This document shows positions 1 through 64,000 of a stretch of DNA of 64,000 nucleotides, piece by piece. Position 1 is the stretch's first letter. Each line of letters opens with the position of its first letter. The stretch spans positions 1 through 64,000 of the forward strand of contig JACQWY010000018.1 of assembly GCA_016209015.1 (NCBI GenBank), given 5' to 3'. The stretch comes from Gammaproteobacteria bacterium (lineage in GTDB: Bacteria; Pseudomonadota; Gammaproteobacteria; Ga0077536). Both the position numbers and the translations under genes were made by a program. The notes beneath the pieces were generated by a model. That model searched no databases, had not been told where the DNA came from, and saw only the letters and a program-made list of their open reading frames with translations.

Positions 1-76
1 AAGTTATTGAAACCGACCCCCGAAAATATTCGGAAAAATAGGTTAAGATGATGATCTTTCTCACATGAGAAACTAT
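1..76. other. AT-rich flank, probable end of an integrated element
   Basis: These bases are far richer in A and T than the rest of the window, which is strongly GC-rich. The AT-rich stretch stops exactly where tRNA-Asn-like sequence begins at position 77. No gene is visible. I infer that this is the terminal part of a genomic island or prophage lying to the left of the window; no integrase can be seen here. Confidence 0.4.
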
Positions 77-121
77 CTGTTAATCACTGGGTCGGCGGTT
101 CGAGCCCGTCCCGGGGAGCCA
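77..121 (+). other. 3' half of a tRNA-Asn(GUU) gene (attachment-site remnant)
   Basis: The sequence matches tRNA-Asn from position 32 of the anticodon loop to the end: CTGTTAA loop with anticodon GTT at 79-81, variable region, a T-arm with stem GGCGG/CCGTC around loop TTCGAGC (94-110), acceptor strand CCGGGGA, discriminator G and encoded CCA (119-121). The 5' half is absent: upstream bases neither pair with the anticodon 3' stem nor supply a TCCCCGG acceptor strand. A fragment that begins at the anticodon loop is the usual core of an att site used by tyrosine integrases. The matching complete tRNA should lie at the other end of the element. Confidence 0.72.
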
Positions 122-302
122 ATCAGAAAACGACGGTTTGAGACGTCCTCCTCGCCAGCGGCGACGGGCGACCGCTCGTTCCGGACCAGGCGGGGATCGG
201 CACAGGCGCAGCGCAGGATCCGCACGCCGGGTGCTTGCACCGGATGCCGACCGGAGCCGCTGACCAGGGGCCAGCCGCCTCGAATCCGGCCGCGGAGAAT
301 TC

Positions 303-881
303 ATGGAAGCCCTGCTCGTATCGACCTCCGTCGTCGCGCTCGCCGAAATCGGCGACAAGACCCAGCTCCTCGCGTTCGTGCTCGCGGCACGCTTCAAGAA
401 GCCCGTCCCGATCATCGCCGGCATCCTCGTCGCGACCTTGTTCAATCACGGCCTCGCGGGGGCGCTCGGCGCCTGGATTGTCGCGACGATCAGTCCCGAT
501 GTGTTGCGCTGGGTACTCGGCGTCTCGTTCATCGGGATGGCGATCTGGACCTTGATCCCGGACGAAATCGAAGAGGACGAAGCGCACTTCGCGCAGCGCT
601 TCGGCATCTTCGGCGCGACGCTCGTGACGTTCTTCCTGGCCGAGATGGGCGACAAGACGCAGCTCGCGACCGTCGCGATGGCGGCGCGCTTCGGCGATCC
701 CGTGATCGTCGTCGCCGGCACGACGCTCGGCATGCTGCTCGCCGACGTGCCTGCAGTCTTCCTCGGCGACAAGCTCGCGGGGAAGATTCCGATGAAGCTC
801 GTGCACTCGATCGCCGCGGGCATCTTCGCCCTGCTCGGCCTCGTGACCCTGCTCGGTGGTGCCGCGCGATTCGGGCTCTAG
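303..881 (+). CDS. GDT1/TMEM165 (UPF0016) family membrane cation transporter
   Basis: A 192-residue inner-membrane protein. It carries the two signature motifs of the family, EIGDKTQ at residues 15-21 and EMGDKTQ at 114-120, each at the start of one of two similar halves of three hydrophobic segments, with an acidic loop (about 87-94) between them. Family members export Mn2+ or exchange Ca2+ for protons; bacterial homologues such as MneA act as manganese exporters, so manganese efflux is the likely job. The ATG is preceded by GGAG. The gene is followed closely by a thioredoxin-like gene on the same strand, with no evident functional link. Confidence 0.9.
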   Translation: MEALLVSTSVVALAEIGDKTQLLAFVLAARFKKPVPIIAGILVATLFNHGLAGALGAWIVATISPDVLRWVLGVSFIGMAIWTLIPDEIEEDEAHFAQRFGIFGATLVTFFLAEMGDKTQLATVAMAARFGDPVIVVAGTTLGMLLADVPAVFLGDKLAGKIPMKLVHSIAAGIFALLGLVTLLGGAARFGL

Positions 882-921
882 CGCGCCGCCGACCGGGGCA
901 GCGCGAGTGCGATACCGGGCC

Positions 922-1452
922 ATGCCGCTCGTGATCGCCGCGGCGATCGCGCTGCTGTGGTTCGCCGTACGGATGACGAGCCCCGGCCATTCCGCTCCTG
1001 CCGCGCTCCCCGCCTTCAGCCTGCCGCGTCTCGACGCGCCGGAGTCGCTCGTCGATGCCAGCGCATTGCGCGGCCGGCCGCGCCTGCTGAACGTCTGGGC
1101 GAGCTGGTGCATCGGCTGCCGGCGCGAGCACGACGTGCTGCTCCGGCTCGCCCGCACCGGCACGATCGAAGTAAGCGGCATCGCTTGGCGTGACGATCCG
1201 CGCGACGCCAGGCGCTGGCTCGAGCAGCTCGGCAATCCGTTCGCGCTGGTGATGCTCGACGCGGACGGCGCGGTCGCTGCCCGGCTCGGCGTGACGGCTG
1301 CACCGGAATCGCTGTTGATCGGCGCAGACGGCGCCATACTGCGGCGCCATGCCGGCCCCCTGACGGAGGAAATCTGGCGCGCGGAGTTCGCGCCGGCGCT
1401 CAGTGCAGCGGTGCCGCCTGCCACTGCGGTGCCGGCGGCGAAGCCGCGCTGA
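922..1452 (+). CDS. TlpA/ResA/CcmG-like membrane-anchored thiol-disulfide oxidoreductase
   Basis: A 176-residue protein with an N-terminal membrane anchor (residues 1-16), a linker and a thioredoxin fold. The redox motif is WASWCIGCRREH, with C63 and C66. In System II cytochrome c biogenesis this type of protein reduces the CXXCH cysteines of apocytochromes in the periplasm, which fits the CcsA/ResB genes at 7670-9440 and the many cytochromes nearby. I chose ATG 922 because it starts directly at the anchor; an in-frame upstream start at 856 would overlap the preceding gene. The 3' end overlaps the converging cytochrome gene by 53 bases. Confidence 0.8.
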   Translation: MPLVIAAAIALLWFAVRMTSPGHSAPAALPAFSLPRLDAPESLVDASALRGRPRLLNVWASWCIGCRREHDVLLRLARTGTIEVSGIAWRDDPRDARRWLEQLGNPFALVMLDADGAVAARLGVTAAPESLLIGADGAILRRHAGPLTEEIWRAEFAPALSAAVPPATAVPAAKPR

Positions 1453-2356
1453 CCGCCGTCGCGACCGGCCCCTGGCCGGTGGCGAGCACGTCGCGCACGT
1501 AACTCAGGACCGCGTCCACACCCTCCGCGCCGAGCACGTCGCGCCAGGCGGGCATGGAGCTGTTCGGCACGCCGTCGTCGATCGCCCGGCGCAGATCCCG
1601 CTCGGGCATGCGCGCGACGTCGACGGAGCTCAGATCGCGCGGATGCGGTTCGAGGAAGCTCCCGATCCAGTTCCGGCCCGTGCCGTCGTCCGCATGGCAG
1701 AACGCGCAGTTCGCCGCGAAGAGCTCCGCGCCCCGGCGTTGCAGCGGAGTCCGGGCCGCCGCGCCGCGCGCGACGTCTCCACCCGGCCCACGCTGCCACG
1801 ACGGCGCCCCGACCCGTCCGCGGCCGAGGTCGTGACAGGCTACGCAGGCCGCGAGATAGAGCTGCCGCCCCGCGCGCTGCGTGGCCTCGAGCCGTTCGGG
1901 CGGTGTCGTGATCGCGAGCTCGCCGGTCGCGAACGGGAACGCCGCCGCATAGCGCTCGTGATCCGGCCACCCGTTCGCCGCGGTGTGATAGCGCGTCCGC
2001 TCGTGACGACGGTCCATCAGCTCGCCGCGCACGAAATCGACGACCGCGGCGATTTCCGCGGCCCGCAGCACGCGTCCGAATGCGGGCATCGCCGTGCCGG
2101 CGCGGCCGTTCGTCACCGAGGCGAGCATGCGCTCACGCGGCAGATCCTCACGCCGCGTGCCGGCGAAGTCGCGCGGCGGCGGATCGACGTAGGCGCGGGT
2201 CAGCGTCTGCGCATCGCCGGAATAACCGTGGCATTGATAGCAGTGGAAGTCGTAGATCTCGCGCCCGGCGCGGACCTCGGACGCGGCGGATGCCGTCACC
2301 GCCGCGATCGCACCGAGCAGCGCGATCGCGGCACGCGCGACGAAGCCCGGTCTCAC
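1400..2356 (-). CDS. Periplasmic triheme cytochrome c
   Basis: A 318-residue protein with a Sec signal (hydrophobic residues 7-25) and three heme-attachment motifs: CYQCH at 39-43, CVACH at 171-175 and CAFCH at 217-221. The first and third sit in cytochrome c class I-like domains with MPAFG or MPAW Met-ligand candidates. The start is a GTG overlapping the TGA of the upstream propeller gene (GTGA), implying translational coupling. It is the last gene of the minus-strand series beginning at 5689. The role is probably electron transfer; the partner is unknown. Confidence 0.85.
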   Translation of the reverse strand: MRPGFVARAAIALLGAIAAVTASAASEVRAGREIYDFHCYQCHGYSGDAQTLTRAYVDPPPRDFAGTRREDLPRERMLASVTNGRAGTAMPAFGRVLRAAEIAAVVDFVRGELMDRRHERTRYHTAANGWPDHERYAAAFPFATGELAITTPPERLEATQRAGRQLYLAACVACHDLGRGRVGAPSWQRGPGGDVARGAAARTPLQRRGAELFAANCAFCHADDGTGRNWIGSFLEPHPRDLSSVDVARMPERDLRRAIDDGVPNSSMPAWRDVLGAEGVDAVLSYVRDVLATGQGPVATAVSAASPPAPQWQAAPLH

Positions 2357-3681
2357 CGCAGGTTCTTGATGCGCGCGACGCCGCCGAAGCTGCCGACCCA
2401 CGCACTGCCGTCCGCGGACGTCGCCATCGAGAACACCGTGTTCGCGAACAGGCCGTCCTTCGTCGTGAACACCTTGAAGCCGTCCGCCGTCTTCAGCGCG
2501 AGGCCGTTGCTCGTACCGATCCAGAGGCGGCCCGCCGCGTCCTCGTGCAGCATGAAGACGTGATTGCCCGGCAGCCCGTCGGCGACGGTGTAGTTCTTCC
2601 AGTGCGTGCCGTCGAAGCGCGCGAGACCGCCGCCCCAGGTGCCGCACCAGACGATGCCGTCGCGATCGACGGTGAGCGCGACGATGTAGTTCGGGTTGTA
2701 GGCGACGTCGACGTTCTTCAGGCCCATTTCGCTCTTCTGGCGCGCGTGGTGGCTCGAATACTGCGCAGGATCGTTCTTGAACTGGATCTGGTCCTTCACG
2801 AGCGCGTAGTCCGCGCCGAGACCGTCCTCGTGCCGCCAGTGCGTCCACTGACCGTCCACGAAGCGCGCGAGTCCGCCTTCGGTCGCGAGCCAGATGGCGC
2901 CGCGCTGATCCGTGGTGAGCGCATAGACCCAGTCGTTCGGCAGGCCGCCGTCCGTGTTCTTCACCGTGTAGAGATCCCACTTCGAGCGATCCGTCAGCGC
3001 GCCGCCGCGCACGCGGTTCACGCCGGACCACGTCGCGATCCACACGTCGCCGTTCGCGGCCGCGAGCACGTCGTAGACGAAGGGATCGCCGAGGCCGTCC
3101 GGGATGTTGAAGATCTGCCAGCTCTCCTTCGCGGCATCGAACAGGGCCATGCCGCCGCCGTACGTGCCGACGACGAGGCGCTCGCCGATCTTGCCGACGT
3201 GGAAGATGCCGTTCGCGAGCAGTCCGCTGCGCAGATCGAAGAGGCGATATTCCTCGCTCTTCAGGTCGTAGCGCACGACGCCGCCCGACGTCCCGACCCA
3301 CAGCAGATCGCCGTCCGCGAGGATCGCCTTCACGTTGCGATCGCCCACCCGGAAATGCGTGTACGGCGCCTCGCCCTCCGTGCCCGCGGCATGCGCGACG
3401 CCCTCGCGCGGCGGGGCGACGGGCTCTGCGGGTGGCGCCTCGGCGTGCGCAGCGGCGACCGCCGGAGTGTGCGCGTCCGTGCGGCGCAGCGGCTCGGCAT
3501 GCGCCTGGGCCGGTGCGGGCCCCGGTTCATTCGCGGCGACCGGCGCAGGCGCGGGATCCTTCGCGGCGGCTCTCACCGGCGCGGCGACGGTGGCAGGCTG
3601 CCGCCCCGCGAAGTATCCGCCGGCCGCCGCGAGCACCGCGGTCAGCGTCAACACGGGCAACACGTATCTCGAATCGATCAC
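2353..3681 (-). CDS. Exported Reg_prop (two-component-regulator-type) beta-propeller protein
   Basis: A 442-residue protein with an N-terminal membrane anchor or signal (residues 6-25), an Ala/Pro-rich linker to about residue 100, then repeated blades of the pattern LWVGTSGGVVRYD, IWLATEGGLARF, VWCGTWGGGLARF and LWIGTSNGLALK. These are Reg_prop repeats, normally the periplasmic sensor half of hybrid histidine kinases, but no kinase is fused or adjacent. A GTG start follows GAGGTGAGCAG. The gene lies between a second propeller and a triheme cytochrome, so a scaffold or redox-complex role is possible; the function is not established. Confidence 0.82.
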   Translation of the reverse strand: MIDSRYVLPVLTLTAVLAAAGGYFAGRQPATVAAPVRAAAKDPAPAPVAANEPGPAPAQAHAEPLRRTDAHTPAVAAAHAEAPPAEPVAPPREGVAHAAGTEGEAPYTHFRVGDRNVKAILADGDLLWVGTSGGVVRYDLKSEEYRLFDLRSGLLANGIFHVGKIGERLVVGTYGGGMALFDAAKESWQIFNIPDGLGDPFVYDVLAAANGDVWIATWSGVNRVRGGALTDRSKWDLYTVKNTDGGLPNDWVYALTTDQRGAIWLATEGGLARFVDGQWTHWRHEDGLGADYALVKDQIQFKNDPAQYSSHHARQKSEMGLKNVDVAYNPNYIVALTVDRDGIVWCGTWGGGLARFDGTHWKNYTVADGLPGNHVFMLHEDAAGRLWIGTSNGLALKTADGFKVFTTKDGLFANTVFSMATSADGSAWVGSFGGVARIKNLR

Positions 3682-3690
3682 CTGCTCACC

Positions 3691-4758
3691 TCACTTCTGC
3701 GCGAGCCCGAGGCGGCTCACGCCTGCTTTCGTGCCGAGCCAGACCTCGCCGTTCGCGGCGCGGGCGATCGCATAGACGTTGTCGTCCGCGAGGCCGCTCG
3801 TGTGGTCGAACGTCTGCCATTGTCTGCCGTCGTAGCGCGAGGCACCGTGATTCGTGCCGAACCAGAGCGTGCCGTCCGCTTCGCGTCCGATGCTATAGAC
3901 GATGTTGCCCGCGAGCCCGTCGGCCGTGGTGAGATTCGTCCAGCGCCTGCCGTCGTAACGCGCCACACCCCCGCCCCAGGTGCCGGCCCACACCTGGCCT
4001 GCCGCGTCGATCGTCAGCGCGAACACATACCCCGGGTTGTAGGTCTCGTCGCCGGCGAGCGCGGTGTTCAAGTCGTGGCGCGTGCGCGTGCCGAGACCGG
4101 TATTGCGGCTCGCCGGCAGATTGCGCGAGTTCGGTGCGCCGAGCCCGTCGGCATGCGTCCAGTGACGCCACGTCTTGCCGTCGTGGAGCGAGATGCCGCC
4201 TTCCGTGCCGAACCAGACGCGCTGGCTCCGATCGACGGCGATCGCATAGACCCATTCGTTGACGAGCTCGTTCTTGTAGGTCGTGAACTTCATGGTCTCG
4301 AGATCGACGCTGTTCGCGCCCGCCCAGGTGCCGATCCACAGCGTGCCGTTCGCCTGCTCGGCGAACGCATAGCCCCAGTAGTCGGCGAGTCCGTGCATCG
4401 GGAAATAGACTTTCCAGACGTCGTCGCGGAAACGCGCGACACCGCCCGCGTTCGTGCCGAACCACTTGTAACCCCGGCTGTCGACGAACGTCGCGAAGAC
4501 GTATTCGTTCGCGAGGCCGTCCTTGCGCGTGTAAGTGTGGCGCGGTGTCTTCGTCGCGAGATCGATTTCGAGCACGCCCGTCGAGGTCCCGACCCACAGC
4601 GCGTCGCGCTGCGGCTCGAGCGCGAGCGAGCGGACGTAGATCGGATCGCCGACGCGGAACGTGTCGAGCACCTTCATCGTCGCGGTGGCCGGATCGCCGG
4701 CACGCCCGGCGCCTGCAAGCAGGACGAGGATGAACGCGAGGAGCGCGCGTACCGTCAA
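3691..4758 (-). CDS. Exported Reg_prop beta-propeller protein (paralogue of the next gene downstream)
   Basis: A 355-residue protein with a cleavable signal (residues 5-20) followed almost at once by propeller blades (LWVGTSTGVLEID, WFGTNAGGVARF, LWIGTWAGANSVD, VWFGTEGGISLHD, VWAGTWGGGVARYD, LWFGTNHGASRYD, VWLGTKAGVSRLG). Compared with its downstream neighbour it lacks the Ala/Pro linker. The best start is TTG 4758, overlapping the stop of the upstream monoheme cytochrome gene (TTGA), because it places the signal at the N-terminus. Two propellers in tandem among cytochromes suggest a periplasmic assembly, but no ligand can be inferred. Confidence 0.8.
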   Translation of the reverse strand: MTVRALLAFILVLLAGAGRAGDPATATMKVLDTFRVGDPIYVRSLALEPQRDALWVGTSTGVLEIDLATKTPRHTYTRKDGLANEYVFATFVDSRGYKWFGTNAGGVARFRDDVWKVYFPMHGLADYWGYAFAEQANGTLWIGTWAGANSVDLETMKFTTYKNELVNEWVYAIAVDRSQRVWFGTEGGISLHDGKTWRHWTHADGLGAPNSRNLPASRNTGLGTRTRHDLNTALAGDETYNPGYVFALTIDAAGQVWAGTWGGGVARYDGRRWTNLTTADGLAGNIVYSIGREADGTLWFGTNHGASRYDGRQWQTFDHTSGLADDNVYAIARAANGEVWLGTKAGVSRLGLAQK

Positions 4759-5060
4759 CGCAGAGTCCTCAGATAGGCGATGACGTCCATGATGTCCTCG
4801 TGCTTCAGCACGCCGCGATAGCCGGGCATGGCACGCTTGCCGTCGCTGATGCGCGAGAAGAGGACGGGGTCGGGCAACACGAGGCCCTGGCTGCGCTCGA
4901 AGTGCGGCGCGCCGGGCATCACGGGCCGGCCGTTCGGGCCATGACACGCGGCGCAATGCGCAGCGTAGAGATCCTTGCCCTTGAACACGCTGCCCGCGTG
5001 TGTGCCGGGAACGATGGCGGCGAGGAGCAGCATACCGAGGCGGATCCGGACGCTGTTCAT
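4755..5060 (-). CDS. Small monoheme cytochrome c
   Basis: A 101-residue class I cytochrome c with a signal peptide (residues 1-22), heme motif CAACH at 36-40 and a Met-ligand candidate in KRAMPGY. The size and the IAYLRTL C-terminal helix are typical of a soluble periplasmic shuttle. The ATG overlaps the TGA of the Sel1 gene (ATGA), so it is coupled to it. Likely a mobile electron carrier for the multiheme proteins encoded nearby. Confidence 0.88.
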   Translation of the reverse strand: MNSVRIRLGMLLLAAIVPGTHAGSVFKGKDLYAAHCAACHGPNGRPVMPGAPHFERSQGLVLPDPVLFSRISDGKRAMPGYRGVLKHEDIMDVIAYLRTLR

Positions 5061-5689
5061 CACGGCGCCGGCACGCTGCTCTGCTTCGCGCGCTGCGCGT
5101 ACTCCCCGGCCCGTGCGGGATCCGCCGTGAGTCCGAGCTCGCCGCGCGTATATGCGCCGGCGAGACGCTCCGCCGCCCAGGCGCCGCCCGGAAGCTCGAC
5201 TGCGGACCGTACGAGACGGAGTGCGCGCGCCGGGTCGGGCTCGACGCCGAGGCCGCCCTGCTCGTAGGCGCTCGCGAGCGCCTGCAGCGCCCCCTGGTGT
5301 CCGGCCGCGGCGGCCTGCTCGAACCACTTGCGCGCGGCGGCATCGTCGCGCTTCACGCCCTCCCCGATCGCATACATGTGTGCGAGCCCGTACGCGCCGG
5401 CCGGTGATCCCTGATCCGCCGCCTTCCGATACCAGGCGACCGCTTCCTCGTTCAGCTCGGAATAATCGAGGATGTCGCCGAGCCGCACCTGCGCCGGCGC
5501 ATAGCCCTGCTCGGCGGCGCGGCGGTAGGAGGCGATCGCGCCCACGATGTCGCCCTGCGTGAACGCGGCCTGACCGGCGGCCGCATCGGCTGCCGCATCG
5601 GCGTGTACGGAGGACGACACGACGGCGCCGGCGAACAGCAGGAGCGCGGCGACGCGTGGCCGTCGCGATGATCGATGTGCGGAAATCAA
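5060..5689 (-). CDS. Exported Sel1-like (TPR-type) repeat protein
   Basis: About 209 residues: a signal segment (VAALLLFAGAVVSSSVHA) followed by SLR/TPR helices of the form AIASYRRAAEQGYAPAQVRLG, AVAWYRKAADQGSPAGAYGL and ARKWFEQAAAAGHQGALQAL. Such solenoids bind other proteins. I chose TTG 5689 because GGAGGA lies just before it; a GTG at 5701 is the alternative. It leads the four-gene series with the monoheme cytochrome and the two propellers, so it may help to assemble that periplasmic complex. Confidence 0.78.
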   Translation of the reverse strand: MISAHRSSRRPRVAALLLFAGAVVSSSVHADAAADAAAGQAAFTQGDIVGAIASYRRAAEQGYAPAQVRLGDILDYSELNEEAVAWYRKAADQGSPAGAYGLAHMYAIGEGVKRDDAAARKWFEQAAAAGHQGALQALASAYEQGGLGVEPDPARALRLVRSAVELPGGAWAAERLAGAYTRGELGLTADPARAGEYAQRAKQSSVPAP

Positions 5690-5732
5690 GGCTTCCTCCA
5701 CGGCGCGAGGCCCGATGCCCCGGCGCCACCCC

Positions 5733-6677
5733 TCAAGGCTTTTCCGATTTATTCCCCGCCGCGGCGATAAAGTTCACGTAGACGTATTCGGCGAGGTTCG
5801 CGATCTGCTGGTCCGAGAGCACCTTGCCCCAGGCCGGCATCTCGCGGCCCACCACGCCGTCGCGGATGCCGGCGAAGAGCCGCGCCCGATCGTAAGTCGC
5901 CCGCGTCGCCGGATGGATGAAGTTGCGGGGCTTCGGATAGATGAAGTACGCGCGCGGGCCGTTGCCGTCGCCTGCGATGCCGTGGCAGCCGATGCAATTC
6001 TGCACGTAGAACGCCTGGCCGAGCGCGGCGTCCGCCACGATGTTCGCGGGATAGGGGCCGGCCGCCGGCGCGGTCACGCTGGCCGCGGCGACCTTCATGA
6101 ACGTGGTGCGGATGTAGTCGACGACGGCCGCGACGTCCTCCGGCGGCAACTGCCGCGAGAACGAGGTCATCGCCGTTCCGGGCCGGCCGTAAGTGACGGA
6201 GGCGATCATGCGTTCGCGCGAGAGATCCTCGCGCGCCGCGGGGGCGGTGAAATTGCGCGGCGGCGGATTCAAGGATTTCTCGCCCCATACCGCACCGGCG
6301 CCGTTGTCGCCGTGGCAGACGCTGCAGTTCGTCGCGAAGATGCGCGCGCCGCGGCCGGCATCGCCGTCGCGCGCGGCCATGAAGCGGCCGCGGATGTAAT
6401 CGACGAGCGAGGCGATCTCCGGCGCGGACAGCCGGCTCGACCATCCGACCATCGCCGTGCCCGGACGGCCGTTCGAAACCGAGGCGATCATGCGCTCGCG
6501 CGAGAGCTCGGCGGCGGCGGCACTCGCGGTGAAATCGCGCGGCGGCGGCTGCATGCCGCCGCGCACGTGCGAATTCCCGTCACCCGCGTCGCCGTGGCAC
6601 ACGGAGCAGTTCGAGGCATAGAGGCGCTCGGGCGACTCCTGCGCGCCGGCCGCCGCCGCCATCGCGAGCAGCAGCAT
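5733..6677 (-). CDS. Three-domain (triheme) cytochrome c
   Basis: A 314-residue protein with a signal peptide and three successive class I cytochrome c domains, with motifs CSVCH (24-28), CSVCH and CIGCH. The first two domains are close duplicates sharing the GRPGTAM Met-ligand region; the third uses VVGREMPAWG. This resembles the cytochrome subunits that accept electrons from periplasmic dehydrogenases or pass them to oxidases. ATG 6677 gives a proper signal; an in-frame upstream start at 6800 would translate through the palindrome at 6691-6703. That palindrome sits only 14 bases before the start. Confidence 0.84.
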   Translation of the reverse strand: MLLLAMAAAAGAQESPERLYASNCSVCHGDAGDGNSHVRGGMQPPPRDFTASAAAAELSRERMIASVSNGRPGTAMVGWSSRLSAPEIASLVDYIRGRFMAARDGDAGRGARIFATNCSVCHGDNGAGAVWGEKSLNPPPRNFTAPAAREDLSRERMIASVTYGRPGTAMTSFSRQLPPEDVAAVVDYIRTTFMKVAAASVTAPAAGPYPANIVADAALGQAFYVQNCIGCHGIAGDGNGPRAYFIYPKPRNFIHPATRATYDRARLFAGIRDGVVGREMPAWGKVLSDQQIANLAEYVYVNFIAAAGNKSEKP

Positions 6678-6690
6678 GCCGGCGAGTAAC

Positions 6691-6703
6691 GTGACTAAGT
6701 CAC
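6691..6703. promoter_or_regulatory. GTGAC-N3-GTCAC palindrome (candidate CRP-family operator, copy 1)
   Basis: Perfect 13-base palindrome with arms GTGAC/GTCAC around TAA (TTA on the other strand). It lies 14 bases upstream of the triheme cytochrome ATG at 6677. The same motif recurs at 21803 and 23918. The CRP-family regulator at 21891-22547 is the obvious candidate binder. Its closeness to the start codon would suit repression, or a start further downstream than assumed. Confidence 0.6.
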
Positions 6704-6926
6704 AGAAGGTTTTCGATCGCGTGAGGTCGTGGGCGGGGATCCCGTTCGTCGCGGCTCGCGGACATCCGGGCCGCAGCTCTCTGCGCTGCGTTCGAGTCAC
6801 CGGTATGACCGTCAGCCCGGGTAATGGACTGCGTGTCGAATCATGCTGCCTGATCTGTTCGACTCGTCGCTGCGCGACGAGCGGGACGAATCTTAACGGA
6901 TCACGTGCAGGGGCGGGAAGCCGGCT

Positions 6927-7457
6927 TCAGTTCAGATGACAGCCGAGACAGAGCCCGGTGCCGCCGCGGCCGCTCGCGAGACGTTTGTCGGCGAGACACT
7001 GGCCCGCGAGCACCGCGCTGCTGTCCATCGTCGCGAGCTCGCGCACGTCGTGCTTCTCGAGTTGATGGCAGCTCACGCAGCTCGTGCGGCCGTCGACGAG
7101 GCGTATCTCGGTGCCGAGCTCTTCGCTGCGGCGATAGGACGAGGGATCGCGGCGCACCACGTCGTCGTAACGCGTGCCGACGGGATGACTCGCAGGCGGC
7201 GCGCCCGCGGCCTGCGCTTCGATGACGAGCGCGGGCGGCATGCGGTTCACCGCGGCATGACACAGGAGACACGCCCGGCCGACGCTGTCCGCTTCCGCGG
7301 GCCCGGCCGCGACCTGTTGCGTCGGGCTCGCGACCGGCCCGTCCGTCACGGCCGCTTTCAGGCGCGCGAGGAAGTCGCCCGCACCGGCCTCGCTCGAAAT
7401 CACGAGCGTGCACAGCGCGAAGGCGGTCGGCAGGTATCGGAGAAACTTGTGCACCAC
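6927..7457 (-). CDS. Triheme cytochrome c, exported
   Basis: A 176-residue protein with a signal peptide (KFLRYLPTAFALCTLVISSEAGA) and motifs CLLCH, CVSCH and a C-terminal CLGCH that ends the protein. Spacing and low hydrophobicity recall NapB/NrfB-like or doubled-CXXCH periplasmic carriers, but no family is certain. It starts at a GTG. About 210 bases separate it from ccsA upstream and 249 bases from the next cytochrome gene downstream; no terminator or other gene is evident in those gaps. Confidence 0.8.
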   Translation of the reverse strand: MVHKFLRYLPTAFALCTLVISSEAGAGDFLARLKAAVTDGPVASPTQQVAAGPAEADSVGRACLLCHAAVNRMPPALVIEAQAAGAPPASHPVGTRYDDVVRRDPSSYRRSEELGTEIRLVDGRTSCVSCHQLEKHDVRELATMDSSAVLAGQCLADKRLASGRGGTGLCLGCHLN

Positions 7458-7669
7458 GTGCTCTTCCGCGTCTCGAGTTTGAGAGGGATCGGCGCTGCGC
7501 CAGGGGCGCCGCGTCGCTGTCGCGTACGTGATTTCGGTCGCAGGAGAGTCGGTCTTGATGCGTCGGGCGCCCGGCTGCGGGACATGCCGCAGAACACGCG
7601 CCGAAAACAGATTTCAGTGCACGGCGCCCTGTGGAGACGGAGCGCGGTGCCGCTAACGGCGCGCCCGGA

Positions 7670-8500
7670 TCAGCCGAGGCCTTTGTGAGGCGCGAGGCTC
7701 AGGAACGGCATGCCGAAGAACGTGAGGAACGCGAGGCCGAAGACGGCCACGACGAGGCACCAGCCGAGCGGCCGCGGGATCGACCAGGCGAGGCGCAGAT
7801 GGAGGGCGACGGCCATCACGAGCCAGGTGAGGAAGGCGGAGGTCTCGAGCGGATCCCAGGCCCACCAGCGGCCCCAGGTATCGTTCGCCCACACCGCGCC
7901 GGCGACGAGCATCGCACCGTGACAGAGGAAGGCGAGCGTCATCGTCTGCCACAGGTGCCGCTCGACGGCCTCGCTGCACGCGGCCGGCATGCGCTGCCGG
8001 GCGCGGAGGTCCCAGAGCAGCCCGCCGGCCCAGCCGAGCGCGATCGTGCAGAGACCGAGGAAGATTTTGCCGAAGCCGACGTGCGCCCACAGCCAGGGAT
8101 TCCCGAAGCTCGCGGGCAGCGGCGCGGGCGCCTTCGAGACCTGCGTCGACCACAGTGCGAGCAGCACGACGGCGAGCAGCGCGATGCGCAGCGCTGCACG
8201 CGCCTCGGTCACCCGCGTCGCGACGACAAGCGCGACGACGCCGAGCGTGCAGAGATTGCTGATCTGCACTTCGAACAGGGTGAGGAACGGGCCGTGCCCG
8301 ACCGCGAGCCAGCGCACCGCGACGAGGCTCGCGTAGACGAGCGCCGCGATCGCCGTGAACCACAGCGCGAGGCCCGCGCGCGGCCCGTCACGGAGACTCG
8401 CGAGCCAGGCCGCGCCGTAACAACCGGCCCCGCTCCAGCACAGCGCGGACTCAAGCACGCGCGCCGCTGCCGTCACGCGCGAAGCCGCGCGCGCGCTCAC
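7670..8500 (-). CDS. ccsA: Cytochrome c biogenesis protein CcsA/ResC (System II heme handling)
   Basis: A 276-residue polytopic membrane protein with about eight hydrophobic segments and the WWD heme-binding signature WGRWWAWDPLET near residue 210. Conserved histidines flank the motif. With ResB it delivers heme to apocytochromes on the periplasmic side and forms the two thioether bonds. It overlaps the resB gene by 50 bases if the GTG at 8500 is the start; GTGs at 8476 and 8461 are alternatives. The pair is embedded in the cytochrome locus and probably matures its products. Confidence 0.9.
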   Translation of the reverse strand: MSARAASRVTAAARVLESALCWSGAGCYGAAWLASLRDGPRAGLALWFTAIAALVYASLVAVRWLAVGHGPFLTLFEVQISNLCTLGVVALVVATRVTEARAALRIALLAVVLLALWSTQVSKAPAPLPASFGNPWLWAHVGFGKIFLGLCTIALGWAGGLLWDLRARQRMPAACSEAVERHLWQTMTLAFLCHGAMLVAGAVWANDTWGRWWAWDPLETSAFLTWLVMAVALHLRLAWSIPRPLGWCLVVAVFGLAFLTFFGMPFLSLAPHKGLG

Positions 8501-9440
8501 GCACCCCGAGCTTCTGCCAGCAATGGGCGCCGAGCCCGGCGAGCGCGAGCGTCGCGATCGCGAACATCCACGGCAGCAGCGGCTCGTGGCGGACGCGATA
8601 GCCGAGCCACATCCGCACGCCCTCGAAGCGCAGCCGGCCGCCCGACAGCGTCAGCGTCGCGCCGGGCCTGAGCGTCGTCGCCGCACCCGCGACGGTCACG
8701 ACGAGATCGCCGCCCGCCGCCGCGCTGTCGAGCACCCAGGCGCGATCGTCCGGCACGCGCCGGGGCAATGCGAGCGCGAGCTCGAGTACCTCGCCCGCCG
8801 GCGTGCGCCACTCGTTGCGCTGGTTCCAGTCGCGCAGCGGGAAGCTCGGCAGGTTGACCGCTCCGGTCACCGCGCCGCCGCGCTCGTCGAGCCAGCTCAC
8901 GATCAACGCATAGCCCTTGTTCGGCGTGAGCACGAAGCGATAGCCCTGCGTGTCGAGCGCGTGCGTGTCGTCGATATCGAGCGCCTTGCCGGCGACGAGC
9001 ACCTCGCTGTGCGTGCGGCCGCGCGCGAGATGCGGACCGTACTCGACGCGGAAGCCGTGCTGCTCGAAGCCGAGCGCAGCGAGTGCCGCGCGGCGATGCC
9101 AGGCCCCCTCCTCGACGACGGTCACGGCCGAGCCGTCGAAGGCCTCGCCGGTGATCACCTCCGCCTGCCCCTGGAAGCGCGTCATCCGGCTCACCACGGC
9201 GAGCACGAGCAGCGCGGCGAGGCCGGCATGGAAGACGAGCAGGCCGCGTTGCCGGCGCAGGCGCGGATTGACCGCGAGCGCCGCGAGCAGGTTCGGCACG
9301 AGGCCCGCGAGGCTGGCCTCGCACCACCACGAACGCGTATCCCCCTCGAACGCTCCCGCGAGCACGCCGCCGCCGAACGCGATCAAGAGCGCGGCCGTGA
9401 GCTTCAGGGAAGCGAGACGCCTCAGGGCGGGTTCGAACAT
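8451..9440 (-). CDS. resB: Cytochrome c biogenesis protein ResB/Ccs1
   Basis: A 329-residue ResB-family protein: three N-terminal membrane segments (about 10-30, 45-60 and 68-85), a large periplasmic domain with the conserved GxxVRVEYGPH-like region, and a final segment near 290-310 (LLPWMFAIATLALAGLGAH). It is the partner of CcsA in System II. The start overlaps the end of the 11-heme cytochrome gene by 19 bases and is preceded by GAAGGAAGT. This makes co-expression with the cytochromes very likely. Confidence 0.9.
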   Translation of the reverse strand: MFEPALRRLASLKLTAALLIAFGGGVLAGAFEGDTRSWWCEASLAGLVPNLLAALAVNPRLRRQRGLLVFHAGLAALLVLAVVSRMTRFQGQAEVITGEAFDGSAVTVVEEGAWHRRAALAALGFEQHGFRVEYGPHLARGRTHSEVLVAGKALDIDDTHALDTQGYRFVLTPNKGYALIVSWLDERGGAVTGAVNLPSFPLRDWNQRNEWRTPAGEVLELALALPRRVPDDRAWVLDSAAAGGDLVVTVAGAATTLRPGATLTLSGGRLRFEGVRMWLGYRVRHEPLLPWMFAIATLALAGLGAHCWQKLGVRERARGFARDGSGARA

Positions 9441-11857
9441 ACTTCCTTCATCCAGTCGCGGCCCTGGTTCGGCGTGCCGCTCGCGCTACCGCAATTGCTC
9501 GCCTCCCACGTCCCGCTCCGCGCGAACGTGATCACCTTGAGCTTCGCGTTCATGTAGTACGGCTCCTGCGTGTACGTCTGCTGGAGATTCAGGATCGGCA
9601 CTTCGCTGCCGCCCGGCCGTCCCGCTTCGGGACCGACGTCGTTGAGATTCACGAGCAGCGCCTTGTTCTTCCAGCCGTGCGGGACGGCGGTATGGCACCA
9701 GCTGCAGCGGATGTGCTCGATCTTGTCGGTGTGGAAGGCGTGCAGGTTCGAGCTCTTGCTGCCGCTGAAGCCGCTGTCGCGGTTGTTGCCGTTGCGGTCG
9801 GCGTAGGTCCGGTAGTCGTGACACTTGAAGCACAGGCCGTTCTCCGGATCCGTCGCCGCCGGCGCATCGCGCGTCGCGCTGCCGGTCGCAGCGCTCCACA
9901 CGCCCTTCAGCAGGAAGTCGTTCGTCGAGCCGTGCGGACCCCAGGGCTTGCCGTCCTCGCCGCCCGGCGGCACGACGGAGTTGTTCGCGGTGTTCGAGCC
10001 GTGACAGTCCGTGCAGTACATCGTCTGGGTACCGACGTCCGCGACGCCGTTCCATGGCGCGAGCCAAGCCGTCGCGCTCGCGCTGCGGATCGCCGGCGTG
10101 CGCCCCGTCGGCGCGATGACGGGATGCCAGGAGCGATGATTGTTCGCGGTGAAGCCCGCGCCCGCGCCCGAATCGCCGGCGGTCACCTCGCCCTGGTGCG
10201 CGGCCGGCGCCTGGAACTCCATGGCCTGGTTCGTGTACATCGTCAGCCCGTTCGCACCCGGCGTCGTGCTTCCGCCCGCCGCGCCGAGCGCTGGACGATT
10301 GCCGTCGGGATAGGCGCCGTTGTCGCTGTAGCCGTAATCGGAATGACACTTCAGGCACACCTGGTATTCGCGCGTGACATAGGGCGCGTTCACCGCGCTG
10401 CTCGCGCCGAGGCCCGCGTCCCCCGCTTTCGGCAGATAACTCGAGGGCAGCGACAGGAACTGCGAGCTGCCGTACAGCGGCTCGACGCCCGTGATGCCCT
10501 TCAGCACGCCGGACGCGAGATTCGTATGGCCCGCCTGATGGGCATGCGTGCCGGCGGCCGTGTCGCCGGTGCCGGTGAACGAGCGGTTCTTCATCACGCG
10601 ATGCGGATGATGGCAGTCCGTGCACTCCGCGTGCCGGTTCGCGAGGCTCAGCGCACCGAGCGTCTCGCGGCCCTCCCCGAGATCGGCGTTCGTGATGTCG
10701 TGGACCTCGCCCGTGCCCGAGGGCTGCTCGAAGCTCGTGATCGGCATGTGCCGCGGCAGCGCGAAATCGGATTCGACGTCCGGCACCTGGTTGTTGCTGA
10801 GATCGAGCACCGTGCCCGCGGCGCTCGAATGGCACTCGTAGCACGTCTCCTCGAGCGCGGCCTGGCCGCCGCTCTTCGGTACGGCGTTGCTGTCCGTGCC
10901 CTCGCGCAGCAGCCGCCGCGCGCCGCTCACCGTGTGCGTATCGTGACAGTTCAGGCACGCCGCCTGCCAGACGGGCGCGCCGTCCGCGAACTCGCGCAGC
11001 CGTGCGCTCGCGACGTTGTAGGTCTCGTTCGCGACGCTCGGCAGCGCGTGCGCCGAGGTCGCCCAGCCTTTCTTGTCGTGACACGCGAGACAGACGATGT
11101 CGAGCGTGTCGTTGAACGCGTTGCCCACCGGCGCCGCCTGCTGGAAGCGCTGCAGGCGCAGGAACTTGATGTGCCCGCTCGGATCGTCGTCGCGCAGATG
11201 CGGATCGTGGCAGGTCGCGCACTGCACCTGCGCACCGCCGCCCGCACCGGTCGCTTCGAGCGGCACCTTCGGGCGGTGGCCCGGGCTCGCCACGCCGATG
11301 TGCGCCGTGCTCTGCGGATCGAAGAGCTCGCCGTCGCGCGTCGCGAGCCGCGAATCGAACGTGATGGACACGGGATGATCGTTGCGGAGATCGACACCGA
11401 GGTCGCGCGTGAAGCCGGTCTGCGCGCCGCTGCCGGCCGGCAGCGTGCCGTTCGCGCCCGTGCCCGTCATGGGTATCGTCTGGTTCTGCTTGCCGCCGAG
11501 CACGTTCACCGCGCCGATCGCGAGCGTGCCGTCGTGGCAGGACAGACAGAGCTTCGAGCTGCCGCCGGGCTGATCGAGCTGGCCCGCTATGTCCTCGGCA
11601 TCGAGCGAAGACGAGGTGTAGGTCGTGTAGGTCTGCGAGGAGAGCTGGCGGTTCCAGAGCGGCGCGCCGGGATACGTGCTCGCGCCGTGCGGCGTATGAC
11701 AGAACACGCAGATCTCCGTCGAGCCCGAGGTCGCGTGGGCCGTGCCCGTGCCGCTCGCGGAGAGGTTGTGCTTCGTGTTCGCGACGTCGGCGATGCGCGC
11801 CGCCTCCGCGGGGAGCGGCAGCGCGAGCACGAGCAGCACGAGGAGGACGCGCCTCAC
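9422..11857 (-). CDS. 11-heme c-type cytochrome, exported
   Basis: An 811-residue secreted protein (signal RVLLVLLVLALPLPAEA) with eleven CXXCH motifs: CVFCH, CLSCH, CATCH, CLACH, CLNCH, CYECH, CTDCH, CLKCH, CTDCH, CFKCH and CSWCH. Its first part (KHNL...CVFCHTPHG...PLWN...CLSCHDG...NDHP...CATCHDPH) runs parallel to the 270-residue tetraheme protein at 20847. No membrane segment follows the signal, so it is periplasmic or, more likely given the porin gene, extracellular. The GTG start overlaps the upstream NHL gene stop (GTGA). Probably a long-range electron conductor or terminal reductase; no catalytic site is recognisable. Confidence 0.88.
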   Translation of the reverse strand: MRRVLLVLLVLALPLPAEAARIADVANTKHNLSASGTGTAHATSGSTEICVFCHTPHGASTYPGAPLWNRQLSSQTYTTYTSSSLDAEDIAGQLDQPGGSSKLCLSCHDGTLAIGAVNVLGGKQNQTIPMTGTGANGTLPAGSGAQTGFTRDLGVDLRNDHPVSITFDSRLATRDGELFDPQSTAHIGVASPGHRPKVPLEATGAGGGAQVQCATCHDPHLRDDDPSGHIKFLRLQRFQQAAPVGNAFNDTLDIVCLACHDKKGWATSAHALPSVANETYNVASARLREFADGAPVWQAACLNCHDTHTVSGARRLLREGTDSNAVPKSGGQAALEETCYECHSSAAGTVLDLSNNQVPDVESDFALPRHMPITSFEQPSGTGEVHDITNADLGEGRETLGALSLANRHAECTDCHHPHRVMKNRSFTGTGDTAAGTHAHQAGHTNLASGVLKGITGVEPLYGSSQFLSLPSSYLPKAGDAGLGASSAVNAPYVTREYQVCLKCHSDYGYSDNGAYPDGNRPALGAAGGSTTPGANGLTMYTNQAMEFQAPAAHQGEVTAGDSGAGAGFTANNHRSWHPVIAPTGRTPAIRSASATAWLAPWNGVADVGTQTMYCTDCHGSNTANNSVVPPGGEDGKPWGPHGSTNDFLLKGVWSAATGSATRDAPAATDPENGLCFKCHDYRTYADRNGNNRDSGFSGSKSSNLHAFHTDKIEHIRCSWCHTAVPHGWKNKALLVNLNDVGPEAGRPGGSEVPILNLQQTYTQEPYYMNAKLKVITFARSGTWEASNCGSASGTPNQGRDWMKEVCSNPP

Positions 11858-12933
11858 GTCGGCCCCTCGAGATAGCGCAGCACCACCACGCGGCCGTTGA
11901 ACATGTCGGCGAGGAAGACGCGCCGCGCGCCGTCCGTCCAGACGCCCGCCGGCAGGTAGAACGCCCCCAGCCCCGCGTCGCCGCCACGGATCGGCAGCAG
12001 GAAATGCCCTTCGGCGTCGAAGACGAGAAGGTGATCGTAGAACGACTCGACGACGTAGACGTTGCCGTCCACGTCACGCGCGACACCCTTCGGCCGCGTG
12101 AGATTGCCGACGTAGAGGCCACGCCGGCCGATCAGCACCGGGCTCGCCGCGCCCGTGGCGTCGACGAGCTGCACGCGCGCGTTCGCCGTGTCGCTGACCA
12201 CGAGCCTGCCGCCCGCGAACGCGAGGAAAGTCGGTGCGTTGTACTCGCCGGCCGCGACGCCGCGCCGGCCGAGTCGCTGCAGCAGCCGGCCGGCATCGTC
12301 GAAGACCGCGATGTCATGGGACGCGGTGTCGGCGACGTAGATCCGGCCGCGCGCGGCGTCACGCGTGACACCCGTCGGACGCCCGAGCACGCCCTTGCCG
12401 ATGCTCCCGAGCGGCGTGCCGTCGCGACCGAGGCGCACGACGCGGCCGAGCGCGGAATCCGCGACGAGAAGCTCGCCGTCCGCCCCGGCGGCGACGCCGA
12501 TCGGCGCCATGAACGCCGCGTGCTCGTCCGCCTGATCCCACACCGCGAGCCGGCCCGCGCGCTCGTCGAACACGAAGACCGCGCGCCGCCCGACGTCCGT
12601 CACGCAAATCCTTCCCGCCTCGTCGACGATACCGCCCTGTGGCCGCAGCAGCGTGCGCTTCGAGCGCTCCTCGTCGGCGCCGAGGCCCGCAATCCAGCGC
12701 AGGACCTGCTCGAGCCGGCCTTCGCGATAGCCGTCCGGCGGGCCGAAGTTCGTCTCGCCGGTGAGCACACCCACGAGTTCGTAGCGCGCGGCCTCCGGCG
12801 CGGCGGGCCAGCGTTGCGCGGCGGGCGCCGCGGCCGACGACGTCGCGGACGTCTGCCAGTGCATCACGGTCTCGCGTTCCGCGCAGGCCGACAGCAGCAA
12901 CGCGCCGACGGCGATCGCCGGCCACCGCCTCAT
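11854..12933 (-). CDS. NHL-repeat beta-propeller lipoprotein
   Basis: A 359-residue protein with lipobox LLSAC (lipidated Cys about residue 17) followed by six NHL-type blades (PQGGIVDEAGRICVTDVGRR, APIGVAAGADGELLVADSALG, PTGVTRDAARGRIYVADTASH, PKGVARDVDGNVYVVESF, PAGVWTDGARRVFLADMFNGR). It resembles the lipoprotein at 22561, sharing the FYLPAGVW...DMF and GYMLPAGIDVD...DQFF ending. NHL proteins often accompany outer-membrane multiheme cytochrome loci. ATG and TGA overlaps on both sides show tight coupling with the second NHL gene and the 11-heme gene. Confidence 0.85.
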   Translation of the reverse strand: MRRWPAIAVGALLLSACAERETVMHWQTSATSSAAAPAAQRWPAAPEAARYELVGVLTGETNFGPPDGYREGRLEQVLRWIAGLGADEERSKRTLLRPQGGIVDEAGRICVTDVGRRAVFVFDERAGRLAVWDQADEHAAFMAPIGVAAGADGELLVADSALGRVVRLGRDGTPLGSIGKGVLGRPTGVTRDAARGRIYVADTASHDIAVFDDAGRLLQRLGRRGVAAGEYNAPTFLAFAGGRLVVSDTANARVQLVDATGAASPVLIGRRGLYVGNLTRPKGVARDVDGNVYVVESFYDHLLVFDAEGHFLLPIRGGDAGLGAFYLPAGVWTDGARRVFLADMFNGRVVVLRYLEGPT

Positions 12934-13883
12934 CGACACGGCGGATCGAGATGGAGGATTTCGACACGCGCGCCGAGCGTGTCGCAGACGTAGACGAGCG
13001 CGCCGTCGACCCAGAGATCGCGCACTTCGCGAAAGCGCCCCGGCGCACCTGCGCCGCGCTCGGCGGCCGCGGTCAGCGTGCCGCCGACGAAGAGCTTCAC
13101 GCGATTGTCGAAGCCGTCCGCGACGAGCACGCGCTCGTAGCCGTCGACGGCGATCGCCGTCGGCATCTTCAAGTCCGCGCCGCCGAAGCGTCCGAGCACC
13201 GCGCCGTCGCGCGCCAGCACGATCACTTCGTGCGAGGAACGATCGACGACGTAGAGCCGATCGCGCCCGGCGGCGAGCGCGTCGATGCGCTGCACCGGCA
13301 GCGGCGCCGCGGCGTCGCCGCCGAGCGTACCGCGCACCGCGCCGAGACCGTCGAACGCGACGATCTGCGGCGCGAGGCCGTCGGCGACGAGATAACCGCC
13401 CTGCGCCTCGTCCGGCACGAGCGTCGTCGGCCGACCGGGCCAGGCGCTCGGATCGAGCTGGCGCAGCAGCGCGCCTTCGCGGGTGTACTGGGTGATCGTC
13501 CCCGAGCGCGGATCGAGCAGCGTGAACGTGAGATCGCGAGCGGCGAGGAGCTCCGCGCCGAGCGCCGAGCCGCGCCACGCCGCGATCCGCGCGAGCGTGC
13601 CGAGGCCGAGATCGAAGCGCAGCACGACGTTCTGCATCGCATCGAGCACGTAGACGTCGTTGCCGCGCGCGGCGACGGCGACGGGCGCGACGAGGCGCAG
13701 CGACTGCCGGCGCGTCCGCGTCGCGGCGAGCGGATCGTCCTGCACGAGGCCGTGCGTGAGTGTCCGCCAGGGCGTGAACGGCGAGGCGCCCGCCGCGCAG
13801 CCCGGCTCGCCGGCCAGGGTGCGTGCGCAAGCCAGGAGCATCAGCAGGAGCGAACCCAGGCCGGCGCGCCGGGACGTTCCCAT
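12930..13883 (-). CDS. Exported NHL-like beta-propeller protein
   Basis: A 317-residue protein with a signal ending near residue 25 (LLLMLLACARTLAGE) and propeller repeats such as PVAVAARGNDVYVLDAMQ, IDALAAGRDRLYVVDRSSH, PTAIAVDGYERVLVADGFDNR and VRDLWVDGALVYVCDTLGAR. The LLAC sequence could be a lipobox, but the residues after it are atypical. The start overlaps the upstream triheme gene stop (TGATG). Probably works with the neighbouring NHL lipoprotein in assembling or shielding the cytochrome conduit; that role is inferred only from position. Confidence 0.78.
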   Translation of the reverse strand: MGTSRRAGLGSLLLMLLACARTLAGEPGCAAGASPFTPWRTLTHGLVQDDPLAATRTRRQSLRLVAPVAVAARGNDVYVLDAMQNVVLRFDLGLGTLARIAAWRGSALGAELLAARDLTFTLLDPRSGTITQYTREGALLRQLDPSAWPGRPTTLVPDEAQGGYLVADGLAPQIVAFDGLGAVRGTLGGDAAAPLPVQRIDALAAGRDRLYVVDRSSHEVIVLARDGAVLGRFGGADLKMPTAIAVDGYERVLVADGFDNRVKLFVGGTLTAAAERGAGAPGRFREVRDLWVDGALVYVCDTLGARVEILHLDPPCR

Positions 13884-14254
13884 CAGTATTCTCCCGGCCC
13901 GAGCGTCTTGTGGCCGCCGCGCACGCCGGTTTTGAGGCCCGCACGCGCGGAATGACAGAGATCGCAGTTCTCCGCCGACCAGGCGACCTCGCCGTTGTGG
14001 CAGGCGCCGCAGAAGCGCCCGTCGGATATTTTCGCCATGTCGATCTCGTTCGAGCCCGCGCGCATCTGGATGCCGAGCTCCTGATGGCAGACGCGGCACT
14101 GGAAGCGGATGCGATGGAACCAGTGCGGAAAGATCACCGGACGCACGCCGGCCTTCTCGGAATAGCCGTTGATGACGACGTCACCGTACTCCGCCCGTAC
14201 CGGCGTCGCCGCCGGGGCGCAGATCGCGAGCAGCAGGATGCAGCGGCGGATCAC
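13883..14254 (-). CDS. c7-type triheme cytochrome (cassette copy 1, gene A)
   Basis: A 123-residue protein with a signal peptide, then EYGDVVINGYSEKAG, PHWFH and three motifs CRVCH, CGACH and CDLCH. Outside the motifs there are exactly three histidines, enough for bis-His ligation of three hemes as in cytochrome c7. It is a clear paralogue of the gene at 17337 (shared EYGDVVIN, PVIFPHWFHR, CGACHNGE). The GTG start overlaps the preceding stop. Likely a periplasmic carrier that docks at the porin. Confidence 0.86.
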   Translation of the reverse strand: MIRRCILLLAICAPAATPVRAEYGDVVINGYSEKAGVRPVIFPHWFHRIRFQCRVCHQELGIQMRAGSNEIDMAKISDGRFCGACHNGEVAWSAENCDLCHSARAGLKTGVRGGHKTLGPGEY

Positions 14255-14787
14255 GGCGGCGCGGCCGCCTTCGCGACCGGGACGTCGCGCACGCTGTGGC
14301 AGCGGTTGCACTCCGTGAGCGGGAACGCGACCGCGCCATGGCAGACGCCGCAGTACTTGCCCTGGAGGATCGCACCCATGTTGATCGGCGTCGTGCCGAC
14401 TTTGCGCTCGAACAGCCGGTCGTGACAGATCGTGCAATCGAGCCACTCGGTGTGCGCACGATGCGGGAAGCGCACGAACGGCAGCGTCGAGGTGTCGCGC
14501 ATGATGATCTCGGTGGTGTCGATCGCGGGTGGCGGCTCGTCGGCGAGCGCGTGGCGCGGCGTGATGAAACCGTCGCGCAGCGCCTTCACCCAGTGCACGT
14601 GATTGCCGGCGCCGTCCTGCGGCAGAACGCTCAGCGCCTCGCCGGGTTGCTGCAGAACGCCGATGCCGGGCCCGGCGGGATCGTGCAGACCGTCGTCCGC
14701 GAGATCCTGCCAGGGGCCTGCGCCGCGCACGGAGCACGCGGCGCACAGCAGCGCGACGAACACGAATCTGCGCTGCAGGCGAGCCAT
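14251..14787 (-). CDS. Triheme cytochrome (cassette copy 1, gene B)
   Basis: A 178-residue exported protein with motifs CTICH, CGVCH and CNRCH in its C-terminal half. The preceding region (DGLHDPAGPGIGVLQQPGEAL, NHVHWVKAL) matches the paralogue at 16585 (DGIHDPTGPGAKTLQSPRDAF, NYVDWVQTL), as does the FPHRAHTEWLDC...KYCGVCHG...CNRCHS region. Histidines before the first motif can supply distal ligands. It is coupled by overlap to gene A and follows gene C by only 4 bases. Confidence 0.86.
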   Translation of the reverse strand: MARLQRRFVFVALLCAACSVRGAGPWQDLADDGLHDPAGPGIGVLQQPGEALSVLPQDGAGNHVHWVKALRDGFITPRHALADEPPPAIDTTEIIMRDTSTLPFVRFPHRAHTEWLDCTICHDRLFERKVGTTPINMGAILQGKYCGVCHGAVAFPLTECNRCHSVRDVPVAKAAAPP

Positions 14788-14791
14788 GATC

Positions 14792-15655
14792 TCAGCCCGG
14801 GATGTAGACGCCGGCGCCGCGGATGGCCTTGACGAGCTCCTTCGTCGATTCCTCCAGCGTGCCGACGGCGCTCGCCCAGTTGCCGGCCGCGGCCTGGCGC
14901 TCGGCCGTGCCGCGGATCTCCGCGGCCTTGTTCAGGAACGGCTCGATGAGCCTGACCGTCGCCGCGTCGTCCATCTTGTCCTTGAGCAGGATCTGCACGA
15001 GCATGCGATGCGTGTCGTTGCGATCGAGTTCGTAGCGGTACTCCTCCTCCTTGTTCTCGAAGTGCAGCGAGCGCACGAGCGTCTCGCCGGTGCGCAGCGA
15101 GACGATCGAGGCCTTCGCCGCGGTGTAGGCCTCGTCGATGAGCCGCCGGGCTTCGAGAAGATTCCCCGCGGCGCGCGCCTTCTCCGCGGCCGCGATGCGG
15201 TCGTCGACGAACGTCTTGAGCTCGGCGTCCTTGCGCTCCGTGCCCTTCTCGGCGCTGATGCGCTCGTGGGCGTCCTTCAGCGCGCGCACGCTCGCGAGGC
15301 GATCCTGGTAATCGCTCTCGCGTTTCCCGGCGACGACGGACTTCGCCTCGACGAGCCGCACGGCGTCGATCATGACCTTCACCGCCGCGGTCGCGAGCTC
15401 GCGTGCCTTCGCGGAATCGCCGCGCTCCTCCGCCGCGACCGCCTGCCGATACAGCCCGCGCGCCTCGTCGCGGCGCGCCGCGGCCGCCGTGTTGCGACTC
15501 GCCTCGATCAGCTTCGCGCCCGACGACACTTCGATGAGCTTGCGAACCGTCGCGAGCCGTTCGCCGGCCGGGCCGCTGTCCTTCTCCGCGGCAGGCGCGC
15601 CGTGTGCGACGAGCAGCGCGACGACGAGCGCCGTCCGCCATGAAATGCGAGTCAT
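14792..15655 (-). CDS. Exported coiled-coil protein of unknown function (cassette copy 1, gene C)
   Basis: A 287-residue protein with a signal (TALVVALLVAHGAPAAE) followed by almost continuous charged, Ala-rich helix (about residues 30-270) with heptad-like patterns. It shares architecture and several motifs with the protein at 15681: LRTGETLVRSLHFENKEEEYRYELDRN against IRKGETLLDALSFDSPAEEYEYEKRRN, and a common ending (AIRGAGVYIP against ALRGSGLPIP). No family is recognised. GGAGGACAGCACT precedes the ATG. Its place between triheme genes suggests a periplasmic spacer or scaffold for cytochromes. Confidence 0.7.
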   Translation of the reverse strand: MTRISWRTALVVALLVAHGAPAAEKDSGPAGERLATVRKLIEVSSGAKLIEASRNTAAAARRDEARGLYRQAVAAEERGDSAKARELATAAVKVMIDAVRLVEAKSVVAGKRESDYQDRLASVRALKDAHERISAEKGTERKDAELKTFVDDRIAAAEKARAAGNLLEARRLIDEAYTAAKASIVSLRTGETLVRSLHFENKEEEYRYELDRNDTHRMLVQILLKDKMDDAATVRLIEPFLNKAAEIRGTAERQAAAGNWASAVGTLEESTKELVKAIRGAGVYIPG

Positions 15656-15680
15656 AGTGCTGTCCTCCGCGCGGCGCGGG

Positions 15681-16601
15681 TCATGGGATGGGCAGGCCGC
15701 TGCCGCGCAGCGCCCGGATGAGATAGCCGGTGCCGTTCTCGAGCTTCGTGATCGCCGCCGGGAAGGCCCCGGCGCTCGCCTGCACGTTCGCATCGGCCCG
15801 CATCGTGTCGTTCTGCCGCACCATCTCCGCGACGAGCGCCGTCTGCTCCTCGGGGATCTGGCCCTGCCGTTCGAGCATCTCGAGCAGCATCACGTAGGCC
15901 TGGTTGCGGCGCTTCTCGTATTCGTACTCTTCGGCCGGCGAATCGAAGCTGAGCGCGTCCAGCAGCGTCTCGCCCTTGCGGATTTCGGTGAGCGCGACTT
16001 CGACGCGCGCCGCCGCTTCGACGAGGCTGCGATTCGCCGCTTCGAAGTCGCCCGCGGTCGCCGCGAAATCCGCGCTGCTCACGAAACCCTGCACCGCGCC
16101 GCGATCGAGCAGGCTGTCCGCGGCCGGGCCCTTCTCCTTCGCGATGCGCTCGAACGCTTCGCGAAAGCTCGCGATGCGTGCCTTCAGCTCTTCGTAGCGC
16201 CGGCTATCGTCGCGGCGCCGCGCCTGCGGATCGACGACGAGACGCGCCGCTGCGGAGAATGCGCGCAGGCCGTCGTTCGCGGCGCGCTCGGCGGCCGCTT
16301 CCTCGCCCGCCGAGAGCAGGCGCGTTGCCTCGCCGGCCGCCTTGCGCGCCTCGGCGAGCAGTTCCTCCGCACGCGACGCGCCCGTCAGGGCCTCGATGCG
16401 TTGCGAAGCCGGCGAATTGCGCACGAGGTCGTTGAGGAGCGCGACCTTGTTGTCGAGCCCCTTGTGCTGCTCGACGGCCGCCGGGGCGAGCTCGTGCGTC
16501 GTCGCATCGACCTGCGCCGAGACGCAGGGTGCGGCGAAGACGAGCAGCAACGCGGTCCGGCGCAGCACGCGCACGGCACGGCGATCAACGGGCTGGCGCA
16601 T
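15681..16601 (-). CDS. Exported coiled-coil protein of unknown function (cassette copy 2, gene C')
   Basis: A 306-residue paralogue of the next gene. The signal (RRTALLLVFAAPCVSA) is followed by long amphipathic helices and the conserved GETLLDALSFDSPAEEYEYE block and RALRGSGLPIP tail. GGAGG stands just before the ATG, and the start overlaps the end of the upstream triheme gene by 17 bases. No catalytic or metal-binding motif is visible. Being duplicated together with two different triheme genes implies a shared function with them. Confidence 0.7.
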   Translation of the reverse strand: MRQPVDRRAVRVLRRTALLLVFAAPCVSAQVDATTHELAPAAVEQHKGLDNKVALLNDLVRNSPASQRIEALTGASRAEELLAEARKAAGEATRLLSAGEEAAAERAANDGLRAFSAAARLVVDPQARRRDDSRRYEELKARIASFREAFERIAKEKGPAADSLLDRGAVQGFVSSADFAATAGDFEAANRSLVEAAARVEVALTEIRKGETLLDALSFDSPAEEYEYEKRRNQAYVMLLEMLERQGQIPEEQTALVAEMVRQNDTMRADANVQASAGAFPAAITKLENGTGYLIRALRGSGLPIP

Positions 16602-17328
16602 CGGAACCTCCGGGAGCCGGTGTCGGGGGAGCGGCCGGCGTCGCGGCTGCGGCCGCAGGCGCCGGAGTGGCAGGTGCAGGTGCCGGCACCGGTTCGGCCG
16701 CTGGTGCCGCCGCCGGCTGCGCGGCGGCGCCGGGTGCTGCGCCGGCGACGATGCTCTTGTCCTTGTTCTGCGAGTGACAGCGGCGGCATTCGGCGACGGG
16801 GAACGCGACCTTGCCGTGGCAGACGCCGCATTTCTCGCCCATCAGGATCGCCGCCATGCTGATCTGATTCGCGCCTTTCTGCGGAATGAAGATCTGCGGA
16901 TGGCAGTTGGAGCAGTCGAGCCACTGCGTGTGCTGCTTGTGCGGGTAGACGACGTTCGGCATCGAACCCTTCACTTCGCGCACGATGTTGAGATCGATGA
17001 CGATGGGCTTCGCGTTCGGATCGTTGCGGTTGTAGCGCGGATCGATTCTGCCCATGCCGAGCGTCTGCACCCAGTCGACGTAATTGCCGGCCTTGCCGGG
17101 CATCAGCGACTGGAACGCATCGCGCGGGCTCTGCAGCGTCTTCGCGCCGGGTCCGGTAGGATCGTGGATACCGTCCTGCGCCGGCGGCGGATTGCGGCTC
17201 GACGGCGGTTTCATCAGCCGGTTGAAGGAATTCGGATCGGCGAACGCGAAGCTCGCCGCGCACAGCGCGAAGACGGCGGCCGCGCCCCCGAGCCGGCGCC
17301 CGATACGGGAAGACGACTTCATGTGCAT
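16585..17328 (-). CDS. Triheme cytochrome with Ala/Pro-rich tail (cassette copy 2, gene B')
   Basis: A 247-residue exported protein homologous to the gene at 14251, with motifs CSNCH, CGVCH and CRRCH. It differs in carrying a tail of about 65 residues of Ala/Pro repeats after the last heme, which could span the cell wall space or hold a partner. ATG 17328 is preceded by GAGCGGGG; ATG 17322 is a near-equal alternative. It lies 8 bases after the stop of gene A'. Confidence 0.85.
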   Translation of the reverse strand: MHMKSSSRIGRRLGGAAAVFALCAASFAFADPNSFNRLMKPPSSRNPPPAQDGIHDPTGPGAKTLQSPRDAFQSLMPGKAGNYVDWVQTLGMGRIDPRYNRNDPNAKPIVIDLNIVREVKGSMPNVVYPHKQHTQWLDCSNCHPQIFIPQKGANQISMAAILMGEKCGVCHGKVAFPVAECRRCHSQNKDKSIVAGAAPGAAAQPAAAPAAEPVPAPAPATPAPAAAAATPAAPPTPAPGGSDAPAR

Positions 17329-17336
17329 CACCCCGC

Positions 17337-17735
17337 TCACTGCCTCGGCTTCGGCTTGGCCGGCGCGAGCAGCTTCTGCACCGTGCTCTCGTGCACCTGT
17401 GTCGGCGTGCCCGGCTTCGCCGAGTGGCACATGTCGCAGTTCTCGACCGACCAGGCGATCTCGCCGTTGTGGCAGGCGCCGCAATACTCGCCGTCGATGA
17501 TCTTCATCATGTTGATCTCATTGCCCCCCGCCTTGAACTTGAACCCGAGGTCCGCATGGCAGGCCGCGCAGCGGAAGCGGACGCGGTGGAACCAGTGCGG
17601 AAAGATCACCGGCCGCATGCCCGCGGCGTCCGAATAGTTGTTGATGACGACGTCGCCGTATTCCGCCGTGGCGGGCCCCGCGAAGCCCGGCAGCAGTAAC
17701 AGGGCGCCCACGATACGAAGGCTGCGCGCGCTCAA
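17337..17735 (-). CDS. c7-type triheme cytochrome (cassette copy 2, gene A')
   Basis: A 132-residue paralogue of the gene at 13883. After the signal it reads EYGDVVINNYSDAAG, then motifs CAACH, CGACH and CDMCH; again exactly three further histidines (two in PHWFH, one in VHEST) can complete bis-His ligation. The start is a TTG directly after a strong GGGGAGGAACG ribosome-binding site; no ATG or GTG start fits better. It follows the outer-membrane barrel gene by 50 bases, so it may be the periplasmic donor to that porin. Confidence 0.84.
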   Translation of the reverse strand: MSARSLRIVGALLLLPGFAGPATAEYGDVVINNYSDAAGMRPVIFPHWFHRVRFRCAACHADLGFKFKAGGNEINMMKIIDGEYCGACHNGEIAWSVENCDMCHSAKPGTPTQVHESTVQKLLAPAKPKPRQ

Positions 17736-17785
17736 CGTTCCTCCCCACGATTCCCTGTTGCGTTCATGTTCGTGCCGCCTCACCG

Positions 17786-19579
17786 TCACAGCCCGCCGAA
17801 ATGCCGCCGGACCTGGAACAGCAGCAGCGAGCGCCCGTTGTCCCGGAACTGCGAGAGCCTGCCGATGAGCCGGAAATCGATGCGCCCGATGCTGTACTCG
17901 AGCCGGTTCTCCCAGTCCATGTCGTCGCGCGCATAGGGATCCGTCGGCTCCGTGACGAGCGGCAGATAGGTATCGCTGATGAGCCGCACCGTCGAACGGA
18001 AACGCAGGCGCGGCACGTCGAACACCTGCTGGCTCTGATACGTCACGTCGAGCGTCGCGACGGGCAGGAAGCCATCGCTCTGGCGGCCGAACGCGAACGT
18101 CGAGGCATTGCCCGCCTTCTGGCGGATGGCCTGCATCGTCACGTCGCCGCTCAGCGAGGAGCTGCGGCCGAGGCGCTGATCGACGGAGAACTGCAGGTTC
18201 AGGAGCTGGAATTCGTTGCGCTCGTCGCCGAGGCGGCCGCCGCCGCCGAACGTCCGCGAATCGCTGACCGAGACGCGCGCGATCGTCGAGCGCGCGAGCT
18301 CCTGATAGGACCAGGTCGCGCCGGCGTCGTGGAGCAGGATCAGCACGCGCCGGCCTTCGGTGTCGGCGAGCGCGGTCGTGCTCTCGTTCGAGCTGAGCGT
18401 GAGCATGGAGCTGCCGAACGGCACGGCCCGCGTCACGTTGTGGCCGACCTCGACGGACTGCGTCTGCAGCGCGCCCAGCGGATCGGTGTCGTTCTCGAGG
18501 CTGCCGCCGAGGATCCAGTTGTACTGGAAGCCCCAGAGCTCGTGATCGTCGGAGGTGTACGTCGCCCCCGCGCGCTGGAACGTCACGGTCGTCGTCGCAC
18601 CTTCCGGCGCGATGTGCGTCATGCCGGCATCGGCGGTGAACTGCAGGTTCGGCGTCCACTCGTAGCTCGTGCCGACGGTGCCGGTGAAGCTCGTCGCGGT
18701 TGAATCCTGGAGCTGCGTCTGCGTACCGAAGCGCAGGACGCGGAACGTGCCGTTCACGAGCAGCGGGCGCTTCGACTCCGGACGCCAGAACGCGAAGCTG
18801 TTGAGCTGGACGAGATCGTTGTCGAACGCCGTGCCGCGCTGGCGCACGCCGATGTGATTATAGGTGAGCTGGGTATCCGCGGACAGGCGCGGTCCCGGCC
18901 GGTAGCCGTGACGCAGCAGACCGAACAGCGTGTCGACCTGATCGCCCGTCTCCGTGCGATCGAGGCTCTGCAGATCGCTGTCGAACGTCACGTCGTGTGC
19001 GCCGAAACTGCGGTTCGCACCGAACTGCAGGATGTCGAGCGAGTCGTTCTGATCGGCGGCGCCGGGCACGAGCCGCCCGATGTCCTGCCGGATGTCCTGG
19101 TGTTCGTAGCGGCCGTGGAACGTCGTGCCGTTCTCGGCGGTGTAGCGCTGCGAGATGCCCATGCGCGTGACGTCGAAATCGATGCCGGAGAGCGTGGAGT
19201 CGACCGTGCTGTCCGTGCGCTCGAAGAAGGCCTCGAAGGGGAAGCGGCTCATGGGGAAGAGCCGGAGCTTCGCGAGGCCGGAGACGATCTGCGCGTTCGT
19301 GCTCTCGCCCTGGCCGTCGGATTCGCGGAACGTCGCGCCGAAGCCACCCTCCACCCGGGCGAGCCACGGCTCGTAGACATAGCTCGTGCCGTTCACCCGC
19401 ATGATGCCGAGGTTGTCCGTTTGCGAACCGAAGCGATCGATCGTTTCATGACGAAGGTCGTAACCGATCTCACCGCGCAGACTGAGTGGCGGCCACGCGG
19501 CTTGCGCGGCGAGTGACGTCGCGGCGAGCAGGAGCCCGCCGATCCATCGGCCGCGCGCGCATGCACCGGACAGCGCCAT
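17786..19579 (-). CDS. Outer-membrane beta-barrel protein (porin of a cytochrome conduit)
   Basis: A 597-residue protein with a signal (GGLLLAATSLAAQA) and then alternating aromatic/polar strands throughout, ending in an aromatic-rich segment (LLLFQVRRHFGGL) as barrels often do. I count many candidate strands separated by polar loops, more than enough for a barrel of over 20 strands. Large barrels next to multiheme cytochromes are the outer-membrane sleeves of Geobacter-type porin-cytochrome conduits; MtrB/PioB are the Shewanella/Rhodopseudomonas counterparts. No CXXC typical of MtrB is evident at the N-terminus. Assignment rests on composition and context. Confidence 0.75.
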   Translation of the reverse strand: MALSGACARGRWIGGLLLAATSLAAQAAWPPLSLRGEIGYDLRHETIDRFGSQTDNLGIMRVNGTSYVYEPWLARVEGGFGATFRESDGQGESTNAQIVSGLAKLRLFPMSRFPFEAFFERTDSTVDSTLSGIDFDVTRMGISQRYTAENGTTFHGRYEHQDIRQDIGRLVPGAADQNDSLDILQFGANRSFGAHDVTFDSDLQSLDRTETGDQVDTLFGLLRHGYRPGPRLSADTQLTYNHIGVRQRGTAFDNDLVQLNSFAFWRPESKRPLLVNGTFRVLRFGTQTQLQDSTATSFTGTVGTSYEWTPNLQFTADAGMTHIAPEGATTTVTFQRAGATYTSDDHELWGFQYNWILGGSLENDTDPLGALQTQSVEVGHNVTRAVPFGSSMLTLSSNESTTALADTEGRRVLILLHDAGATWSYQELARSTIARVSVSDSRTFGGGGRLGDERNEFQLLNLQFSVDQRLGRSSSLSGDVTMQAIRQKAGNASTFAFGRQSDGFLPVATLDVTYQSQQVFDVPRLRFRSTVRLISDTYLPLVTEPTDPYARDDMDWENRLEYSIGRIDFRLIGRLSQFRDNGRSLLLFQVRRHFGGL

Positions 19580-19685
19580 GCTCCGCCACGCTCATCGGCG
19601 CTCCCGCCGTCCGTCGCCGCCCGGCGTCGCAAGCGGGATCGCGTTCGTCCTCGCTGCCGCCGGCACGCCGCAGCGTGCGGCGGGC

Positions 19686-20690
19686 TCAGCGCGTCTTGCC
19701 GGCGAGCGCTGCATCGCCCGGCTCCGCCGCCACGACGTCGATCTTCGCAGCCGCCTTCAGCCGCGCCCGCAGCTCGCTCCACGCCCGTTCGCCGCGTTCG
19801 CGGCGCAGGAGCGCGAGCGCACGCTCCTTCACGTCGGCGAATTCGCGCTGGCGCGGCTCGCGCCGATCGACGAGCTTGAAGATCGCGACGCCCTCGAGGA
19901 CCGTGACGGCGTCCGAGATCCCGCCCGGCTGCAGCTTCGCGATCGCTTCTTCCGCCGCAGTGCTCAGCATGCCGGCATGCAGATAGCCCATGTCGCCGCC
20001 CGACGCCGCCGTCTTGTCCGCGGACTTCTCGCGCGCGAGCACCGCGAAGTCCCCGCCCTTGCGCAGCGCGTCGAGGATCTCCGCGGCTTCGGCGCGGGCC
20101 TTGTCCCAGGCTTCCGTCGGCGCGGACGGATCGACCGCTTTCAAGATCAGTGCGACGTGATCCTGCCGCGGCTCCGTGAACTTCTCGGGATGCTCGAGGT
20201 AGAACTTCGCCGCCTCGTCCGCGCCCGGCGCAGCGGCGTCGCGCGTTCTGGCCTCGAGCTGGCCGAGCACGTCGTCGTCGCGCAGCAGCCCGCCGAGCGT
20301 GGCGAGCGCCTTCTCACCCTGGGTCGGCCATTGCGGCGACTTCTCGTAACGCTCGCGATAACGCGTGAGCTGGGCGGTGATCTTCGACTCGTCGGCCGCG
20401 AGACCGAGGCGCTTCGCTTCGCGCACGAGCAGCACGCGCTGGATGAGCTGCTCGCCGACCTCCTGCCGGATCTGTTCGCCGAGATTCTCGGGCGGCGCGC
20501 CGTGGTAATAGCGGGCGCGGACGGTGCGGGCGAGCACGCCCGCGAACTGCGCCTGCGTGATCGTCATGTCGTCGACCGTCGCCCAGACCGGCTCAGTCGT
20601 CGCGGCCGCGGGCTCCGCGGCCGCCTGCAACGCCGCCCCGAGCAACAGGCCCGCGATGGTGAGTAGTCTCGTCTGCATGCTGGCACCCAT
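19686..20690 (-). CDS. Parvulin-type peptidyl-prolyl isomerase, periplasmic (PpiC/SurA-like)
   Basis: A 334-residue protein with a signal (LLTIAGLLLGAALQAAA), an N-terminal SurA-like helical chaperone region (about 40-160) and a rotamase domain (about 165-270) containing HVALILKAVDP, GGDFAVLAREKSADK, GGDMGYLHAGMLS and LQPGGISDAVTVLEGVAIFKL. It would assist folding of exported proteins. A PpiC gene next to a tetraheme cytochrome and porin also occurs in Geobacter OmcS/OmcE-type regions as far as I recall. It is the first gene of the long minus-strand series 20690-7670. Confidence 0.86.
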   Translation of the reverse strand: MGASMQTRLLTIAGLLLGAALQAAAEPAAATTEPVWATVDDMTITQAQFAGVLARTVRARYYHGAPPENLGEQIRQEVGEQLIQRVLLVREAKRLGLAADESKITAQLTRYRERYEKSPQWPTQGEKALATLGGLLRDDDVLGQLEARTRDAAAPGADEAAKFYLEHPEKFTEPRQDHVALILKAVDPSAPTEAWDKARAEAAEILDALRKGGDFAVLAREKSADKTAASGGDMGYLHAGMLSTAAEEAIAKLQPGGISDAVTVLEGVAIFKLVDRREPRQREFADVKERALALLRRERGERAWSELRARLKAAAKIDVVAAEPGDAALAGKTR

Positions 20691-20846
20691 TACGCAATCA
20701 ACCGGCGAGATCCGGCCGCGCCGCCGGACGGCAGCGGGACGAATCCGTGTTTCGTACCGAGTCGTGCGGGCCGCGCTCGTGGCGGCGCGGCCCGGCGGGA
20801 TGCGGCGTCGTCGCGGAAGCGCGCCGACGCCACGTGTGAATCGCGG

Positions 20847-21659
20847 CTACTTCGAGTGGCAGGTCGTGCAGATCTGACTCGCGGTATTCGGAATGCGCAG
20901 GAACGCGACGGTCGTCGGCCCCTTCGTATCGGCGTTGTGCGGATCGTGGCAGCTCCCGCACTCGACGAAGGGCTGCACCGTGCCGAGATCGTTCCGCGCG
21001 TAGAGCACCATGTCGCTCTTCTCGCGCTGCGCCGAGGCGCCGATCGGGCTGTCCACCCACCACACCGGCTGGCCGTTCACCGTGGCTTTCACGGGCTTCT
21101 TGAAGTCCGGATCCTTGAGCGTGCCGGCGAAGAGACCATCCGCGTCCGTCGCCAGCGCACCGCCGCCGCCGTACTGCATGCTGATCGGATGATCGTTCGT
21201 CAGATCCTTGCCGAGCATCGGCACGGGACTGCCGGTCATCGCACCGAGCGCGGCCGTGTCGATCTGCTGGCCGCCGGCGTTCCAGCCGCCCGAGCCCGGC
21301 AGGTTGATCACGACATCCATCGCCTGACTGCCGTCGTGGCACGACAGACAGGCCAGCGACACCGAGCCGACCGGCGCTTCGCTCGCGTCGAACGAGGGCG
21401 TGGCGAGCGTCGAGTACTGCGTGAAACCGCCGGACGGCGGCAATACCTTGTTCCACAGCGGCACCGGCGCATTCGTCGCCGAACCGTGCGGCGTATGACA
21501 GAACACGCACACCTCGTTCGTTTTCGACGTACTGCCCTGGCCTTGCCCGCCCGCGGTGAGATCGTGCTGGCTGCCGACCACCCCGGCACTCGCGGAATTG
21601 CCCAGCGCGGTACCGAGGCCCAGCACCGCGACGACCACGCTCGTTCGAAACGCTCTCAT
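20847..21659 (-). CDS. OmcE-like tetraheme cytochrome (candidate extracellular nanowire subunit)
   Basis: A 270-residue secreted protein: signal 1-25, then CVFCH (51-55), CLSCH (104-108), CGSCH (234-238) and CTTCH (264-268). The whole protein has just four other histidines, H32, H58, H157 and H241, so all four hemes can be bis-His ligated. The order QHDL...CVFCHTPHG...CLSCHDG...NDHP...CHDPH is that of Paired_CXXCH proteins including the filament-forming OmcE of Geobacter. ATG 21659 is preceded by CAGGAGCTGCAC. A GTGAC-type operator lies 144 bases upstream. Filament formation is an inference. Confidence 0.8.
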   Translation of the reverse strand: MRAFRTSVVVAVLGLGTALGNSASAGVVGSQHDLTAGGQGQGSTSKTNEVCVFCHTPHGSATNAPVPLWNKVLPPSGGFTQYSTLATPSFDASEAPVGSVSLACLSCHDGSQAMDVVINLPGSGGWNAGGQQIDTAALGAMTGSPVPMLGKDLTNDHPISMQYGGGGALATDADGLFAGTLKDPDFKKPVKATVNGQPVWWVDSPIGASAQREKSDMVLYARNDLGTVQPFVECGSCHDPHNADTKGPTTVAFLRIPNTASQICTTCHSK

Positions 21660-21802
21660 GTGCAGCTCCTGCCCGCTGCGTGCGAAGCTCCCTCGCACGG
21701 CGGTTCCCTATTTGTCCATGTCGTGTTGCGCGCCGTTTTCCCCTCGCGCTCCACGTCTTCGCACCGTGAGTGAAGGCTATGCAATCGCGACGCGTTCCCT
21801 CT

Positions 21803-21815
21803 ATGACAAAGTCAC
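21803..21815. promoter_or_regulatory. TGAC-N3-GTCA palindrome (candidate CRP-family operator, copy 2)
   Basis: TGAC-AAA-GTCA core with flanking A and C, matching the 6691 and 23918 sites except in the outer left base and the centre. It lies in the 231-base gap between the regulator gene and the tetraheme cytochrome, 144 bases before the latter's ATG. The position fits control of the cytochrome by the neighbouring regulator. Confidence 0.5.
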
Positions 21816-21890
21816 ACACCCCTGGGCCGGAATTGATCGCGCTCAACTGCGACGGGCATTCATTACGCAGATCGTTCACGACGCACGTCC

Positions 21891-22547
21891 TCATGCGAGC
21901 TGTGCGAGTTGCGACAGCGCGTCGACGTCGAGCAGCTCGATGCGGATCCGGCCGAGACGTACCCAGCCCTGGCGCTCGAACTGTTTGAGATGACGGCTGA
22001 TCACTTCGCGTGCGGTGCCGATTTCGATGGCGAGAGAATCCTGCGAGACGCGGAGCGGCGCGGGCGGCTGCGCATTCAGGCACAACCATTTCGCGAGCCG
22101 GGTGTCGACGCGTCCGAACGTGATGCCCTCGACGAGATCGATGATCTGCTGGAAGCGCTCGGCATAGGCGCGGGACACGTACTCGCGGAAACCCGGGCAT
22201 TCCGCGAACGCGTGATGGAACGACGCCGCGGGCAGCACGGCCACGCGCACCGGCGTCTCGGCCATCACCGTCGCCCGGATCGGCACGGCGTTCGCGAACG
22301 AGGCCGTGCTCAGCACGCAGATCTCGCCGCGCGTCACTCGATAGAGCAGCACTTCGCGTCCGCACGCCGATTCCTTCGATACGCGGACCCGCCCGTCGAG
22401 CACGAAGTGCACACCGAGACAGGCGTCGCCCGGCTTGAACACCACCGAGCCCGGCGCGATGACGTGTTCGCGCGCTTCCTGTGCGATCGTGCGCCACGCC
22501 GGATCGGCGATGCCCGCGAGATCGGGAAAGGCGTTCAACCAGCGCAT
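21891..22547 (-). CDS. CRP/FNR-family transcriptional regulator
   Basis: A 218-residue protein: cyclic-nucleotide-binding-type beta-roll (about 20-125, with VFKPGDACLGVHFVLDGRVRV), dimer helix (FQQIIDLVEGITFG) and a C-terminal winged helix with recognition helix GTAREVISRHLKQFE. The R-E-x3-R pattern there matches CRP, which reads TGTGA, rather than FNR (E-x2-SR). No N-terminal cysteine cluster is present, so it is unlikely to be an Fe-S oxygen sensor. AAGGA precedes ATG 22547. It follows the NHL lipoprotein gene by 13 bases, so both are probably co-transcribed. Confidence 0.88.
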   Translation of the reverse strand: MRWLNAFPDLAGIADPAWRTIAQEAREHVIAPGSVVFKPGDACLGVHFVLDGRVRVSKESACGREVLLYRVTRGEICVLSTASFANAVPIRATVMAETPVRVAVLPAASFHHAFAECPGFREYVSRAYAERFQQIIDLVEGITFGRVDTRLAKWLCLNAQPPAPLRVSQDSLAIEIGTAREVISRHLKQFERQGWVRLGRIRIELLDVDALSQLAQLA

Positions 22548-22560
22548 TCGCCGTTCCTTC

Positions 22561-23685
22561 TCACTTCGTCGCGACGCTGGCGGCGCCGCCGAGCGCGCCC
22601 GCCGCGACATCGAGCGCCGCCGGCCGGAACACGTCGACCTTGTGGAAGAACTGGTCGACCATCAACACGCGGCCGTCGGCATCGACGTCGATCCCGGCCG
22701 GCAGCATGTAGCCGGCGCGCTCGGGACGATCGGCGCGATGGCCGACGAACAGCAGCAACTGACCCTGCGGATCGAAGACCTGGAAGTTGCCGTGCGCGGC
22801 ATCGGAGACGTAGACGTTGCCCGTGCCGTCCACGGCCACGCCCTTCGGCCGCGCGAACTGGCCGTACTGCCGTCCGAGCGAGCCGAAAGTGCGCACGAAC
22901 GTGCCGTCCTGCTTCAGCACCTCGATACGGAAGTTCGCGCTGTCGACGACGTAGATGAGGCCGTCCCGTCCGACTTTGATGTCCTTCGGCAGGTTGAACC
23001 TGCCCGGCCCGTCGCCACGCTCGCCGATGTCCTGGAGGTGCGCGCCGCTCACGGCATCGAAAACGCGCACGCGATGGTTCTGCGACGACACGCCGCCGGT
23101 GTCGACGGCGAAGAGGCGCGTGCCCTCCTGGTTCACGGCCACGTGCGAGAGGCGTTCGAATTGATCCGGGCCGCCGATCGCCCGCAGGAAGCCGCCGGCG
23201 CCGTCGTAGACCTTGATGCGGCGTTCGCTCGCGTCGACGACGTAGACGTTGCATTGCGCATCGGTGGAAATGCCGAGCGGTTTGACGAGCATGCCGGGAT
23301 CGGCCTTGCCGAATTCCTCGAACTTGCGCGCCTTGACGTCGAACACGACGACCGTGCGACGCACGGTATCGGAGACATAGACGCGGCCGCCGCAGGCACT
23401 CACGCCGAAAGGCTTGACGAGGCCGAGCGCGCCTTTCGCTTCACCGGTCAGCACCTGGCGCAGCCGATCGCTGTCGCGCTCCTCGGTAACGTCTTCGCTG
23501 GTGGCGAGCGTGCGTTCGTAATAGAAGCGCGCCGGATCCGGCGGTGCCGGAAACGCGAGCGGGGTCACGGGGACCGGCTCGGGCTCCGGCCGTGTCGCGG
23601 CGGCTTGCTCGTTGCAACCCGCTGCACCGAGCAGCAGTGTGCCGACGAGCAGGATCCCGAGTGCGGTCTTGGCGTGTGCGTTCAT
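22561..23685 (-). CDS. NHL-repeat beta-propeller lipoprotein
   Basis: A 374-residue protein with signal and lipobox LGAAGC, an Ala/Pro/Glu linker, then NHL blades (PFGVSACGGRVYVSDTVRR, PLGISTDAQCNVYVVDASER, PKDIKVGRDGLIYVVDSANFR, PKGVAVDGTGNVYVSDAAHG, PAGIDVDADGRVLMVDQFFHK). It is a homologue of the lipoprotein at 11854. NHL lipoproteins occur beside nanowire-type cytochromes in Geobacter, where their role is unclear. The ATG at 23685 places the signal at the N-terminus. A long palindrome containing the GTGAC motif lies about 230 bases upstream. Confidence 0.85.
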   Translation of the reverse strand: MNAHAKTALGILLVGTLLLGAAGCNEQAAATRPEPEPVPVTPLAFPAPPDPARFYYERTLATSEDVTEERDSDRLRQVLTGEAKGALGLVKPFGVSACGGRVYVSDTVRRTVVVFDVKARKFEEFGKADPGMLVKPLGISTDAQCNVYVVDASERRIKVYDGAGGFLRAIGGPDQFERLSHVAVNQEGTRLFAVDTGGVSSQNHRVRVFDAVSGAHLQDIGERGDGPGRFNLPKDIKVGRDGLIYVVDSANFRIEVLKQDGTFVRTFGSLGRQYGQFARPKGVAVDGTGNVYVSDAAHGNFQVFDPQGQLLLFVGHRADRPERAGYMLPAGIDVDADGRVLMVDQFFHKVDVFRPAALDVAAGALGGAASVATK

Positions 23686-23907
23686 CGGTGGCCTGCCGCG
23701 CGGTGCGGTCCCCTGGCTGCAAGTCTGTGTCGATCCGGGCAGCTTCGACTCGCTGTCTACGCCGCGCATCGCCTGCAGGTTCCCCGCACCAGAACCTGGG
23801 CTTCGGACGATTAATGCCGCGCTGACGGCGTGAGGTTCAATGCCGCGAAGAATTTTTCCGAGTGCGGCTCGCGACGCGTCCGTGCGGAAAACTACGATGC
23901 GGTCTGC

Positions 23908-23940
23908 GGGCTCTTGCGTGACTTAGTCACACAAGAGCCC
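23908..23940. promoter_or_regulatory. 33-base palindrome with GTGAC-TTA-GTCAC centre (candidate CRP-family operator, copy 3)
   Basis: Outer arms GGGCTCTTG (23908-23916) and CAAGAGCCC (23932-23940) enclose GTGAC-TTA-GTCAC (23918-23930); only the pair 23917/23931 breaks the symmetry. The 13-base core is identical to the site at 6691. It lies 233 bases before the NHL lipoprotein ATG, suiting control of the lipoprotein-regulator operon, possibly autoregulation. There is no T-run, which argues against a terminator. Confidence 0.65.
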
Positions 23941-24114
23941 GGCCGCTTGACGGGTATCACGGGGAGGCCTGCGAAAATTGCGAATCACGCCATCGCAGCG
24001 CCCGGCACGCGCGATGAAGCGCGCGGAGCACGAATGAAGTGATGGAGATCAGGGCTTGGCGATGAGCACGCGACGACGATCGCGGCCGGGGATTACCCTG
24101 AGCTTTGCAGCTTG

Positions 24115-24140
24115 CCCCGGCGTCGCCGGGGTTCTTTTCT
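24115..24140 (+). terminator. Possible rho-independent terminator
   Basis: CCCCGGCG-T-CGCCGGGG (24115-24131; tip bases unpaired) followed by TTCTTTTCT. The T-rich tail is on the plus strand, yet no plus-strand gene ends here; on the minus strand the hairpin lies just beyond arsA but its T-run would be on the wrong side. It may act on readthrough or antisense transcripts. Confidence 0.4.
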
Positions 24141-24152
24141 CCGCCTGCCGCT

Positions 24153-25925
24153 TCAATCCGTGCGGCGTGAACCCGCCAGATCAAACGCCAGGTCGCGCTC
24201 TGCCGCGAGCCATGGAATCAGGGCGACGCGACTCGCGAGCCCGTCCGTGACTTCGTGGATGAACGCTGCTTCGTACGCACCGCGCTGCACGAGCCGCGGC
24301 TCGCGCGTGCCGCTCGCGCGCAGCGACTGGTTGATCACCCACGCATACGGCGCGATGCCGGAGCGCTGCAGATCGGCCTGCAGACGTGCGGCTTCGTGCA
24401 CCGGCGTCGCCTCGGGCACGGTCACGATGAGCACCCGCGTGTAGTCGGGATCGCGCAGACTCGGCAGCAGGCGGCGGACGGCATCCGGCATGTCGCCGCG
24501 CGTGCGCATCACTTCGCGGTGATACGCTTCCGCCGCGTCGAGCAGGAGGATCGTGTGGCCCGTCGGCGCGGTGTCGAGCACGACGAAACACTCCCGGCCC
24601 TGCGCCACCGTCCGCGCGAACGCTCTGAACACTGCGATCTCCTCGGTGCACGGCGATCGCAGATCCTCCTCGAGCAGCGCGCGGCCCGCGGCATCGAGAT
24701 GTTCGCCGGCCTTCGCGAGCACTTCCGCCGCGTACTGCGCGACTTCGAGCGCCGGATCGATGCGCGACACCGTGAGGCCGGGAACCTTGCCCTCGATCGC
24801 GTTCGCGACGTGGGAAGCCGGATCCGTCGTCGACAGGATCACGGCGTGGCCGCGCCGCGCGAGCGCGACGGCGACGGCGGCCGCGATTGTCGTCTTGCCG
24901 ACACCGCCCTTGCCCATGGTCATGACGACGCCGTGACCGCCGGCCGCAATGTCGTCGATGAGCTCACCGAGACCCGGCAACTGCGCCGGCCCGGCGAGTT
25001 CCGGCAGCGCTGGCGGCGCGCCGGCGAGCTCCGGATGTACGACAGCGCGCAAGGCCTCGAGCCCGACGGTTCCCCGCGGCAGGAACGGCACCGTCGAGCG
25101 CGGCAGCGCCGCGAGCGCCGCCGGCATCGCGGCGAGCGCGTCTGTCGCGCGTGTCGACATCGCCGTGGCGATCGCGTCGTCCGCGAGCGCCGTCGTGTAG
25201 AGACCATTCACGACGAGCGCGAGGTTCGCGACGCCGAGTGCGGCGAGCTCGCCGCGCGTGCGTTCCGCTTCGCGCAAGGAGGATCGCTCCGGCCGGCTGA
25301 CCAGGACGACCGTCGTCTCCGCCGCATCCGAGAGGCGCGCGACGGTCGCGGCGTAGAGCGCCTTCTGCCGCTCGAGGCCGGCGAGCGGACCGAGGCAGGA
25401 AGCCCCGCCCGTCGAGGACGCGATGAAGCCGCTCCAGGCCGAGGGCAGGGTCAGCAGGCGGAGCGTGTGGCCCGTCGGCGCAGTATCGAAGATCACGCGA
25501 TCGAACGCGGCCGTCGCTTCCGGGTCGCCGAGCAGCTTCGCGAACTCGTCGAATGCCGCGATCTCCACGGTGCACGCGCCGGAGAATTGTTCCTCCATGC
25601 TCTGGATGGCGGCTGCGGGCAGGAGGCCGCGATAAGGCGCGACCATGCGTTCGCGATAGGCGTGCGCCGCGGCCTCCGGATCGATGTTCATCGCATGGAG
25701 GCCCGGGGCGCCCGGCACGGGCGTCGGCGTCTGCGCGAGCGTCACGCCGAGCACTTCGTCGAGATTCGAGGCCGGATCGGTACTGACGACGAGCACGCGC
25801 TCGCGGGCCTCGGCGCAGGCGAGAGCCGTCGCGCAGGACAGCGAGGTCTTGCCGACGCCGCCCTTGCCGGTGAAGAACAGGTAACGCGTGCTGGCGAGCG
25901 GCAGGCTCTGGCGCGTGCTCAGCAC
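24153..25925 (-). CDS. arsA: Arsenical pump-driving ATPase ArsA
   Basis: A 590-residue protein made of two homologous halves, each with a P-loop (GKGGVGKTS near residue 22 and GKGGVGKTT near 340) and a switch II DTAPTGHT motif. This is the normal length and layout of ArsA, the ATPase that energises As(III)/Sb(III) export. It accepts metalloid from ArsD and works with the membrane transporter, here an Acr3. The GTG start overlaps the arsD stop by a few bases. It is the last gene of the arsenic operon. Confidence 0.94.
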   Translation of the reverse strand: MLSTRQSLPLASTRYLFFTGKGGVGKTSLSCATALACAEARERVLVVSTDPASNLDEVLGVTLAQTPTPVPGAPGLHAMNIDPEAAAHAYRERMVAPYRGLLPAAAIQSMEEQFSGACTVEIAAFDEFAKLLGDPEATAAFDRVIFDTAPTGHTLRLLTLPSAWSGFIASSTGGASCLGPLAGLERQKALYAATVARLSDAAETTVVLVSRPERSSLREAERTRGELAALGVANLALVVNGLYTTALADDAIATAMSTRATDALAAMPAALAALPRSTVPFLPRGTVGLEALRAVVHPELAGAPPALPELAGPAQLPGLGELIDDIAAGGHGVVMTMGKGGVGKTTIAAAVAVALARRGHAVILSTTDPASHVANAIEGKVPGLTVSRIDPALEVAQYAAEVLAKAGEHLDAAGRALLEEDLRSPCTEEIAVFRAFARTVAQGRECFVVLDTAPTGHTILLLDAAEAYHREVMRTRGDMPDAVRRLLPSLRDPDYTRVLIVTVPEATPVHEAARLQADLQRSGIAPYAWVINQSLRASGTREPRLVQRGAYEAAFIHEVTDGLASRVALIPWLAAERDLAFDLAGSRRTD

Positions 25926-26278
25926 GTGCCGGGCTCGCAGCCGCAGCCGCCCGAGGCGCGCGTCGGACTGCCGAGCAGGGGAATGCCGAGCTTCGCCGTC
26001 AGCTCGGATCGCGCCGGATAGCTGCCGGTCGAGAACACCGCGCCGTCGACGAGGATCACCGGCAGACGATCCATGCCTGCTTCCATCGCCTTCAGCACGA
26101 GGGGATTCGCGGCGAAGGCCTGCGGCTCCTGGCCGAGATTGTGGCGGACGACCTCGACGCCGTGATCCGCCGCCCATTTCAGATCCGAGGCGAATTGCGC
26201 GAGCACGGGATCCACGTCGACGCCGCACACGCCGGTGGAACAACACATCGCGGGATCGAACACTTCGACTTTGTGCAT
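25919..26278 (-). CDS. arsD: Arsenic metallochaperone ArsD
   Basis: A 119-residue protein with the diagnostic Cys12-Cys13 and Cys18 site (DPAMCCSTGVCG), which binds As(III)/Sb(III), and a C-terminal cysteine group (GGCGCEPGTC). ArsD passes the metalloid to ArsA and can weakly repress the operon. GAGGAGGAGTC precedes the ATG, and the gene overlaps arsA, consistent with their partnership. Confidence 0.95.
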   Translation of the reverse strand: MHKVEVFDPAMCCSTGVCGVDVDPVLAQFASDLKWAADHGVEVVRHNLGQEPQAFAANPLVLKAMEAGMDRLPVILVDGAVFSTGSYPARSELTAKLGIPLLGSPTRASGGCGCEPGTC

Positions 26279-26287
26279 GACTCCTCC

Positions 26288-27361
26288 TCAGACCGGGCGG
26301 GCCTCGTACCAGCCCTTCGTTGCATTGACGACTTTCACCACGAGCAGCATCACCGGCACCTCGATGAGCACGCCGACGACCGTCGCGAGCGCGGCGCCGG
26401 ATTCGAAACCGAACAGGCTGATGGCGGCCGCGACCGCGAGCTCGAAGAAATTCGAGGCGCCGATGAGCGCCGACGGACACGCGACCTCGTGCTTCTCGCC
26501 GAGCCGGCGATTGAGCCAGTAGGCGAGCGCGGAATTGAAGAACACCTGGATCAGGATCGGCACCGCGAGCAGGCCGATGACGAGCGGCTGGCGCAGGATC
26601 GCCTCGCCCTGGAACGCGAAGAGCAGCACGAGCGTCGCGAGCAGCGCGGTGATCGACCACGGTCCGACTTTCGCCATCGCCGCGTCGAACGCGGCCTGGC
26701 CGCCCGCCAGCAGGCTGCGCCGCCAGAGCTGCGCGATGACGACCGGGATGACGATGTAGAGCACGACTGACGTGAGCAGCGTCGCCCAGGGCACGGTGAT
26801 CGACGAGATGCCGAGCAGGAGGCCGACGAGCGGCGCGAACGAGAACACCATGATCGTGTCGTTCAGCGCGACCTGCGAGAGCGTGAACAGCGGATCGCCG
26901 TTCGAGAGCCGGCTCCACACGAAGACCATCGCCGTGCACGGCGCGGCTGCGAGCAGAATGAGGCCCGCGATGTAACTGTCGAGCTGATCGGCGGGCAGCC
27001 ACGGTGCGAAGACGTTGCGCACGAACAGCCAGCCGAGGAAGGCCATCGAGAACGGCTTCACGAGCCAGTTCACGAAGAGCGTGACGCCGATGCCGCGGAC
27101 GTGCTGGCGGACTTCGTGCAGCGCGCCGAAATCGACCTTCACGAGCATCGGGATGATCATCACCCAGATGAGGAGACCGACCGGCAGGTTGACCCTCGCG
27201 ATCTCGAGCCGGCCGATGGCCTGGAACAGAGCCGGCGCGAGCTGCCCGGCGGTGATCCCGGCGACGATGCAGAGGAAGACCCACACCGAGAGATAGCGCT
27301 CGAAGACGCTCATCGGCGCGCCGGCCGCGGCTTTGATCGTGACTTCACATCGGGCGGACAT
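26288..27361 (-). CDS. acr3: Arsenite efflux transporter, Acr3 family
   Basis: A 357-residue polytopic protein with about ten membrane segments. Family marks include SVFERYLSVWVFLCIVAGI at the start, the essential cysteine in AAAPCTAMVF and GASNFFELAVA. It expels As(OH)3 from the cytoplasm, assisted here by ArsA/ArsD. ATG 27361 has GGAG 7 bases before it and overlaps the arsC end by 17 bases; the internal ATG at 27313 lacks a ribosome-binding site but matches where many homologues begin. Confidence 0.94.
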   Translation of the reverse strand: MSARCEVTIKAAAGAPMSVFERYLSVWVFLCIVAGITAGQLAPALFQAIGRLEIARVNLPVGLLIWVMIIPMLVKVDFGALHEVRQHVRGIGVTLFVNWLVKPFSMAFLGWLFVRNVFAPWLPADQLDSYIAGLILLAAAPCTAMVFVWSRLSNGDPLFTLSQVALNDTIMVFSFAPLVGLLLGISSITVPWATLLTSVVLYIVIPVVIAQLWRRSLLAGGQAAFDAAMAKVGPWSITALLATLVLLFAFQGEAILRQPLVIGLLAVPILIQVFFNSALAYWLNRRLGEKHEVACPSALIGASNFFELAVAAAISLFGFESGAALATVVGVLIEVPVMLLVVKVVNATKGWYEARPV

Positions 27362-27776
27362 GGGCGGTCTCCGGCAGGTCGAGTGCTTCGCGAACTGCGG
27401 CGACGAGCCGCAGGCGGATGTCGTCGCGCACCGCCACGAAGCTCGCGAGCGGCTCGCCGTGGGGATCGTGGAACGGCACGTGGATGCGGTGCACGGGCCG
27501 CGGAAAAACCGGGCAGGTCTCCCTCGCGTTGTCGCAGACGCTGACGACGAGCGCGATGTCCTCGTCCATCACGCTCGTGACGTCCTTCGGATGCAGGCCG
27601 TCCGTCGGCAGGCCTGCGAGGCGCAGGGCCTCGATCGCCCCGTCGGCGACTTTCGGTTGCGGTTGCGTGCCCGCCGAGATTGCACGCACCCGGCCGGCGA
27701 ACACGTGGTTCAGTATCGCCTCGCCCATTTGCGAACGACAGGAGTTGCCGGTGCAGAGCACCAGGACAGTCGGCAT
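27345..27776 (-). CDS. arsC: Arsenate reductase ArsC, low-molecular-weight phosphatase fold
   Basis: A 143-residue protein with the P-loop CTGNSCRS and downstream cysteines in VSVCDNARETCPVF, matching the thioredoxin-coupled (Staphylococcus-type) arsenate reductases. It reduces As(V) to As(III) for export. I start it at ATG 27776, which opens directly with PTVLVLCTGNS; longer readings would run into the ArsR gene. It lies 5 bases after arsR. Confidence 0.92.
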   Translation of the reverse strand: MPTVLVLCTGNSCRSQMGEAILNHVFAGRVRAISAGTQPQPKVADGAIEALRLAGLPTDGLHPKDVTSVMDEDIALVVSVCDNARETCPVFPRPVHRIHVPFHDPHGEPLASFVAVRDDIRLRLVAAVREALDLPETAHVRPM

Positions 27777-27781
27777 CCCGC

Positions 27782-28165
27782 TCAACGGCGCACCACCCTG
27801 CGTTTCACGGACGGCTTCTTCTTCGTCGTCTTCTTCGCAACCATCGCCGGCGTGCAGGAGGCCCTCGCGCACGAACCGCCATCACCGGCACAGCAATTCT
27901 CCGTGAGGAAGCCGAGCAGCTCGTTCATCGTCGCGTAGTTCGCGCAGTAGTAGATGAACCGTCCCTCCTGCCGCGGCTCGATGAGCCCGGCATGGACGAG
28001 CTCCTTCAAGTGGAAGGACAGCGTCGCCGGCGCGGTCGCGACGTACTCGGCGATCTGGCCGACCGCGAGTCCCTGCGCGCCCGCGACGACGAGGCGCCGG
28101 TAGATCTCCAGACGCGTGGCCTGGGCGAGCGCACCGAGCGCTGCGACTACGTATTTCGTTTCCAT
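27782..28165 (-). CDS. arsR: ArsR-family repressor
   Basis: A 127-residue winged-helix protein (LGALAQATRLEIYRRLVVAG, TAPATLSFHLKELVHAGLI, EGRFIYYCANY). The usual ELCVC metal site in helix 4 is absent; instead cysteines occur in NCCAG and SCARASC near the C-terminus, as in ArsR proteins with C-terminal As(III) sites. A Lys/Arg-rich tail follows. The palindrome at 28166-28185 touches the ATG and is the expected operator. Confidence 0.92.
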   Translation of the reverse strand: METKYVVAALGALAQATRLEIYRRLVVAGAQGLAVGQIAEYVATAPATLSFHLKELVHAGLIEPRQEGRFIYYCANYATMNELLGFLTENCCAGDGGSCARASCTPAMVAKKTTKKKPSVKRRVVRR

Positions 28166-28185
28166 GATTCGAGTTTATTCGAATC
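28166..28185. promoter_or_regulatory. ArsR operator palindrome
   Basis: GATTCGA-GTTTAT-TCGAATC: seven-base perfect arms around six bases, starting at the base next to the arsR ATG. It is AT-rich within GC-rich surroundings. ArsR sites commonly contain such TTCGAA-like inverted repeats over the promoter. It should control the arsR-arsC-acr3-arsD-arsA operon and possibly the divergent gene at 28312. Confidence 0.75.
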
Positions 28186-28311
28186 GTCGAAGCCTCGCAA
28201 GCCGCGCGGCCCCGTGTATCCATTCCGGGCCGCGGCACGTCTATCCGTGCAGGCGGACCGGGGCGGCCTTTCCAGACCGCGTGCCCGCCACTCGAGAAAC
28301 AGGAGCTCTCA

Positions 28312-29649
28312 ATGATCATTCAAGGCTTTCCGAAAGTACGTCGCCGCCTGCTCGCGGCGACAGTCGCCGCGGCGCTCTGCGGCACCTCTTCACCGAGTCA
28401 CGCGCTCAATGGGACGTTCATGCCGGCGTTCGGGCCGCGCGCCATGGGAGCGGGCGGCGTCGGTGTGGCCATGCCGCAGGATCGGATGGTGATGGCGGTC
28501 AATCCGGCCGGTATTGCGCTGGTAAGTCCCGGGATCGATGTGGATCTCACGTTGTTCGCACCGCATCGCGAGGGTACGGTCGACTGCCGGGGCATCGGAG
28601 GCTGCGACACCGCGGTGCACTCCGAATCGAGTCGCGGCCGGTTCCTGGTCCCGGGCTTCGGCTACAGTCATCGCTTCGGCGAAGCGCTCACGGCCGGGGT
28701 TGCGTTCTACGCCAACGGTGGCATGAACACGAGCTACGACCGCGCCCTCTATGACGAGGCGGCCTTTCGCATCATGGGCGCGAGGCCGGGGACGCCCGGC
28801 TTCCCGCCGCGTGGAAAAATCGGCGTCGACTCGAGCCAGGCGGTGATCTCCCCGACACTGGCCTATCGTCTCACGCCGGGTCTCGCGCTCGGCATTTCAC
28901 CTCTGCTCTCGATCCAACGGTTCAGCGCCCGCGGCTTCGCGAGCTTCGGGCCGTTGTCGAGCGATGCCTCGAGCCTTTCCGGCCGGGGCAATGAATACGT
29001 CCTCGGTGGCGGAGTGCGGATCGGCGCGATTTACGAGCTGCAGCCGGGCCTGCGACTCGGCGCGCAGTTCACGAGCCCGCTCTACATGCAGCGTTACACG
29101 AAGTACAACGGCCTGTTTGCAGGCAATGGCAGCATGGACAGCCCGGCGCACTGCACACTCGGCATCGCCTGGTCCCCGGTGCCGGCGCTCACGGTGGGCT
29201 TCGATGTCCAACGCGTGTTCTTCGGAGACATCGAGGCCCTCGCGAACAGACCTGTTTCCGGCCCCGAACTGGCAGGCGCCATCACACCCGCGCGGATGCT
29301 CGGCGGCAGCAAAGGCTTCGGCTTCGGCTGGACGAACGAGACCGTGTACAAGCTCGGCGCGATCTACCAGCCCGACGCACGCTTGACGCTGCGTGCCGGC
29401 TGGAACCATACACCGTCGGTCATCCCCGAGAGCTCGGGACTGTTCGGGCCCATCATGCCGAGCATCATGGAAGACCATCTCGCCGCGGGTTTGAGCTGGC
29501 GCCTCGACAATGGCCACGAGATCACGTTCGGCTACATGCATGCGCTCGGCAATACGCTCGAGGCGCGACACACGGCATTCTTCGGTGCCGAGGCGGATAC
29601 CTGGGCCTCGACGGACTCCTTCGACTTCGGCTACAGCTGGAAATTCTGA
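28312..29649 (+). CDS. FadL/OmpP1-family outer-membrane transporter
   Basis: A 445-residue outer-membrane protein: signal (LLAATVAAALCGTSSPSHA), then the FadL-like plug region with NPAGIALVSPGIDVDLTLFAPHR, many beta strands and a terminal aromatic residue (FDFGYSWKF). Family members bring fatty acids, alkanes or aromatics across the outer membrane. It is divergent from arsR and upstream of hydrocarbon-oxidising genes, so hydrocarbon uptake is likely. AACAGGAGCTCTCA provides the ribosome-binding site. Confidence 0.86.
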   Translation: MIIQGFPKVRRRLLAATVAAALCGTSSPSHALNGTFMPAFGPRAMGAGGVGVAMPQDRMVMAVNPAGIALVSPGIDVDLTLFAPHREGTVDCRGIGGCDTAVHSESSRGRFLVPGFGYSHRFGEALTAGVAFYANGGMNTSYDRALYDEAAFRIMGARPGTPGFPPRGKIGVDSSQAVISPTLAYRLTPGLALGISPLLSIQRFSARGFASFGPLSSDASSLSGRGNEYVLGGGVRIGAIYELQPGLRLGAQFTSPLYMQRYTKYNGLFAGNGSMDSPAHCTLGIAWSPVPALTVGFDVQRVFFGDIEALANRPVSGPELAGAITPARMLGGSKGFGFGWTNETVYKLGAIYQPDARLTLRAGWNHTPSVIPESSGLFGPIMPSIMEDHLAAGLSWRLDNGHEITFGYMHALGNTLEARHTAFFGAEADTWASTDSFDFGYSWKF

Positions 29650-29666
29650 GCAGGAAATCGTGTCCA

Positions 29667-29687
29667 GGCCTCGTCGTTCGCGAGGCC
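29667..29687. terminator. Hairpin between converging genes
   Basis: GGCCTCG and CGAGGCC (perfect 7-base arms) with a 7-base loop, 17 bases after the FadL-like stop and 70 before the sigma-factor stop. No T-run follows on either strand, so termination is only a possibility. Confidence 0.35.
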
Positions 29688-29756
29688 GGGATGGTGCACT
29701 GGCGTATCAGGAAACGTGCGGAAACGCCGACCGGGCGCGCATGGCGATGTCCCGGA

Positions 29757-30317
29757 TTACGACCTGGAACAGCGGAACACGCTGTCACCGTCGCGATAGA
29801 AATTGCACTGCTTCGCCAGTGCGTCCCGAAGCCGCTGCCGCGCCCGGTGAACGCGGATTTTCGCGGTTGCGAGCGTACAGCCAATCGCGTCGGCGACTTC
29901 GGCCGCACTCAGGCCCTCGAGGTCATACAGGATGAGTGCGGCGCGATAGTCCGGCGGCAGGCCGTCGATCACCTCGCGCACGCAGGCGTTCATCTCGTCG
30001 ACTATCATCCGGTCGTCCAGCGCGGGGTTGTCGTCGACGACCGAATCCGCCTCCTCGAAATCCACGATCGCGAGCTTGCGCTCCGGTCGCCGCAAATGGT
30101 CGATGGCAACCCGCGTCGCGATCGAAAATGCCCAGGTGCGCAGTCCCGACCGGCCCTCGAACGCGGGCAGCCCGCGCTCGATCCGGATCAGCGTCTCCTG
30201 CAGCAGATCCTCCGCGAGCGCAGGGTCCCGCACCTGTCGCTCGAGGTAGCGCAGCAGGGCGGCCGAATGCTCGGCCGCCACCGCTGCGAAATCCGGGATG
30301 TTCGCAGCCGGAGTCAT
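29757..30317 (-). CDS. Sigma-70-family (ECF-like) RNA polymerase sigma factor
   Basis: A 186-residue protein with region 2 (RYLERQVRDPALAEDLLQET, TWAFSIATRVAIDHLRR) and region 4 (LPPDYRAALILYDLEGLSAA followed by TLATAKIRVHRARQRLRDAL). It has no region 1 or 3, the ECF layout. The C-terminus adds NFYRDGDSVFRCSRS. There is no neighbouring anti-sigma gene. Instead it overlaps the AhpD-like gene (TGATG), which suggests that a cysteine-based or arsenic-linked signal may set its activity. That idea is inference from position. Confidence 0.86.
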   Translation of the reverse strand: MTPAANIPDFAAVAAEHSAALLRYLERQVRDPALAEDLLQETLIRIERGLPAFEGRSGLRTWAFSIATRVAIDHLRRPERKLAIVDFEEADSVVDDNPALDDRMIVDEMNACVREVIDGLPPDYRAALILYDLEGLSAAEVADAIGCTLATAKIRVHRARQRLRDALAKQCNFYRDGDSVFRCSRS

Positions 30318-30598
30318 CAGCAACAGGATTTTCCGCCGGCCGCCGCCGCGGGGCTGCAGCCGCCCGCCGCGGCTGCAGGCGCAGCGCCGGCAAGCGCGGT
30401 CGAGGCCGCCTCCAGAACCTTGCCGGCCGGCACGCGTTTGATTTGATCGGCGAGCTCGATCGCCGCGGCGATCTCCGCGTCGTTCAGGCCGGCTCGCCGG
30501 GATTCGGCGACGTGGTATTCGATGCACGGGACGCAATTCGAGGCGAGCGCCGCGCCCAGGGCGACGAGCTCGCGATCACGGTGACTCAAGGTGCTCAT
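30317..30598 (-). CDS. AhpD-like/carboxymuconolactone decarboxylase family protein
   Basis: A 93-residue protein with the redox motif ASNCVPCIEYHVAESRRAG (CXXC plus nearby Glu and His) of AhpD-type enzymes, then an Ala/Gly-rich tail ending with SCC. AhpD proteins are thiol peroxidase partners; small ones like this often sit near arsenic methylation genes. It is divergent from arsM and coupled to the sigma factor. The cysteine-rich tail (GGCSP, KSCC) could bind As(III). Confidence 0.82.
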   Translation of the reverse strand: MSTLSHRDRELVALGAALASNCVPCIEYHVAESRRAGLNDAEIAAAIELADQIKRVPAGKVLEAASTALAGAAPAAAAGGCSPAAAAGGKSCC

Positions 30599-30805
30599 GT
30601 GTGTCGTTTCCTTTGCTGTGAATGAAATCCGGGCGCCTGGCCGGCCTTGCCGCCGGACCACCGCCCTTATTGCCTTGGACGGGCTCGCACACCCGAACGA
30701 TACACATGGCGCAGCGCCCCGGCTTGATCCGCCCCGGCATCCTGACGATAATACGAGAACTATCGAAATATTGAATCCCCACCGCCGCGACGACAGGAGC
30801 ACCCC

Positions 30806-31639
30806 ATGAACCAGCCCGACATCAAGGACATCGTGCGCGAGAAATACGCGGAGGCCGCCCGCGAGGTCGCGGCCGGCGGCAGGGGCTCCTGCTGCGGCGG
30901 CACGCCGACCGCGTTCCGCGATTGCGCGCCCATCACCGGCAATCTCTACGCCTCGGACGAGCTCGGCGCGATCCCGGAAGCGGCCGCCGCGGCCTCGCTC
31001 GGCTGCGGCAACCCGACGGCGCTCGCGGCGTTGACGCCGGGCGAGACGGTGCTCGATCTCGGCTCGGGCGGCGGCATCGACGTACTGCTCTCCGCGAAAC
31101 GCGTGGGACCCACCGGCAAAGCCTACGGGCTCGACATGACGGACGAGATGCTCGCGCTCGCCCGCGAGAACCAGCGCCAGGCGGGCGTGACGAACGTCGA
31201 ATTCCTGAAAGGCGAGATCGAGCACATCCCGCTGCCCGCGAACGCGGTCGACGTGATCATCTCGAACTGCGTGATCAATCTCTCGGGCGACAAGGACCAG
31301 GTCCTGCGCGAAGCGTTCCGCGTGCTGAAGCCCGGCGGGCGCTTCGCGGTCTCGGACGTCGTGACCGAGGGCGAGGTGCCGGACGCCGTGCGCGCCAGCA
31401 TGCTCGCCTGGATCGGCTGCGTCGCCGGGGCGCTCGATCGCGACGAGTACCGCGCGAAGCTCGAAGCAGCGGGCTTCACCGACGTCGACATCGAGCCGAC
31501 GCGCGTCTACCGCACGGCGGACGCGCGCACGCTGCTCGCCGAGAAAGGCCTCGATGCCGATGCGCTCGCGCCGCTCGTCGACGGCAAGTTCATGAGCGCG
31601 TTCATCCGGGCGCGCAAAGCGGGGAGCTGCTGCGGCTGA
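30806..31639 (+). CDS. arsM: Arsenite S-adenosylmethionine methyltransferase ArsM
   Basis: A 277-residue enzyme with SAM motif DLGSGGGID (84-92) and the conserved arsenic-binding cysteines C67 (LGCGNP), C155 ([10 protein letters not shown]) and C205 (IGCVAG). Extra CC pairs stand at both ends (SCCGG, SCCG). It methylates As(III) to mono-, di- and trimethyl forms, complementing the export operon at 24153-28165. ACAGGAGCACCCC precedes the ATG. The 207-base gap to the divergent AhpD-like gene holds an AT-rich stretch (30746-30775) suited to promoters. Confidence 0.94.
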
Positions 31640-31643
31640 ACGC

Positions 31644-32825
31644 ATGACGCCGGCGCGTGCCCTGCCTGGCGCGATCTGGGCACTCGGCTTCGTGAGCCTC
31701 CTGATGGACGTCTCCTCCGAGATGATCCACAGCCTGCTGCCGGTGTTCCTGTATTCGGCGCTCGGCGTCGGCACGGCCGTCATCGGCATGATCGAAGGCG
31801 CGGCCGAGGCGACCGCGCTCATCGTGAAAGTGTTCTCGGGCGTCGTGTCCGATTACTGGGGCCGGCGCAAACCGGCGGCGCTCGCCGGCTACGCGCTCGG
31901 CGCGCTGTCGAAGCCGCTGTTCGCGCTCGCGACGGGTCCGGGCATGGTCGTCGCGGCGCGATTGATCGATCGCGTCGGCAAAGGGATCCGCGGTGCGCCG
32001 CGTGACGCGCTCGTCGCGGATCTCGCGCCGCCCGGGCTGCGCGGGGCGGCGTTCGGCCTGCGCCAGGCGCTCGATACGATCGGCGCGTTCCTCGGCCCGA
32101 TGCTCGCCATGGCCCTGATGCTCGCGTGGTCCAACGATTTCAGAGCGGTGTTCCGGGTCGCGGTGATCCCGGGCATGTGTGCCGCGCTGCTGCTCGCCGT
32201 CGCCGTCCGCGAACCTGCGCACCCGGCCGGGCGCGAGCGTGTCCAGCCCCTGCGCCGCGCTGCGCTGCGCGCGCTGAGCGCCGGCTACTGGCGCGTCGTC
32301 GCGCTGGGCGCGGTGTTCACGCTCGCCCGTTTCTCGGAAGCCTTCCTCGTGCTCCGCGCCCGCGACGGCGGGCTGCCGATCGCCTATGCGCCGCTCGTGC
32401 TCATCGGCATGAACGTGGTGTATGCGGCCGCGGCTTATCCCTGCGGCAAGCTCGCCGACCGGGTGAGCCACACGCGTCTGCTGGTCGCGGGCATTGCGGT
32501 GCTCGTCCTCGCGGATGCGGCGCTCGCTTACGGGGATCGCTGGTATTTCGTCGCTCCGGGTATCGCGCTATGGGGCCTGCATCTCGCGATGACGCAGGGC
32601 CTGCTCGCGACGATGGTCGCGGCCACCGCCCCCCCGGCGTTGCGCGGCACGGCGTTCGGCCTGTTCAATCTCGTGAGCGGAATCGCAATGTTGGTCGGGA
32701 GCACGGGCGCTGGGTTGCTTTGGGAGCGCTATGGCGCGTCCGCGACGTTCCTGGCCGGCGGCGCTTTCGCTGCGGGTGCTCTAGTGCTGACGATCATCAG
32801 GCGTCCCTCCCGCGTTGCGTCGTGA
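31644..32825 (+). CDS. Major facilitator superfamily transporter
   Basis: A 393-residue protein with about 12 membrane segments and the MFS loop 2-3 motif SDYWGRRKPAAL. It begins LLMDVSSEMIHSLLPVFLYS, a pattern of a small MFS subgroup often encoded near resistance genes. It lies 4 bases after arsM on the same strand, so export of methylated arsenicals or a related compound is plausible. The substrate is not shown by the sequence. Confidence 0.82.
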   Translation: MTPARALPGAIWALGFVSLLMDVSSEMIHSLLPVFLYSALGVGTAVIGMIEGAAEATALIVKVFSGVVSDYWGRRKPAALAGYALGALSKPLFALATGPGMVVAARLIDRVGKGIRGAPRDALVADLAPPGLRGAAFGLRQALDTIGAFLGPMLAMALMLAWSNDFRAVFRVAVIPGMCAALLLAVAVREPAHPAGRERVQPLRRAALRALSAGYWRVVALGAVFTLARFSEAFLVLRARDGGLPIAYAPLVLIGMNVVYAAAAYPCGKLADRVSHTRLLVAGIAVLVLADAALAYGDRWYFVAPGIALWGLHLAMTQGLLATMVAATAPPALRGTAFGLFNLVSGIAMLVGSTGAGLLWERYGASATFLAGGAFAAGALVLTIIRRPSRVAS

Positions 32826-32964
32826 CGCGGCGGCAGCGGACCGGCAACCGATCTGCAGAACGCATTTCTGCGTCGCAATATCCGCGGCCGCTTGATCACC
32901 GTCAAAGGCGCGGGCAGTGCGTCACGTAGGGTCTGGCGCTCTCGAATCGACGGAGAGCTCCGCC

Positions 32965-34083
32965 ATGTGGTCACACCTGCGTTTCTTCGGTACCCATCTG
33001 CTCGTTGCCATCGCGGCAGCGGGCCTGCTCGCGGGTGGCGCATTCATGTGGAGCGGGCTCCTCGCCGGTGTCCTGCTCTGGATCGGGGCCGATGCGGTGA
33101 GCGGCCCCGCGCACCACCCGCCCCGCTACGCACATCCCTTGCTGCTGGATGCCGCGCTCTACAGTCTGTTTCCGTCGCTCGTCGCCTTGTTTCTCGTCTT
33201 TCTATGGTCGATCGCACCGGACGACAGCCTCGGCCTCGGCGCGATCGTCGAGCGCTCGACCGGCATCGACGTCCTGGCGCGCCGCGCCGCCAGCGACTGG
33301 CTCGACTACAGCGGTGCCGCGGCCTCGTTCGCGCTCGCCGTCGCGCTCGCCGGGATCCTCACCGCGCACGAGCTGTTCCATCGTACCGACGATCCGCTCG
33401 CCATGTTCACGAGCCGCTGGATGCTCGCGATCGCCTGCAATTCGACGCTCGAGGTCGCGCACGTCTACGGACACCACCAGGACGTCGGCACCGACGCGGA
33501 CGTCTCGACCGCACGCCGCGGCGAGAACGTCTACGCGTTCTTCGTGCGCTCGACGCTCGGACAGATCGGACAGGCCTGGGGTATCGAGTGCCGGCGGCTC
33601 GCAACACAGGGGCGCTCGCGCTTCGGCGTTCACAACAAGGTCATCCGCGGTTTCGTCCGGAGCTACGCCGTGCTGGGCCTGGTCTTCACGGTGGGCGGCG
33701 TGGCCGGGCTCGCCGTGTTCCTGTCGGCCGTGTTCTGGAACAAGCTGATCCTCGAAGCGCTGAATTATCTCGAGCACTACGGACTCGTGCGCGTGCCGGG
33801 GCAGCCGTTCGAGACGCGGCATGCCTGGAACTCGGACCGCGAAGTGAGTCATGCCGTGCTGTTCCACCTCCCCTTCCACGCCGAACACCATTTCGAACCA
33901 CGACTCCCGTATTACCGGCTCGAACGGGACGCGCGGGCGCCGATCCTGCCGTGGGGTTACCTCGCGAGCCTCGCGCTGACGTTCGTGCCGCCGTTGTGGC
34001 GCCGTATCGTCGACCCCGCGCTACGCCAATGGGATGCTGCACGGGCGTCGAGCGATGAACTGCGGATCCTCGGCGAGGCTTGA
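32965..34083 (+). CDS. AlkB/XylM-family non-heme diiron membrane hydroxylase
   Basis: A 372-residue membrane protein with the histidine boxes of alkane and xylene monooxygenases: HELFHR (HELxHK box), EVAHVYGHH, NYLEHYGL (HYG motif) and FHLPFHAEHH. Four to six membrane segments lie mainly in the N-terminal half. It would hydroxylate an alkane or methyl group using O2 and electrons from rubredoxin or another carrier; no rubredoxin adjoins it, but one is encoded at 61644. ATG 32965 follows GGAGAGCTCCGCC. The HELFHR box and length lie between AlkB and XylM. Confidence 0.86.
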   Translation: MWSHLRFFGTHLLVAIAAAGLLAGGAFMWSGLLAGVLLWIGADAVSGPAHHPPRYAHPLLLDAALYSLFPSLVALFLVFLWSIAPDDSLGLGAIVERSTGIDVLARRAASDWLDYSGAAASFALAVALAGILTAHELFHRTDDPLAMFTSRWMLAIACNSTLEVAHVYGHHQDVGTDADVSTARRGENVYAFFVRSTLGQIGQAWGIECRRLATQGRSRFGVHNKVIRGFVRSYAVLGLVFTVGGVAGLAVFLSAVFWNKLILEALNYLEHYGLVRVPGQPFETRHAWNSDREVSHAVLFHLPFHAEHHFEPRLPYYRLERDARAPILPWGYLASLALTFVPPLWRRIVDPALRQWDAARASSDELRILGEA

Positions 34084-34134
34084 AGAAGCGCTGAACAGGT
34101 TCAGAGCTTCCTCGAACGCCGCGCATGCCTCGTC

Positions 34135-34443
34135 TCACAGCTCGATCCGCACCTCGCCCGCCTCGACGCTGACCGCATACGTCTTCTGCGGCACGACGGC
34201 CGGAAATGTCAATGCCTTGCCGGTGCGGATGCAGAAGCGGGCGTGATGCCAGGGGCAGTCGATTTGGCCGTCCTCGATCTCGCCGTCGCAGAGCGAGGCT
34301 TCGCCGTGGCTGCAGGTGTCGTCCATGACGAAGAATTCGCCGTCGAGATTGAACACCGCGAGCGGCGGCAGGCCCTCGGGCTCGACACGCAACGCGGTGC
34401 CGCATGCGACCTCCTCGACTCTGCAGAGCATGACGCTGGGCAT
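34135..34443 (-). CDS. Rieske-type ferredoxin of a ring-hydroxylating dioxygenase
   Basis: A 102-residue [2Fe-2S] protein with C44-x-H46 (DTCSHGEA) and C63-x2-H66 (DCPWHHARF), the Rieske pair. It resembles BphF/NdoA-like ferredoxins, which shuttle electrons from the reductase to the oxygenase. The reductase gene lies 53 bases upstream in the same operon, and the oxygenase subunits are divergent at 36847 and 38133. Confidence 0.92.
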   Translation of the reverse strand: MPSVMLCRVEEVACGTALRVEPEGLPPLAVFNLDGEFFVMDDTCSHGEASLCDGEIEDGQIDCPWHHARFCIRTGKALTFPAVVPQKTYAVSVEAGEVRIEL

Positions 34444-34496
34444 GGGCTGTCTCCTCGTGAGCTGTCGTGCGTGCTTCCGCCGTCGCGCGACGGCGA

Positions 34497-35519
34497 TCAG
34501 AAAAACCGGTCGAAATGGATCTGCGTGGGCGGCACGCCATGGTCCGCGACGAGCATGCGCACGCAGGCCTCGATCATGGGCGGCGGACCGGCGAGATAGT
34601 ACTCGTAGGCCGCGAACGCACCGGGCAGGCTCCGCGCGAGATGCTCGTGGACGAGGCCCGCCGGCAGGGTGAGCGGGTGCTCTTCGCTCGCGAGCCCGGG
34701 CATGGAGACCACGGCGGAGATCGCGGTTCGCGCGGGATCCGCGGCGCCGATCTCCGCGGCGAGATCGGGCACGTCGCGCGCGGAACGGCCGCCGTAGAAG
34801 AGGAACGCCGGGGGCGCCTCCGCGCGTGCGGCGAGCTCGCGGACGATGGCCAGCATCGGCGCGAGCCCCGACCCGCCCGCGACACAGACGATCGGGCGCA
34901 TGACGCCGGCCCGGTAATGCGCGATGCCGTAGGGAGCGTCGAGCTCGAGCGTCGCACCGGGCGTGAACTCGTCGCAGAGCCGGGCGCTGACGAGACCGCC
35001 GGGCACGCGCCGGACGATGAACTGCCAGCGCCCCTCGCCCGCCGCGCCCGGCACGTTCGACATCGAATACGCGCGCGTCGCGATCGGAGCGGCGAGGTGC
35101 AGCAGCGCGTACTGGCCCGGCAGGAAGCGCGCCGCGTCGTCGGTCTCGAACGTGAGCTCCATCAGGTCGTGCGTCACCGCGCGCCGCGCCACGAGACGTG
35201 CCGTGCGCCGCGAGGGCGGGATCGCGGGCACGTAGTCCGCACCCGTCCGCATCTTGATCCGGAGATCTTCCAACGGCACGCACTGACAGGCGAGCCGTTT
35301 GCCCTTCTCGCGTTCTTTCGGCCGCAACCCCGGCGCGTCCGGATACACCTCGTGCACCGTGCCCGCCAGAAGCTCGAGCTTGCACGAGCCGCAGGCGCCG
35401 GCATTGCACTCGTAGGCGAGACCGAGGCCGTGGCGCAGACCGGCGCCGAGCACGGTGTCGCCGGGTGCGCAGGTGAAGGCTTCGCCGCTCGCGAGCTCGA
35501 TGCGGAATCCGGCGCGCAT
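34497..35519 (-). CDS. Ferredoxin reductase with plant-type [2Fe-2S] and FAD/NAD domains
   Basis: A 340-residue protein: N-terminal chloroplast-type [2Fe-2S] domain (C38, C43, C46 and a later C in LACQC), FAD domain with RAYSMSN (about 165) and an NAD domain with VCVAGGSGLAPMLAI and a C-terminal FDRFF. This is the naphthalene-dioxygenase-type reductase. With the Rieske ferredoxin it makes a class III electron chain. ATG overlaps the amidohydrolase stop (TGATG). Confidence 0.92.
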   Translation of the reverse strand: MRAGFRIELASGEAFTCAPGDTVLGAGLRHGLGLAYECNAGACGSCKLELLAGTVHEVYPDAPGLRPKEREKGKRLACQCVPLEDLRIKMRTGADYVPAIPPSRRTARLVARRAVTHDLMELTFETDDAARFLPGQYALLHLAAPIATRAYSMSNVPGAAGEGRWQFIVRRVPGGLVSARLCDEFTPGATLELDAPYGIAHYRAGVMRPIVCVAGGSGLAPMLAIVRELAARAEAPPAFLFYGGRSARDVPDLAAEIGAADPARTAISAVVSMPGLASEEHPLTLPAGLVHEHLARSLPGAFAAYEYYLAGPPPMIEACVRMLVADHGVPPTQIHFDRFF

Positions 35520-36526
35520 CAGGCGAGCCCGAGCCAGCGCCGCGCGTTGTCGGCGCGGAGCAGGCGTTCCGTCGCGGCGTCGCAGCCGAGCGTGTCGAGC
35601 CGGGCGAGCGGCTCGCGGTCCAGGATGACGAAGGGATAGTCCGTGCCGATCATCGTCTGGGTCGCGCCGAAGAGCGCGATCTGTTGCGCGAGCAGCGTCG
35701 CGTCGTAGACCAGGCTGTCGTAGTAGAAGCGGCGCGCCATCTGCAGCGGCGCCTCCGGCATCTGCTCGCGCAACGCCGGGAACACGCGCCACGCATGGTC
35801 GAGACGCGCGGCGAGCGGGCCGAACGCCCCGCCGCCGTGGCTGAACGCGATCCGCAAGCCGGGATGCGCGGCGAACGTGCCGCCCGTCAACAGCGAGGCC
35901 GCGGCGAGCCCCGTCTCACAGGGAAACGCGAGGATCTGCTCGAGGACTGCGGGCCCGACGAGCCGATCCAGCGCGCAGGCCTTCAGCGGATGCACAAAGA
36001 TCGCCGCGCCGCACGCTTCAGCGGCCGCGAAGAACGGTTCGAATCGCGGATCGCCGATCGCCACGCCGTTCACGTTCGTGCCGATCTCGACGCCGGCGAG
36101 ACCGAGTACGTGGACGGCGTGATCGAGCTCGGCGATCGCGAGCGTCACGTCTTGCAGCGGCACTGCGCCGAGGCCGCAGAAGTGTCCGGGACGTGCCGCG
36201 CAGGCTTCCGCGATCGCGACGTTGAGATAGCGCGCAAGCTGCGCCGCGTCCCCGGCGTCGAGCCAGTACGACAGGAGCTCCGGCATCGGTGAGAGCACCT
36301 GCGTCGCGATCCCCATCGCGGACATGTCGGCGAGGCGCCGGCCCGCGTCCCAGCACTGATCGGACACCGTACGGAACACCTCACCCGCGATCATCACGTG
36401 ACGGTGACAGGCGTGCGCGGGCGCCATCGCGGGCCACCGGGCCGGCACGGCTGCGCCGGCGTAGCGCGGCAGGTGCTCGGGAACGACGTGGGTATGGACG
36501 TCGATGGCGCCGACGGGCGGGTTCAT
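35519..36526 (-). CDS. Amidohydrolase-2 (ACMSD-like) family protein
   Basis: A 335-residue TIM-barrel metal hydrolase/decarboxylase with HTH at residues 11-13 (AIDVHTHVVPEH), a metal-site histidine in FVHPLKA and the catalytic Asp in MIGTDYPF. ACMSD-type enzymes decarboxylate or hydrolyse ring-cleavage products. It is first in the minus-strand operon with reductase and ferredoxin. It may act on the product of the extradiol-type dioxygenase at 38629. Confidence 0.85.
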   Translation of the reverse strand: MNPPVGAIDVHTHVVPEHLPRYAGAAVPARWPAMAPAHACHRHVMIAGEVFRTVSDQCWDAGRRLADMSAMGIATQVLSPMPELLSYWLDAGDAAQLARYLNVAIAEACAARPGHFCGLGAVPLQDVTLAIAELDHAVHVLGLAGVEIGTNVNGVAIGDPRFEPFFAAAEACGAAIFVHPLKACALDRLVGPAVLEQILAFPCETGLAAASLLTGGTFAAHPGLRIAFSHGGGAFGPLAARLDHAWRVFPALREQMPEAPLQMARRFYYDSLVYDATLLAQQIALFGATQTMIGTDYPFVILDREPLARLDTLGCDAATERLLRADNARRWLGLA

Positions 36527-36846
36527 CGCGCCATCACGCGCAGCCGCCTGCGCCGGGGCGGGCGGGCTGGAATTCGTCGAGCGGCATCGTGGGTGACCTC
36601 TCTCTCGCGGTGCGGTCTCGCGCCGTGCGCAGCCGCGGCCGGGAGACGTGTTGACTTGGGGCCGGAAACCATCATACTTAAAACAGACAGCCTTGTCTGT
36701 TTTTATCGTTCACCGGTCGCTCTCCCGGGTTGCGACCGGATACGCCCCGGCAGCCGACACGCGAGTCGGCGCCGGCAGACCCGCTCCGCCATAGCGCCAG
36801 CGCGCAGACGGAAGCGCGGCCTTCATCAACGCTTCGGAGGAACCAC
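36527..36846. other. Divergent promoter region of the dioxygenase module
   Basis: This 320-base gap separates the amidohydrolase ATG (minus) from the dioxygenase alpha ATG (plus). Apart from the palindrome at 36680-36703 and the AT-rich bases around it (36655-36712, TTGACTT at 36652), I see nothing. No gene is supported. Confidence 0.6.
36680..36703. promoter_or_regulatory. TetR-type operator palindrome
   Basis: Perfect inverted repeat AAAACAGACA-GCCT-TGTCTGTTTT, ten-base arms around four bases, in the divergent promoter region. ACAGACA...TGTCTGT repeats are typical of TetR/AcrR-family operators. The TetR gene at the end of the plus-strand operon (40352) is the natural candidate, allowing one repressor to control both directions. 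Confidence 0.72.
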
Positions 36847-38130
36847 ATGGATGCAACGAGCTTCGGGCCCCTGGTGCAGGAAGACCAGGCGCGGGGACTG
36901 TTCCAGGTCGCGCGCACGGCGTTCACCAGCGCCGGGATCATGGACGCCGAGTACGCGCAGGTGTTCGACAAGTGCTGGCTCTACCTCGGTCACGAATCGG
37001 AGGTCGCGAAGAAGGGCGACTTCATCATGCGCACGGTCGCGCGGCGCAAGATCCTGATGACGCACGATCAGAACGGCGTCATCGGCGCCTTCTTCAACAC
37101 CTGCCCGCACCGCGGGGCGGAGGTCTGCCGCGAGCACGCCGGCAATTCCAAGCACTTCACCTGCCTCTACCACGGCTGGATCTTCGGCAATGACGGCAAG
37201 CTGAAGAATCTGCCGGGCGCGGAGCGCTATGCCGCGGACTTCCAGGCACAGGGGCGCGGCAATCTCGTCCCCGTGCCGCGCTTCGCGAACTATCGCGGGC
37301 TCTGCTTCATCGCCTTCGACCCGGCGATCTGCCCGATCGAGGAGTACCTCGGCAACGCGAAGGAATATCTCGATCTCGTCGTCGACCAGTCCGAGGCCGG
37401 CATGACGATCGTGCAAGGCATGCAGGAGTACTCGATCCGCGCGAACTGGAAGCTGCTCGTCGAGAACAGCAACGACGGCTACCACGCCGTGATGACGCAC
37501 GCGACCTACCTCGATTACCTCGCGAACACCCATGCCCTCGACAAGGAAGTCGCGCTGCGCGGCGTCGGGCGCGAGCTCGGCAACGGGCACGCCGTCGTCG
37601 AATACAGCTCGCCCTGGGGCCGGCCCGTCGCGAACTGGATCCCGAAGTGGGGCCAGGAAGGCAAGCAGGAGATGGAGGCGATCCACGCCAGGCTCATCGC
37701 CCTGCACGGCAGAGAGCGCGCCGATCGCATGTGCTTCAAGAACCGCAACCTGCTCGTCTTCCCGAACCTCGTCATCAACGACATCATGGCGATCACCATC
37801 CGCACGTTCTTCCCGCTGAAGCCGGACTTCATGCATGTCAACGGCTGGTGCCTCGCGCCGACGCAGGAATCGGCCTGGGCCCGCCAGTACCGCATCGACA
37901 ACTTCCTCGAGTTCCTCGGCCCCGGCGGCTTCGCGACCCCCGACGACGTGGAAGCGCTCGAGTCCTGCCAGGCCGGCTACCAGAACGCCTGGGAGGTCGG
38001 CGCCGGCTGGAACGACATCTCGAAAGGCATGGGCATGGATCCGAGTTACGACGACGAAGCGCAGATGCGCTCGTTCTGGAAAGAATGGAACCGGCGCGTC
38101 GCGCCGGCCGCCATCAAGGGAGGGAAGTGA
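36847..38130 (+). CDS. Aromatic-ring-hydroxylating dioxygenase, large (alpha) subunit
   Basis: A 427-residue protein with an N-terminal Rieske domain (C86-x-H88, C106-x2-H109) and a catalytic domain with mononuclear iron ligands H213 and H218 and the bridging D210 ([13 protein letters not shown]). The layout matches naphthalene/biphenyl dioxygenase alpha subunits. It would insert both atoms of O2 into an aromatic ring to give a cis-dihydrodiol. CGGAGGAACCAC precedes the ATG. The beta subunit, ring-cleavage-type dioxygenase, SDR and TetR follow on the same strand. Substrate unknown. Confidence 0.94.
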
Positions 38131-38132
38131 TC

Positions 38133-38618
38133 ATGGCACTGCCGACACGCGCCGAAGTCGAGGATTTTCTCTTCGCGGAAGCCGATCTCCTCGATAATTG
38201 GAAGCTCAAGGACTGGCTCGCGCTCTACACCCCGGACGCGCAGTACGAAGTGCCGTCCACGGATCTCGGCAAGAGCCCCGATCCGAAAGTGAGCCTTTTC
38301 TACATCGCCGACGACTACACGCGCCTCGAACAGCGCGTGATCCGTCTCGGCAAGAAGACGATGCACTCGGAATACCCGCGCTCGAAGACCCGCCATCTCG
38401 TCAGCAACGTCCGCGTGCTCGGCGAGGAGGCCGGCTGCGTGCAGGTCGCGGCCGGCTTCGCCGTGTATCGCTCGAAATGGGGCGAGACGGATCTGTTCGT
38501 CGGCGGCTACGAGTATCTGCTGCGCCAGACGCCGGAGGGCCTGCGCATCCGCAAGAAGCGCTGCCTGCTCGATCTCGACGGCCTGCGTCCGCAGGGCCGT
38601 GTGAGCATCCTCTTGTGA
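38133..38618 (+). CDS. Aromatic-ring-hydroxylating dioxygenase, small (beta) subunit
   Basis: A 161-residue protein of the SnoaL-like/NTF2 fold typical of dioxygenase beta subunits (EVEDFLFAEADLLDNWKLKDW, YTPDAQYEVPSTD, RTKHLVSN-like SKTRHLVSNV). It is structural in the alpha3beta3 hexamer. A strong AGGGAGGGAAG site precedes the ATG, three bases after the alpha stop. Confidence 0.92.
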   Translation: MALPTRAEVEDFLFAEADLLDNWKLKDWLALYTPDAQYEVPSTDLGKSPDPKVSLFYIADDYTRLEQRVIRLGKKTMHSEYPRSKTRHLVSNVRVLGEEAGCVQVAAGFAVYRSKWGETDLFVGGYEYLLRQTPEGLRIRKKRCLLDLDGLRPQGRVSILL

Positions 38619-38628
38619 GCGCCTGCCG

Positions 38629-39531
38629 ATGAAACCGCCGTTCAACTACCGGAAGCTCGCCTACGCCGCGCTCGACGTGACGGATCTCGACGCCTCGGTG
38701 CGCTTCTACCGCGATCTCGTCGGGCTCGATCTCGTGCAGCAGGACGAGACGGCCGCGTTCCTGCGCTGCAGCCGCGATCATCACAATCTCGTCCTGTACC
38801 GGGGAGCCGTGCCGGGCCTGCGGCGCGCCGCCTACGAAATGGCGGGCGCTGCGGATCTCGAGGCCGCGTTCGAGTTCCACGCGGCGCGCGGTCTCGCGCC
38901 GCGCTGGCTGGACGAAGCCGCGTGCCGGGCGCTGAACCAGGGCCGGACGTTTCGGGTGCGCGAGCCCGCGTCCGGCCTCACGTTCGAGCTCTTCGATCGC
39001 ATGACCCAGCTCGCCCTGCCCTACCGGCACACGGTGACGAAGATCGCGCGCCTCGGCCACATCGTGGTCGGCACCCCCGACTACGACGCGGCGCGGGCGC
39101 GGCTCATGGACGATTTCAACTTCGCGGTCTCCGATTTCGTGGAGGGCAGGTTCTCCTGGATGCGCTGCTATCCGAATCCGCTGCACCACACGTTCGCGAT
39201 GGGCCTGAGCGAGCGCCGGCATCTCCATCACGTGAACTTCATGGTCACCGACGTCGACGACATCGGCGAGGCCATGAACCGGATGAAGAAGGCCGGTGTG
39301 GAGATCGTGTTCGGCCCGGGCCGCCATCTGCCGTCGACGAGCATCTTCCTCTACTTCCTCGATCCGGACGGCATGACGATCGAGTTCAGCTTCGGCATGG
39401 AGGAAATCCCGGCCGGGAACGGCCGTCTGCCGCGCATGCTCGAGATGCATCCGAACACGATGGACATCTGGGGCAGCTCACCCGCGCCGCGGTTCGGCAA
39501 GGGTGGAGCGATCGGTGACGGCGATGACTGA
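38629..39531 (+). CDS. Extradiol-type (VOC) ring-cleavage dioxygenase
   Basis: A 300-residue protein of two VOC domains, like BphC. Metal-ligand candidates in the C-terminal domain are H in ARLGHIVVG, H in LHHVNFMVTD and E in MTIEFSFG. It would cleave a catechol next to the hydroxyls. It lies 10 bases after the beta subunit gene. A closely related lyase or hydroxylase of the VOC superfamily is the alternative. Confidence 0.85.
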   Translation: MKPPFNYRKLAYAALDVTDLDASVRFYRDLVGLDLVQQDETAAFLRCSRDHHNLVLYRGAVPGLRRAAYEMAGAADLEAAFEFHAARGLAPRWLDEAACRALNQGRTFRVREPASGLTFELFDRMTQLALPYRHTVTKIARLGHIVVGTPDYDAARARLMDDFNFAVSDFVEGRFSWMRCYPNPLHHTFAMGLSERRHLHHVNFMVTDVDDIGEAMNRMKKAGVEIVFGPGRHLPSTSIFLYFLDPDGMTIEFSFGMEEIPAGNGRLPRMLEMHPNTMDIWGSSPAPRFGKGGAIGDGDD

Positions 39532-40294
39532 GACCGGGCGGCGTTTCACGGGCCAGGTCGCCGTCGTCACGGGCGCGGCGCACGGCATCGGGCTCGCGAT
39601 CGCGCACCGCCTCGCGGCCGAAGGCGCGCGGATCGTGATGGCGGACCTGCTCGCCGACACGCTCGCCGCAGCGGCTGCCGAAGTGCGTGCCGCGAGCGGC
39701 ACGGCGGTCCTCACGCACGTCGGCGATCTCGCGCGCGAAGACGTCGTGAAGGCCATGCACGCGGCCACGCGCACGGCTTTCGGGCCGGCGCAGATCCTGA
39801 TCAACAACGCCGGCGGCGGCGTCATCAGGCCCTTCCTCGAGCACACGCCGGAGACGCTGCACGCGACGATTGACCGCAATCTCTGGACCGTGCTGTGGTG
39901 CTGTCGCGTCTTCCTGCCGGACATGCTCGAGGGCGGCTACGGCCGCATCGTGAACATCGGTGCGGATTCCGTGCGCAACGGCCTCTGGCAGCACGCGGCC
40001 TACAACGCCGCGAAAGGCGGCGTGCATGGCCTCACGACCGGCCTCGCCCGCGAATTCGCGACGCGCGGCGTGACGGTCAACACCGTCGCGCCCTGCGCGG
40101 TCGCGACCGCCGCGCTGACCCGCGTACAGGAAATCGCACCGCAGTTCGCCGCGCAGGTATTGAGCGTCATTCCGATGGAGCGCGCCGCCGAGGTCGGGGA
40201 GGTTGCGGCGATGACCGCGTTCCTGGCGAGCCGCGAAGCGGCTTACGTCACCGGCCAGGTGATCAGCGTGAACGGCGGCAGCACGATGCTGTGA
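39524..40294 (+). CDS. Short-chain dehydrogenase/reductase
   Basis: A 256-residue SDR with TGAAHGIG cofactor motif, NNAG, and catalytic Y-x3-K in AAYNAAKGG. Ends with GQVISVNGGSTML. In this operon it probably oxidises the cis-dihydrodiol to the catechol, although BphB-type enzymes form a separate SDR group. ATG 39524 overlaps the previous gene end by 8 bases. Confidence 0.87.
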   Translation: MTETGRRFTGQVAVVTGAAHGIGLAIAHRLAAEGARIVMADLLADTLAAAAAEVRAASGTAVLTHVGDLAREDVVKAMHAATRTAFGPAQILINNAGGGVIRPFLEHTPETLHATIDRNLWTVLWCCRVFLPDMLEGGYGRIVNIGADSVRNGLWQHAAYNAAKGGVHGLTTGLAREFATRGVTVNTVAPCAVATAALTRVQEIAPQFAAQVLSVIPMERAAEVGEVAAMTAFLASREAAYVTGQVISVNGGSTML

Positions 40295-40351
40295 GCGGCC
40301 CTCACCGTGCGTGCTAACATCCGGCGCCGTGAGGACGCAGGACGAGGACCG

Positions 40352-40969
40352 ATGAGCGAGGAGAAAGTGCGCCGCACGCAGGCCGAGCGCAGCGAGCAGA
40401 TGCAGGAGCGGGTGATCGACGCCGCGATCGAGCTTTTGCGCGAGAAGGGCTATGCCGGCTTCCGCGTCGCGGACGTCACCGAGATCGCCGGCGTCTCGCG
40501 CGGCGCGCAGAGCCACCACTTCCCGACGAAAGTCTCGCTCGCCGTCGCCGCGTTCCGCCGCGTTTTCGAACGCTCGACCGAGGCGACGCGCCGGCGCATC
40601 GCCGCGCTCGGCGCGAAGGACGACGTGATCGAAGCCATGATGGCGGACGCCCAGGACTACTTCTTCGGCCCCGACATGGCGATCGGTCTCGACATGATCG
40701 GCGCGAGCGGCCGGGCCCCCGAGCTCCGGAGCGAAGCCCAGGAGATCGCGAAGGCGAACCGTCTCGAGGTCGAGGACCTGTGGCGCACCGCGTTGCAGAA
40801 GCGCGGCCTAGCGAAGGCCGACGCCGAGGACATCGTGTGGCTCGTCATGAGCATGATCCGCGGCCTCGCGATGCGCATGCTGCTGCAGAAGGACAATGCC
40901 CGCTTCAAGCGCGTGCTGCGCATGACTTACGAGGGCGCGATGGAGATCTACGCGCGGCGGCGGCGCTGA
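40352..40969 (+). CDS. TetR-family transcriptional regulator
   Basis: A 205-residue protein with an N-terminal TetR helix-turn-helix (AAIELLREKGYAGFRVADVT followed by GVSRGAQSHHFPTK) and a helical ligand domain. It closes the plus-strand dioxygenase operon, 57 bases after the SDR. I start at ATG 40352 (MSEEKVRRTQ). It probably represses from the 36680 palindrome and responds to the aromatic substrate or an intermediate. Confidence 0.88.
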   Translation: MSEEKVRRTQAERSEQMQERVIDAAIELLREKGYAGFRVADVTEIAGVSRGAQSHHFPTKVSLAVAAFRRVFERSTEATRRRIAALGAKDDVIEAMMADAQDYFFGPDMAIGLDMIGASGRAPELRSEAQEIAKANRLEVEDLWRTALQKRGLAKADAEDIVWLVMSMIRGLAMRMLLQKDNARFKRVLRMTYEGAMEIYARRRR

Positions 40970-41005
40970 GGGCCTTGCACGCCAGTCGACCGCTTCTCAT
41001 GAGAC

Positions 41006-41036
41006 GCGCCGACGCAGGAGGCGCATCGATCGCATC
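41006..41036 (+). repeat. Dispersed repeat, single copy (related to 61368 and 61521)
   Basis: GCCGACGCAGGAGGCGCATC with the following GATCG matches the inner part of both arms of the inverted-repeat element at 61368-61555. The outer TATAGGATGTG part is not present here. It lies between the TetR and P450 genes, which converge. Confidence 0.6.
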
Positions 41037-41130
41037 GCCCTGTATGGCCGGCCTCTCCACCACCTCGTCGCCCTCGCGCAGGCGAAGGCGACCCCGGGCA
41101 ACTTACCACGCGCCGTCGCGCGACATCCCC

Positions 41131-42414
41131 TCATTCCATCTCGTAACGGATCGGCACCGACTTCGGGCCGCACACGAACTCCGATTCCTGCCACTTGCCC
41201 TCGCCCGCCATCTCGACGGACTTCAGGCGTTTGATCAGCTCCTCCCAGAACACGCGGAGCTCGAGCCGGGCGAGATGCTGACCGACGCACACGTGCTGGC
41301 CGTAGCCGAAACCGATGTGACGATTCGGCGTGCGATCGATCCTGAACTCGAACGGATCCTCGAAGACCTCTTCGTCGCGGTTCGCCGAGAGGTAGGAGAT
41401 GTAGAGCAGATCGCCCTTCCTGATCTGCCGGCCCGAGAGCTCGTAGTCCTCCACGGCGGAGCGGATGAAGACCTGTGCCGGCACGGCCCAGCGGATCGCC
41501 TCCTCGACGAAGCCCGCGACGAGCGAGGGATCGGCTTTCATGCGCGCCAGCAGCTCGGGACGCTCCGCGAGCACCCACATCGCGTTCGCGGTCGTCGCCG
41601 CGGTCGTGTCGTGGCCGGCGGTGGAGGCGATGACGAAATAGGAAATCATCGAACGCTCGTCCATCGGACGACCGTTCACCATGCCGTTCGAGATGATCGA
41701 GGCGAGATCGCTGCGCGGGCAGGCCTGGCGGTCCGCGATGACCTTGCCGTAGTAGTCCTTGAACTCCTCGTAGACGATCTGCCAGGTCGCGATCTGGTGC
41801 TCGGGATTGGTGAGCACCGAGCCCGGCCGGCAGAGATCGGGATCGGCGTAACTCAGGAACCACTGGGTGAGCCGCAACATGAGGTGATGGTCCTGCTTCG
41901 GCAGGCCGATCAGCGTGCACACGACTTCGAGCGGATAGAGCGCGGCGATGTCGGACGCGAAGTCGCACTCCCCGCCGCGCGCCGCCATGTCGTCCACGTA
42001 GCGGCGCGCCAAATCGCGGAGCTGGCCTTCGAAGCCGTTCACGCTCTGCGGCATGAAGAAATCCTTCACGAGCGCGCGGTGCGCCGTGTGATCGGGCGGA
42101 TCCATGTGCACGAGCGTGCGGAAGATGTGCGGCTTGCCCCCGCTGTAATCTTTCATCATCTGTTCGGCGAACTGCGAGACCAGGGTCTTGGAGCGATCGC
42201 CGCTGTGGAACAGATGGTCCTGGCGCGTGATCTCGCGCGCATCCTTGTACTTCGTGACGATCCAGTGCGGGTCGTAGCCGGGCACCTCCGCGATCGACAG
42301 CGGGTAGTCGTGGCGGATCCGCGTCAGCAGCCGCTCCATGGCGGGCCGGTCCTTGAAGCTCGCGGGGTTGAACAGCGGCGCGATCACATCGGCCGGAATC
42401 TTCGACTCGTTCAT
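41131..42414 (-). CDS. Cytochrome P450
   Basis: A 427-residue soluble bacterial P450 with the I-helix AGHDTT, the ExxR motif (EEAIR) and heme loop FGYGQHVCVGQHLARLE with the Cys ligand. Size and absence of a membrane anchor fit a class I system needing ferredoxin and reductase. The family number cannot be set by eye; the sequence is clearly different from the CYP153 at 61831. AGGAGTGCAACG precedes the ATG. It is divergent from the LuxR-type regulator, 179 bases away. Confidence 0.9.
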   Translation of the reverse strand: MNESKIPADVIAPLFNPASFKDRPAMERLLTRIRHDYPLSIAEVPGYDPHWIVTKYKDAREITRQDHLFHSGDRSKTLVSQFAEQMMKDYSGGKPHIFRTLVHMDPPDHTAHRALVKDFFMPQSVNGFEGQLRDLARRYVDDMAARGGECDFASDIAALYPLEVVCTLIGLPKQDHHLMLRLTQWFLSYADPDLCRPGSVLTNPEHQIATWQIVYEEFKDYYGKVIADRQACPRSDLASIISNGMVNGRPMDERSMISYFVIASTAGHDTTAATTANAMWVLAERPELLARMKADPSLVAGFVEEAIRWAVPAQVFIRSAVEDYELSGRQIRKGDLLYISYLSANRDEEVFEDPFEFRIDRTPNRHIGFGYGQHVCVGQHLARLELRVFWEELIKRLKSVEMAGEGKWQESEFVCGPKSVPIRYEME

Positions 42415-42593
42415 CGTTGCACTCCTGAATGGCGGGACACGCGCCCACCGATCGGGTGTGGGGGTCGCGGCAGGCCGCTCGCGGACCGGCGGCCCGCTGA
42501 CCCAGGGGACTATAGACCGATGGGCGCCGCACGAAGCAGTCCGAAAGCACTGGTTCGTGCCGGCGGGCCCGCGACCCGGCGACGGACCAGGGC

Positions 42594-45350
42594 ATGAAGC
42601 AGCCGGGCGCAGCGCCACAGCGCAGGCCTCGTGTCGACGATCTGCGCGCCGGCGACCCGCCGGATTTCGCCTTCGAGCCGGTGGCGACGCGGGCGCTCGC
42701 GGCGGCCACGCGCGAGAGTACCGGCCGGCCCAAGCTCGTGACCGTCATCGCGCCGGTCGGCTACGGCAAGACGGTATTGCTCACGGGGTGTTACCGCGAA
42801 CTGCAGCGCCGCGGCGAGCGCTGCTGCTGGGCGGCGCTCGACGACCGCGACACCACGGTCGAGCGCCTGCTCGGCCGGCTCGAGACGGTGACCGGCGACG
42901 ACGGCCCGGATCTGCATCCGACGCAGGCGTTGCTGCGCGGCGAAGCGCCGGTCGACCGCCGGGCGGAGGCGCTGCTCGCGGCGACCCGCGAGCTCGGCGG
43001 TCCGGTCACGGTCTTCATCGACAATCTCGACTACTGCACGGATCCCGGGCTCGGTGCGCTGCTCGAAACCCTGGTGTTCAGTTCCCCCCCCGAAGTGCGC
43101 TTCGTGCTGTCGAGCGTGCACGCGCTGCCGATGAATTTCGCCCGCGCGAAGCTCCAGGGGCTGCTGCTGCAGCTCGGAGCCGCCGAGCTCGCGCTCGACG
43201 CCGCGCAGACCGGCGCCCTGCTCGGTCCCGAGGTCTGCGCCGCGATCGGCGACGACGGCATCGCCGAGGTCGCGCGCCGCACCGAGGGCTGGCCGGCGGC
43301 CGTGCGCCTGGCACAGATCGTCCTCGCCGGCGCGCCGCTGCCGGGCGTGGCGCTGCAGCGCTTCTCGGGCTCGGACGAGGACCTCGCGGCGCTGCTGAAC
43401 CAGCAAGTGCTCGCCGGCTTCGACCCGGCGCTGCGCGAATATCTGCTCGGCGTCGCGCCACTGCGGACGTTCAGCGCCGAGCTCTGCCGTCATGCACTCG
43501 GCGATGCCGACGCGGCGGCCCACCTCGCGTATCTGCTCCGTCACAACGTGTTCCTGATCCCGCTCGACCGCGACCGCACCTGGTACCGGCTGCATGGTTT
43601 GTTTCGCGAATATCTGCTCGCGGAAGGCCGTCGTACGCAGGAGCCCGCGCTCCGCACGCGCGTGCTCGAACGCGCGGCGGAATGGTGCGCCCGGGAAGGC
43701 TACCGGCGCGACGCCATCGACTACGCGCTCGCGGCCGCCGCCCTGCCGCTCGCCGCCCGCTTGATCGAAGGTGTCGCCAGAACGTTCGTCAGCGACCGCG
43801 GCGACCTGCCCCAGTACATCGAATGGGTGGAGGCGATGCACGCAGGCGGCGGTCGCCTCGAGATCGAGGCCGAGTACTGGTACGCATGGGCGCTGGTATT
43901 GAACCGTCGCTACGAGGCCGGCCGGCAGCAGAACGCACACCTGGCGCGCTGGGCGGTCGAAGCCCGCGGCCGCGCGGCGCCCGGACAGATCGCCGACATC
44001 GAACGCCGCGTCGAGATCATCAGCGCCTGCGTCGGCATTTTCACGGATCGCCTCGACGACGCGTTTCGCGACGCGAGCCGCTGGCTCGCGACCGACGACG
44101 GCACCGACCCGTTCGACGAAATGGCCGCGCAGTGCACGCAGTGCATCTACGAGATCAGCGCGCTGAACCTGCCGGCGGCGCGACTCGCACTCCAGGCCGC
44201 CCAGGGCTCCGCGTTCCGCCTCGAAGGCGCCTACACCGCGAGCTGGATCGCGCTCCTGAAGAATCTGATCACCATCGTCGAGGGCGACTTCGCCGCGGCC
44301 TGCCGCGAGACCCGCGCTGCACTCGAAGTCGCGCAACGCACGCTGGGTGACAGCGCGGGCATCTGCGGCACGCTATCGCTGATCGCCGCCAAGGCCGCGG
44401 TCGAAACCGGTCGCGACGACGAGGCCGCCGGGCTCTTGACTTCGGGTCTGCGCATTTCACGCTCCCATGGCTTCGTCGATGCCGCGGCCTGCGGCGCCGA
44501 TGCCGCGCTGAAACTCTGGCCGGGGACGCCCGACCATCCCTTCGCGCCCGGCGCGCTCGCGGAATTCACGGCCTGTTATCCGCCGCGTCTCGCCTTCGTC
44601 GCCGGCTGCCATCTCGTGCAGCGCCTGCTCCGTCTCGGACGGCCGGACGAAGCGGCGGTCGAAGCCGCGCGCATCGGTCTCGGCACCGAGGACGCGCTGC
44701 CCCCTGCCCTGCCGGCCTGGGCGGATGCAGCGCGCTGCCGCGATCTCGCCGCGACAGCCGCCATCGATCTCGCCATCGCGTCCGGCCATACGAAACGCGC
44801 CGCCGCGCGGATCGCCGAAGAGACCCGGCTCGCGAAAGCCGAGGGCCGCTACGCCCGCCTCGCGGAGCTCGCGCTCGCGGAAGTGGAGATCGCCGTGCGC
44901 TCACGCGATCCCGCGTCCGGACGCAGGCCGCTGACGCGCGCCGTGACGCTGGCCGCGCCGCGCGGCATGGTACGGACATTCCGGGATCGCGCGCGCCCCA
45001 TCGCCGATCTCGTCGCGGACACGAAGCCCTCGGCCTGGAATTTCGCACTGGAGACCGAGCGGAAGTTCTTCGCGGAAATCTGCCGCACGCTGCCGCTCGG
45101 CGATCCGGCGTTGCAGGAACGCCTGATCGCGCTGAACATGGAAGCCCATCTGCTGGAGCCGCTCACGGCCCGTCAGATCGAGCTCCTGAACCTGCTCGCC
45201 GCCGGGCTCACGAATCAGCAGCTCGCGGACCGCCTGGGCGTCACCGTCACGACGGTGAAAGGTCACTTGCAGAAGCTCTACGGCAAGCTCGGCGTGGCGA
45301 GCCGGGCGGCGGCGCTGGCGCGCGGCCGGGCGCTGAAGCTGCTGGCCTGA
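42594..45350 (+). CDS. MalT/AlkS-type LuxR-family transcriptional activator
   Basis: A 918-residue STAND-type regulator: N-terminal ATPase with P-loop APVGYGKT (about 53-60) and Walker B VFIDNLDYC, a winged region, a long TPR-like helical sensor (about 400-820) and a C-terminal LuxR helix-turn-helix (LTARQIELLNLLAAGLTNQQ, VTTVKGHLQKLYGKL). AlkS, the activator of alkane genes, has this layout. It may control the divergent P450 or the oxidase-like genes nearby. The start is ATG 42594. Confidence 0.87.
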   Translation: MKQPGAAPQRRPRVDDLRAGDPPDFAFEPVATRALAAATRESTGRPKLVTVIAPVGYGKTVLLTGCYRELQRRGERCCWAALDDRDTTVERLLGRLETVTGDDGPDLHPTQALLRGEAPVDRRAEALLAATRELGGPVTVFIDNLDYCTDPGLGALLETLVFSSPPEVRFVLSSVHALPMNFARAKLQGLLLQLGAAELALDAAQTGALLGPEVCAAIGDDGIAEVARRTEGWPAAVRLAQIVLAGAPLPGVALQRFSGSDEDLAALLNQQVLAGFDPALREYLLGVAPLRTFSAELCRHALGDADAAAHLAYLLRHNVFLIPLDRDRTWYRLHGLFREYLLAEGRRTQEPALRTRVLERAAEWCAREGYRRDAIDYALAAAALPLAARLIEGVARTFVSDRGDLPQYIEWVEAMHAGGGRLEIEAEYWYAWALVLNRRYEAGRQQNAHLARWAVEARGRAAPGQIADIERRVEIISACVGIFTDRLDDAFRDASRWLATDDGTDPFDEMAAQCTQCIYEISALNLPAARLALQAAQGSAFRLEGAYTASWIALLKNLITIVEGDFAAACRETRAALEVAQRTLGDSAGICGTLSLIAAKAAVETGRDDEAAGLLTSGLRISRSHGFVDAAACGADAALKLWPGTPDHPFAPGALAEFTACYPPRLAFVAGCHLVQRLLRLGRPDEAAVEAARIGLGTEDALPPALPAWADAARCRDLAATAAIDLAIASGHTKRAAARIAEETRLAKAEGRYARLAELALAEVEIAVRSRDPASGRRPLTRAVTLAAPRGMVRTFRDRARPIADLVADTKPSAWNFALETERKFFAEICRTLPLGDPALQERLIALNMEAHLLEPLTARQIELLNLLAAGLTNQQLADRLGVTVTTVKGHLQKLYGKLGVASRAAALARGRALKLLA

Positions 45351-45373
45351 GGCCGGCACAGGCCGGCTTCACT

Positions 45374-45658
45374 TCATCCGCAGATGATCACGACGAGCGC
45401 AGCCGAAATGCCGAGGAGCCAGGCCGCGAACGCGAGCTGCAGCCAGCGCGGTGCCGTCTTCAGCTCCATGAACTGGTAACCGACGACACCGACCTTGAAC
45501 GTCGCCGTCAGGACGACGCCGGCCATCGCGATGCGGACTGCGTCCCCCCGGCCCTGTGCGGCCCGGCCCCACCACCACGCGAGCGCCGTCGCGGCCATGA
45601 GCACGAGCCAGGCGACGTCGTTGGCGTCGTGAATGCGGCCGCGCAGGTCCCGCGTCAC
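45374..45658 (-). CDS. Small membrane protein, cytochrome c oxidase subunit IV/NorF-like
   Basis: A 94-residue protein with three membrane segments, the size and shape of prokaryotic subunit IV (COX4_pro) or NorF. The GTG start overlaps the stop of the subunit III-like gene (GTGA). A paralogue is at 58042. No subunit I or II is present in the window. Confidence 0.78.
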   Translation of the reverse strand: MTRDLRGRIHDANDVAWLVLMAATALAWWWGRAAQGRGDAVRIAMAGVVLTATFKVGVVGYQFMELKTAPRWLQLAFAAWLLGISAALVVIICG

Positions 45659-46242
45659 AAGAGGTACAACAGCGCGAACAGGAAGATCCACAGGAAGTCG
45701 ACGAGGTGCCAGAACGTCGCGCCGGTCTCGAGCGTTCTGACGTCGCGCCGATCCAGGACCGGACGCCGGCTCGTGTGCCGCACCAGCAGCAGGACGCCGA
45801 TGCCGATCAGGACGTGCACGAGATGGATCCCCGTGAACACGAAGAAGTACATGTAGAAGTCGTTCGTCTGCGGCGTGATGCCGGCGGCAATCTTCGTGCC
45901 CCACTCGAAACCCTTGTTCGCGACGAAGCCGAGCCCGCAGAGGATCGCGAGCGAGAAATAACGGCTGAAGCGCGGGTCGTGCGCCTCGCGACAGCGTGCG
46001 ACGCCGCGCGCGACGAACCACGAGCCGCTGAGGAGCAGCACCGTGTTCGCGACGCCGATGCCGAGATCGAGGCTCGCGCGCGAACGGGTGAAGACTTCCG
46101 CCTCGTCCCGGTTGCCGATCGCGACGAGTACGAAGAACACCGAGAAGACGATGAGATCGCCGGCGACGAAAGCCCAGATGCCGATCTCACCGGGAACGTG
46201 AGGCCGGACGTCCTGACGCGCCGCCGCGACCCGCTCCATCAC
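45655..46242 (-). CDS. Heme-copper oxidase subunit III/NorE-like protein
   Basis: A 195-residue protein with five membrane segments and subunit III marks (GEIGIWAFVAGDLIVFSVFF, FYMYFFVFTGIHLVHVLIG, HLVDFLWIFLFALLYLL). NorE proteins support nitric oxide reductase but lack heme. Here no oxidase or NO reductase core gene is near. It is translated with the subunit IV-like gene and follows the multi-TM gene at 46268. Confidence 0.85.
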   Translation of the reverse strand: MMERVAAARQDVRPHVPGEIGIWAFVAGDLIVFSVFFVLVAIGNRDEAEVFTRSRASLDLGIGVANTVLLLSGSWFVARGVARCREAHDPRFSRYFSLAILCGLGFVANKGFEWGTKIAAGITPQTNDFYMYFFVFTGIHLVHVLIGIGVLLLVRHTSRRPVLDRRDVRTLETGATFWHLVDFLWIFLFALLYLL

Positions 46243-46267
46243 CCGACAATCCGCCCGCGCCCGCCGC

Positions 46268-47005
46268 TCAGGCGGGAACCGGCTGCGGATAGCGTGCCGT
46301 CCCCGGCTTCGCGATCCGCAGCATCACGAGCGACATGATGGCGATCCATCCGAAATACGCGAGATACGGGATCCACAGCGCAACGACGCCGTGCCAGGAG
46401 AACGGACCGTCCTTGAAGAAGAGGATCATCTGGCCGGGTCCGTAGAGCGCCGCCGCCCACAGATTCACGTAGGCCACCCACCGCGGGAACGGTTCCCGGC
46501 CTTCCTCGGCAAGCAGGATCGGCAGCGCGATCATCACGCACCAGCCGCCGAAGCAGGGGACCGAGAACAGAGCGAAAAAATATGCCGCATCGGGCAGGAA
46601 CTGGACGAGCGTCGGATGATATTCCGGCGTCCGGAACACCATCAGCGCCCAGCAGAACGCGACGAGCAGCGCGATGACCGTGCCGCAGGACGTGAAGACG
46701 AGCTGGACGTAAGAGAACACCGGCGTCGTCTCGGCACGCCGCGTCTGCGCCGCGATCCCGGCGCCGAACGGTCCGAACAAGGCGAAAGAGCACATCAGGA
46801 AAATCGATCCGAAACGGATCGCGGTCAGATTCTCGGAGAGCTTCCTGACGACTTCCGCGGGCGAATCGTTCGCCCGCAGCAAGGGCGGCAGCATGCCTCC
46901 GAGGAAACAGCCGCCGATGATGAACAGCACGACTGCGGCGATACCCGACCAGCCGCAGAACGTCAGGGATTTCCGGAACAGCGGATCGTCATCGCGTCCG
47001 TTCAT
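46268..47005 (-). CDS. Multi-spanning membrane protein of unknown function
   Basis: A 245-residue protein with six or seven hydrophobic segments and no recognised family. It is a paralogue of the protein at 58915: both open with ...CxWSGxA, carry a LPP/IPPL motif in the first loop and PFSWHGV or PFARHGV before the last two segments, ending in a FGWIAI/FFWIVAL segment. AGAGAGG precedes ATG 47005. It heads a three-gene set with subunit III- and IV-like genes; the same trio recurs at 58042-59682. Confidence 0.72.
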   Translation of the reverse strand: MNGRDDDPLFRKSLTFCGWSGIAAVVLFIIGGCFLGGMLPPLLRANDSPAEVVRKLSENLTAIRFGSIFLMCSFALFGPFGAGIAAQTRRAETTPVFSYVQLVFTSCGTVIALLVAFCWALMVFRTPEYHPTLVQFLPDAAYFFALFSVPCFGGWCVMIALPILLAEEGREPFPRWVAYVNLWAAALYGPGQMILFFKDGPFSWHGVVALWIPYLAYFGWIAIMSLVMLRIAKPGTARYPQPVPA

Positions 47006-47131
47006 ACGTGTCACCTCTCTGGTTCGCGCGGGCTCGGCCCCTTGCCTCGCCCTGCATCAGGATTGCGGCCGCCGACGGCGGGTCGCGTCGCTGCGGACCC
47101 GACTCCACCCGGCTCCTTACGCTAGATTATC

Positions 47132-47145
47132 GTACGCTAGCGTAG
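47132..47145. promoter_or_regulatory. GTACG-N4-CGTAC-type operator (copy 1)
   Basis: GTACG-CTAG-CGTAG, containing a perfect 12-base palindrome TACGCTAGCGTA (47133-47144), flanked by AT-rich bases. It lies 127 bases before the membrane protein gene on the minus strand. Confidence 0.55.
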
Positions 47146-47200
47146 TATGTCGCGGCTGTCCACGACGCGGACCGCGCCCGACCCGCCTTTGACACCGATA

Positions 47201-47214
47201 GTACGCATACGTAC
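47201..47214. promoter_or_regulatory. GTACG-N4-CGTAC operator (copy 2)
   Basis: GTACG-CATA-CGTAC, followed by GATTAA. It differs from the site at 59789 in a single central base. It lies between the divergent membrane-protein and alcohol-dehydrogenase genes and could act on either. Confidence 0.6.
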
Positions 47215-47385
47215 GATTAATCGGCGTCCGGGATGTCTGCCTCGTCAGCCGCGCTTTCCGGCGCGGCGAGACGGCCCGCAGCTCGTCACCGGCCGCTGCG
47301 GCCGCGACGCGCGAACGCGGCGGTCACCCGGTCCCTCGACAATCGATCGTCAACGCGTGGGTGCTGCGCACCCGGGAGCACGGAC

Positions 47386-48489
47386 ATGCAAATCACCGCC
47401 GCCGTCGCGCACGCCGCCGGCAGTCCCTTCGCCATCGAACACCTGAACCTCGAAGCACCCCGCGACGACGAAGTGCTCGTGCGCATCGTCAGCGCCGGCG
47501 TCTGCCACACGGATCTCGCGGCCCGCGATCAGGCCGTGCCGGTCGCGCTGCCGATCGTGCTCGGCCACGAAGGCGCCGGCGTCGTCGAAGCGGTCGGCAG
47601 CGCGGTGACGGGCCTCGCGCCCGGCGATCACGTCGTGCTGTCCTTCGCGTCCTGCGGCGGCTGTCCGAATTGCGCCGCCCATCTGCCCTGCTATTGCACG
47701 AGCTTCATGCCGCTCAATTTCGGCGGCATGCGCCGCGACGGCAGCACCGCGCTGTCGCGCGACGGCACGCGCGTCGCGAGTCACTTCTTCGGCCAGTCCT
47801 CGTTCGCCTCGCATGCCGTCGTCAACGCGCGCAATGCAATCAAGGTCCCGCACGAGGCCCCGCTCGAACTGCTCGGGCCGCTCGGCTGCGGCGTGCAGAC
47901 CGGTGCCGGCAGCATCATGCGGGCGCTCGCCTGCGAAGCCGGCTCTGCGCTGCTCGTGCTCGGCGGCGGCTCGGTGGGGCTGAGCGCCGTGCTCGGTGCC
48001 GTCGTGCAGGGCTGCGCGCAGATCATCGTCGTCGAGCCGCAGGCCGGACGCCGCGCGCTCGCCCTCGAGATCGGCGCGACCCACGTCGTCGATCCTGCGG
48101 CCGGCGACGTCACGGCAGCCGTGCGCGCGATTGCGCCTGCCGGCGTGCGCTACGTGCTCGACACGACGGGACGCAACGCGGTCATCGCCGCCGCCGTTGG
48201 CGCGATGGGCTACGGCGGCACGCTCGGCATCCTCGCCGTGCCGGCGAGCGCGGACGACGCGGCCGTGAAGCTCGACGTGATCGCGCTGCTCGTGCTCGGA
48301 CTGCGCGTGAAAGGGATCACCGAGGGCGACGTCGATCCGGCGCGCTTCATCCCGCAGCTCGTCGAGCTCCACCTCGCCGGGCGCTTCCCTTTCGACCGCC
48401 TGATCGGCAAGTATCCGCTCTGCGACATCAACCGCGCGATCGCGGATCAACATGCCGGCCGCTGCGTGAAGCCCGTGCTGTGCCCGTGA
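47386..48489 (+). CDS. Zinc-dependent alcohol dehydrogenase (aryl/alkyl alcohol type)
   Basis: A 367-residue medium-chain dehydrogenase: catalytic zinc region GVCHTDLA and GHEGAGVVE, structural zinc cysteines in CGGCPNCAAHLPCYC, and NAD fold LVLGGGSVGLSAV followed by an acidic residue (VVEPQ), favouring NAD. It resembles benzyl-alcohol dehydrogenases (XylB type). CGGGAGCACGGAC precedes the ATG. It likely oxidises alcohols made by the hydroxylases, feeding the aldehyde dehydrogenase at 59892. Confidence 0.9.
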   Translation: MQITAAVAHAAGSPFAIEHLNLEAPRDDEVLVRIVSAGVCHTDLAARDQAVPVALPIVLGHEGAGVVEAVGSAVTGLAPGDHVVLSFASCGGCPNCAAHLPCYCTSFMPLNFGGMRRDGSTALSRDGTRVASHFFGQSSFASHAVVNARNAIKVPHEAPLELLGPLGCGVQTGAGSIMRALACEAGSALLVLGGGSVGLSAVLGAVVQGCAQIIVVEPQAGRRALALEIGATHVVDPAAGDVTAAVRAIAPAGVRYVLDTTGRNAVIAAAVGAMGYGGTLGILAVPASADDAAVKLDVIALLVLGLRVKGITEGDVDPARFIPQLVELHLAGRFPFDRLIGKYPLCDINRAIADQHAGRCVKPVLCP

Positions 48490-48503
48490 CGAAGGAGAGT
48501 CCC

Positions 48504-49655
48504 ATGACGGTAGCGAACGCCCCGCCGCCCCACGACCTCGAGCGCGAGATCGCGCGGACCATCCACGGCGTTCACGCCGCGCGTGCCACGGGCCCCTATC
48601 GCCTGCGCACGCTCGGGCAGGTCGGCGCGGTGCTCGAGCCCTTCCTCGCCGCCCGGGGCGTGCACGCGCCGCGCGTGACGAATTTGAAGCGCCTCGGCGG
48701 CGGCGCGTCGAAAGAGCAGTTCGTCTTCGATCTCGAGACCGCGTCGGCGCCGCCACGGCGTTGCGTGCTGCGCATGGACCCCATGGAAGCGGCGGTCATC
48801 ACGAGCCGGCGCCGCGAGTTCGAGGCCCTGCAGGCGATGCACGGCCGCATTCCCGTGCCCGAACCCTTGTGGGTGGACGTCGACGGCAGCGCGCTCGGCC
48901 GGCCGGCGCTGGTCACGAGCTTCGTCGCGGGCGTGACGAAGCCGACGGCGTCGAGCTCGAACGTCTCGGGCTTCGGCACCGTGCTCGGCGATCGTCTGCG
49001 CACGGCGCTGTCCGTCCCGTTCCTCGATCATCTCGTCAGCCTGCACGCCTACGACGTGCGTTCGCCCGTGCTCGCGTCGTTCCAGGTGCCGGACGGCGAC
49101 CCGCGGCAGGCCGCGCGCTGGCAGGTGAACTGGTGGACGACGGTGTGGCGGAACGATGCGCTGTTCGGCCTGCCCGTGCTCGGTCTCGCCGAGCGCTGGC
49201 TGCGCGAGAACCTGCCGGTGACGCGCGAGCTCGTCCTCGTGCACTCGGATTACCGCACCGGCAATTATCTCTTCGACGAGGCGCGCGGCGAGATCACCGC
49301 GATCCTCGACTGGGAGCTCGTGCACGTCGGCGACTACCACCAGGACCTCGCCTGGATCGACGCCATGACGACGCGCGAGCCCGGCGGCGAGAAGCTCGCC
49401 TCGGGGCTCATGCCGTTCGCCGAGCTCTGCGCGCGCTATGCCGCGGCCACGGGGCGCATGATCGACCAGAAGACGCTGCACTTCTATCGCATGCTCGCCT
49501 ACTACCAGGGCGCGGTGATCTGTCTCGGCAGCTCGCTGCGCGCCGCGCACGAGGCGCACAATCACCAGGACGCGCTGCTCGCCTGGCTCGCGACGGCAGG
49601 CTACATGTTCATGAATCAGCTCCGGCTGCTGCTGGAGCGGGGAGCGCCGCCATGA
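48504..49655 (+). CDS. APH-fold (aminoglycoside phosphotransferase family) kinase-like protein
   Basis: A 383-residue protein with an APH-type fold: the Brenner motif HSDYRTGN and metal motif ILDWELV. In metabolic operons such proteins are often annotated with acyl-CoA dehydrogenases and are not drug-resistance genes. GAAGGAGAGTCCC precedes the ATG, and it overlaps the next gene by ATGA. Its substrate, perhaps a lipid or hydroxyl intermediate, is unknown. Confidence 0.85.
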   Translation: MTVANAPPPHDLEREIARTIHGVHAARATGPYRLRTLGQVGAVLEPFLAARGVHAPRVTNLKRLGGGASKEQFVFDLETASAPPRRCVLRMDPMEAAVITSRRREFEALQAMHGRIPVPEPLWVDVDGSALGRPALVTSFVAGVTKPTASSSNVSGFGTVLGDRLRTALSVPFLDHLVSLHAYDVRSPVLASFQVPDGDPRQAARWQVNWWTTVWRNDALFGLPVLGLAERWLRENLPVTRELVLVHSDYRTGNYLFDEARGEITAILDWELVHVGDYHQDLAWIDAMTTREPGGEKLASGLMPFAELCARYAAATGRMIDQKTLHFYRMLAYYQGAVICLGSSLRAAHEAHNHQDALLAWLATAGYMFMNQLRLLLERGAPP

Positions 49656-50143
49656 ATCCGAGCGTCGAGCTCAGGCTGCGGACGATGATCCGCGCCGTCA
49701 CGGAGAACATCCTGCCCGCGATCGATCCCGACGACTCGCTCGCTCAGGAGCAGGGGCGCTTGCTGCTCGGCCACCTCCATGCGCTGCTGCAACAGCACGG
49801 GCACGAGGAAGCGCTGCGCTCGCGACAGCGGCGCCTGCTCGATCGGCTCGCCCGGGATCTGCTCGAGGCGGGCAGCGGCGGACCGGTCACGCTCGCCGCG
49901 CGCGCCGCGCTCGGCGCCGCGCTGGCCGACAGCGACGAGGCGCTCTCGATCGCCGTCGAGCGCTTCGTGCTCGCCACGGGCAGCGACGGCGACGCCGGGC
50001 TCCGCGAGCAAACGGCCGGGCTCGTGCTCGCGCACGCGGCCGAGGAAGTCCGCGCCGGCGAAGTCTGGTTCCGCGCCATGGGTTTCGCGACGGGCATCGA
50101 GGCGCCTGCGTCCGTCGCCGCACTGCTCGAGGAGGAACGATGA
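49652..50143 (+). CDS. Uncharacterised helical protein coupled to the kinase-like gene
   Basis: A 163-residue, mostly helical, soluble protein (ELRLRTMIRAVTENILPAID, LAQEQGRLLLGHLHALLQQH). No family recognised with confidence. The ATG overlaps the kinase-like stop and its own stop overlaps the next ATG (ATGA), so the three are one translational unit. It may be a small partner of the kinase-like protein. Confidence 0.75.
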   Translation: MNPSVELRLRTMIRAVTENILPAIDPDDSLAQEQGRLLLGHLHALLQQHGHEEALRSRQRRLLDRLARDLLEAGSGGPVTLAARAALGAALADSDEALSIAVERFVLATGSDGDAGLREQTAGLVLAHAAEEVRAGEVWFRAMGFATGIEAPASVAALLEEER

Positions 50144-51105
50144 TCACCGCGAAAGACGCCGATTTCCACACGCCCGCGAACGCCGACTTCCGCTGGTGCG
50201 AAACGCGCCCGTTCATGTTCAACGTGCCCGAAGCGAACATCTCCGGCACGTGCTACACCGTGACGCGACCGGTGCTCGGCGTGTGCATGAGCGACGTGAC
50301 GATCTTCGATCGCATCTCGCAGGTCTGGGAGCACCAGCTCTACGTCGACAACCAGCAGCACCTGCCGTGCCCGAAATCGCTGCTGGACTATGCGCTGCCC
50401 AACGGGCTCTCGGTGCGTGCGTCGAAACCGACGGCGCACTACGCGATCCGCTACGAGGGCATCGACGACACGCTGCTCGATTTCGAGTTCGAGGCGATCA
50501 TGGCGCCCTACGACATGAACGATCCCGACACGAACCCGCTCGCCCGCGCCCGCCACGACTCGGGTTGGAACGACGCGTTCGGCGGCCATTACGAGCAGGC
50601 CGGGCGCGTGAGGGGCACGGCGTCGATCCGCGGCCGCGAATACCGGCTCGACACGATCGAAGTCATCGACCGGAGCTGGGGCCCGCGTGCCGAGCGCGAC
50701 AACGGCGCGGCCGTGTGGCTGCACGCGAACTTCGGCGAAGGTCTCGTGATGCACGCGCTGTTCAGCTTCGATCCGGCGCACACGCGCGAATTCGGCGCGC
50801 TGATCACGGGCTTCGTGCTCGAGGACGGAAAGGTCTACGGCGCCGTGTCGATCGCCGGCCGCGGCGAACGCGCCGGACTCCTGCCGATGGGTACGGAATT
50901 GCTCATCACGGACGTGCGCGGCAAGTCGTTCCTGCTCACGGGTTCGGCGGTGAACTCGGGGCCGTGGGCGCCCTATCCCTCACTCGTCTACGCGACGAGC
51001 ATGATGCGCTGGAACTGCGACGGCCGCGTCGGCCACGGCATCCATCAGAACGTGGTGAGCCGCGCGTATATGACAAGGCACCGGGAGAAGATGCAGGCGG
51101 GGTGA
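50140..51105 (+). CDS. Conserved hypothetical protein, beta-rich (DUF7064/7065-like)
   Basis: A 321-residue protein rich in beta strands and aromatic residues (RWCETRPFMFNVPEANISGT, VIDRSWGPR, NFGEGLVMHALFSFD). It resembles lipocalin-like or CrtC-like proteins that bind or hydrate hydrophobic molecules; the family label is from memory and not checked. It is third in the operon after the kinase-like gene and is followed by a repeat region. Confidence 0.72.
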   Translation: MITAKDADFHTPANADFRWCETRPFMFNVPEANISGTCYTVTRPVLGVCMSDVTIFDRISQVWEHQLYVDNQQHLPCPKSLLDYALPNGLSVRASKPTAHYAIRYEGIDDTLLDFEFEAIMAPYDMNDPDTNPLARARHDSGWNDAFGGHYEQAGRVRGTASIRGREYRLDTIEVIDRSWGPRAERDNGAAVWLHANFGEGLVMHALFSFDPAHTREFGALITGFVLEDGKVYGAVSIAGRGERAGLLPMGTELLITDVRGKSFLLTGSAVNSGPWAPYPSLVYATSMMRWNCDGRVGHGIHQNVVSRAYMTRHREKMQAG

Positions 51106-51140
51106 GACGCTCCATAGGTTGCCGTGAAAGAGCGGCGGCA

Positions 51141-51202
51141 CCGGCGGGAAATGGGGTCAGGTTCGAATTCGCCGGCGGGAAATGGGGTCAGGTTCGAATT
51201 CG
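51141..51202. repeat. Perfect tandem 31-base repeat (two copies)
   Basis: Two adjacent identical 31-base units at 51141-51171 and 51172-51202, each containing AATGGGGTCAGGTTCGAATT. An inverted copy containing TCGAACCTGACCCCAATT lies at 51240-51268. Such AATGGGGTCAGGTTCGA sequences are common as dispersed elements near genes in proteobacteria. Confidence 0.8.
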
Positions 51203-51263
51203 CGGGGGAGCGCCCGGGTACGCGCCATTACGTTCGCCGCGAAATCGAACCTGACCCCAATTC

Positions 51264-51407
51264 CCCGCGCAGGCGGGACCCAGTCGGTGACACGCGGCAC
51301 ACCGAGTGAACCCCGCCATTCCAGAGCATAGGCGCCGAATTCGGGCACCGGACCCCCAGGGCTGATCGTCAGCGCCATGGCTCAACGACTGGGTCCCCGC
51401 CTGCGCG
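51264..51407. repeat. Inverted repeat pair flanking 98 bases (REP-like)
   Basis: CCGCGCAGGCGGGACCCAGTCG near 51265-51286 is the reverse complement, except for one inserted C, of CGACTGGGTCCCCGCCTGCGCGG at 51385-51407. This GC-rich unit is a familiar type of dispersed bacterial repeat. It lies just downstream of the tandem repeats and before the FAD oxidoreductase stop. Confidence 0.7.
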
Positions 51408-51469
51408 GGAACGACGCTCGAGTCGAATTCGACCGCGCCGCCGCGCATCTTTCGACGCCATCCCGCCCC

Positions 51470-52780
51470 TCACAACGCCTTCATCACGTTCAACGCCGCG
51501 CGCTCCCCGCTGTACACCGCCGCTTCGACACCCGCCTGCGAAAAATAATCCCCCGCGAGGCAGATGCCCGGCGGCAGCGCGCCGTGCACGGCGTCGAGCA
51601 TGGCGTAGTGGCCGGGCTTCGCGATCGTCAGGCCCTTCTCGTAGCGGAAGAGATGCACGAAGCTCGGGCGCGGCGCCTCGCCGAACGCCTGGTGGACGGC
51701 GGAGACGGCTTCGCGCTTGATGTCCTCGTCGCTCATCTTCGCGAGCGGCGGGGTGTTGAAATAGACGCCGACGACCTCGCCGCCCTTCGGCACGGAATTC
51801 GGCGAGCGCCGGCCGTGCAGCACGAGCGAGCCGACGTCGCGGGTCTCGCCGATGCCGACCGGCAGCACCATGTCGGCGGGATAATCCGGCCAGGGATTCT
51901 GCTCGTAGGCGACGGCGACGTGCGCGTATTCCGTATACGGCGTGGCCATGAGCCGCGCGTTCGTGTCCTGCGTGATGAGCTCACCGAGGATCTTCGCCGC
52001 GACAAAGGCCTCGGTCGCGACCACGAGGCCATCGGCCGCGAAATTTTCTCCGCCCGCCTTCACGCGATAGCCGCGGCCGTCGCGCTCCACACCCTCGACG
52101 GGACACGAGAGATGGATCTTCTCCTTGGGCAGGCGCTCGACGAACCAGTCGCTGACCTGGCCGATGCCTTCCGGCGGCACCGACAACGCGAGCTTGTGGG
52201 CCTGCTGGATGATGGCTTTCGGAAACGGCGTCGACAGCCAGCTCAAGGGCACGGCATAGAGGAAGTCCATGATCGGACGCATCACGTATTCGTAGTTCTG
52301 ATCGCCGAGCGCCTCGCGCGACCACTGCTCGAGGTTCTCGCCCTCGTCGAAGGCCGCGAGCTCGTCGCCCGCGAAAGGATTCTTCGCCCCGCCACCGAAG
52401 AAGAGCTTCAACCCCGTCTTCACGAGGCGCCAGCGATCCTCCGGGCTCAGCACCGGCAGCTTGAAGAAGCTCAGCAGGGAATCGAAGCGCACGCGATAGC
52501 GCTGATCGTCGTTGTCGGCGAGCTCGGTGACGCCCGTCCAGGGCACGAGATCGCGGTAGTGGCCCATCTCCTTCAGCAGCGCCATGGTGCGCGGATAGAT
52601 GCCGCCCATGAGGAACAGCGCGCCCGTGCCGAGATTGAAGCCGTCGCGCCGCAACTGGCGCGTGCGCCCGCCGAGGCTGTCGGCCGCTTCGAAGAGCTCG
52701 ACGTCGTGCCCGCGCCTGGCGAGCGTGTAGGCCGCCGTGCAGCCCGCGGGGCCGCCACCGATCACGATCACTTTCGCCAT
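51470..52780 (-). CDS. FAD-dependent oxidoreductase of the amine oxidase/protoporphyrinogen oxidase type
   Basis: A 436-residue flavoprotein with an N-terminal dinucleotide fold (VIVIGGGPAGCTAAYTLARR, then FEAADSLGGRTR) and C-terminal FAD motif GICLAGDYFSQAGVEAAVYSG. It resembles PpoX- or phytoene-desaturase-like enzymes; the substrate is not evident. It starts at an ATG 20 bases after the chaperone gene, so it may be co-transcribed with the molybdoenzyme genes. Confidence 0.85.
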   Translation of the reverse strand: MAKVIVIGGGPAGCTAAYTLARRGHDVELFEAADSLGGRTRQLRRDGFNLGTGALFLMGGIYPRTMALLKEMGHYRDLVPWTGVTELADNDDQRYRVRFDSLLSFFKLPVLSPEDRWRLVKTGLKLFFGGGAKNPFAGDELAAFDEGENLEQWSREALGDQNYEYVMRPIMDFLYAVPLSWLSTPFPKAIIQQAHKLALSVPPEGIGQVSDWFVERLPKEKIHLSCPVEGVERDGRGYRVKAGGENFAADGLVVATEAFVAAKILGELITQDTNARLMATPYTEYAHVAVAYEQNPWPDYPADMVLPVGIGETRDVGSLVLHGRRSPNSVPKGGEVVGVYFNTPPLAKMSDEDIKREAVSAVHQAFGEAPRPSFVHLFRYEKGLTIAKPGHYAMLDAVHGALPPGICLAGDYFSQAGVEAAVYSGERAALNVMKAL

Positions 52781-52800
52781 GTCCGTTGTTCGCTCCGTAG

Positions 52801-53361
52801 TCAGGTCGTCGAAGGGATGTCGGGGTTGCGGCGCGCCGCGCGCGAAGTGCGTGCGATCTCGGCGTCGACACAGCTCACCGCGAGCGCGACGAGCTCGCGG
52901 CAGCCGGCGTCCCCGCTCTTCAGTGCGCCGTGCACGGCGTAGACGAGCCGCCGCAACTGGCGCTCGAGGAAGTCGCGCTGGGCCCGCGTGAGCGCGTCGA
53001 TCGCGGCGCGGTCGGCACGCGCCTCGTCCTCGAGATGGGCAAGGTAGTGCATGAACTGGAACTGCACGCTCAGGTGATCGGGAAGCTCGGCGTGTTCGGC
53101 GCGCGCCAGGCCGAAATGCTCGTAGAAGCGCACGAGCTCCTCGAACAGCGTGCTCTGCTCGTGCGCCCAGTACGCGCCCGCGCGGAGTGAGCAGGCGTGC
53201 TCGGAAATCGCCGGCTCGAAAGCGGCCTCGAAAGCCGGCGCCGGCAACGGATGCTGCTCGACCTGCGCCGGATGCCGGAAGCAGCGCGCGAGCAGGGCGT
53301 AGACCGCGCTGCGTCCCGCGGCGGAGCCGAGCAGGGCCTTCAGCTCGCCGCCGGGCGTCAC
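52801..53361 (-). CDS. TorD/EbdD-like chaperone for the molybdoenzyme
   Basis: A 186-residue all-helical protein with TorD/NarJ-family features (YALLARCFRHPAQVEQHPLP, ELVRFYEHFGLARAEHAELP, DHLSVQFQFMHYLAHLEDEA). Such chaperones bind the Tat signal and help insert the molybdenum cofactor before export. The GTG start overlaps the alpha-subunit stop (GTGA). The subunit order alpha-delta follows ebd operons. Confidence 0.86.
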   Translation of the reverse strand: MTPGGELKALLGSAAGRSAVYALLARCFRHPAQVEQHPLPAPAFEAAFEPAISEHACSLRAGAYWAHEQSTLFEELVRFYEHFGLARAEHAELPDHLSVQFQFMHYLAHLEDEARADRAAIDALTRAQRDFLERQLRRLVYAVHGALKSGDAGCRELVALAVSCVDAEIARTSRAARRNPDIPSTT

Positions 53362-56243
53362 GACGGCCGCCCGCGCAGGCGCTCGATGTCGATCCGCGTG
53401 TCGCGGTCGAACACCGAGTTCTGGCCCTGCAGGACGCCGGCCGTGAGATGCGGATGACCGCCCGCCAGCTCGACGGGATTGAGCGGCGTCGGCGAGACGC
53501 TGTTCATGTCGCCCGCGCCCGAGAACTGGAACTGCTCCCAGGCGTGGTACATGAGCGTCTGGCCCGGCCGGAGATTCGGCGAGACGCGCGCGATCGTCGC
53601 GAAGCTGCCGACGTCGTTGCGCACGCGGATCCAATCCCCATCGGCGATGCCGCGTTTCGCCGCGTCCGGCGAGGCGACGAGCATATAGGGCTCGGGCGAG
53701 CGCTCGAGCTTCAGCATCAGCGGACTGTCGCGCCAGGTCGAATGGATGCTCCAGCGCGTCTTGCCGCCCGTCATCACGAGCGGATAATCGCCGCCGATCT
53801 TCGGCGGCGCCTTGTAGCGCGGCAGCAGCTCGTCGAGCTCTTCGTAATAGGGATGGTCGACGTAGAACTGGATGCGCCGCGAGGCCGTCGGATAAGGCAC
53901 CTTGTCGCGGACGTGGAACGTCAGCGGCACGATCGAATCGTCCGGCGGGATTTCGCACATGTTGCCGATCGAGCTCGGCTCGTCCGGCAGGTTCTCGAAG
54001 CGCGCGAAGCCTTTCTCCTTCAGCTCGTCCCAGGTGAGCTTCTTGTGCGTGTTGCCGAGCTCGTAGAGCGTGCGCGCGACCTTGTCGTCGTCGCCCTCCT
54101 TGAACGCGCCCTGCATGGTGAGATCGTCGTAGAGCGTATCGAGCCTCACCTCGAGACCCTGGGGGCTCTTCACGCTGCCGATGCCGCGTGCCTTCGCCCG
54201 CGCCTGGATGTGACGGGCGAGCATGACGATGATGTCCCAGTCGCACTTCGACTCGCCGCGCGGCGGCGTCGCCGCGTTCGTGATGGTGAGATACGGCGAG
54301 AGCGGCGTGACCCATTTCAGCGAAGTCCGCTCGTACCAGGGCGCGACCGGCAGGATGTAATCCGCCTGGCGGCCCGTCGAGCTCACGCGCCAGTCGAGCA
54401 CGACTATCTTCTTCAGCTTCGGCCACAGCACTTCGAGCAGCTTGTCCGCGCCGCGCGCACGCCGCAACGGATTCGAGCACAGCGAGATCATGATCCGCGG
54501 CGGGCGGTCCGGCGGCGGATTGAGCGGCTGCCAGTGTTTCGCGATCGATTCCTCGACGTATTCGTTCAAGGGCCGCTTGTTGCCGAGTCCCCAGGATTCC
54601 GATTTCTCCGCGAGCTCGCCGATGCCGCCGTGCACGTGCCAGAACAGCGTGCCCGAGGTCCACACCGGCAGACGCAGCAGCGGATTGCCCGGAACGAACA
54701 GCAGCCGCCCGAGGTCCGTGACGATCATCTCGTGCGTGTCGCCGGCCGCCATGCGCTGCTTGATGAGCGGTTCGAGCTTGCCGAACGTCGCCGCGGCCTC
54801 GCTCAGCGAAGGCGGGATCGTGAACTTGTCGCCGCCGTCCGGGGTCAGCAGCGGGAAGCCCGAGAAGTTCGCGCCGCGCCGTCCGATGTTGCCCGTCAGC
54901 GCGAAGACGAGCGCGATGCTGCGCTCGGCGAGATTGCCGTGGAAGTATTTGCAGAGGCTCGTCTGCGAAATGTTCGCGAGGCGCTTCGCGGCGATGATTT
55001 CGCCGGCGAGCCTGCGGACGAGCGCCGGGCTCGCACCGCATTCCGCGCCCGCGGCCTCCGGCGTGTACTCCGCGAGGCGGTCCTTCAGGAGCGAGTACAC
55101 GCTCCGCACCTCGACGTCCGTACCGTCGGCGAGACGCACCGTGCGCTTGACGTCGAGCTCGGGGACGAGCGCCTCGAGCGCGAGCGAGCGATAGGGCGCG
55201 GCCCGCAGCGCACCGCTCTGCGCATCCCACAGCACGTGATACGCGGCCTGTCCGCCCGCGGCGATGTCGGCTTCGCGCAGATAGCGCTTCGTGTCGCCGC
55301 GCACGAGCAGCGGCAGATCCGTCTGCTCACGGACGAACGCCTCGTCGACGTGCCCGCCGAAGACGATCTCGCGGCACACGGCGAGCGCGAGCGCGGCGTC
55401 CGTGCCGGGCTTGATCGGGATCCACAAGTCGGCCTTCATCGCGGACGGGTTGTAATCGGGCGTGATGGAGATGATCCGCGCGCCGCCATAGCGCGCTTCG
55501 GTGTAGAAATGCGCCTGCGGGATCTGGGTGTAGAGCGGATTGCCGCCCCAGAACAGGATCAGATCGGAGTAGAAGTAATCGTCCGCCGAGCGCTCGAAGA
55601 CGATCTTGCCGAACGTCTCCAACGTACCGCGGCGCGAATCGCCGATCTCGCCGTCCATGTCGAGGCCGACCGACTGCGTCAGCATGCTGAAGCGGCCCTG
55701 CGCCGCCATGGAGACGCCGAGATCGATGCCGGGACCGAGATCCCAGATCGTGCGGTCCGTGCCCTCCTCCACCGTCACGTCGAGATAGGCGTCCGCGATG
55801 TCGTCGAGCGCGGCCTCCCAGCTCACGCGCTCCCAGCGCCCGCCGCCGCGCGGACCGACGCGCTTCAGCGGATGCGTGACGCGCGTCGGCTCGTACATGC
55901 GCGTCGAGAAGCAGCCGCCTTTCTGGCAGCCGCGCGGGTTGTAGTCCGGCAGGTGTGCGTTGACGGGCTCGTACTCACCCGCCTGCTCCTCGCGGAATAC
56001 GAGTCCGTCCTTCACGTAGACGTCCCAGGCGCAATGCGCCTGGAACCAGCAGTTCAAGTGATGCGTGCTGCGCACGACCCGATCCCACGACCATTGCTTG
56101 CGATAGACGTCGGCCCAGGACGCGTACGCCGGTACGCGCGCCCGGGACGCAGCGGCGGCCGGCGGCGGAACGAAATCCGGCAGCGCGAGACTGCCGACGA
56201 GCGCCGCCGCCCGCCTCAGGAACTCGCGACGATCGACGTTCAT
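53358..56243 (-). CDS. Type II DMSO-reductase-family molybdopterin catalytic (alpha) subunit, ethylbenzene-dehydrogenase-like
   Basis: A 961-residue protein with a Tat signal (RREFLRRAAALVG), a [4Fe-4S] motif typical of type II enzymes (HHLNC-x4-HC... and GCQKGGC), a candidate Mo-ligand Asp in GEIGDSRRGT, and a molybdopterin domain ending in dinucleotide-binding region GGHPHLTAG. Length matches EbdA-type subunits (about 970). The group includes ethylbenzene, p-cymene and steroid C25 dehydrogenases, dimethylsulfide dehydrogenase and chlorate/selenate reductases. I favour a hydroxylating dehydrogenase because of the hydrocarbon setting, but the substrate is open. Confidence 0.88.
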   Translation of the reverse strand: MNVDRREFLRRAAALVGSLALPDFVPPPAAAASRARVPAYASWADVYRKQWSWDRVVRSTHHLNCWFQAHCAWDVYVKDGLVFREEQAGEYEPVNAHLPDYNPRGCQKGGCFSTRMYEPTRVTHPLKRVGPRGGGRWERVSWEAALDDIADAYLDVTVEEGTDRTIWDLGPGIDLGVSMAAQGRFSMLTQSVGLDMDGEIGDSRRGTLETFGKIVFERSADDYFYSDLILFWGGNPLYTQIPQAHFYTEARYGGARIISITPDYNPSAMKADLWIPIKPGTDAALALAVCREIVFGGHVDEAFVREQTDLPLLVRGDTKRYLREADIAAGGQAAYHVLWDAQSGALRAAPYRSLALEALVPELDVKRTVRLADGTDVEVRSVYSLLKDRLAEYTPEAAGAECGASPALVRRLAGEIIAAKRLANISQTSLCKYFHGNLAERSIALVFALTGNIGRRGANFSGFPLLTPDGGDKFTIPPSLSEAAATFGKLEPLIKQRMAAGDTHEMIVTDLGRLLFVPGNPLLRLPVWTSGTLFWHVHGGIGELAEKSESWGLGNKRPLNEYVEESIAKHWQPLNPPPDRPPRIMISLCSNPLRRARGADKLLEVLWPKLKKIVVLDWRVSSTGRQADYILPVAPWYERTSLKWVTPLSPYLTITNAATPPRGESKCDWDIIVMLARHIQARAKARGIGSVKSPQGLEVRLDTLYDDLTMQGAFKEGDDDKVARTLYELGNTHKKLTWDELKEKGFARFENLPDEPSSIGNMCEIPPDDSIVPLTFHVRDKVPYPTASRRIQFYVDHPYYEELDELLPRYKAPPKIGGDYPLVMTGGKTRWSIHSTWRDSPLMLKLERSPEPYMLVASPDAAKRGIADGDWIRVRNDVGSFATIARVSPNLRPGQTLMYHAWEQFQFSGAGDMNSVSPTPLNPVELAGGHPHLTAGVLQGQNSVFDRDTRIDIERLRGRPS

Positions 56244-57277
56244 GTCGGCTGCCGCTTCGGATGGAAGTGCACGGGTTGCGCCTCGCGGGGATGGCGCGTG
56301 AACGGCCCGAACATGTCGAGCCATTTGCGCGAGATCAGCAGGTCCATGAGCTCGGATTCCCCGCCGTCGCGCACGCGCGCGCGCTCGGCCTCCAGCTTCG
56401 CGAGCACCTCGTGCACCCGCGCGCCGAACAGCGAGACGAGATACTCCGTCGGAATGCGCGGCTCGTCCGTCGGATTGCCGTCCGGGTCGAGCTTCGGCGG
56501 TGAGAGCGGCGGCACGTAGTACACGTTCGGCTGCGTGCCGTACTCCGCATGCAACGGCAGCGCGACCTGGTGGACGTTGACGAGCTTGTGGATCGGCCCG
56601 GCCGGATCGTCGAGATAGCCGACGAAGCGCACCCGCCCCGGACACTGCCGCGAGCACGCGGTCGTCACGCCCTGGTCGATGCGCGGGAAACAGAAGATGC
56701 ACTTCTGCGCGACGCCTTCCTCCTCGTTGAAGTAGATCTTCTTGTACGGGCAGGCCTCCTGGCAGAAGCGATAGCCTTTGCAGCGACCCTCGTCGACGAG
56801 CACGATGCCGTCCTCCTCGCGCTTGCCGATCGCCTGGCGCGGACAAGCTTCCAGGCAGGCCGGATGCGTGCAGTGATTGCAGATCCGCGGCAGGTAGAAG
56901 TAGTAACTGTTCGGGTACTCGCCCGCGCCCGTGTCCTCGTCGTGATTCGCGCCCTTGCCGTAGGCGCCGCCGTTCGGCACGAGTCGCTCCTTCGAATCGC
57001 CGCCGAAGAATACGTCCTGGTGATTGAATGCCCAGTCGCGGCCGTATTCGTCGAGCGCCGGCCGGTGGCCGGGCCGCGCCTCGCCGTCCGCGAAGCCGCC
57101 GCCCATCGTCTCCCAGCCGTGGGGCGTGCCGGTGCCGGGTTGGGTGTTGACGGTGTTCCAGAGCATGTGGCCCATGCCCTCGCGCCGCGTCCACAGCGTC
57201 TTGCAGGCCACCGTGCAGGTCTGGCAGCCGAGGCATTTGTTCAGATCCATCACCATCGCCACCTGGCGTGTGCTCAT
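56240..57277 (-). CDS. Type II DMSO-reductase-family iron-sulfur (beta) subunit
   Basis: A 345-residue protein with four cysteine groups: CLGCQTCTVACK, CNHCTHPACLEACP, CKGYRFCQEACPYKK and CIFC...CSRQCPGR. In the third the second cysteine is replaced by tyrosine (CKGY), as in NarH where a tryptophan there gives a [3Fe-4S] cluster. It resembles EbdB (about 350 residues). It carries electrons from alpha to the gamma heme. GAGGAGCATCGCG precedes the ATG, and its stop overlaps the alpha ATG. Confidence 0.92.
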   Translation of the reverse strand: MSTRQVAMVMDLNKCLGCQTCTVACKTLWTRREGMGHMLWNTVNTQPGTGTPHGWETMGGGFADGEARPGHRPALDEYGRDWAFNHQDVFFGGDSKERLVPNGGAYGKGANHDEDTGAGEYPNSYYFYLPRICNHCTHPACLEACPRQAIGKREEDGIVLVDEGRCKGYRFCQEACPYKKIYFNEEEGVAQKCIFCFPRIDQGVTTACSRQCPGRVRFVGYLDDPAGPIHKLVNVHQVALPLHAEYGTQPNVYYVPPLSPPKLDPDGNPTDEPRIPTEYLVSLFGARVHEVLAKLEAERARVRDGGESELMDLLISRKWLDMFGPFTRHPREAQPVHFHPKRQPT

Positions 57278-57288
57278 CGCGATGCTCC

Positions 57289-57921
57289 TCAGGCGTCGAG
57301 CGCGAGCTCGAGCCAATCGATGGAGAAGGCCTTGATGCCGGCGCGCTCGTCGTTGCCGCCGCACCAGACCGCGAAACCGATCTGCGTGCTGACTCCGGCC
57401 TGCAGCGCCGCGGCACCGTGGGGCGCGCCGAGCGGCCGCGAGACGACGAGCTGCCAGCGCGTGCCGGCGGCACGCGCGGCGGCATGCGCCGCGATCGGGG
57501 GCCCCGCAGCCGAGCTGCCGATGCCGTGCGCGATCTGCGAGCTGACCGCCTCACGATCCGCACGCCAGCGCAGATAGTGGATCGGCGCTTCGGCCGATCC
57601 CATGGTCGCGAGCACGGGCCGACCGGCGAGCGGCAGCGCGATCGCGAGCGCATCCGGAAAATCGCCGGGGGCGCTCACGCCCTCCCAGCTCGCACGCAGC
57701 GCCCAGCCACGGCCGTCGTGCACGCTCGCGACGTCGAGCGCGAGCAGTGCGCCGTAGGGTCGATCCTTCCAGGTGTTGCGCACGTAGGGCGTCGGCTGCA
57801 GGCCGAGCGGCGTCGGCGCGAGCGCGATGCGCGTCGCGGCGTGACGCTCCCAGTCCGCATGCGAGGGATCGAGCAGCGGCGCGAGGTTCGCGACGCGCCG
57901 GCTCGCGAGCGGCGCGCTCAT
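57289..57921 (-). CDS. Heme b-binding (gamma) subunit, ethylbenzene-dehydrogenase-related
   Basis: A 210-residue beta-rich protein resembling the EbdC/DdhC/ClrC gamma subunits, with internal blocks KDRPYGALLALDVASVHDGR, LRWRADREAVSSQIAHG and RWQLVVSRPLG. In EbdC heme b is ligated by Met and Lys; M at GTMGSAE-like position (ATMGSAEAPIH) is a candidate, the Lys is not certain. No signal peptide is seen, so export by piggyback with alpha is likely. It starts the gamma-beta-alpha-delta operon. Confidence 0.78.
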   Translation of the reverse strand: MSAPLASRRVANLAPLLDPSHADWERHAATRIALAPTPLGLQPTPYVRNTWKDRPYGALLALDVASVHDGRGWALRASWEGVSAPGDFPDALAIALPLAGRPVLATMGSAEAPIHYLRWRADREAVSSQIAHGIGSSAAGPPIAAHAAARAAGTRWQLVVSRPLGAPHGAAALQAGVSTQIGFAVWCGGNDERAGIKAFSIDWLELALDA

Positions 57922-58041
57922 GCGTCCCCGCGCCCCGTGAGCCGACGTTGCGGACAGGCGGGCGACGCACCCGCGCAAACGACATCTCCTGACATTCCCC
58001 CTCCTCGTTTCCTCACGCGCGACCTCGGCCGGGCCGCGTCT

Positions 58042-58311
58042 CTAGCCCGTCGCCATCAGGTAACACACGACGATCAAGGTCGTCACGCCCGCGACCCACA
58101 GCTCCGCGATTGCCCGCCACGGCATCGCGCCGCCGCCGAGCTCCATGAAATACAGGAACACGAGCCGCACCTTGAAGCCCGCGATGAGCATCACGAGCGC
58201 GCTCGCGATCCGAACCGCACCCGCAGACTCGGCGAGCGCGAACGACAGCGCCGTCGCCCCGAGCAGCGCGAGCCAGACGAGCGTCATCGGATGCAGGCGC
58301 GTCGCACTCAT
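58042..58311 (-). CDS. Small membrane protein, cytochrome c oxidase subunit IV/NorF-like
   Basis: An 89-residue protein with three membrane segments, paralogous to the gene at 45374 (both have a central AGFKV or TFKVG segment with ELGG/ELK after it). It overlaps the subunit III-like gene by ATGA. No catalytic oxidase gene is near. Confidence 0.78.
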   Translation of the reverse strand: MSATRLHPMTLVWLALLGATALSFALAESAGAVRIASALVMLIAGFKVRLVFLYFMELGGGAMPWRAIAELWVAGVTTLIVVCYLMATG

Positions 58312-58895
58312 GCCGCACGCAGGAGATAGAGCATCGGGAACAGGAAGATCCACAGCAGATCCACCATGTGCCAGTAGCAGCCCGCGGATTCGAGCCAGAC
58401 GAGAAAGCGGCCGTCGATCGCCTCGTGCCGGCTCTTCCGCCAGCACACGCCGAGCACCGCCATGCCGGCGAGGAAATGCACGAAGTGCAGACCGGTCAGC
58501 GCGAAGTAGTACATGAAGAAATGATTCGTGAGCAGCGTGACGCCGGCGGAGATCTTCGCGGTGTACTCGCAGGCCTTCGAGACTGCGAATCCCGAACCGA
58601 CGAGGATGCCGAGACCGAGCAGACGCGATACCGCCTCGCGGCGGCCGGCGCGCGCGGCGTGCACCGCGAGTGCGACGAGCCAGGACGAGCTGAGCAGGAT
58701 CGCCGTATTGAGCAGGCCGATGGCGGGATTCAGGCGCTGGCGCGACTGCTCGAAGAGCGCGACTTCGTCGAGGCGCGCCGTCATGAACACCGCGAAGAAT
58801 ACGGCGAACATCATCAAGTCCGCCGTGATGAAGAACCACACGCCTTCGTCACCGGCCAGGCGGCGCCGCGCCGCACCGCCCGCACTGTCCAGCAT
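58308..58895 (-). CDS. Heme-copper oxidase subunit III/NorE-like protein
   Basis: A 195-residue protein with five membrane segments and the same marks as 45655: DEGVWFFITADLMMFAVFF, FFMYYFALTGLHFVHFL and HMVDLLWIFLFPMLYLL. ATG 58895 is chosen over a TTG at 58904. It follows the multi-TM gene by about 20 bases and precedes a subunit IV-like gene, forming the second copy of the trio. Confidence 0.84.
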   Translation of the reverse strand: MLDSAGGAARRRLAGDEGVWFFITADLMMFAVFFAVFMTARLDEVALFEQSRQRLNPAIGLLNTAILLSSSWLVALAVHAARAGRREAVSRLLGLGILVGSGFAVSKACEYTAKISAGVTLLTNHFFMYYFALTGLHFVHFLAGMAVLGVCWRKSRHEAIDGRFLVWLESAGCYWHMVDLLWIFLFPMLYLLRAA

Positions 58896-58914
58896 CGCGC
58901 TCAACGGGCTGCGC

Positions 58915-59682
58915 TCAGGCGTTCGCGACGGATCCCGCCGGCGCGAGCCGCGGCGCGCGCGCGTCGACGACGATGCCGCGCGCCTCCGCCTCGAGCCGGC
59001 CGATCGCGATCAGGACGTAGCCCGACAGCGCGACGATCCAGAAGAACCAGATGAAGAATTCGATCCAGAAGTTCAGCACGCCGTGGCGCGCGAACGGGCC
59101 GCTCGTGAAGAACGGCATCAGCACTTCGGCGACGAACATGAATCCGACCCAGATGCCGTACCAGCACAGCCACTTCGGCACGAGCGGCACCGCACGCTCG
59201 TCCTTCAGGAAGGCGACCCCGAGCGCGAACATCTGCACCGAGGTGACCATGTAGGCGACGTCGATCAGGAGCCACGGCAGATCGTAGAAGAGCTGGAGCA
59301 CGGAATCGTCGAGCCCCTCCGGCCGGTAGGCGCCGGCGAGCCAGAATGAGCTCGACACGAGCAGCGGCACGACGGTGAGGCCCGCGCCCCACAGTTCGAT
59401 CGTGGAGAGCACGTCGTTGTCCTTCTCGACGCCGTACTGCATGACCTTCGCGATCGCGAGACCCCAGATCATGTAGAGCACCGCGAAGCTCATCGACATG
59501 CCCATGCCGAGGCGGACTTCATTTGCATTGAGTCGATAGTGATCGGCGATGGCTTGCGCCGGAAGATCCGCGGGCAGCGGCGGGATGTTGTGACCGAGGA
59601 TGCCCCAGAACACGATGAAGATCGCCAGGAACGCCGGTCCCGACCAGGCACACAGACGCAGATATTTCAGACGCTCGGTCAT
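58915..59682 (-). CDS. Multi-spanning membrane protein of unknown function (paralogue of 46268)
   Basis: A 255-residue protein with six or seven membrane segments, opening with RLCAWSGPAFLAIFIVFWGI then HNIPPLPADLPAQAIADHYR. It matches the layout and several motifs of the protein at 46268. A strong AGGAGGGG site precedes the ATG, and a GTACG-N4-CGTAC operator lies 107 bases upstream. The function is unknown; the pairing with NorE/NorF-like genes suggests a membrane redox or transport complex. Confidence 0.74.
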   Translation of the reverse strand: MTERLKYLRLCAWSGPAFLAIFIVFWGILGHNIPPLPADLPAQAIADHYRLNANEVRLGMGMSMSFAVLYMIWGLAIAKVMQYGVEKDNDVLSTIELWGAGLTVVPLLVSSSFWLAGAYRPEGLDDSVLQLFYDLPWLLIDVAYMVTSVQMFALGVAFLKDERAVPLVPKWLCWYGIWVGFMFVAEVLMPFFTSGPFARHGVLNFWIEFFIWFFWIVALSGYVLIAIGRLEAEARGIVVDARAPRLAPAGSVANA

Positions 59683-59788
59683 CGCTCACCCCTCCTCATG
59701 ATTCGTTCGGAACACTCGGAATCGGCGGAGCCGGCGTGGTCGTCGCATGGTGAAGCGTCCCTGCCGGCCGCGGCCTGCGCACCGATTG

Positions 59789-59802
59789 GTACGCATGCGT
59801 AC
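59789..59802. promoter_or_regulatory. GTACG-N4-CGTAC operator (copy 3)
   Basis: Perfect 14-base palindrome GTACGCATGCGTAC, followed by GATC. It lies 107 bases before the gene at 59682, in the same relative place as the sites before the paralogous gene at 47005. The shared motif implies a common regulator for both trios. Confidence 0.65.
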
Positions 59803-59891
59803 GATCTACGGGATCGCCTGCGATGTCAACGCGAAAATCGTGCTGCGACGCGGCGCGCCCGGACGTCCCGATCCGCGCGCGCCGCGTACGT

Positions 59892-61325
59892 TCAACCGAG
59901 GAGATAGACCGATTTGTACTGCTGATAGCCGCCGATCGCCTCGGGACCCATTTCCCGCCCGAGGCCGCTCGCCTTCACGCCGCCGAACGGCGCGTTGAGA
60001 TCCGGCAGATAGCCGTTCACGCCGATCGTGCCCGTGACGATGCGCCGCGCGACGTCGAGCGCGTGTTCGCCGTTCTTCGACCATACCGTGCCGCCGAGCC
60101 CGTACTCGGTGGCATTCGCGATCGAAACGGCGTCGGCCTCGTCGCGATACGGGATGATCGAGAGCACCGGCCCGAAGATCTCCTCGCGCGCGATGAGCGC
60201 GGAATTGCTGACTTCCGCGAACACCGTCGGCTGCACGAACCAGCCGCGCTCGCGCGCCGGCCGGCCGCCGCCCGTGACGAGCTTCGCCTCCTCCTTGCCG
60301 CGCGCGATGTAGCCCTCGACGCGCTCGCGGTGCGCGGACGAGGCCATCGGTCCGACGACCGTACCGCGATCGAGCGGATCGCCGACCGGGAACGAGGACA
60401 CGGTCGCGGCGATCGCCTCGACGACTTCCGCATAACGGCTCTGCGGCGCGAGGATGCGCGTGCAGGAAAAGCACGTCTGACCGTTGTTCAGCATCGAGGC
60501 CGAGGGAATGGCCTGCATGAAGGCGTTCAGATCCGCATCCTCGAGCACGATCGCGGCGGACTTGCCGCCGAGCTCGAGCGAGACCGGGCGGAGCAGTCGT
60601 CCGCATTCCTGCGCGATGAGACGCCCGGCCGCGGTCGAGCCCGTGAACGCGACCTTGTCGATGCCGGGATGCGAGACGAGATACGCGCCGAGCTCGCGCC
60701 CGCCCGGCACCCAGCTCAACACGCCCGCGGGCAGGCCCGCCTCGTGCGCGGCCTCGGCGACGAGAAAGCTGTCGAGCACCGTGCCCGGCGAAGGCTTCAG
60801 GACCATCGTGCAGCCCGCGACGAGCGCCGGCGCGATTTTCATCATCGCGAGGATCACCGGGAAGTTCCACGGCACGATCGCGCCGACGACGCCGATCGGC
60901 TCGCGGCGCACGACCGTCGTCGAGCCGAGCGGCGAGGGCCGGCGCTCCTCGACCTGGAGCTGTTCGGCGAGCGCGGCGTAATAGCGCAGGAGGCCCACCG
61001 TGTAGCCGCTCTCGAGCTGTTCGGACATGACGATCGGCATCCCGTTCTGCATCGAGACCGCCTCGGCGATCGCCGCGCCGCGTTTCTCGATGGCCTCCGC
61101 GAAGCGCAGCAGTGCCGCGCCGCGCTCCGCGGGCGTCGCCGCCGCCCAGCCGCCGTCGAACGCCTTGCGCGCAGCGGCGACGGCGCGATCGACGTCGGCC
61201 TCGACGCCTTCCGGCGTGCTGCCGATCACTTCTTCCGTGGCGGCGCCGACGATCTCGATGCGCTTGTTCGAGGCCGGTGCGACCCATTCGCCGCCGATGT
61301 AGAGCTTCTGATGATGTGCAGCCAT
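59892..61325 (-). CDS. Aldehyde dehydrogenase
   Basis: A 477-residue NAD(P)-dependent aldehyde dehydrogenase: VPWNFPVIL, GSTAAG, catalytic Glu in LELGGKSA and catalytic Cys in NNGQTCFS, EIFGPVLS, and a C-terminal QYKSV. It oxidises aldehydes to acids after the alcohol dehydrogenase step. GGGGAGGTCCCGCAC precedes ATG 61325. Its place beside rubredoxin and CYP153 suits terminal alkane oxidation. Confidence 0.93.
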   Translation of the reverse strand: MAAHHQKLYIGGEWVAPASNKRIEIVGAATEEVIGSTPEGVEADVDRAVAAARKAFDGGWAAATPAERGAALLRFAEAIEKRGAAIAEAVSMQNGMPIVMSEQLESGYTVGLLRYYAALAEQLQVEERRPSPLGSTTVVRREPIGVVGAIVPWNFPVILAMMKIAPALVAGCTMVLKPSPGTVLDSFLVAEAAHEAGLPAGVLSWVPGGRELGAYLVSHPGIDKVAFTGSTAAGRLIAQECGRLLRPVSLELGGKSAAIVLEDADLNAFMQAIPSASMLNNGQTCFSCTRILAPQSRYAEVVEAIAATVSSFPVGDPLDRGTVVGPMASSAHRERVEGYIARGKEEAKLVTGGGRPARERGWFVQPTVFAEVSNSALIAREEIFGPVLSIIPYRDEADAVSIANATEYGLGGTVWSKNGEHALDVARRIVTGTIGVNGYLPDLNAPFGGVKASGLGREMGPEAIGGYQQYKSVYLLG

Positions 61326-61367
61326 GTGCGGGACCTCCCCCGTGAGTGTTGAAGTTGTGAATTGCTT

Positions 61368-61555
61368 TATAGGATGTGCCGACGAAGGAGGCGCATCGAT
61401 CGCGTCTTCCACGAGCCAGCCGGCCGGGCATCCACATGTTGCACGCTGGATCCTTCCACGACCTGACCTGACGCAGTCCCGAGCACCAGGTGCATGCGCC
61501 TGGATTTCGAGGCCGCCGCACGATCGATGCGCCTCCTGCGTCGGCACATCCTATA
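61368..61555. mobile_element. 188-base element with 35-base inverted repeats (MITE/REPIN-like)
   Basis: The left arm (61368-61402) begins TATAGGATGTGCCGACG and ends GGCGCATCGATCG; the right arm (61521-61555) is its reverse complement with one mismatch in 35. The 118 bases between encode nothing I can recognise. A partial copy of the arm occurs at 41006. The size and terminal repeats fit a non-autonomous transposable element. It lies between the aldehyde dehydrogenase ATG and the truncated rubredoxin copy. Confidence 0.68.
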
Positions 61556-61614
61556 GGAATCCTGCCGCGCGGCGCGCCTCGGGCCGGCAACCTCCCGATA
61601 TCGATTTTCGCCGA
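61553..61614 (-). pseudogene. Decayed duplicate of the 3' end of the rubredoxin gene
   Basis: This segment aligns at roughly 80% by eye with 61624-61679, the last codons of rubredoxin ([11 protein letters not shown] and stop) plus trailing bases through ATAGGAAT. It lacks the cysteine codons and any start. It directly abuts the inverted-repeat element, which may have replaced the rest of a second rubredoxin gene. Alternatively it is a partial tandem duplication. Confidence 0.6.
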
Positions 61615-61643
61615 GCGTCTTCATAGGAATCCCGCTGCGCGTC

Positions 61644-61820
61644 TCAGGCCGGCACCATCTCGAAATCGATCTTCGCCGACCCGCAGGTCGGACAGCTCCA
61701 GTCCTCGGAGACGTCCTCCCAGCGCGTGCCGGGCGCGATGCCCTCGTCCGGCCAGCCCAGGGCCTCGTCGTAGATCGTGCCGCAGTTCAGGCATTGCCAG
61801 CGCCGATACGTTCCGCTCAT
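61644..61820 (-). CDS. Rubredoxin
   Basis: A 58-residue protein, short for many gene finders but complete: [20 protein letters not shown], then [20 protein letters not shown]. The two CXXCG motifs (C10, C13 and C43, C46 approximately) bind one iron. Rubredoxins supply electrons to AlkB-type hydroxylases; CYP153 usually uses a [2Fe-2S] ferredoxin. It lies 10 bases after the CYP153 gene. It may serve the AlkB-like enzyme at 32965 in trans. Confidence 0.9.
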
Positions 61821-61830
61821 CCCGGCCTCC

Positions 61831-63099
61831 TCAGACGCTGCGCGTCATCGTCACCATCATCCGGCCATAGGCGTTGAGGAAGCAGGACGAGAGCCGCTCG
61901 GGCGGGCTCGCGTACTTCACTTCCATGCCGCGCTTCAGCATCTCCTCGATCAGCGTCGCGAGCTGCAGCTCGGCGAGGCGCGCGCCGAGGCAGCGGTGGA
62001 TGCCGTAGCCGAAGGACAGATGGCGGCGCGCGTTCTCGCGGTTCACGTCGAAGCGATCGCCGTCCGGGAATACGGCCTCGTCGCGGTTCGCGGCGTTGTA
62101 CCAGATGACGACCTTGTCGCCCTTGCGGATCTTCTGCCCGCCGAGCTCGGTGTCGGCGAGCGCGGTGCGGCGCATGTGGGCGATCGGCGTCTGCAGGCGC
62201 ACGACTTCGACGGCGGCGTTCGCGGCGAGCGCGGAGTTCGCTTTGAGTTTCGCCCATTCTTCGGGGAACGTGTTGATCTGGTAGACGAGGCCGCTCATGG
62301 AATTGCGCGTCGTGTCGTTGCCGCCGACGACGAGCAGCGCGATGTTGCCGAGGAAGCGCTGATAGTCGAGATTCGACATCGCCTCCGAGTGCGCCATGAC
62401 GGAGATGAGATCGCCCTTCGGCGGCGCGGCCTTGCGCTCCCCGAACAGCTTCAGGAAGTAGCCCGCCATCTCGTGCATGATGCGCTCGCGCTCGGCGTTC
62501 AATACCGGATCGGTGCCGATGTCGATGTTCGCCGCCCAGTCCGACCAGTACGGCAGCTTGTGGCGCTCGTCCCAGGGGAAGTCGAGGAGGATGGAGAGCA
62601 TGCGCGTCGTGAGCTCGACGGAGACGTGCTCGACCCAGTCGAACGGCACGCCGACCGGCAGTGCATCGAGCACTTCCGCCGTGCGCACGCGCATCGGCTC
62701 CGCCATCTTCTTGATCTCACCGGGCAGGAGCGCAGGACTCACGGTCTTGCGCTGCTCGGCGTGCTCGGGATCGTCCATCGCGATGAACATGCGGAGCTGG
62801 ACGCCGAGATCCTGCATGTCGAGGATCGTGATGCCGCCGTGTTCCCAGGACGACGAATAGATCTGCGGTTGATCCTCGACCGCGACGACGTCGTCGTAGC
62901 GCGTCACGGACCAGAACGGACCGAACTTGCTGTCCTTCAGGTAATGCACCGGCGCTTCCTCGCGCATGCGCTCGAAGTAGCGCTTCCACGTCTGATCGAG
63001 CGCGAGCCGCGGATCGCTCACGTCCAGGCGCTCGATGGGCACGCTGTAGGGATCGACGATCGTGGGTTCGGATGCGGTGGTGGTGAACGCTGCACTCAT
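61831..63099 (-). CDS. CYP153-family cytochrome P450 (alkane/fatty-acid omega-hydroxylase type)
   Basis: A 422-residue P450 with CYP153 marks: I-helix [10 protein letters not shown], heme loop [17 protein letters not shown], and [16 protein letters not shown] in the ExxR region. CYP153 enzymes hydroxylate the terminal carbon of medium-chain alkanes or fatty acids. AGGAGG before ATG 63099. It is divergent from the AraC-type gene (142-base gap), and upstream of rubredoxin and aldehyde dehydrogenase on the same strand. Confidence 0.92.
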
Positions 63100-63241
63100 G
63101 CGGCCTCCTCGTATGACGTGACGACGGGCGATGTTCGTGAGCGGCCAGCCTAGTCGCGGCGCCTGCACGCCGAGAGGTCATTTTTCGACACCCGGGGAGT
63201 CATTAAAAGACAAGCTGCGCGGGCTGTGCTAGCTTCCGCCC

Positions 63242-64000
63242 ATGTCGACGAAAGCGACACGCAGGCCGCGCCCCACGATTCCCGTCGCCTATCCGCGGCT
63301 CATCGCGCGACAGCTCGGGCTGCAGGAGAAGGATCTCGGGCTGCTCACGGCGGGCACGGAGCTCGAAGGTACAGTACTGCTCGACGAGCGCACGCTGCTC
63401 ACGCGCGACCAGCTCCTGCAGACCGTGCGCAATGCGGTGCGCCTGTCACGCAATGCAGCATTCGGTCTCAGGCTCGGTCAGGCGCTCACGCCACCGACCC
63501 ACGGCCAGCTCGGCTTCGTCGCGAACACGAGCCCGACGCTCGGCACGGCGATCACCGCCTACCGCCGCTTCCTGCCGGGGCGTGTGAGCTTCACGCATCT
63601 CAGGCTCGAGCACCGCGCGGCGACGATCGTGTGTCATCTCGATGTCGACTTCGGCCACGACGTCGATGTCTATCCGACGATCATCGAGGCCTTCGCCCTG
63701 TCCCTGCTCTCGCTCGTCACGCACGTGCTCGGCCGGCCGCTGAAGGAAGGCCTGCTGCGTCTCGACTATGCTGCGCCGGCTTACGTCCGCAAGTACCGTC
63801 GCTACGTCGCCTGCCCGGTCGAGTTCGCGGCCGGGGAATGCGCGTTGCACGTCCCGGCCGTGCTCCTCGACACGCCGAACGTCACCGCGGATCACGTGAG
63901 CCATCGCATCGCGATGCACCAGTGCGAGATCCTCGTCCGCGAGCTCGACGAACCGGCGGACGCCGTCTCGCGCAAGGTCAAGCAGATGCTGCTCTCGCAT
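63242..64000 (+). CDS. AraC-family regulator, N-terminal part (truncated by the window)
   Basis: An open frame from ATG 63242 to the end of the window (253 codons, no stop), encoding the arabinose-binding-like N-terminal domain of OruR/MmoR-type AraC regulators (YPRLIARQLGLQEKDLGLLT, AFGLRLGQALTPPTHGQLGF, EAFALSLLSLVTHVLGRPLK). The C-terminal helix-turn-helix lies beyond the window. It is divergent from CYP153. Such AraC proteins often control alkane hydroxylase genes. Confidence 0.85.
   Translation, partial: MSTKATRRPRPTIPVAYPRLIARQLGLQEKDLGLLTAGTELEGTVLLDERTLLTRDQLLQTVRNAVRLSRNAAFGLRLGQALTPPTHGQLGFVANTSPTLGTAITAYRRFLPGRVSFTHLRLEHRAATIVCHLDVDFGHDVDVYPTIIEAFALSLLSLVTHVLGRPLKEGLLRLDYAAPAYVRKYRRYVACPVEFAAGECALHVPAVLLDTPNVTADHVSHRIAMHQCEILVRELDEPADAVSRKVKQMLLSH

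What the first reader, a model, noticed from the sequence alone, without database searches (positions are those of the whole stretch)
1400..23685. 22-kb locus with 37 predicted hemes, a porin and dedicated maturation factors: candidate extracellular electron-transfer system
Ten c-type cytochromes (3, 1, 3, 3, 11, 3, 3, 3, 3 and 4 CXXCH) lie with an outer-membrane barrel, PpiC, three NHL proteins, two Reg_prop propellers, CcsA/ResB and a CRP-family regulator, mostly with overlapping stops and starts. This is a complete conduit-like set beside hydrocarbon-oxidation genes, suggesting an organism that can couple hydrocarbons to insoluble or remote electron acceptors.
Basis: partly seen in the sequence, partly recalled or inferred. 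Interest (0 to 1): 0.78.

Follow-up and report, generated by a model that had tools for sequence, protein, structure and literature searches.

The report
Uet-type extracellular electron-transfer gene cluster
This stretch of DNA encodes heme proteins and an outer-membrane barrel that bacteria probably use to pass electrons through their outer wall; the set is already described under the name Uet, but its small outer protein belongs to the family that forms electron-conducting protein filaments, which suggests how such filaments might be anchored and ended.

Summary
In detail: 37 CXXCH motifs, all on the minus strand, in ten cytochrome genes, with a barrel, PpiC, three NHL proteins, ResB/CcsA and a CRP-type regulator. 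The kind is not new: the gene set equals the published Uet (undecaheme electron transfer) cluster of Tenderiales, Gallionella and Leptothrix. Of 80 named relatives fetched here, 71 have tetraheme, PpiC and barrel in this order and 58 of them also at least three c7 cytochromes and an NHL protein; all 19 UetJ homologues not cut by a locus end have exactly 11 hemes. Polymerisation and direction are inferred, not shown.

The parts
23917..23931 (-). palindrome TGTGACTAAGTCACG upstream of the first NHL gene
   Evidence: one of only two places in the 5.7-Mb genome with at most 1 mismatch, both in this locus
22561..23685 (-). NHL-type protein with a lipobox-like N-terminus (start chosen by eye); homologue in 65 of 80 named loci
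   Evidence: not scanned against Pfam
21891..22547 (-). CRP-family transcriptional regulator
   Evidence: NCBIfam CRP-type matches, E about 3e-10, under cut-off
21803..21816 (-). degenerate copy of the palindrome, about 145 bp upstream of uetA
20847..21659 (-). UetA: tetraheme, OmcE-type filament-subunit family
   Evidence: phmmer to 7tfs E 2.4e-22 and 9yuq E 1.2e-24; exactly 8 His
19686..20690 (-). UetB: PpiC-type peptidyl-prolyl isomerase
   Evidence: Pfam Rotamase E 1.6e-15
17786..19579 (-). UetC: outer-membrane beta-barrel, about 28 strands
   Evidence: AlphaFold2 mean pLDDT 91.2; MtrB first by VIA Z but tied with other barrels
17337..17783 (-). triheme c7 cytochrome (UetD-like); start uncertain
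   Evidence: PF14522, TIGR04257
16585..17322 (-). triheme c7 cytochrome with N-terminal extension (UetE-like); start uncertain
15681..16601 (-). protein without Pfam or NCBIfam match (UetF-like)
   Evidence: homologues in related loci
14792..15655 (-). paralogue of the preceding protein
   Evidence: 31% identity over 211 aa, E 2e-22
14251..14787 (-). triheme c7 cytochrome, paralogue of 16585-17322
   Evidence: 45% identity
13883..14254 (-). triheme c7 cytochrome, paralogue of 17337-17783; start uncertain
   Evidence: 58% identity
12930..13886 (-). NHL-type protein (UetH-like)
   Evidence: Pfam NHL just under cut-off; synteny
11854..12933 (-). NHL-repeat protein with lipobox-like N-terminus (UetI-like); start chosen by eye
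   Evidence: Pfam NHL E 1.9e-22
9422..11857 (-). UetJ: undecaheme cytochrome; residues 6-226 align with OmcE (three CXXCH), a fourth CXXCH follows at 256-260, then seven more hemes
   Evidence: 7tfs E 1e-23; 19 of 19 uncut homologues have 11 CXXCH
8451..9440 (-). ResB-like cytochrome c assembly protein
   Evidence: Pfam ResB; downstream of UetJ in 17 of 19 full loci
7670..8500 (-). CcsA-like cytochrome c assembly protein
   Evidence: Pfam Cytochrom_C_asm; in 17 of 19 full loci
6927..7457 (-). triheme protein without family match
6690..6704 (-). palindrome TGTGACTTAGTCACG upstream of the class I cytochrome block
5733..6680 (-). three-domain class I cytochrome c; exact start not set
   Evidence: PF13442 three stretches; relatives in 56 of 80 loci
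4755..5060 (-). single-heme class I cytochrome c
   Evidence: PF13442
3691..4758 (-). Reg_prop propeller 1; start uncertain
   Evidence: PF07494; relatives in 15 of 80 loci
2353..3681 (-). Reg_prop propeller 2
   Evidence: PF07494
1400..2356 (-). class I cytochrome c with three CXXCH; start uncertain
   Evidence: PF13442; relatives in 54 of 80 loci

Best explanation
The locus is a Uet-type porin-cytochrome system. UetJ sits in or on the UetC barrel and carries electrons across the outer membrane; its N-terminal OmcE-like domain is the first unit of an extracellular chain of UetA tetrahemes, joined when each unit donates a histidine to a heme of its neighbour. The four c7 trihemes and the class I cytochromes carry electrons through the periplasm, the NHL and Reg_prop propellers are scaffolds or docking proteins, PpiC and ResB/CcsA fold and heme-load the cytochromes, and the local CRP-type regulator switches three promoters through a TGTGACT-N-AGTCACG site. 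In this organism the net flow is more likely inward, from an extracellular donor such as Fe(II) or a solid towards oxygen and CO2 fixation, than outward from hydrocarbons. Shown: gene content, homology, synteny, ligand conservation, rarity of the site. Inferred: place of each protein, polymerisation, assembly order, regulator-site pairing, direction.
For: Gene set equals the published Uet list: UetJ, UetA, UetDEG, UetB, UetHI, UetC (passages). Of 80 named loci, 71 have tetraheme, PpiC and barrel in this order on one strand, 58 of them also at least three c7 and an NHL protein. All 19 UetJ frames not touching a locus end have 11 CXXCH; ResB and CcsA are each found downstream in 17 of 19. UetA and the UetJ N-terminus match chains 7tfs (OmcE filament) and 9yuq. 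UetA has exactly 8 His; 7 are invariant in 116 of 116 sequences and the eighth is in 100 of 116. Barrel model pLDDT 91.2. Palindrome confined to this locus; its core recurs, with up to 2 mismatches, within about 250 bp upstream of the uetA match in 6 of 8 homologous loci with a CRP gene directly before uetA. Own genome: MtrB/PioB-type porin, decaheme, NapC/CymA-type and RuBisCO operon, eight COX1-family hits. In Ca. Tenderia on a cathode the undecaheme and three triheme genes cluster in expression with terminal oxidase and complex III genes (passages).
Against: No expression, heme-stain or filament data exist for this organism. The UetA AlphaFold2 model is poor (pLDDT 44.1), so its fold rests on sequence homology; the second aligned stretch to 7tfs is weak by itself. 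Homology to the Tenderia proteins themselves was not tested; the match is by gene content. In Ca. Tenderia the undecaheme gene was not differentially expressed with electrode potential, while cyc2 was (passages). An undecaheme cytochrome is cited from a Mn(III)-reducing Dechloromonas, which points the other way on direction, and Mto/Mtr conduits may run both ways (passage). The palindrome core also occurs exactly twice in the 72 other loci. The physiological role of cytochrome filaments is disputed in print (PMC11077965, listing and start of abstract).
Confidence: 0.6

Rival explanations
1. The same conduit works outward: electrons from hydrocarbon or other organic oxidation leave to metal oxides or a partner when oxygen is short.
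For: OmcE filaments are known from a metal reducer (passages); a paper cites an undecaheme cytochrome in a Mn(III)-reducing Dechloromonas (passages); the c7 trihemes are of a family that includes those of Geobacter.
Against: Published Uet carriers are cathode or iron oxidisers (passages); the genome has Calvin-cycle genes and eight COX1-family hits; the flanking window genes have no relatives in the homologous stretches examined.
Confidence: 0.3
2. UetA does not polymerise; it is a monomeric outer-surface tetraheme docking on UetJ, and the donor-position His serves its own heme.
For: No Uet filament has been shown in anything read here; the literature on cytochrome filaments is contested; the UetA structure could not be predicted.
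Against: Homology over most of its length to chains of two solved entries, one of them the OmcE filament; same four distal His and, in 115 of 115 relatives, a C-terminus two residues after the last CXXCH; upstream paralogues lack one particular ligand in 16 of 16.
Confidence: 0.35
3. The cytochromes belong to a soluble periplasmic respiratory enzyme (nitrite, tetrathionate or similar reductase), with the barrel unrelated.
For: Several parts are probably periplasmic; class I cytochromes and Reg_prop genes are accessory.
Against: No enzyme family reaches its cut-off for the cytochromes scanned (NCBIfam was run on six of the ten); tetraheme, PpiC and barrel keep the same order in 71 of 71 loci that have all three.
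Confidence: 0.04

Closest known systems
Uet cluster (uetABCDEFGHIJ) of Ca. Tenderia electrophaga, also reported in Gallionella and Leptothrix
   Same: Tetraheme, PPIase, barrel, c7 trihemes, NHL proteins and undecaheme in one locus (passages of PMC10734462, PMC12575090, PMC13386937)
   Different: This copy has four c7 and two proteins of the unnamed family instead of three and one, as if part of the operon was duplicated, plus a CRP gene and a class I cytochrome/Reg_prop block; Reg_prop relatives are in 15 of 80 loci
OmcE cytochrome filament of Geobacter sulfurreducens (PDB 7tfs)
   Same: UetA aligns in two stretches with all four CXXCH, all four distal His and the same C-terminal end
   Different: Here with a barrel, undecaheme and maturation genes in one operon; the Geobacter omcE neighbourhood was not examined
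MtrCAB/MtoAB porin-cytochrome conduit (PDB 6r2q)
   Same: Large barrel plus multiheme cytochromes; MtrB is first by VIA Z, 16.9, in a tie
   Different: UetC has no MtrB/PioB match and UetA/UetJ are far below the DmsE-family cut-off; 11 hemes in an OmcE-headed protein instead of a decaheme; the genome has a separate MtrB/PioB-type cluster on another contig
PCC3 and PCC4 clusters of iron oxidisers
   Same: Porin with multiheme cytochromes in Proteobacteria (passages of PMC5566968)
   Different: PCC3 has much larger cytochromes and a five-helix inner-membrane protein; I saw neither here

Membership tests
Uet | undecaheme cytochrome UetJ | tested here: met
   11 CXXCH in the window and in 19 of 19 uncut homologues
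Uet | tetraheme UetA, PPIase UetB, barrel UetC, c7 trihemes UetDEG, NHL proteins UetHI in one locus | tested here: met
   list taken from passages
Uet | sequence homology to the Tenderia electrophaga proteins themselves | not tested
   the founding paper (10.1128/msphere.00223-22) is not held and no locus titled Tenderia was among the 80
OmcE-type cytochrome filament subunit | sequence homology to 7tfs over most of the length | tested here: met
   E 2.4e-22, two stretches, query 11-199 and 233-271
OmcE-type cytochrome filament subunit | four hemes, each with proximal and distal His available | tested here: met
   exactly 8 His in UetA; 7 invariant in 116 of 116, eighth in 100 of 116
OmcE-type cytochrome filament subunit | same three-dimensional fold | tested here: inconclusive
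   AlphaFold2 pLDDT 44.1; no fold search was run on that model
OmcE-type cytochrome filament subunit | polymerisation with a His from the adjacent subunit on one heme | not testable with these tools
   needs cryo-EM
MtrB/PioB porin-cytochrome complex | barrel of the MtrB/PioB sequence family | tested here: not met
   no Pfam or NCBIfam match for UetC; the same searches find the family in another protein of the genome
MtrB/PioB porin-cytochrome complex | MtrB-like barrel fold | tested here: inconclusive
   6r2q_B first at Z 16.9, rmsd 12.4, 406 aligned, but tied with unrelated barrels
PCC3 | periplasmic cytochrome of 21-27 hemes and an extracellular one of 10-35 | tested here: not met
   largest here is 11 hemes, the tetraheme has 4; ranges for Gallionellaceae

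The most novel reading that the evidence does not exclude
Uet operons build OmcE-type conductive filaments with encoded ends: UetJ is the membrane-anchored base whose OmcE-like domain starts the chain, UetA is the repeating unit, and the upstream UetA paralogue that lacks the donor histidine is the terminal cap. How such filaments are attached to the barrel and ended would then be readable from sequence in many beta- and gammaproteobacteria.
Probability: 0.3. Interest if true: 0.8.

Novelty: new member of a known kind. Interest (0 to 1): 0.5.

Why it matters
It moves the claim from 'candidate conduit' to a named, widespread system, gives it a structural template (OmcE) and a specific test for two questions that I take to be open: how cytochrome filaments are joined to the outer membrane and how they end. 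It also questions the direction: a bacterium with oxygenases, Calvin-cycle genes and Mto-like genes may be taking electrons up.

Tried and rejected
UetA structure prediction from 20 sequences gave pLDDT 44.1 and was not used for a fold search. UetJ without its N-terminal part (window 9422-11050) has no meaningful match among solved-structure sequences; the one row has E 0.22. The barrel's Foldseek list is led by TonB-type receptors, with MtrB at rank 13, so the fold comparison says 'large barrel' and little more. Rfam gave nothing at gathering scores. A tRNA-Arg call inside uetC is taken as a false positive. Association with the flanking genes was tested with 17 window proteins against the open frames of 100 fetched stretches and gave no hit at E 1e-10. 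Soluble-enzyme and PCC3 readings were considered and dropped. Papers wanted but not held: so I could not check whether the founding Uet paper or the 2023 survey of extracellular cytochrome filaments already states that UetA is an OmcE homologue. Searches that bear on it; no listing or passage that I saw says so, but papers were seen only as listings and passages. That OmcS donates the His just after its first CXXCH to its neighbour is recalled; one search says only that heme 2 of OmcE and heme 5 of OmcS take a His from the adjacent subunit.

Rows dropped and limits: the ligand count used open frames with exactly four CXXCH whose best window match was UetA, 115 of 122; the other seven are one truncated at a locus end and six five-heme relatives, all seven with the donor-position His. 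The 115 are not independent: 114 of 116 rows in the tree differ, and some genomes occur both as named and as unnamed loci. The UetJ heme count excludes 54 of 73 frames that touch a locus end. The CRP-site comparison used the 8 named loci with a CRP gene directly before uetA, not the 13 with any CRP match. A His within 12 residues after UetJ heme 4, once taken as a sign of a base subunit, was absent in 10 of 57 frames and is not used.
Full report
What is there. The window has 41 CXXCH motifs, all on the minus strand; 37 lie between 1.7 and 21.5 kb in ten open frames with 3, 1, 3, 3, 11, 3, 3, 3, 3 and 4 motifs. Domain searches give class I cytochromes, two Reg_prop propellers, ResB, CcsA, NHL proteins, c7 trihemes, PpiC and doubled-CXXCH domains. 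From uetC to ccsA the genes overlap or nearly touch; the class I cytochrome and Reg_prop genes form a second block.

What it is. A paper on Gallionellaceae describes the Uet complex, found in cathode-oxidising Tenderiales, as undecaheme UetJ, extracellular tetraheme UetA, periplasmic trihemes UetDEG, isomerase UetB, NHL proteins UetHI and barrel UetC (passages); a review calls uetABCDEFGHIJ a conserved cluster for extracellular electron uptake (passages), and a Leptothrix paper lists UetJ as a possible iron oxidase (passages). The window matches part by part. A scan of named genomes with an alignment of 20 tetrahemes returned 80 loci, the most the tool gives, out of 577 relatives. All 80 have the tetraheme by construction; 71 also have PpiC and the barrel, in this order and on one strand in 71 of 71, and 58 of these also at least three c7 and an NHL protein; many of the others are short contigs. 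They come mostly from beta- and gammaproteobacteria and Magnetococcales, with single MAG contigs labelled Nitrospirae, Nitrospinota and Caldilineales. The other 54 UetJ frames run into a locus end and say nothing on the count. In a sample of the window's class 52 of 369 genomes have a match to UetA at E 1e-3, some of them partial; in its order only the window's own of 36, so the distribution is patchy. Relative to the ten-gene form, the window has a fourth c7 and a second protein of the unnamed family, paralogues of their neighbours (58%, 45% and 31% identity).

The OmcE link. UetA matches the Geobacter OmcE filament chain 7tfs (E 2.4e-22) and chain 9yuq (E 1.2e-24), in two stretches each; the UetJ N-terminus matches the same two (E 1e-23 and 2.1e-19) over its first three CXXCH, and a fourth follows. 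What 9yuq comes from was not established. UetA has exactly eight histidines, four in CXXCH and four others at places also occupied by His in 7tfs. In an alignment of the window protein with 115 four-heme relatives, seven of the eight are invariant and the eighth, H58 in CVFCHTPH, is in 100 of 116; all 115 relatives end two residues after the last CXXCH. The 16 without H58 are exactly the upstream copies in the 16 loci with two such genes; the downstream copy keeps it in 16 of 16, and no single-copy locus lacks it (0 of 83). A tree needs three changes of this trait, at least two forced by well supported branches; 13 of the 16 form one clade and the other three sit on long branches, so the number of independent losses is uncertain. 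UetJ keeps the matching His in 73 of 73 frames, and in an alignment of 20 UetJ all four distal His of the domain are invariant, with further invariant His beyond.

Mechanism. A review states that heme 2 of OmcE is ligated by a His of the adjacent subunit (passages). From recall, the donor in OmcS is the His just after the first CXXCH, the position of H58. If so, UetA can both give and take, UetJ can give, and the upstream paralogue can take but not give: repeat, base and cap. This is inference; if H58 instead serves its own subunit's heme, the paralogue simply has one heme without that ligand. The window's genome has no such paralogue: its only two matches are UetA and UetJ. UetC is predicted with high confidence as a barrel of about 28 strands; MtrB heads the structural list at Z 16.9 but is tied with unrelated barrels, so only 'large barrel' is safe.

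Direction. The own genome has one MtrB/PioB-family protein, preceded by a decaheme and a monoheme and followed by a NapC/CymA-type tetraheme (over the Pfam cut-off, under the NCBIfam one); no other heme protein was seen in that 16-kb stretch. About 27 kb away on the same contig lie cbbL (769 bits against a cut-off of 438), a frame read by eye as cbbS, cbbX, phosphoribulokinase, fructose bisphosphatase and a LysR regulator nearest to CbbR but under its cut-off. There are eight COX1-family hits, one weak, which may include nitric oxide reductase. Two P450s and a Rieske oxygenase in the window need oxygen (the need for oxygen is general knowledge). Together with the published context this favours electron uptake by an aerobic mixotroph. 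In Ca. Tenderia the undecaheme gene clusters in expression with oxidase and complex III genes but does not respond to electrode potential (passages). Against uptake, a paper cites an undecaheme cytochrome in a Mn(III) reducer (passages). I put uptake at about 0.6, export at about 0.3.

Regulation. TGTGACTNAGTCACG with at most one mismatch occurs twice in the 5.7-Mb genome, upstream of the first NHL gene and of the class I cytochrome block; the pattern read backwards gives none. A weaker copy lies about 145 bp upstream of uetA. In 8 homologous loci with a CRP gene directly before uetA, 6 have the 13-base core with at most two mismatches within about 250 bp upstream of the uetA match; overall 11 hits (1 exact) in 153,856 bases against 19 hits (2 exact) in 1,260,747 bases of the other 72 loci. 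That the neighbouring CRP-type protein binds it is inference.

Verdict. A member of a known but little-studied system, with a clear link to filament-forming cytochromes and a sharp, testable ligand pattern.

Noticed in passing
L135:2777-7922 (own genome contig C50, about 40.8-45.9 kb): monoheme, decaheme (DmsE family), MtrB/PioB-type porin and NapC/CymA-type tetraheme in a row: a second, MtoAB-like conduit in the same genome
   Followed up: yes
L134:7746-13783 (own genome contig C50): RuBisCO large subunit and a frame read as the small one, CbbX, phosphoribulokinase, fructose bisphosphatase and a LysR regulator: Calvin-cycle operon about 27 kb from the MtoAB-like genes
   Followed up: yes
16 loci, e.g. 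L064:7745-8518, L072:7620-8420, L062:8895-9725: upstream tetraheme paralogue of uetA that in all 16 cases lacks the His after the first CXXCH
   Followed up: partly
L062, L069, L071, L073, L077, L114: five-heme OmcE-like relatives near the Uet locus, in five of the six beside a further NHL gene
   Followed up: no
window 25919-31639: arsenic genes (ArsD by Pfam; ACR3-type transporter, ArsC, ArsR and ArsM judged by eye) between the Uet locus and the oxygenase genes
   Followed up: no
window 18320-18405: ARAGORN tRNA-Arg on the opposite strand inside the uetC gene, probably a false positive
   Followed up: no
window 5061-5732: about 670 bases between two class I cytochrome genes without a clear gene
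   Followed up: no
L057, L061, L094: Uet-type genes on MAG contigs labelled Nitrospinota, Nitrospirae and Caldilineales; transfer or binning error
   Followed up: no
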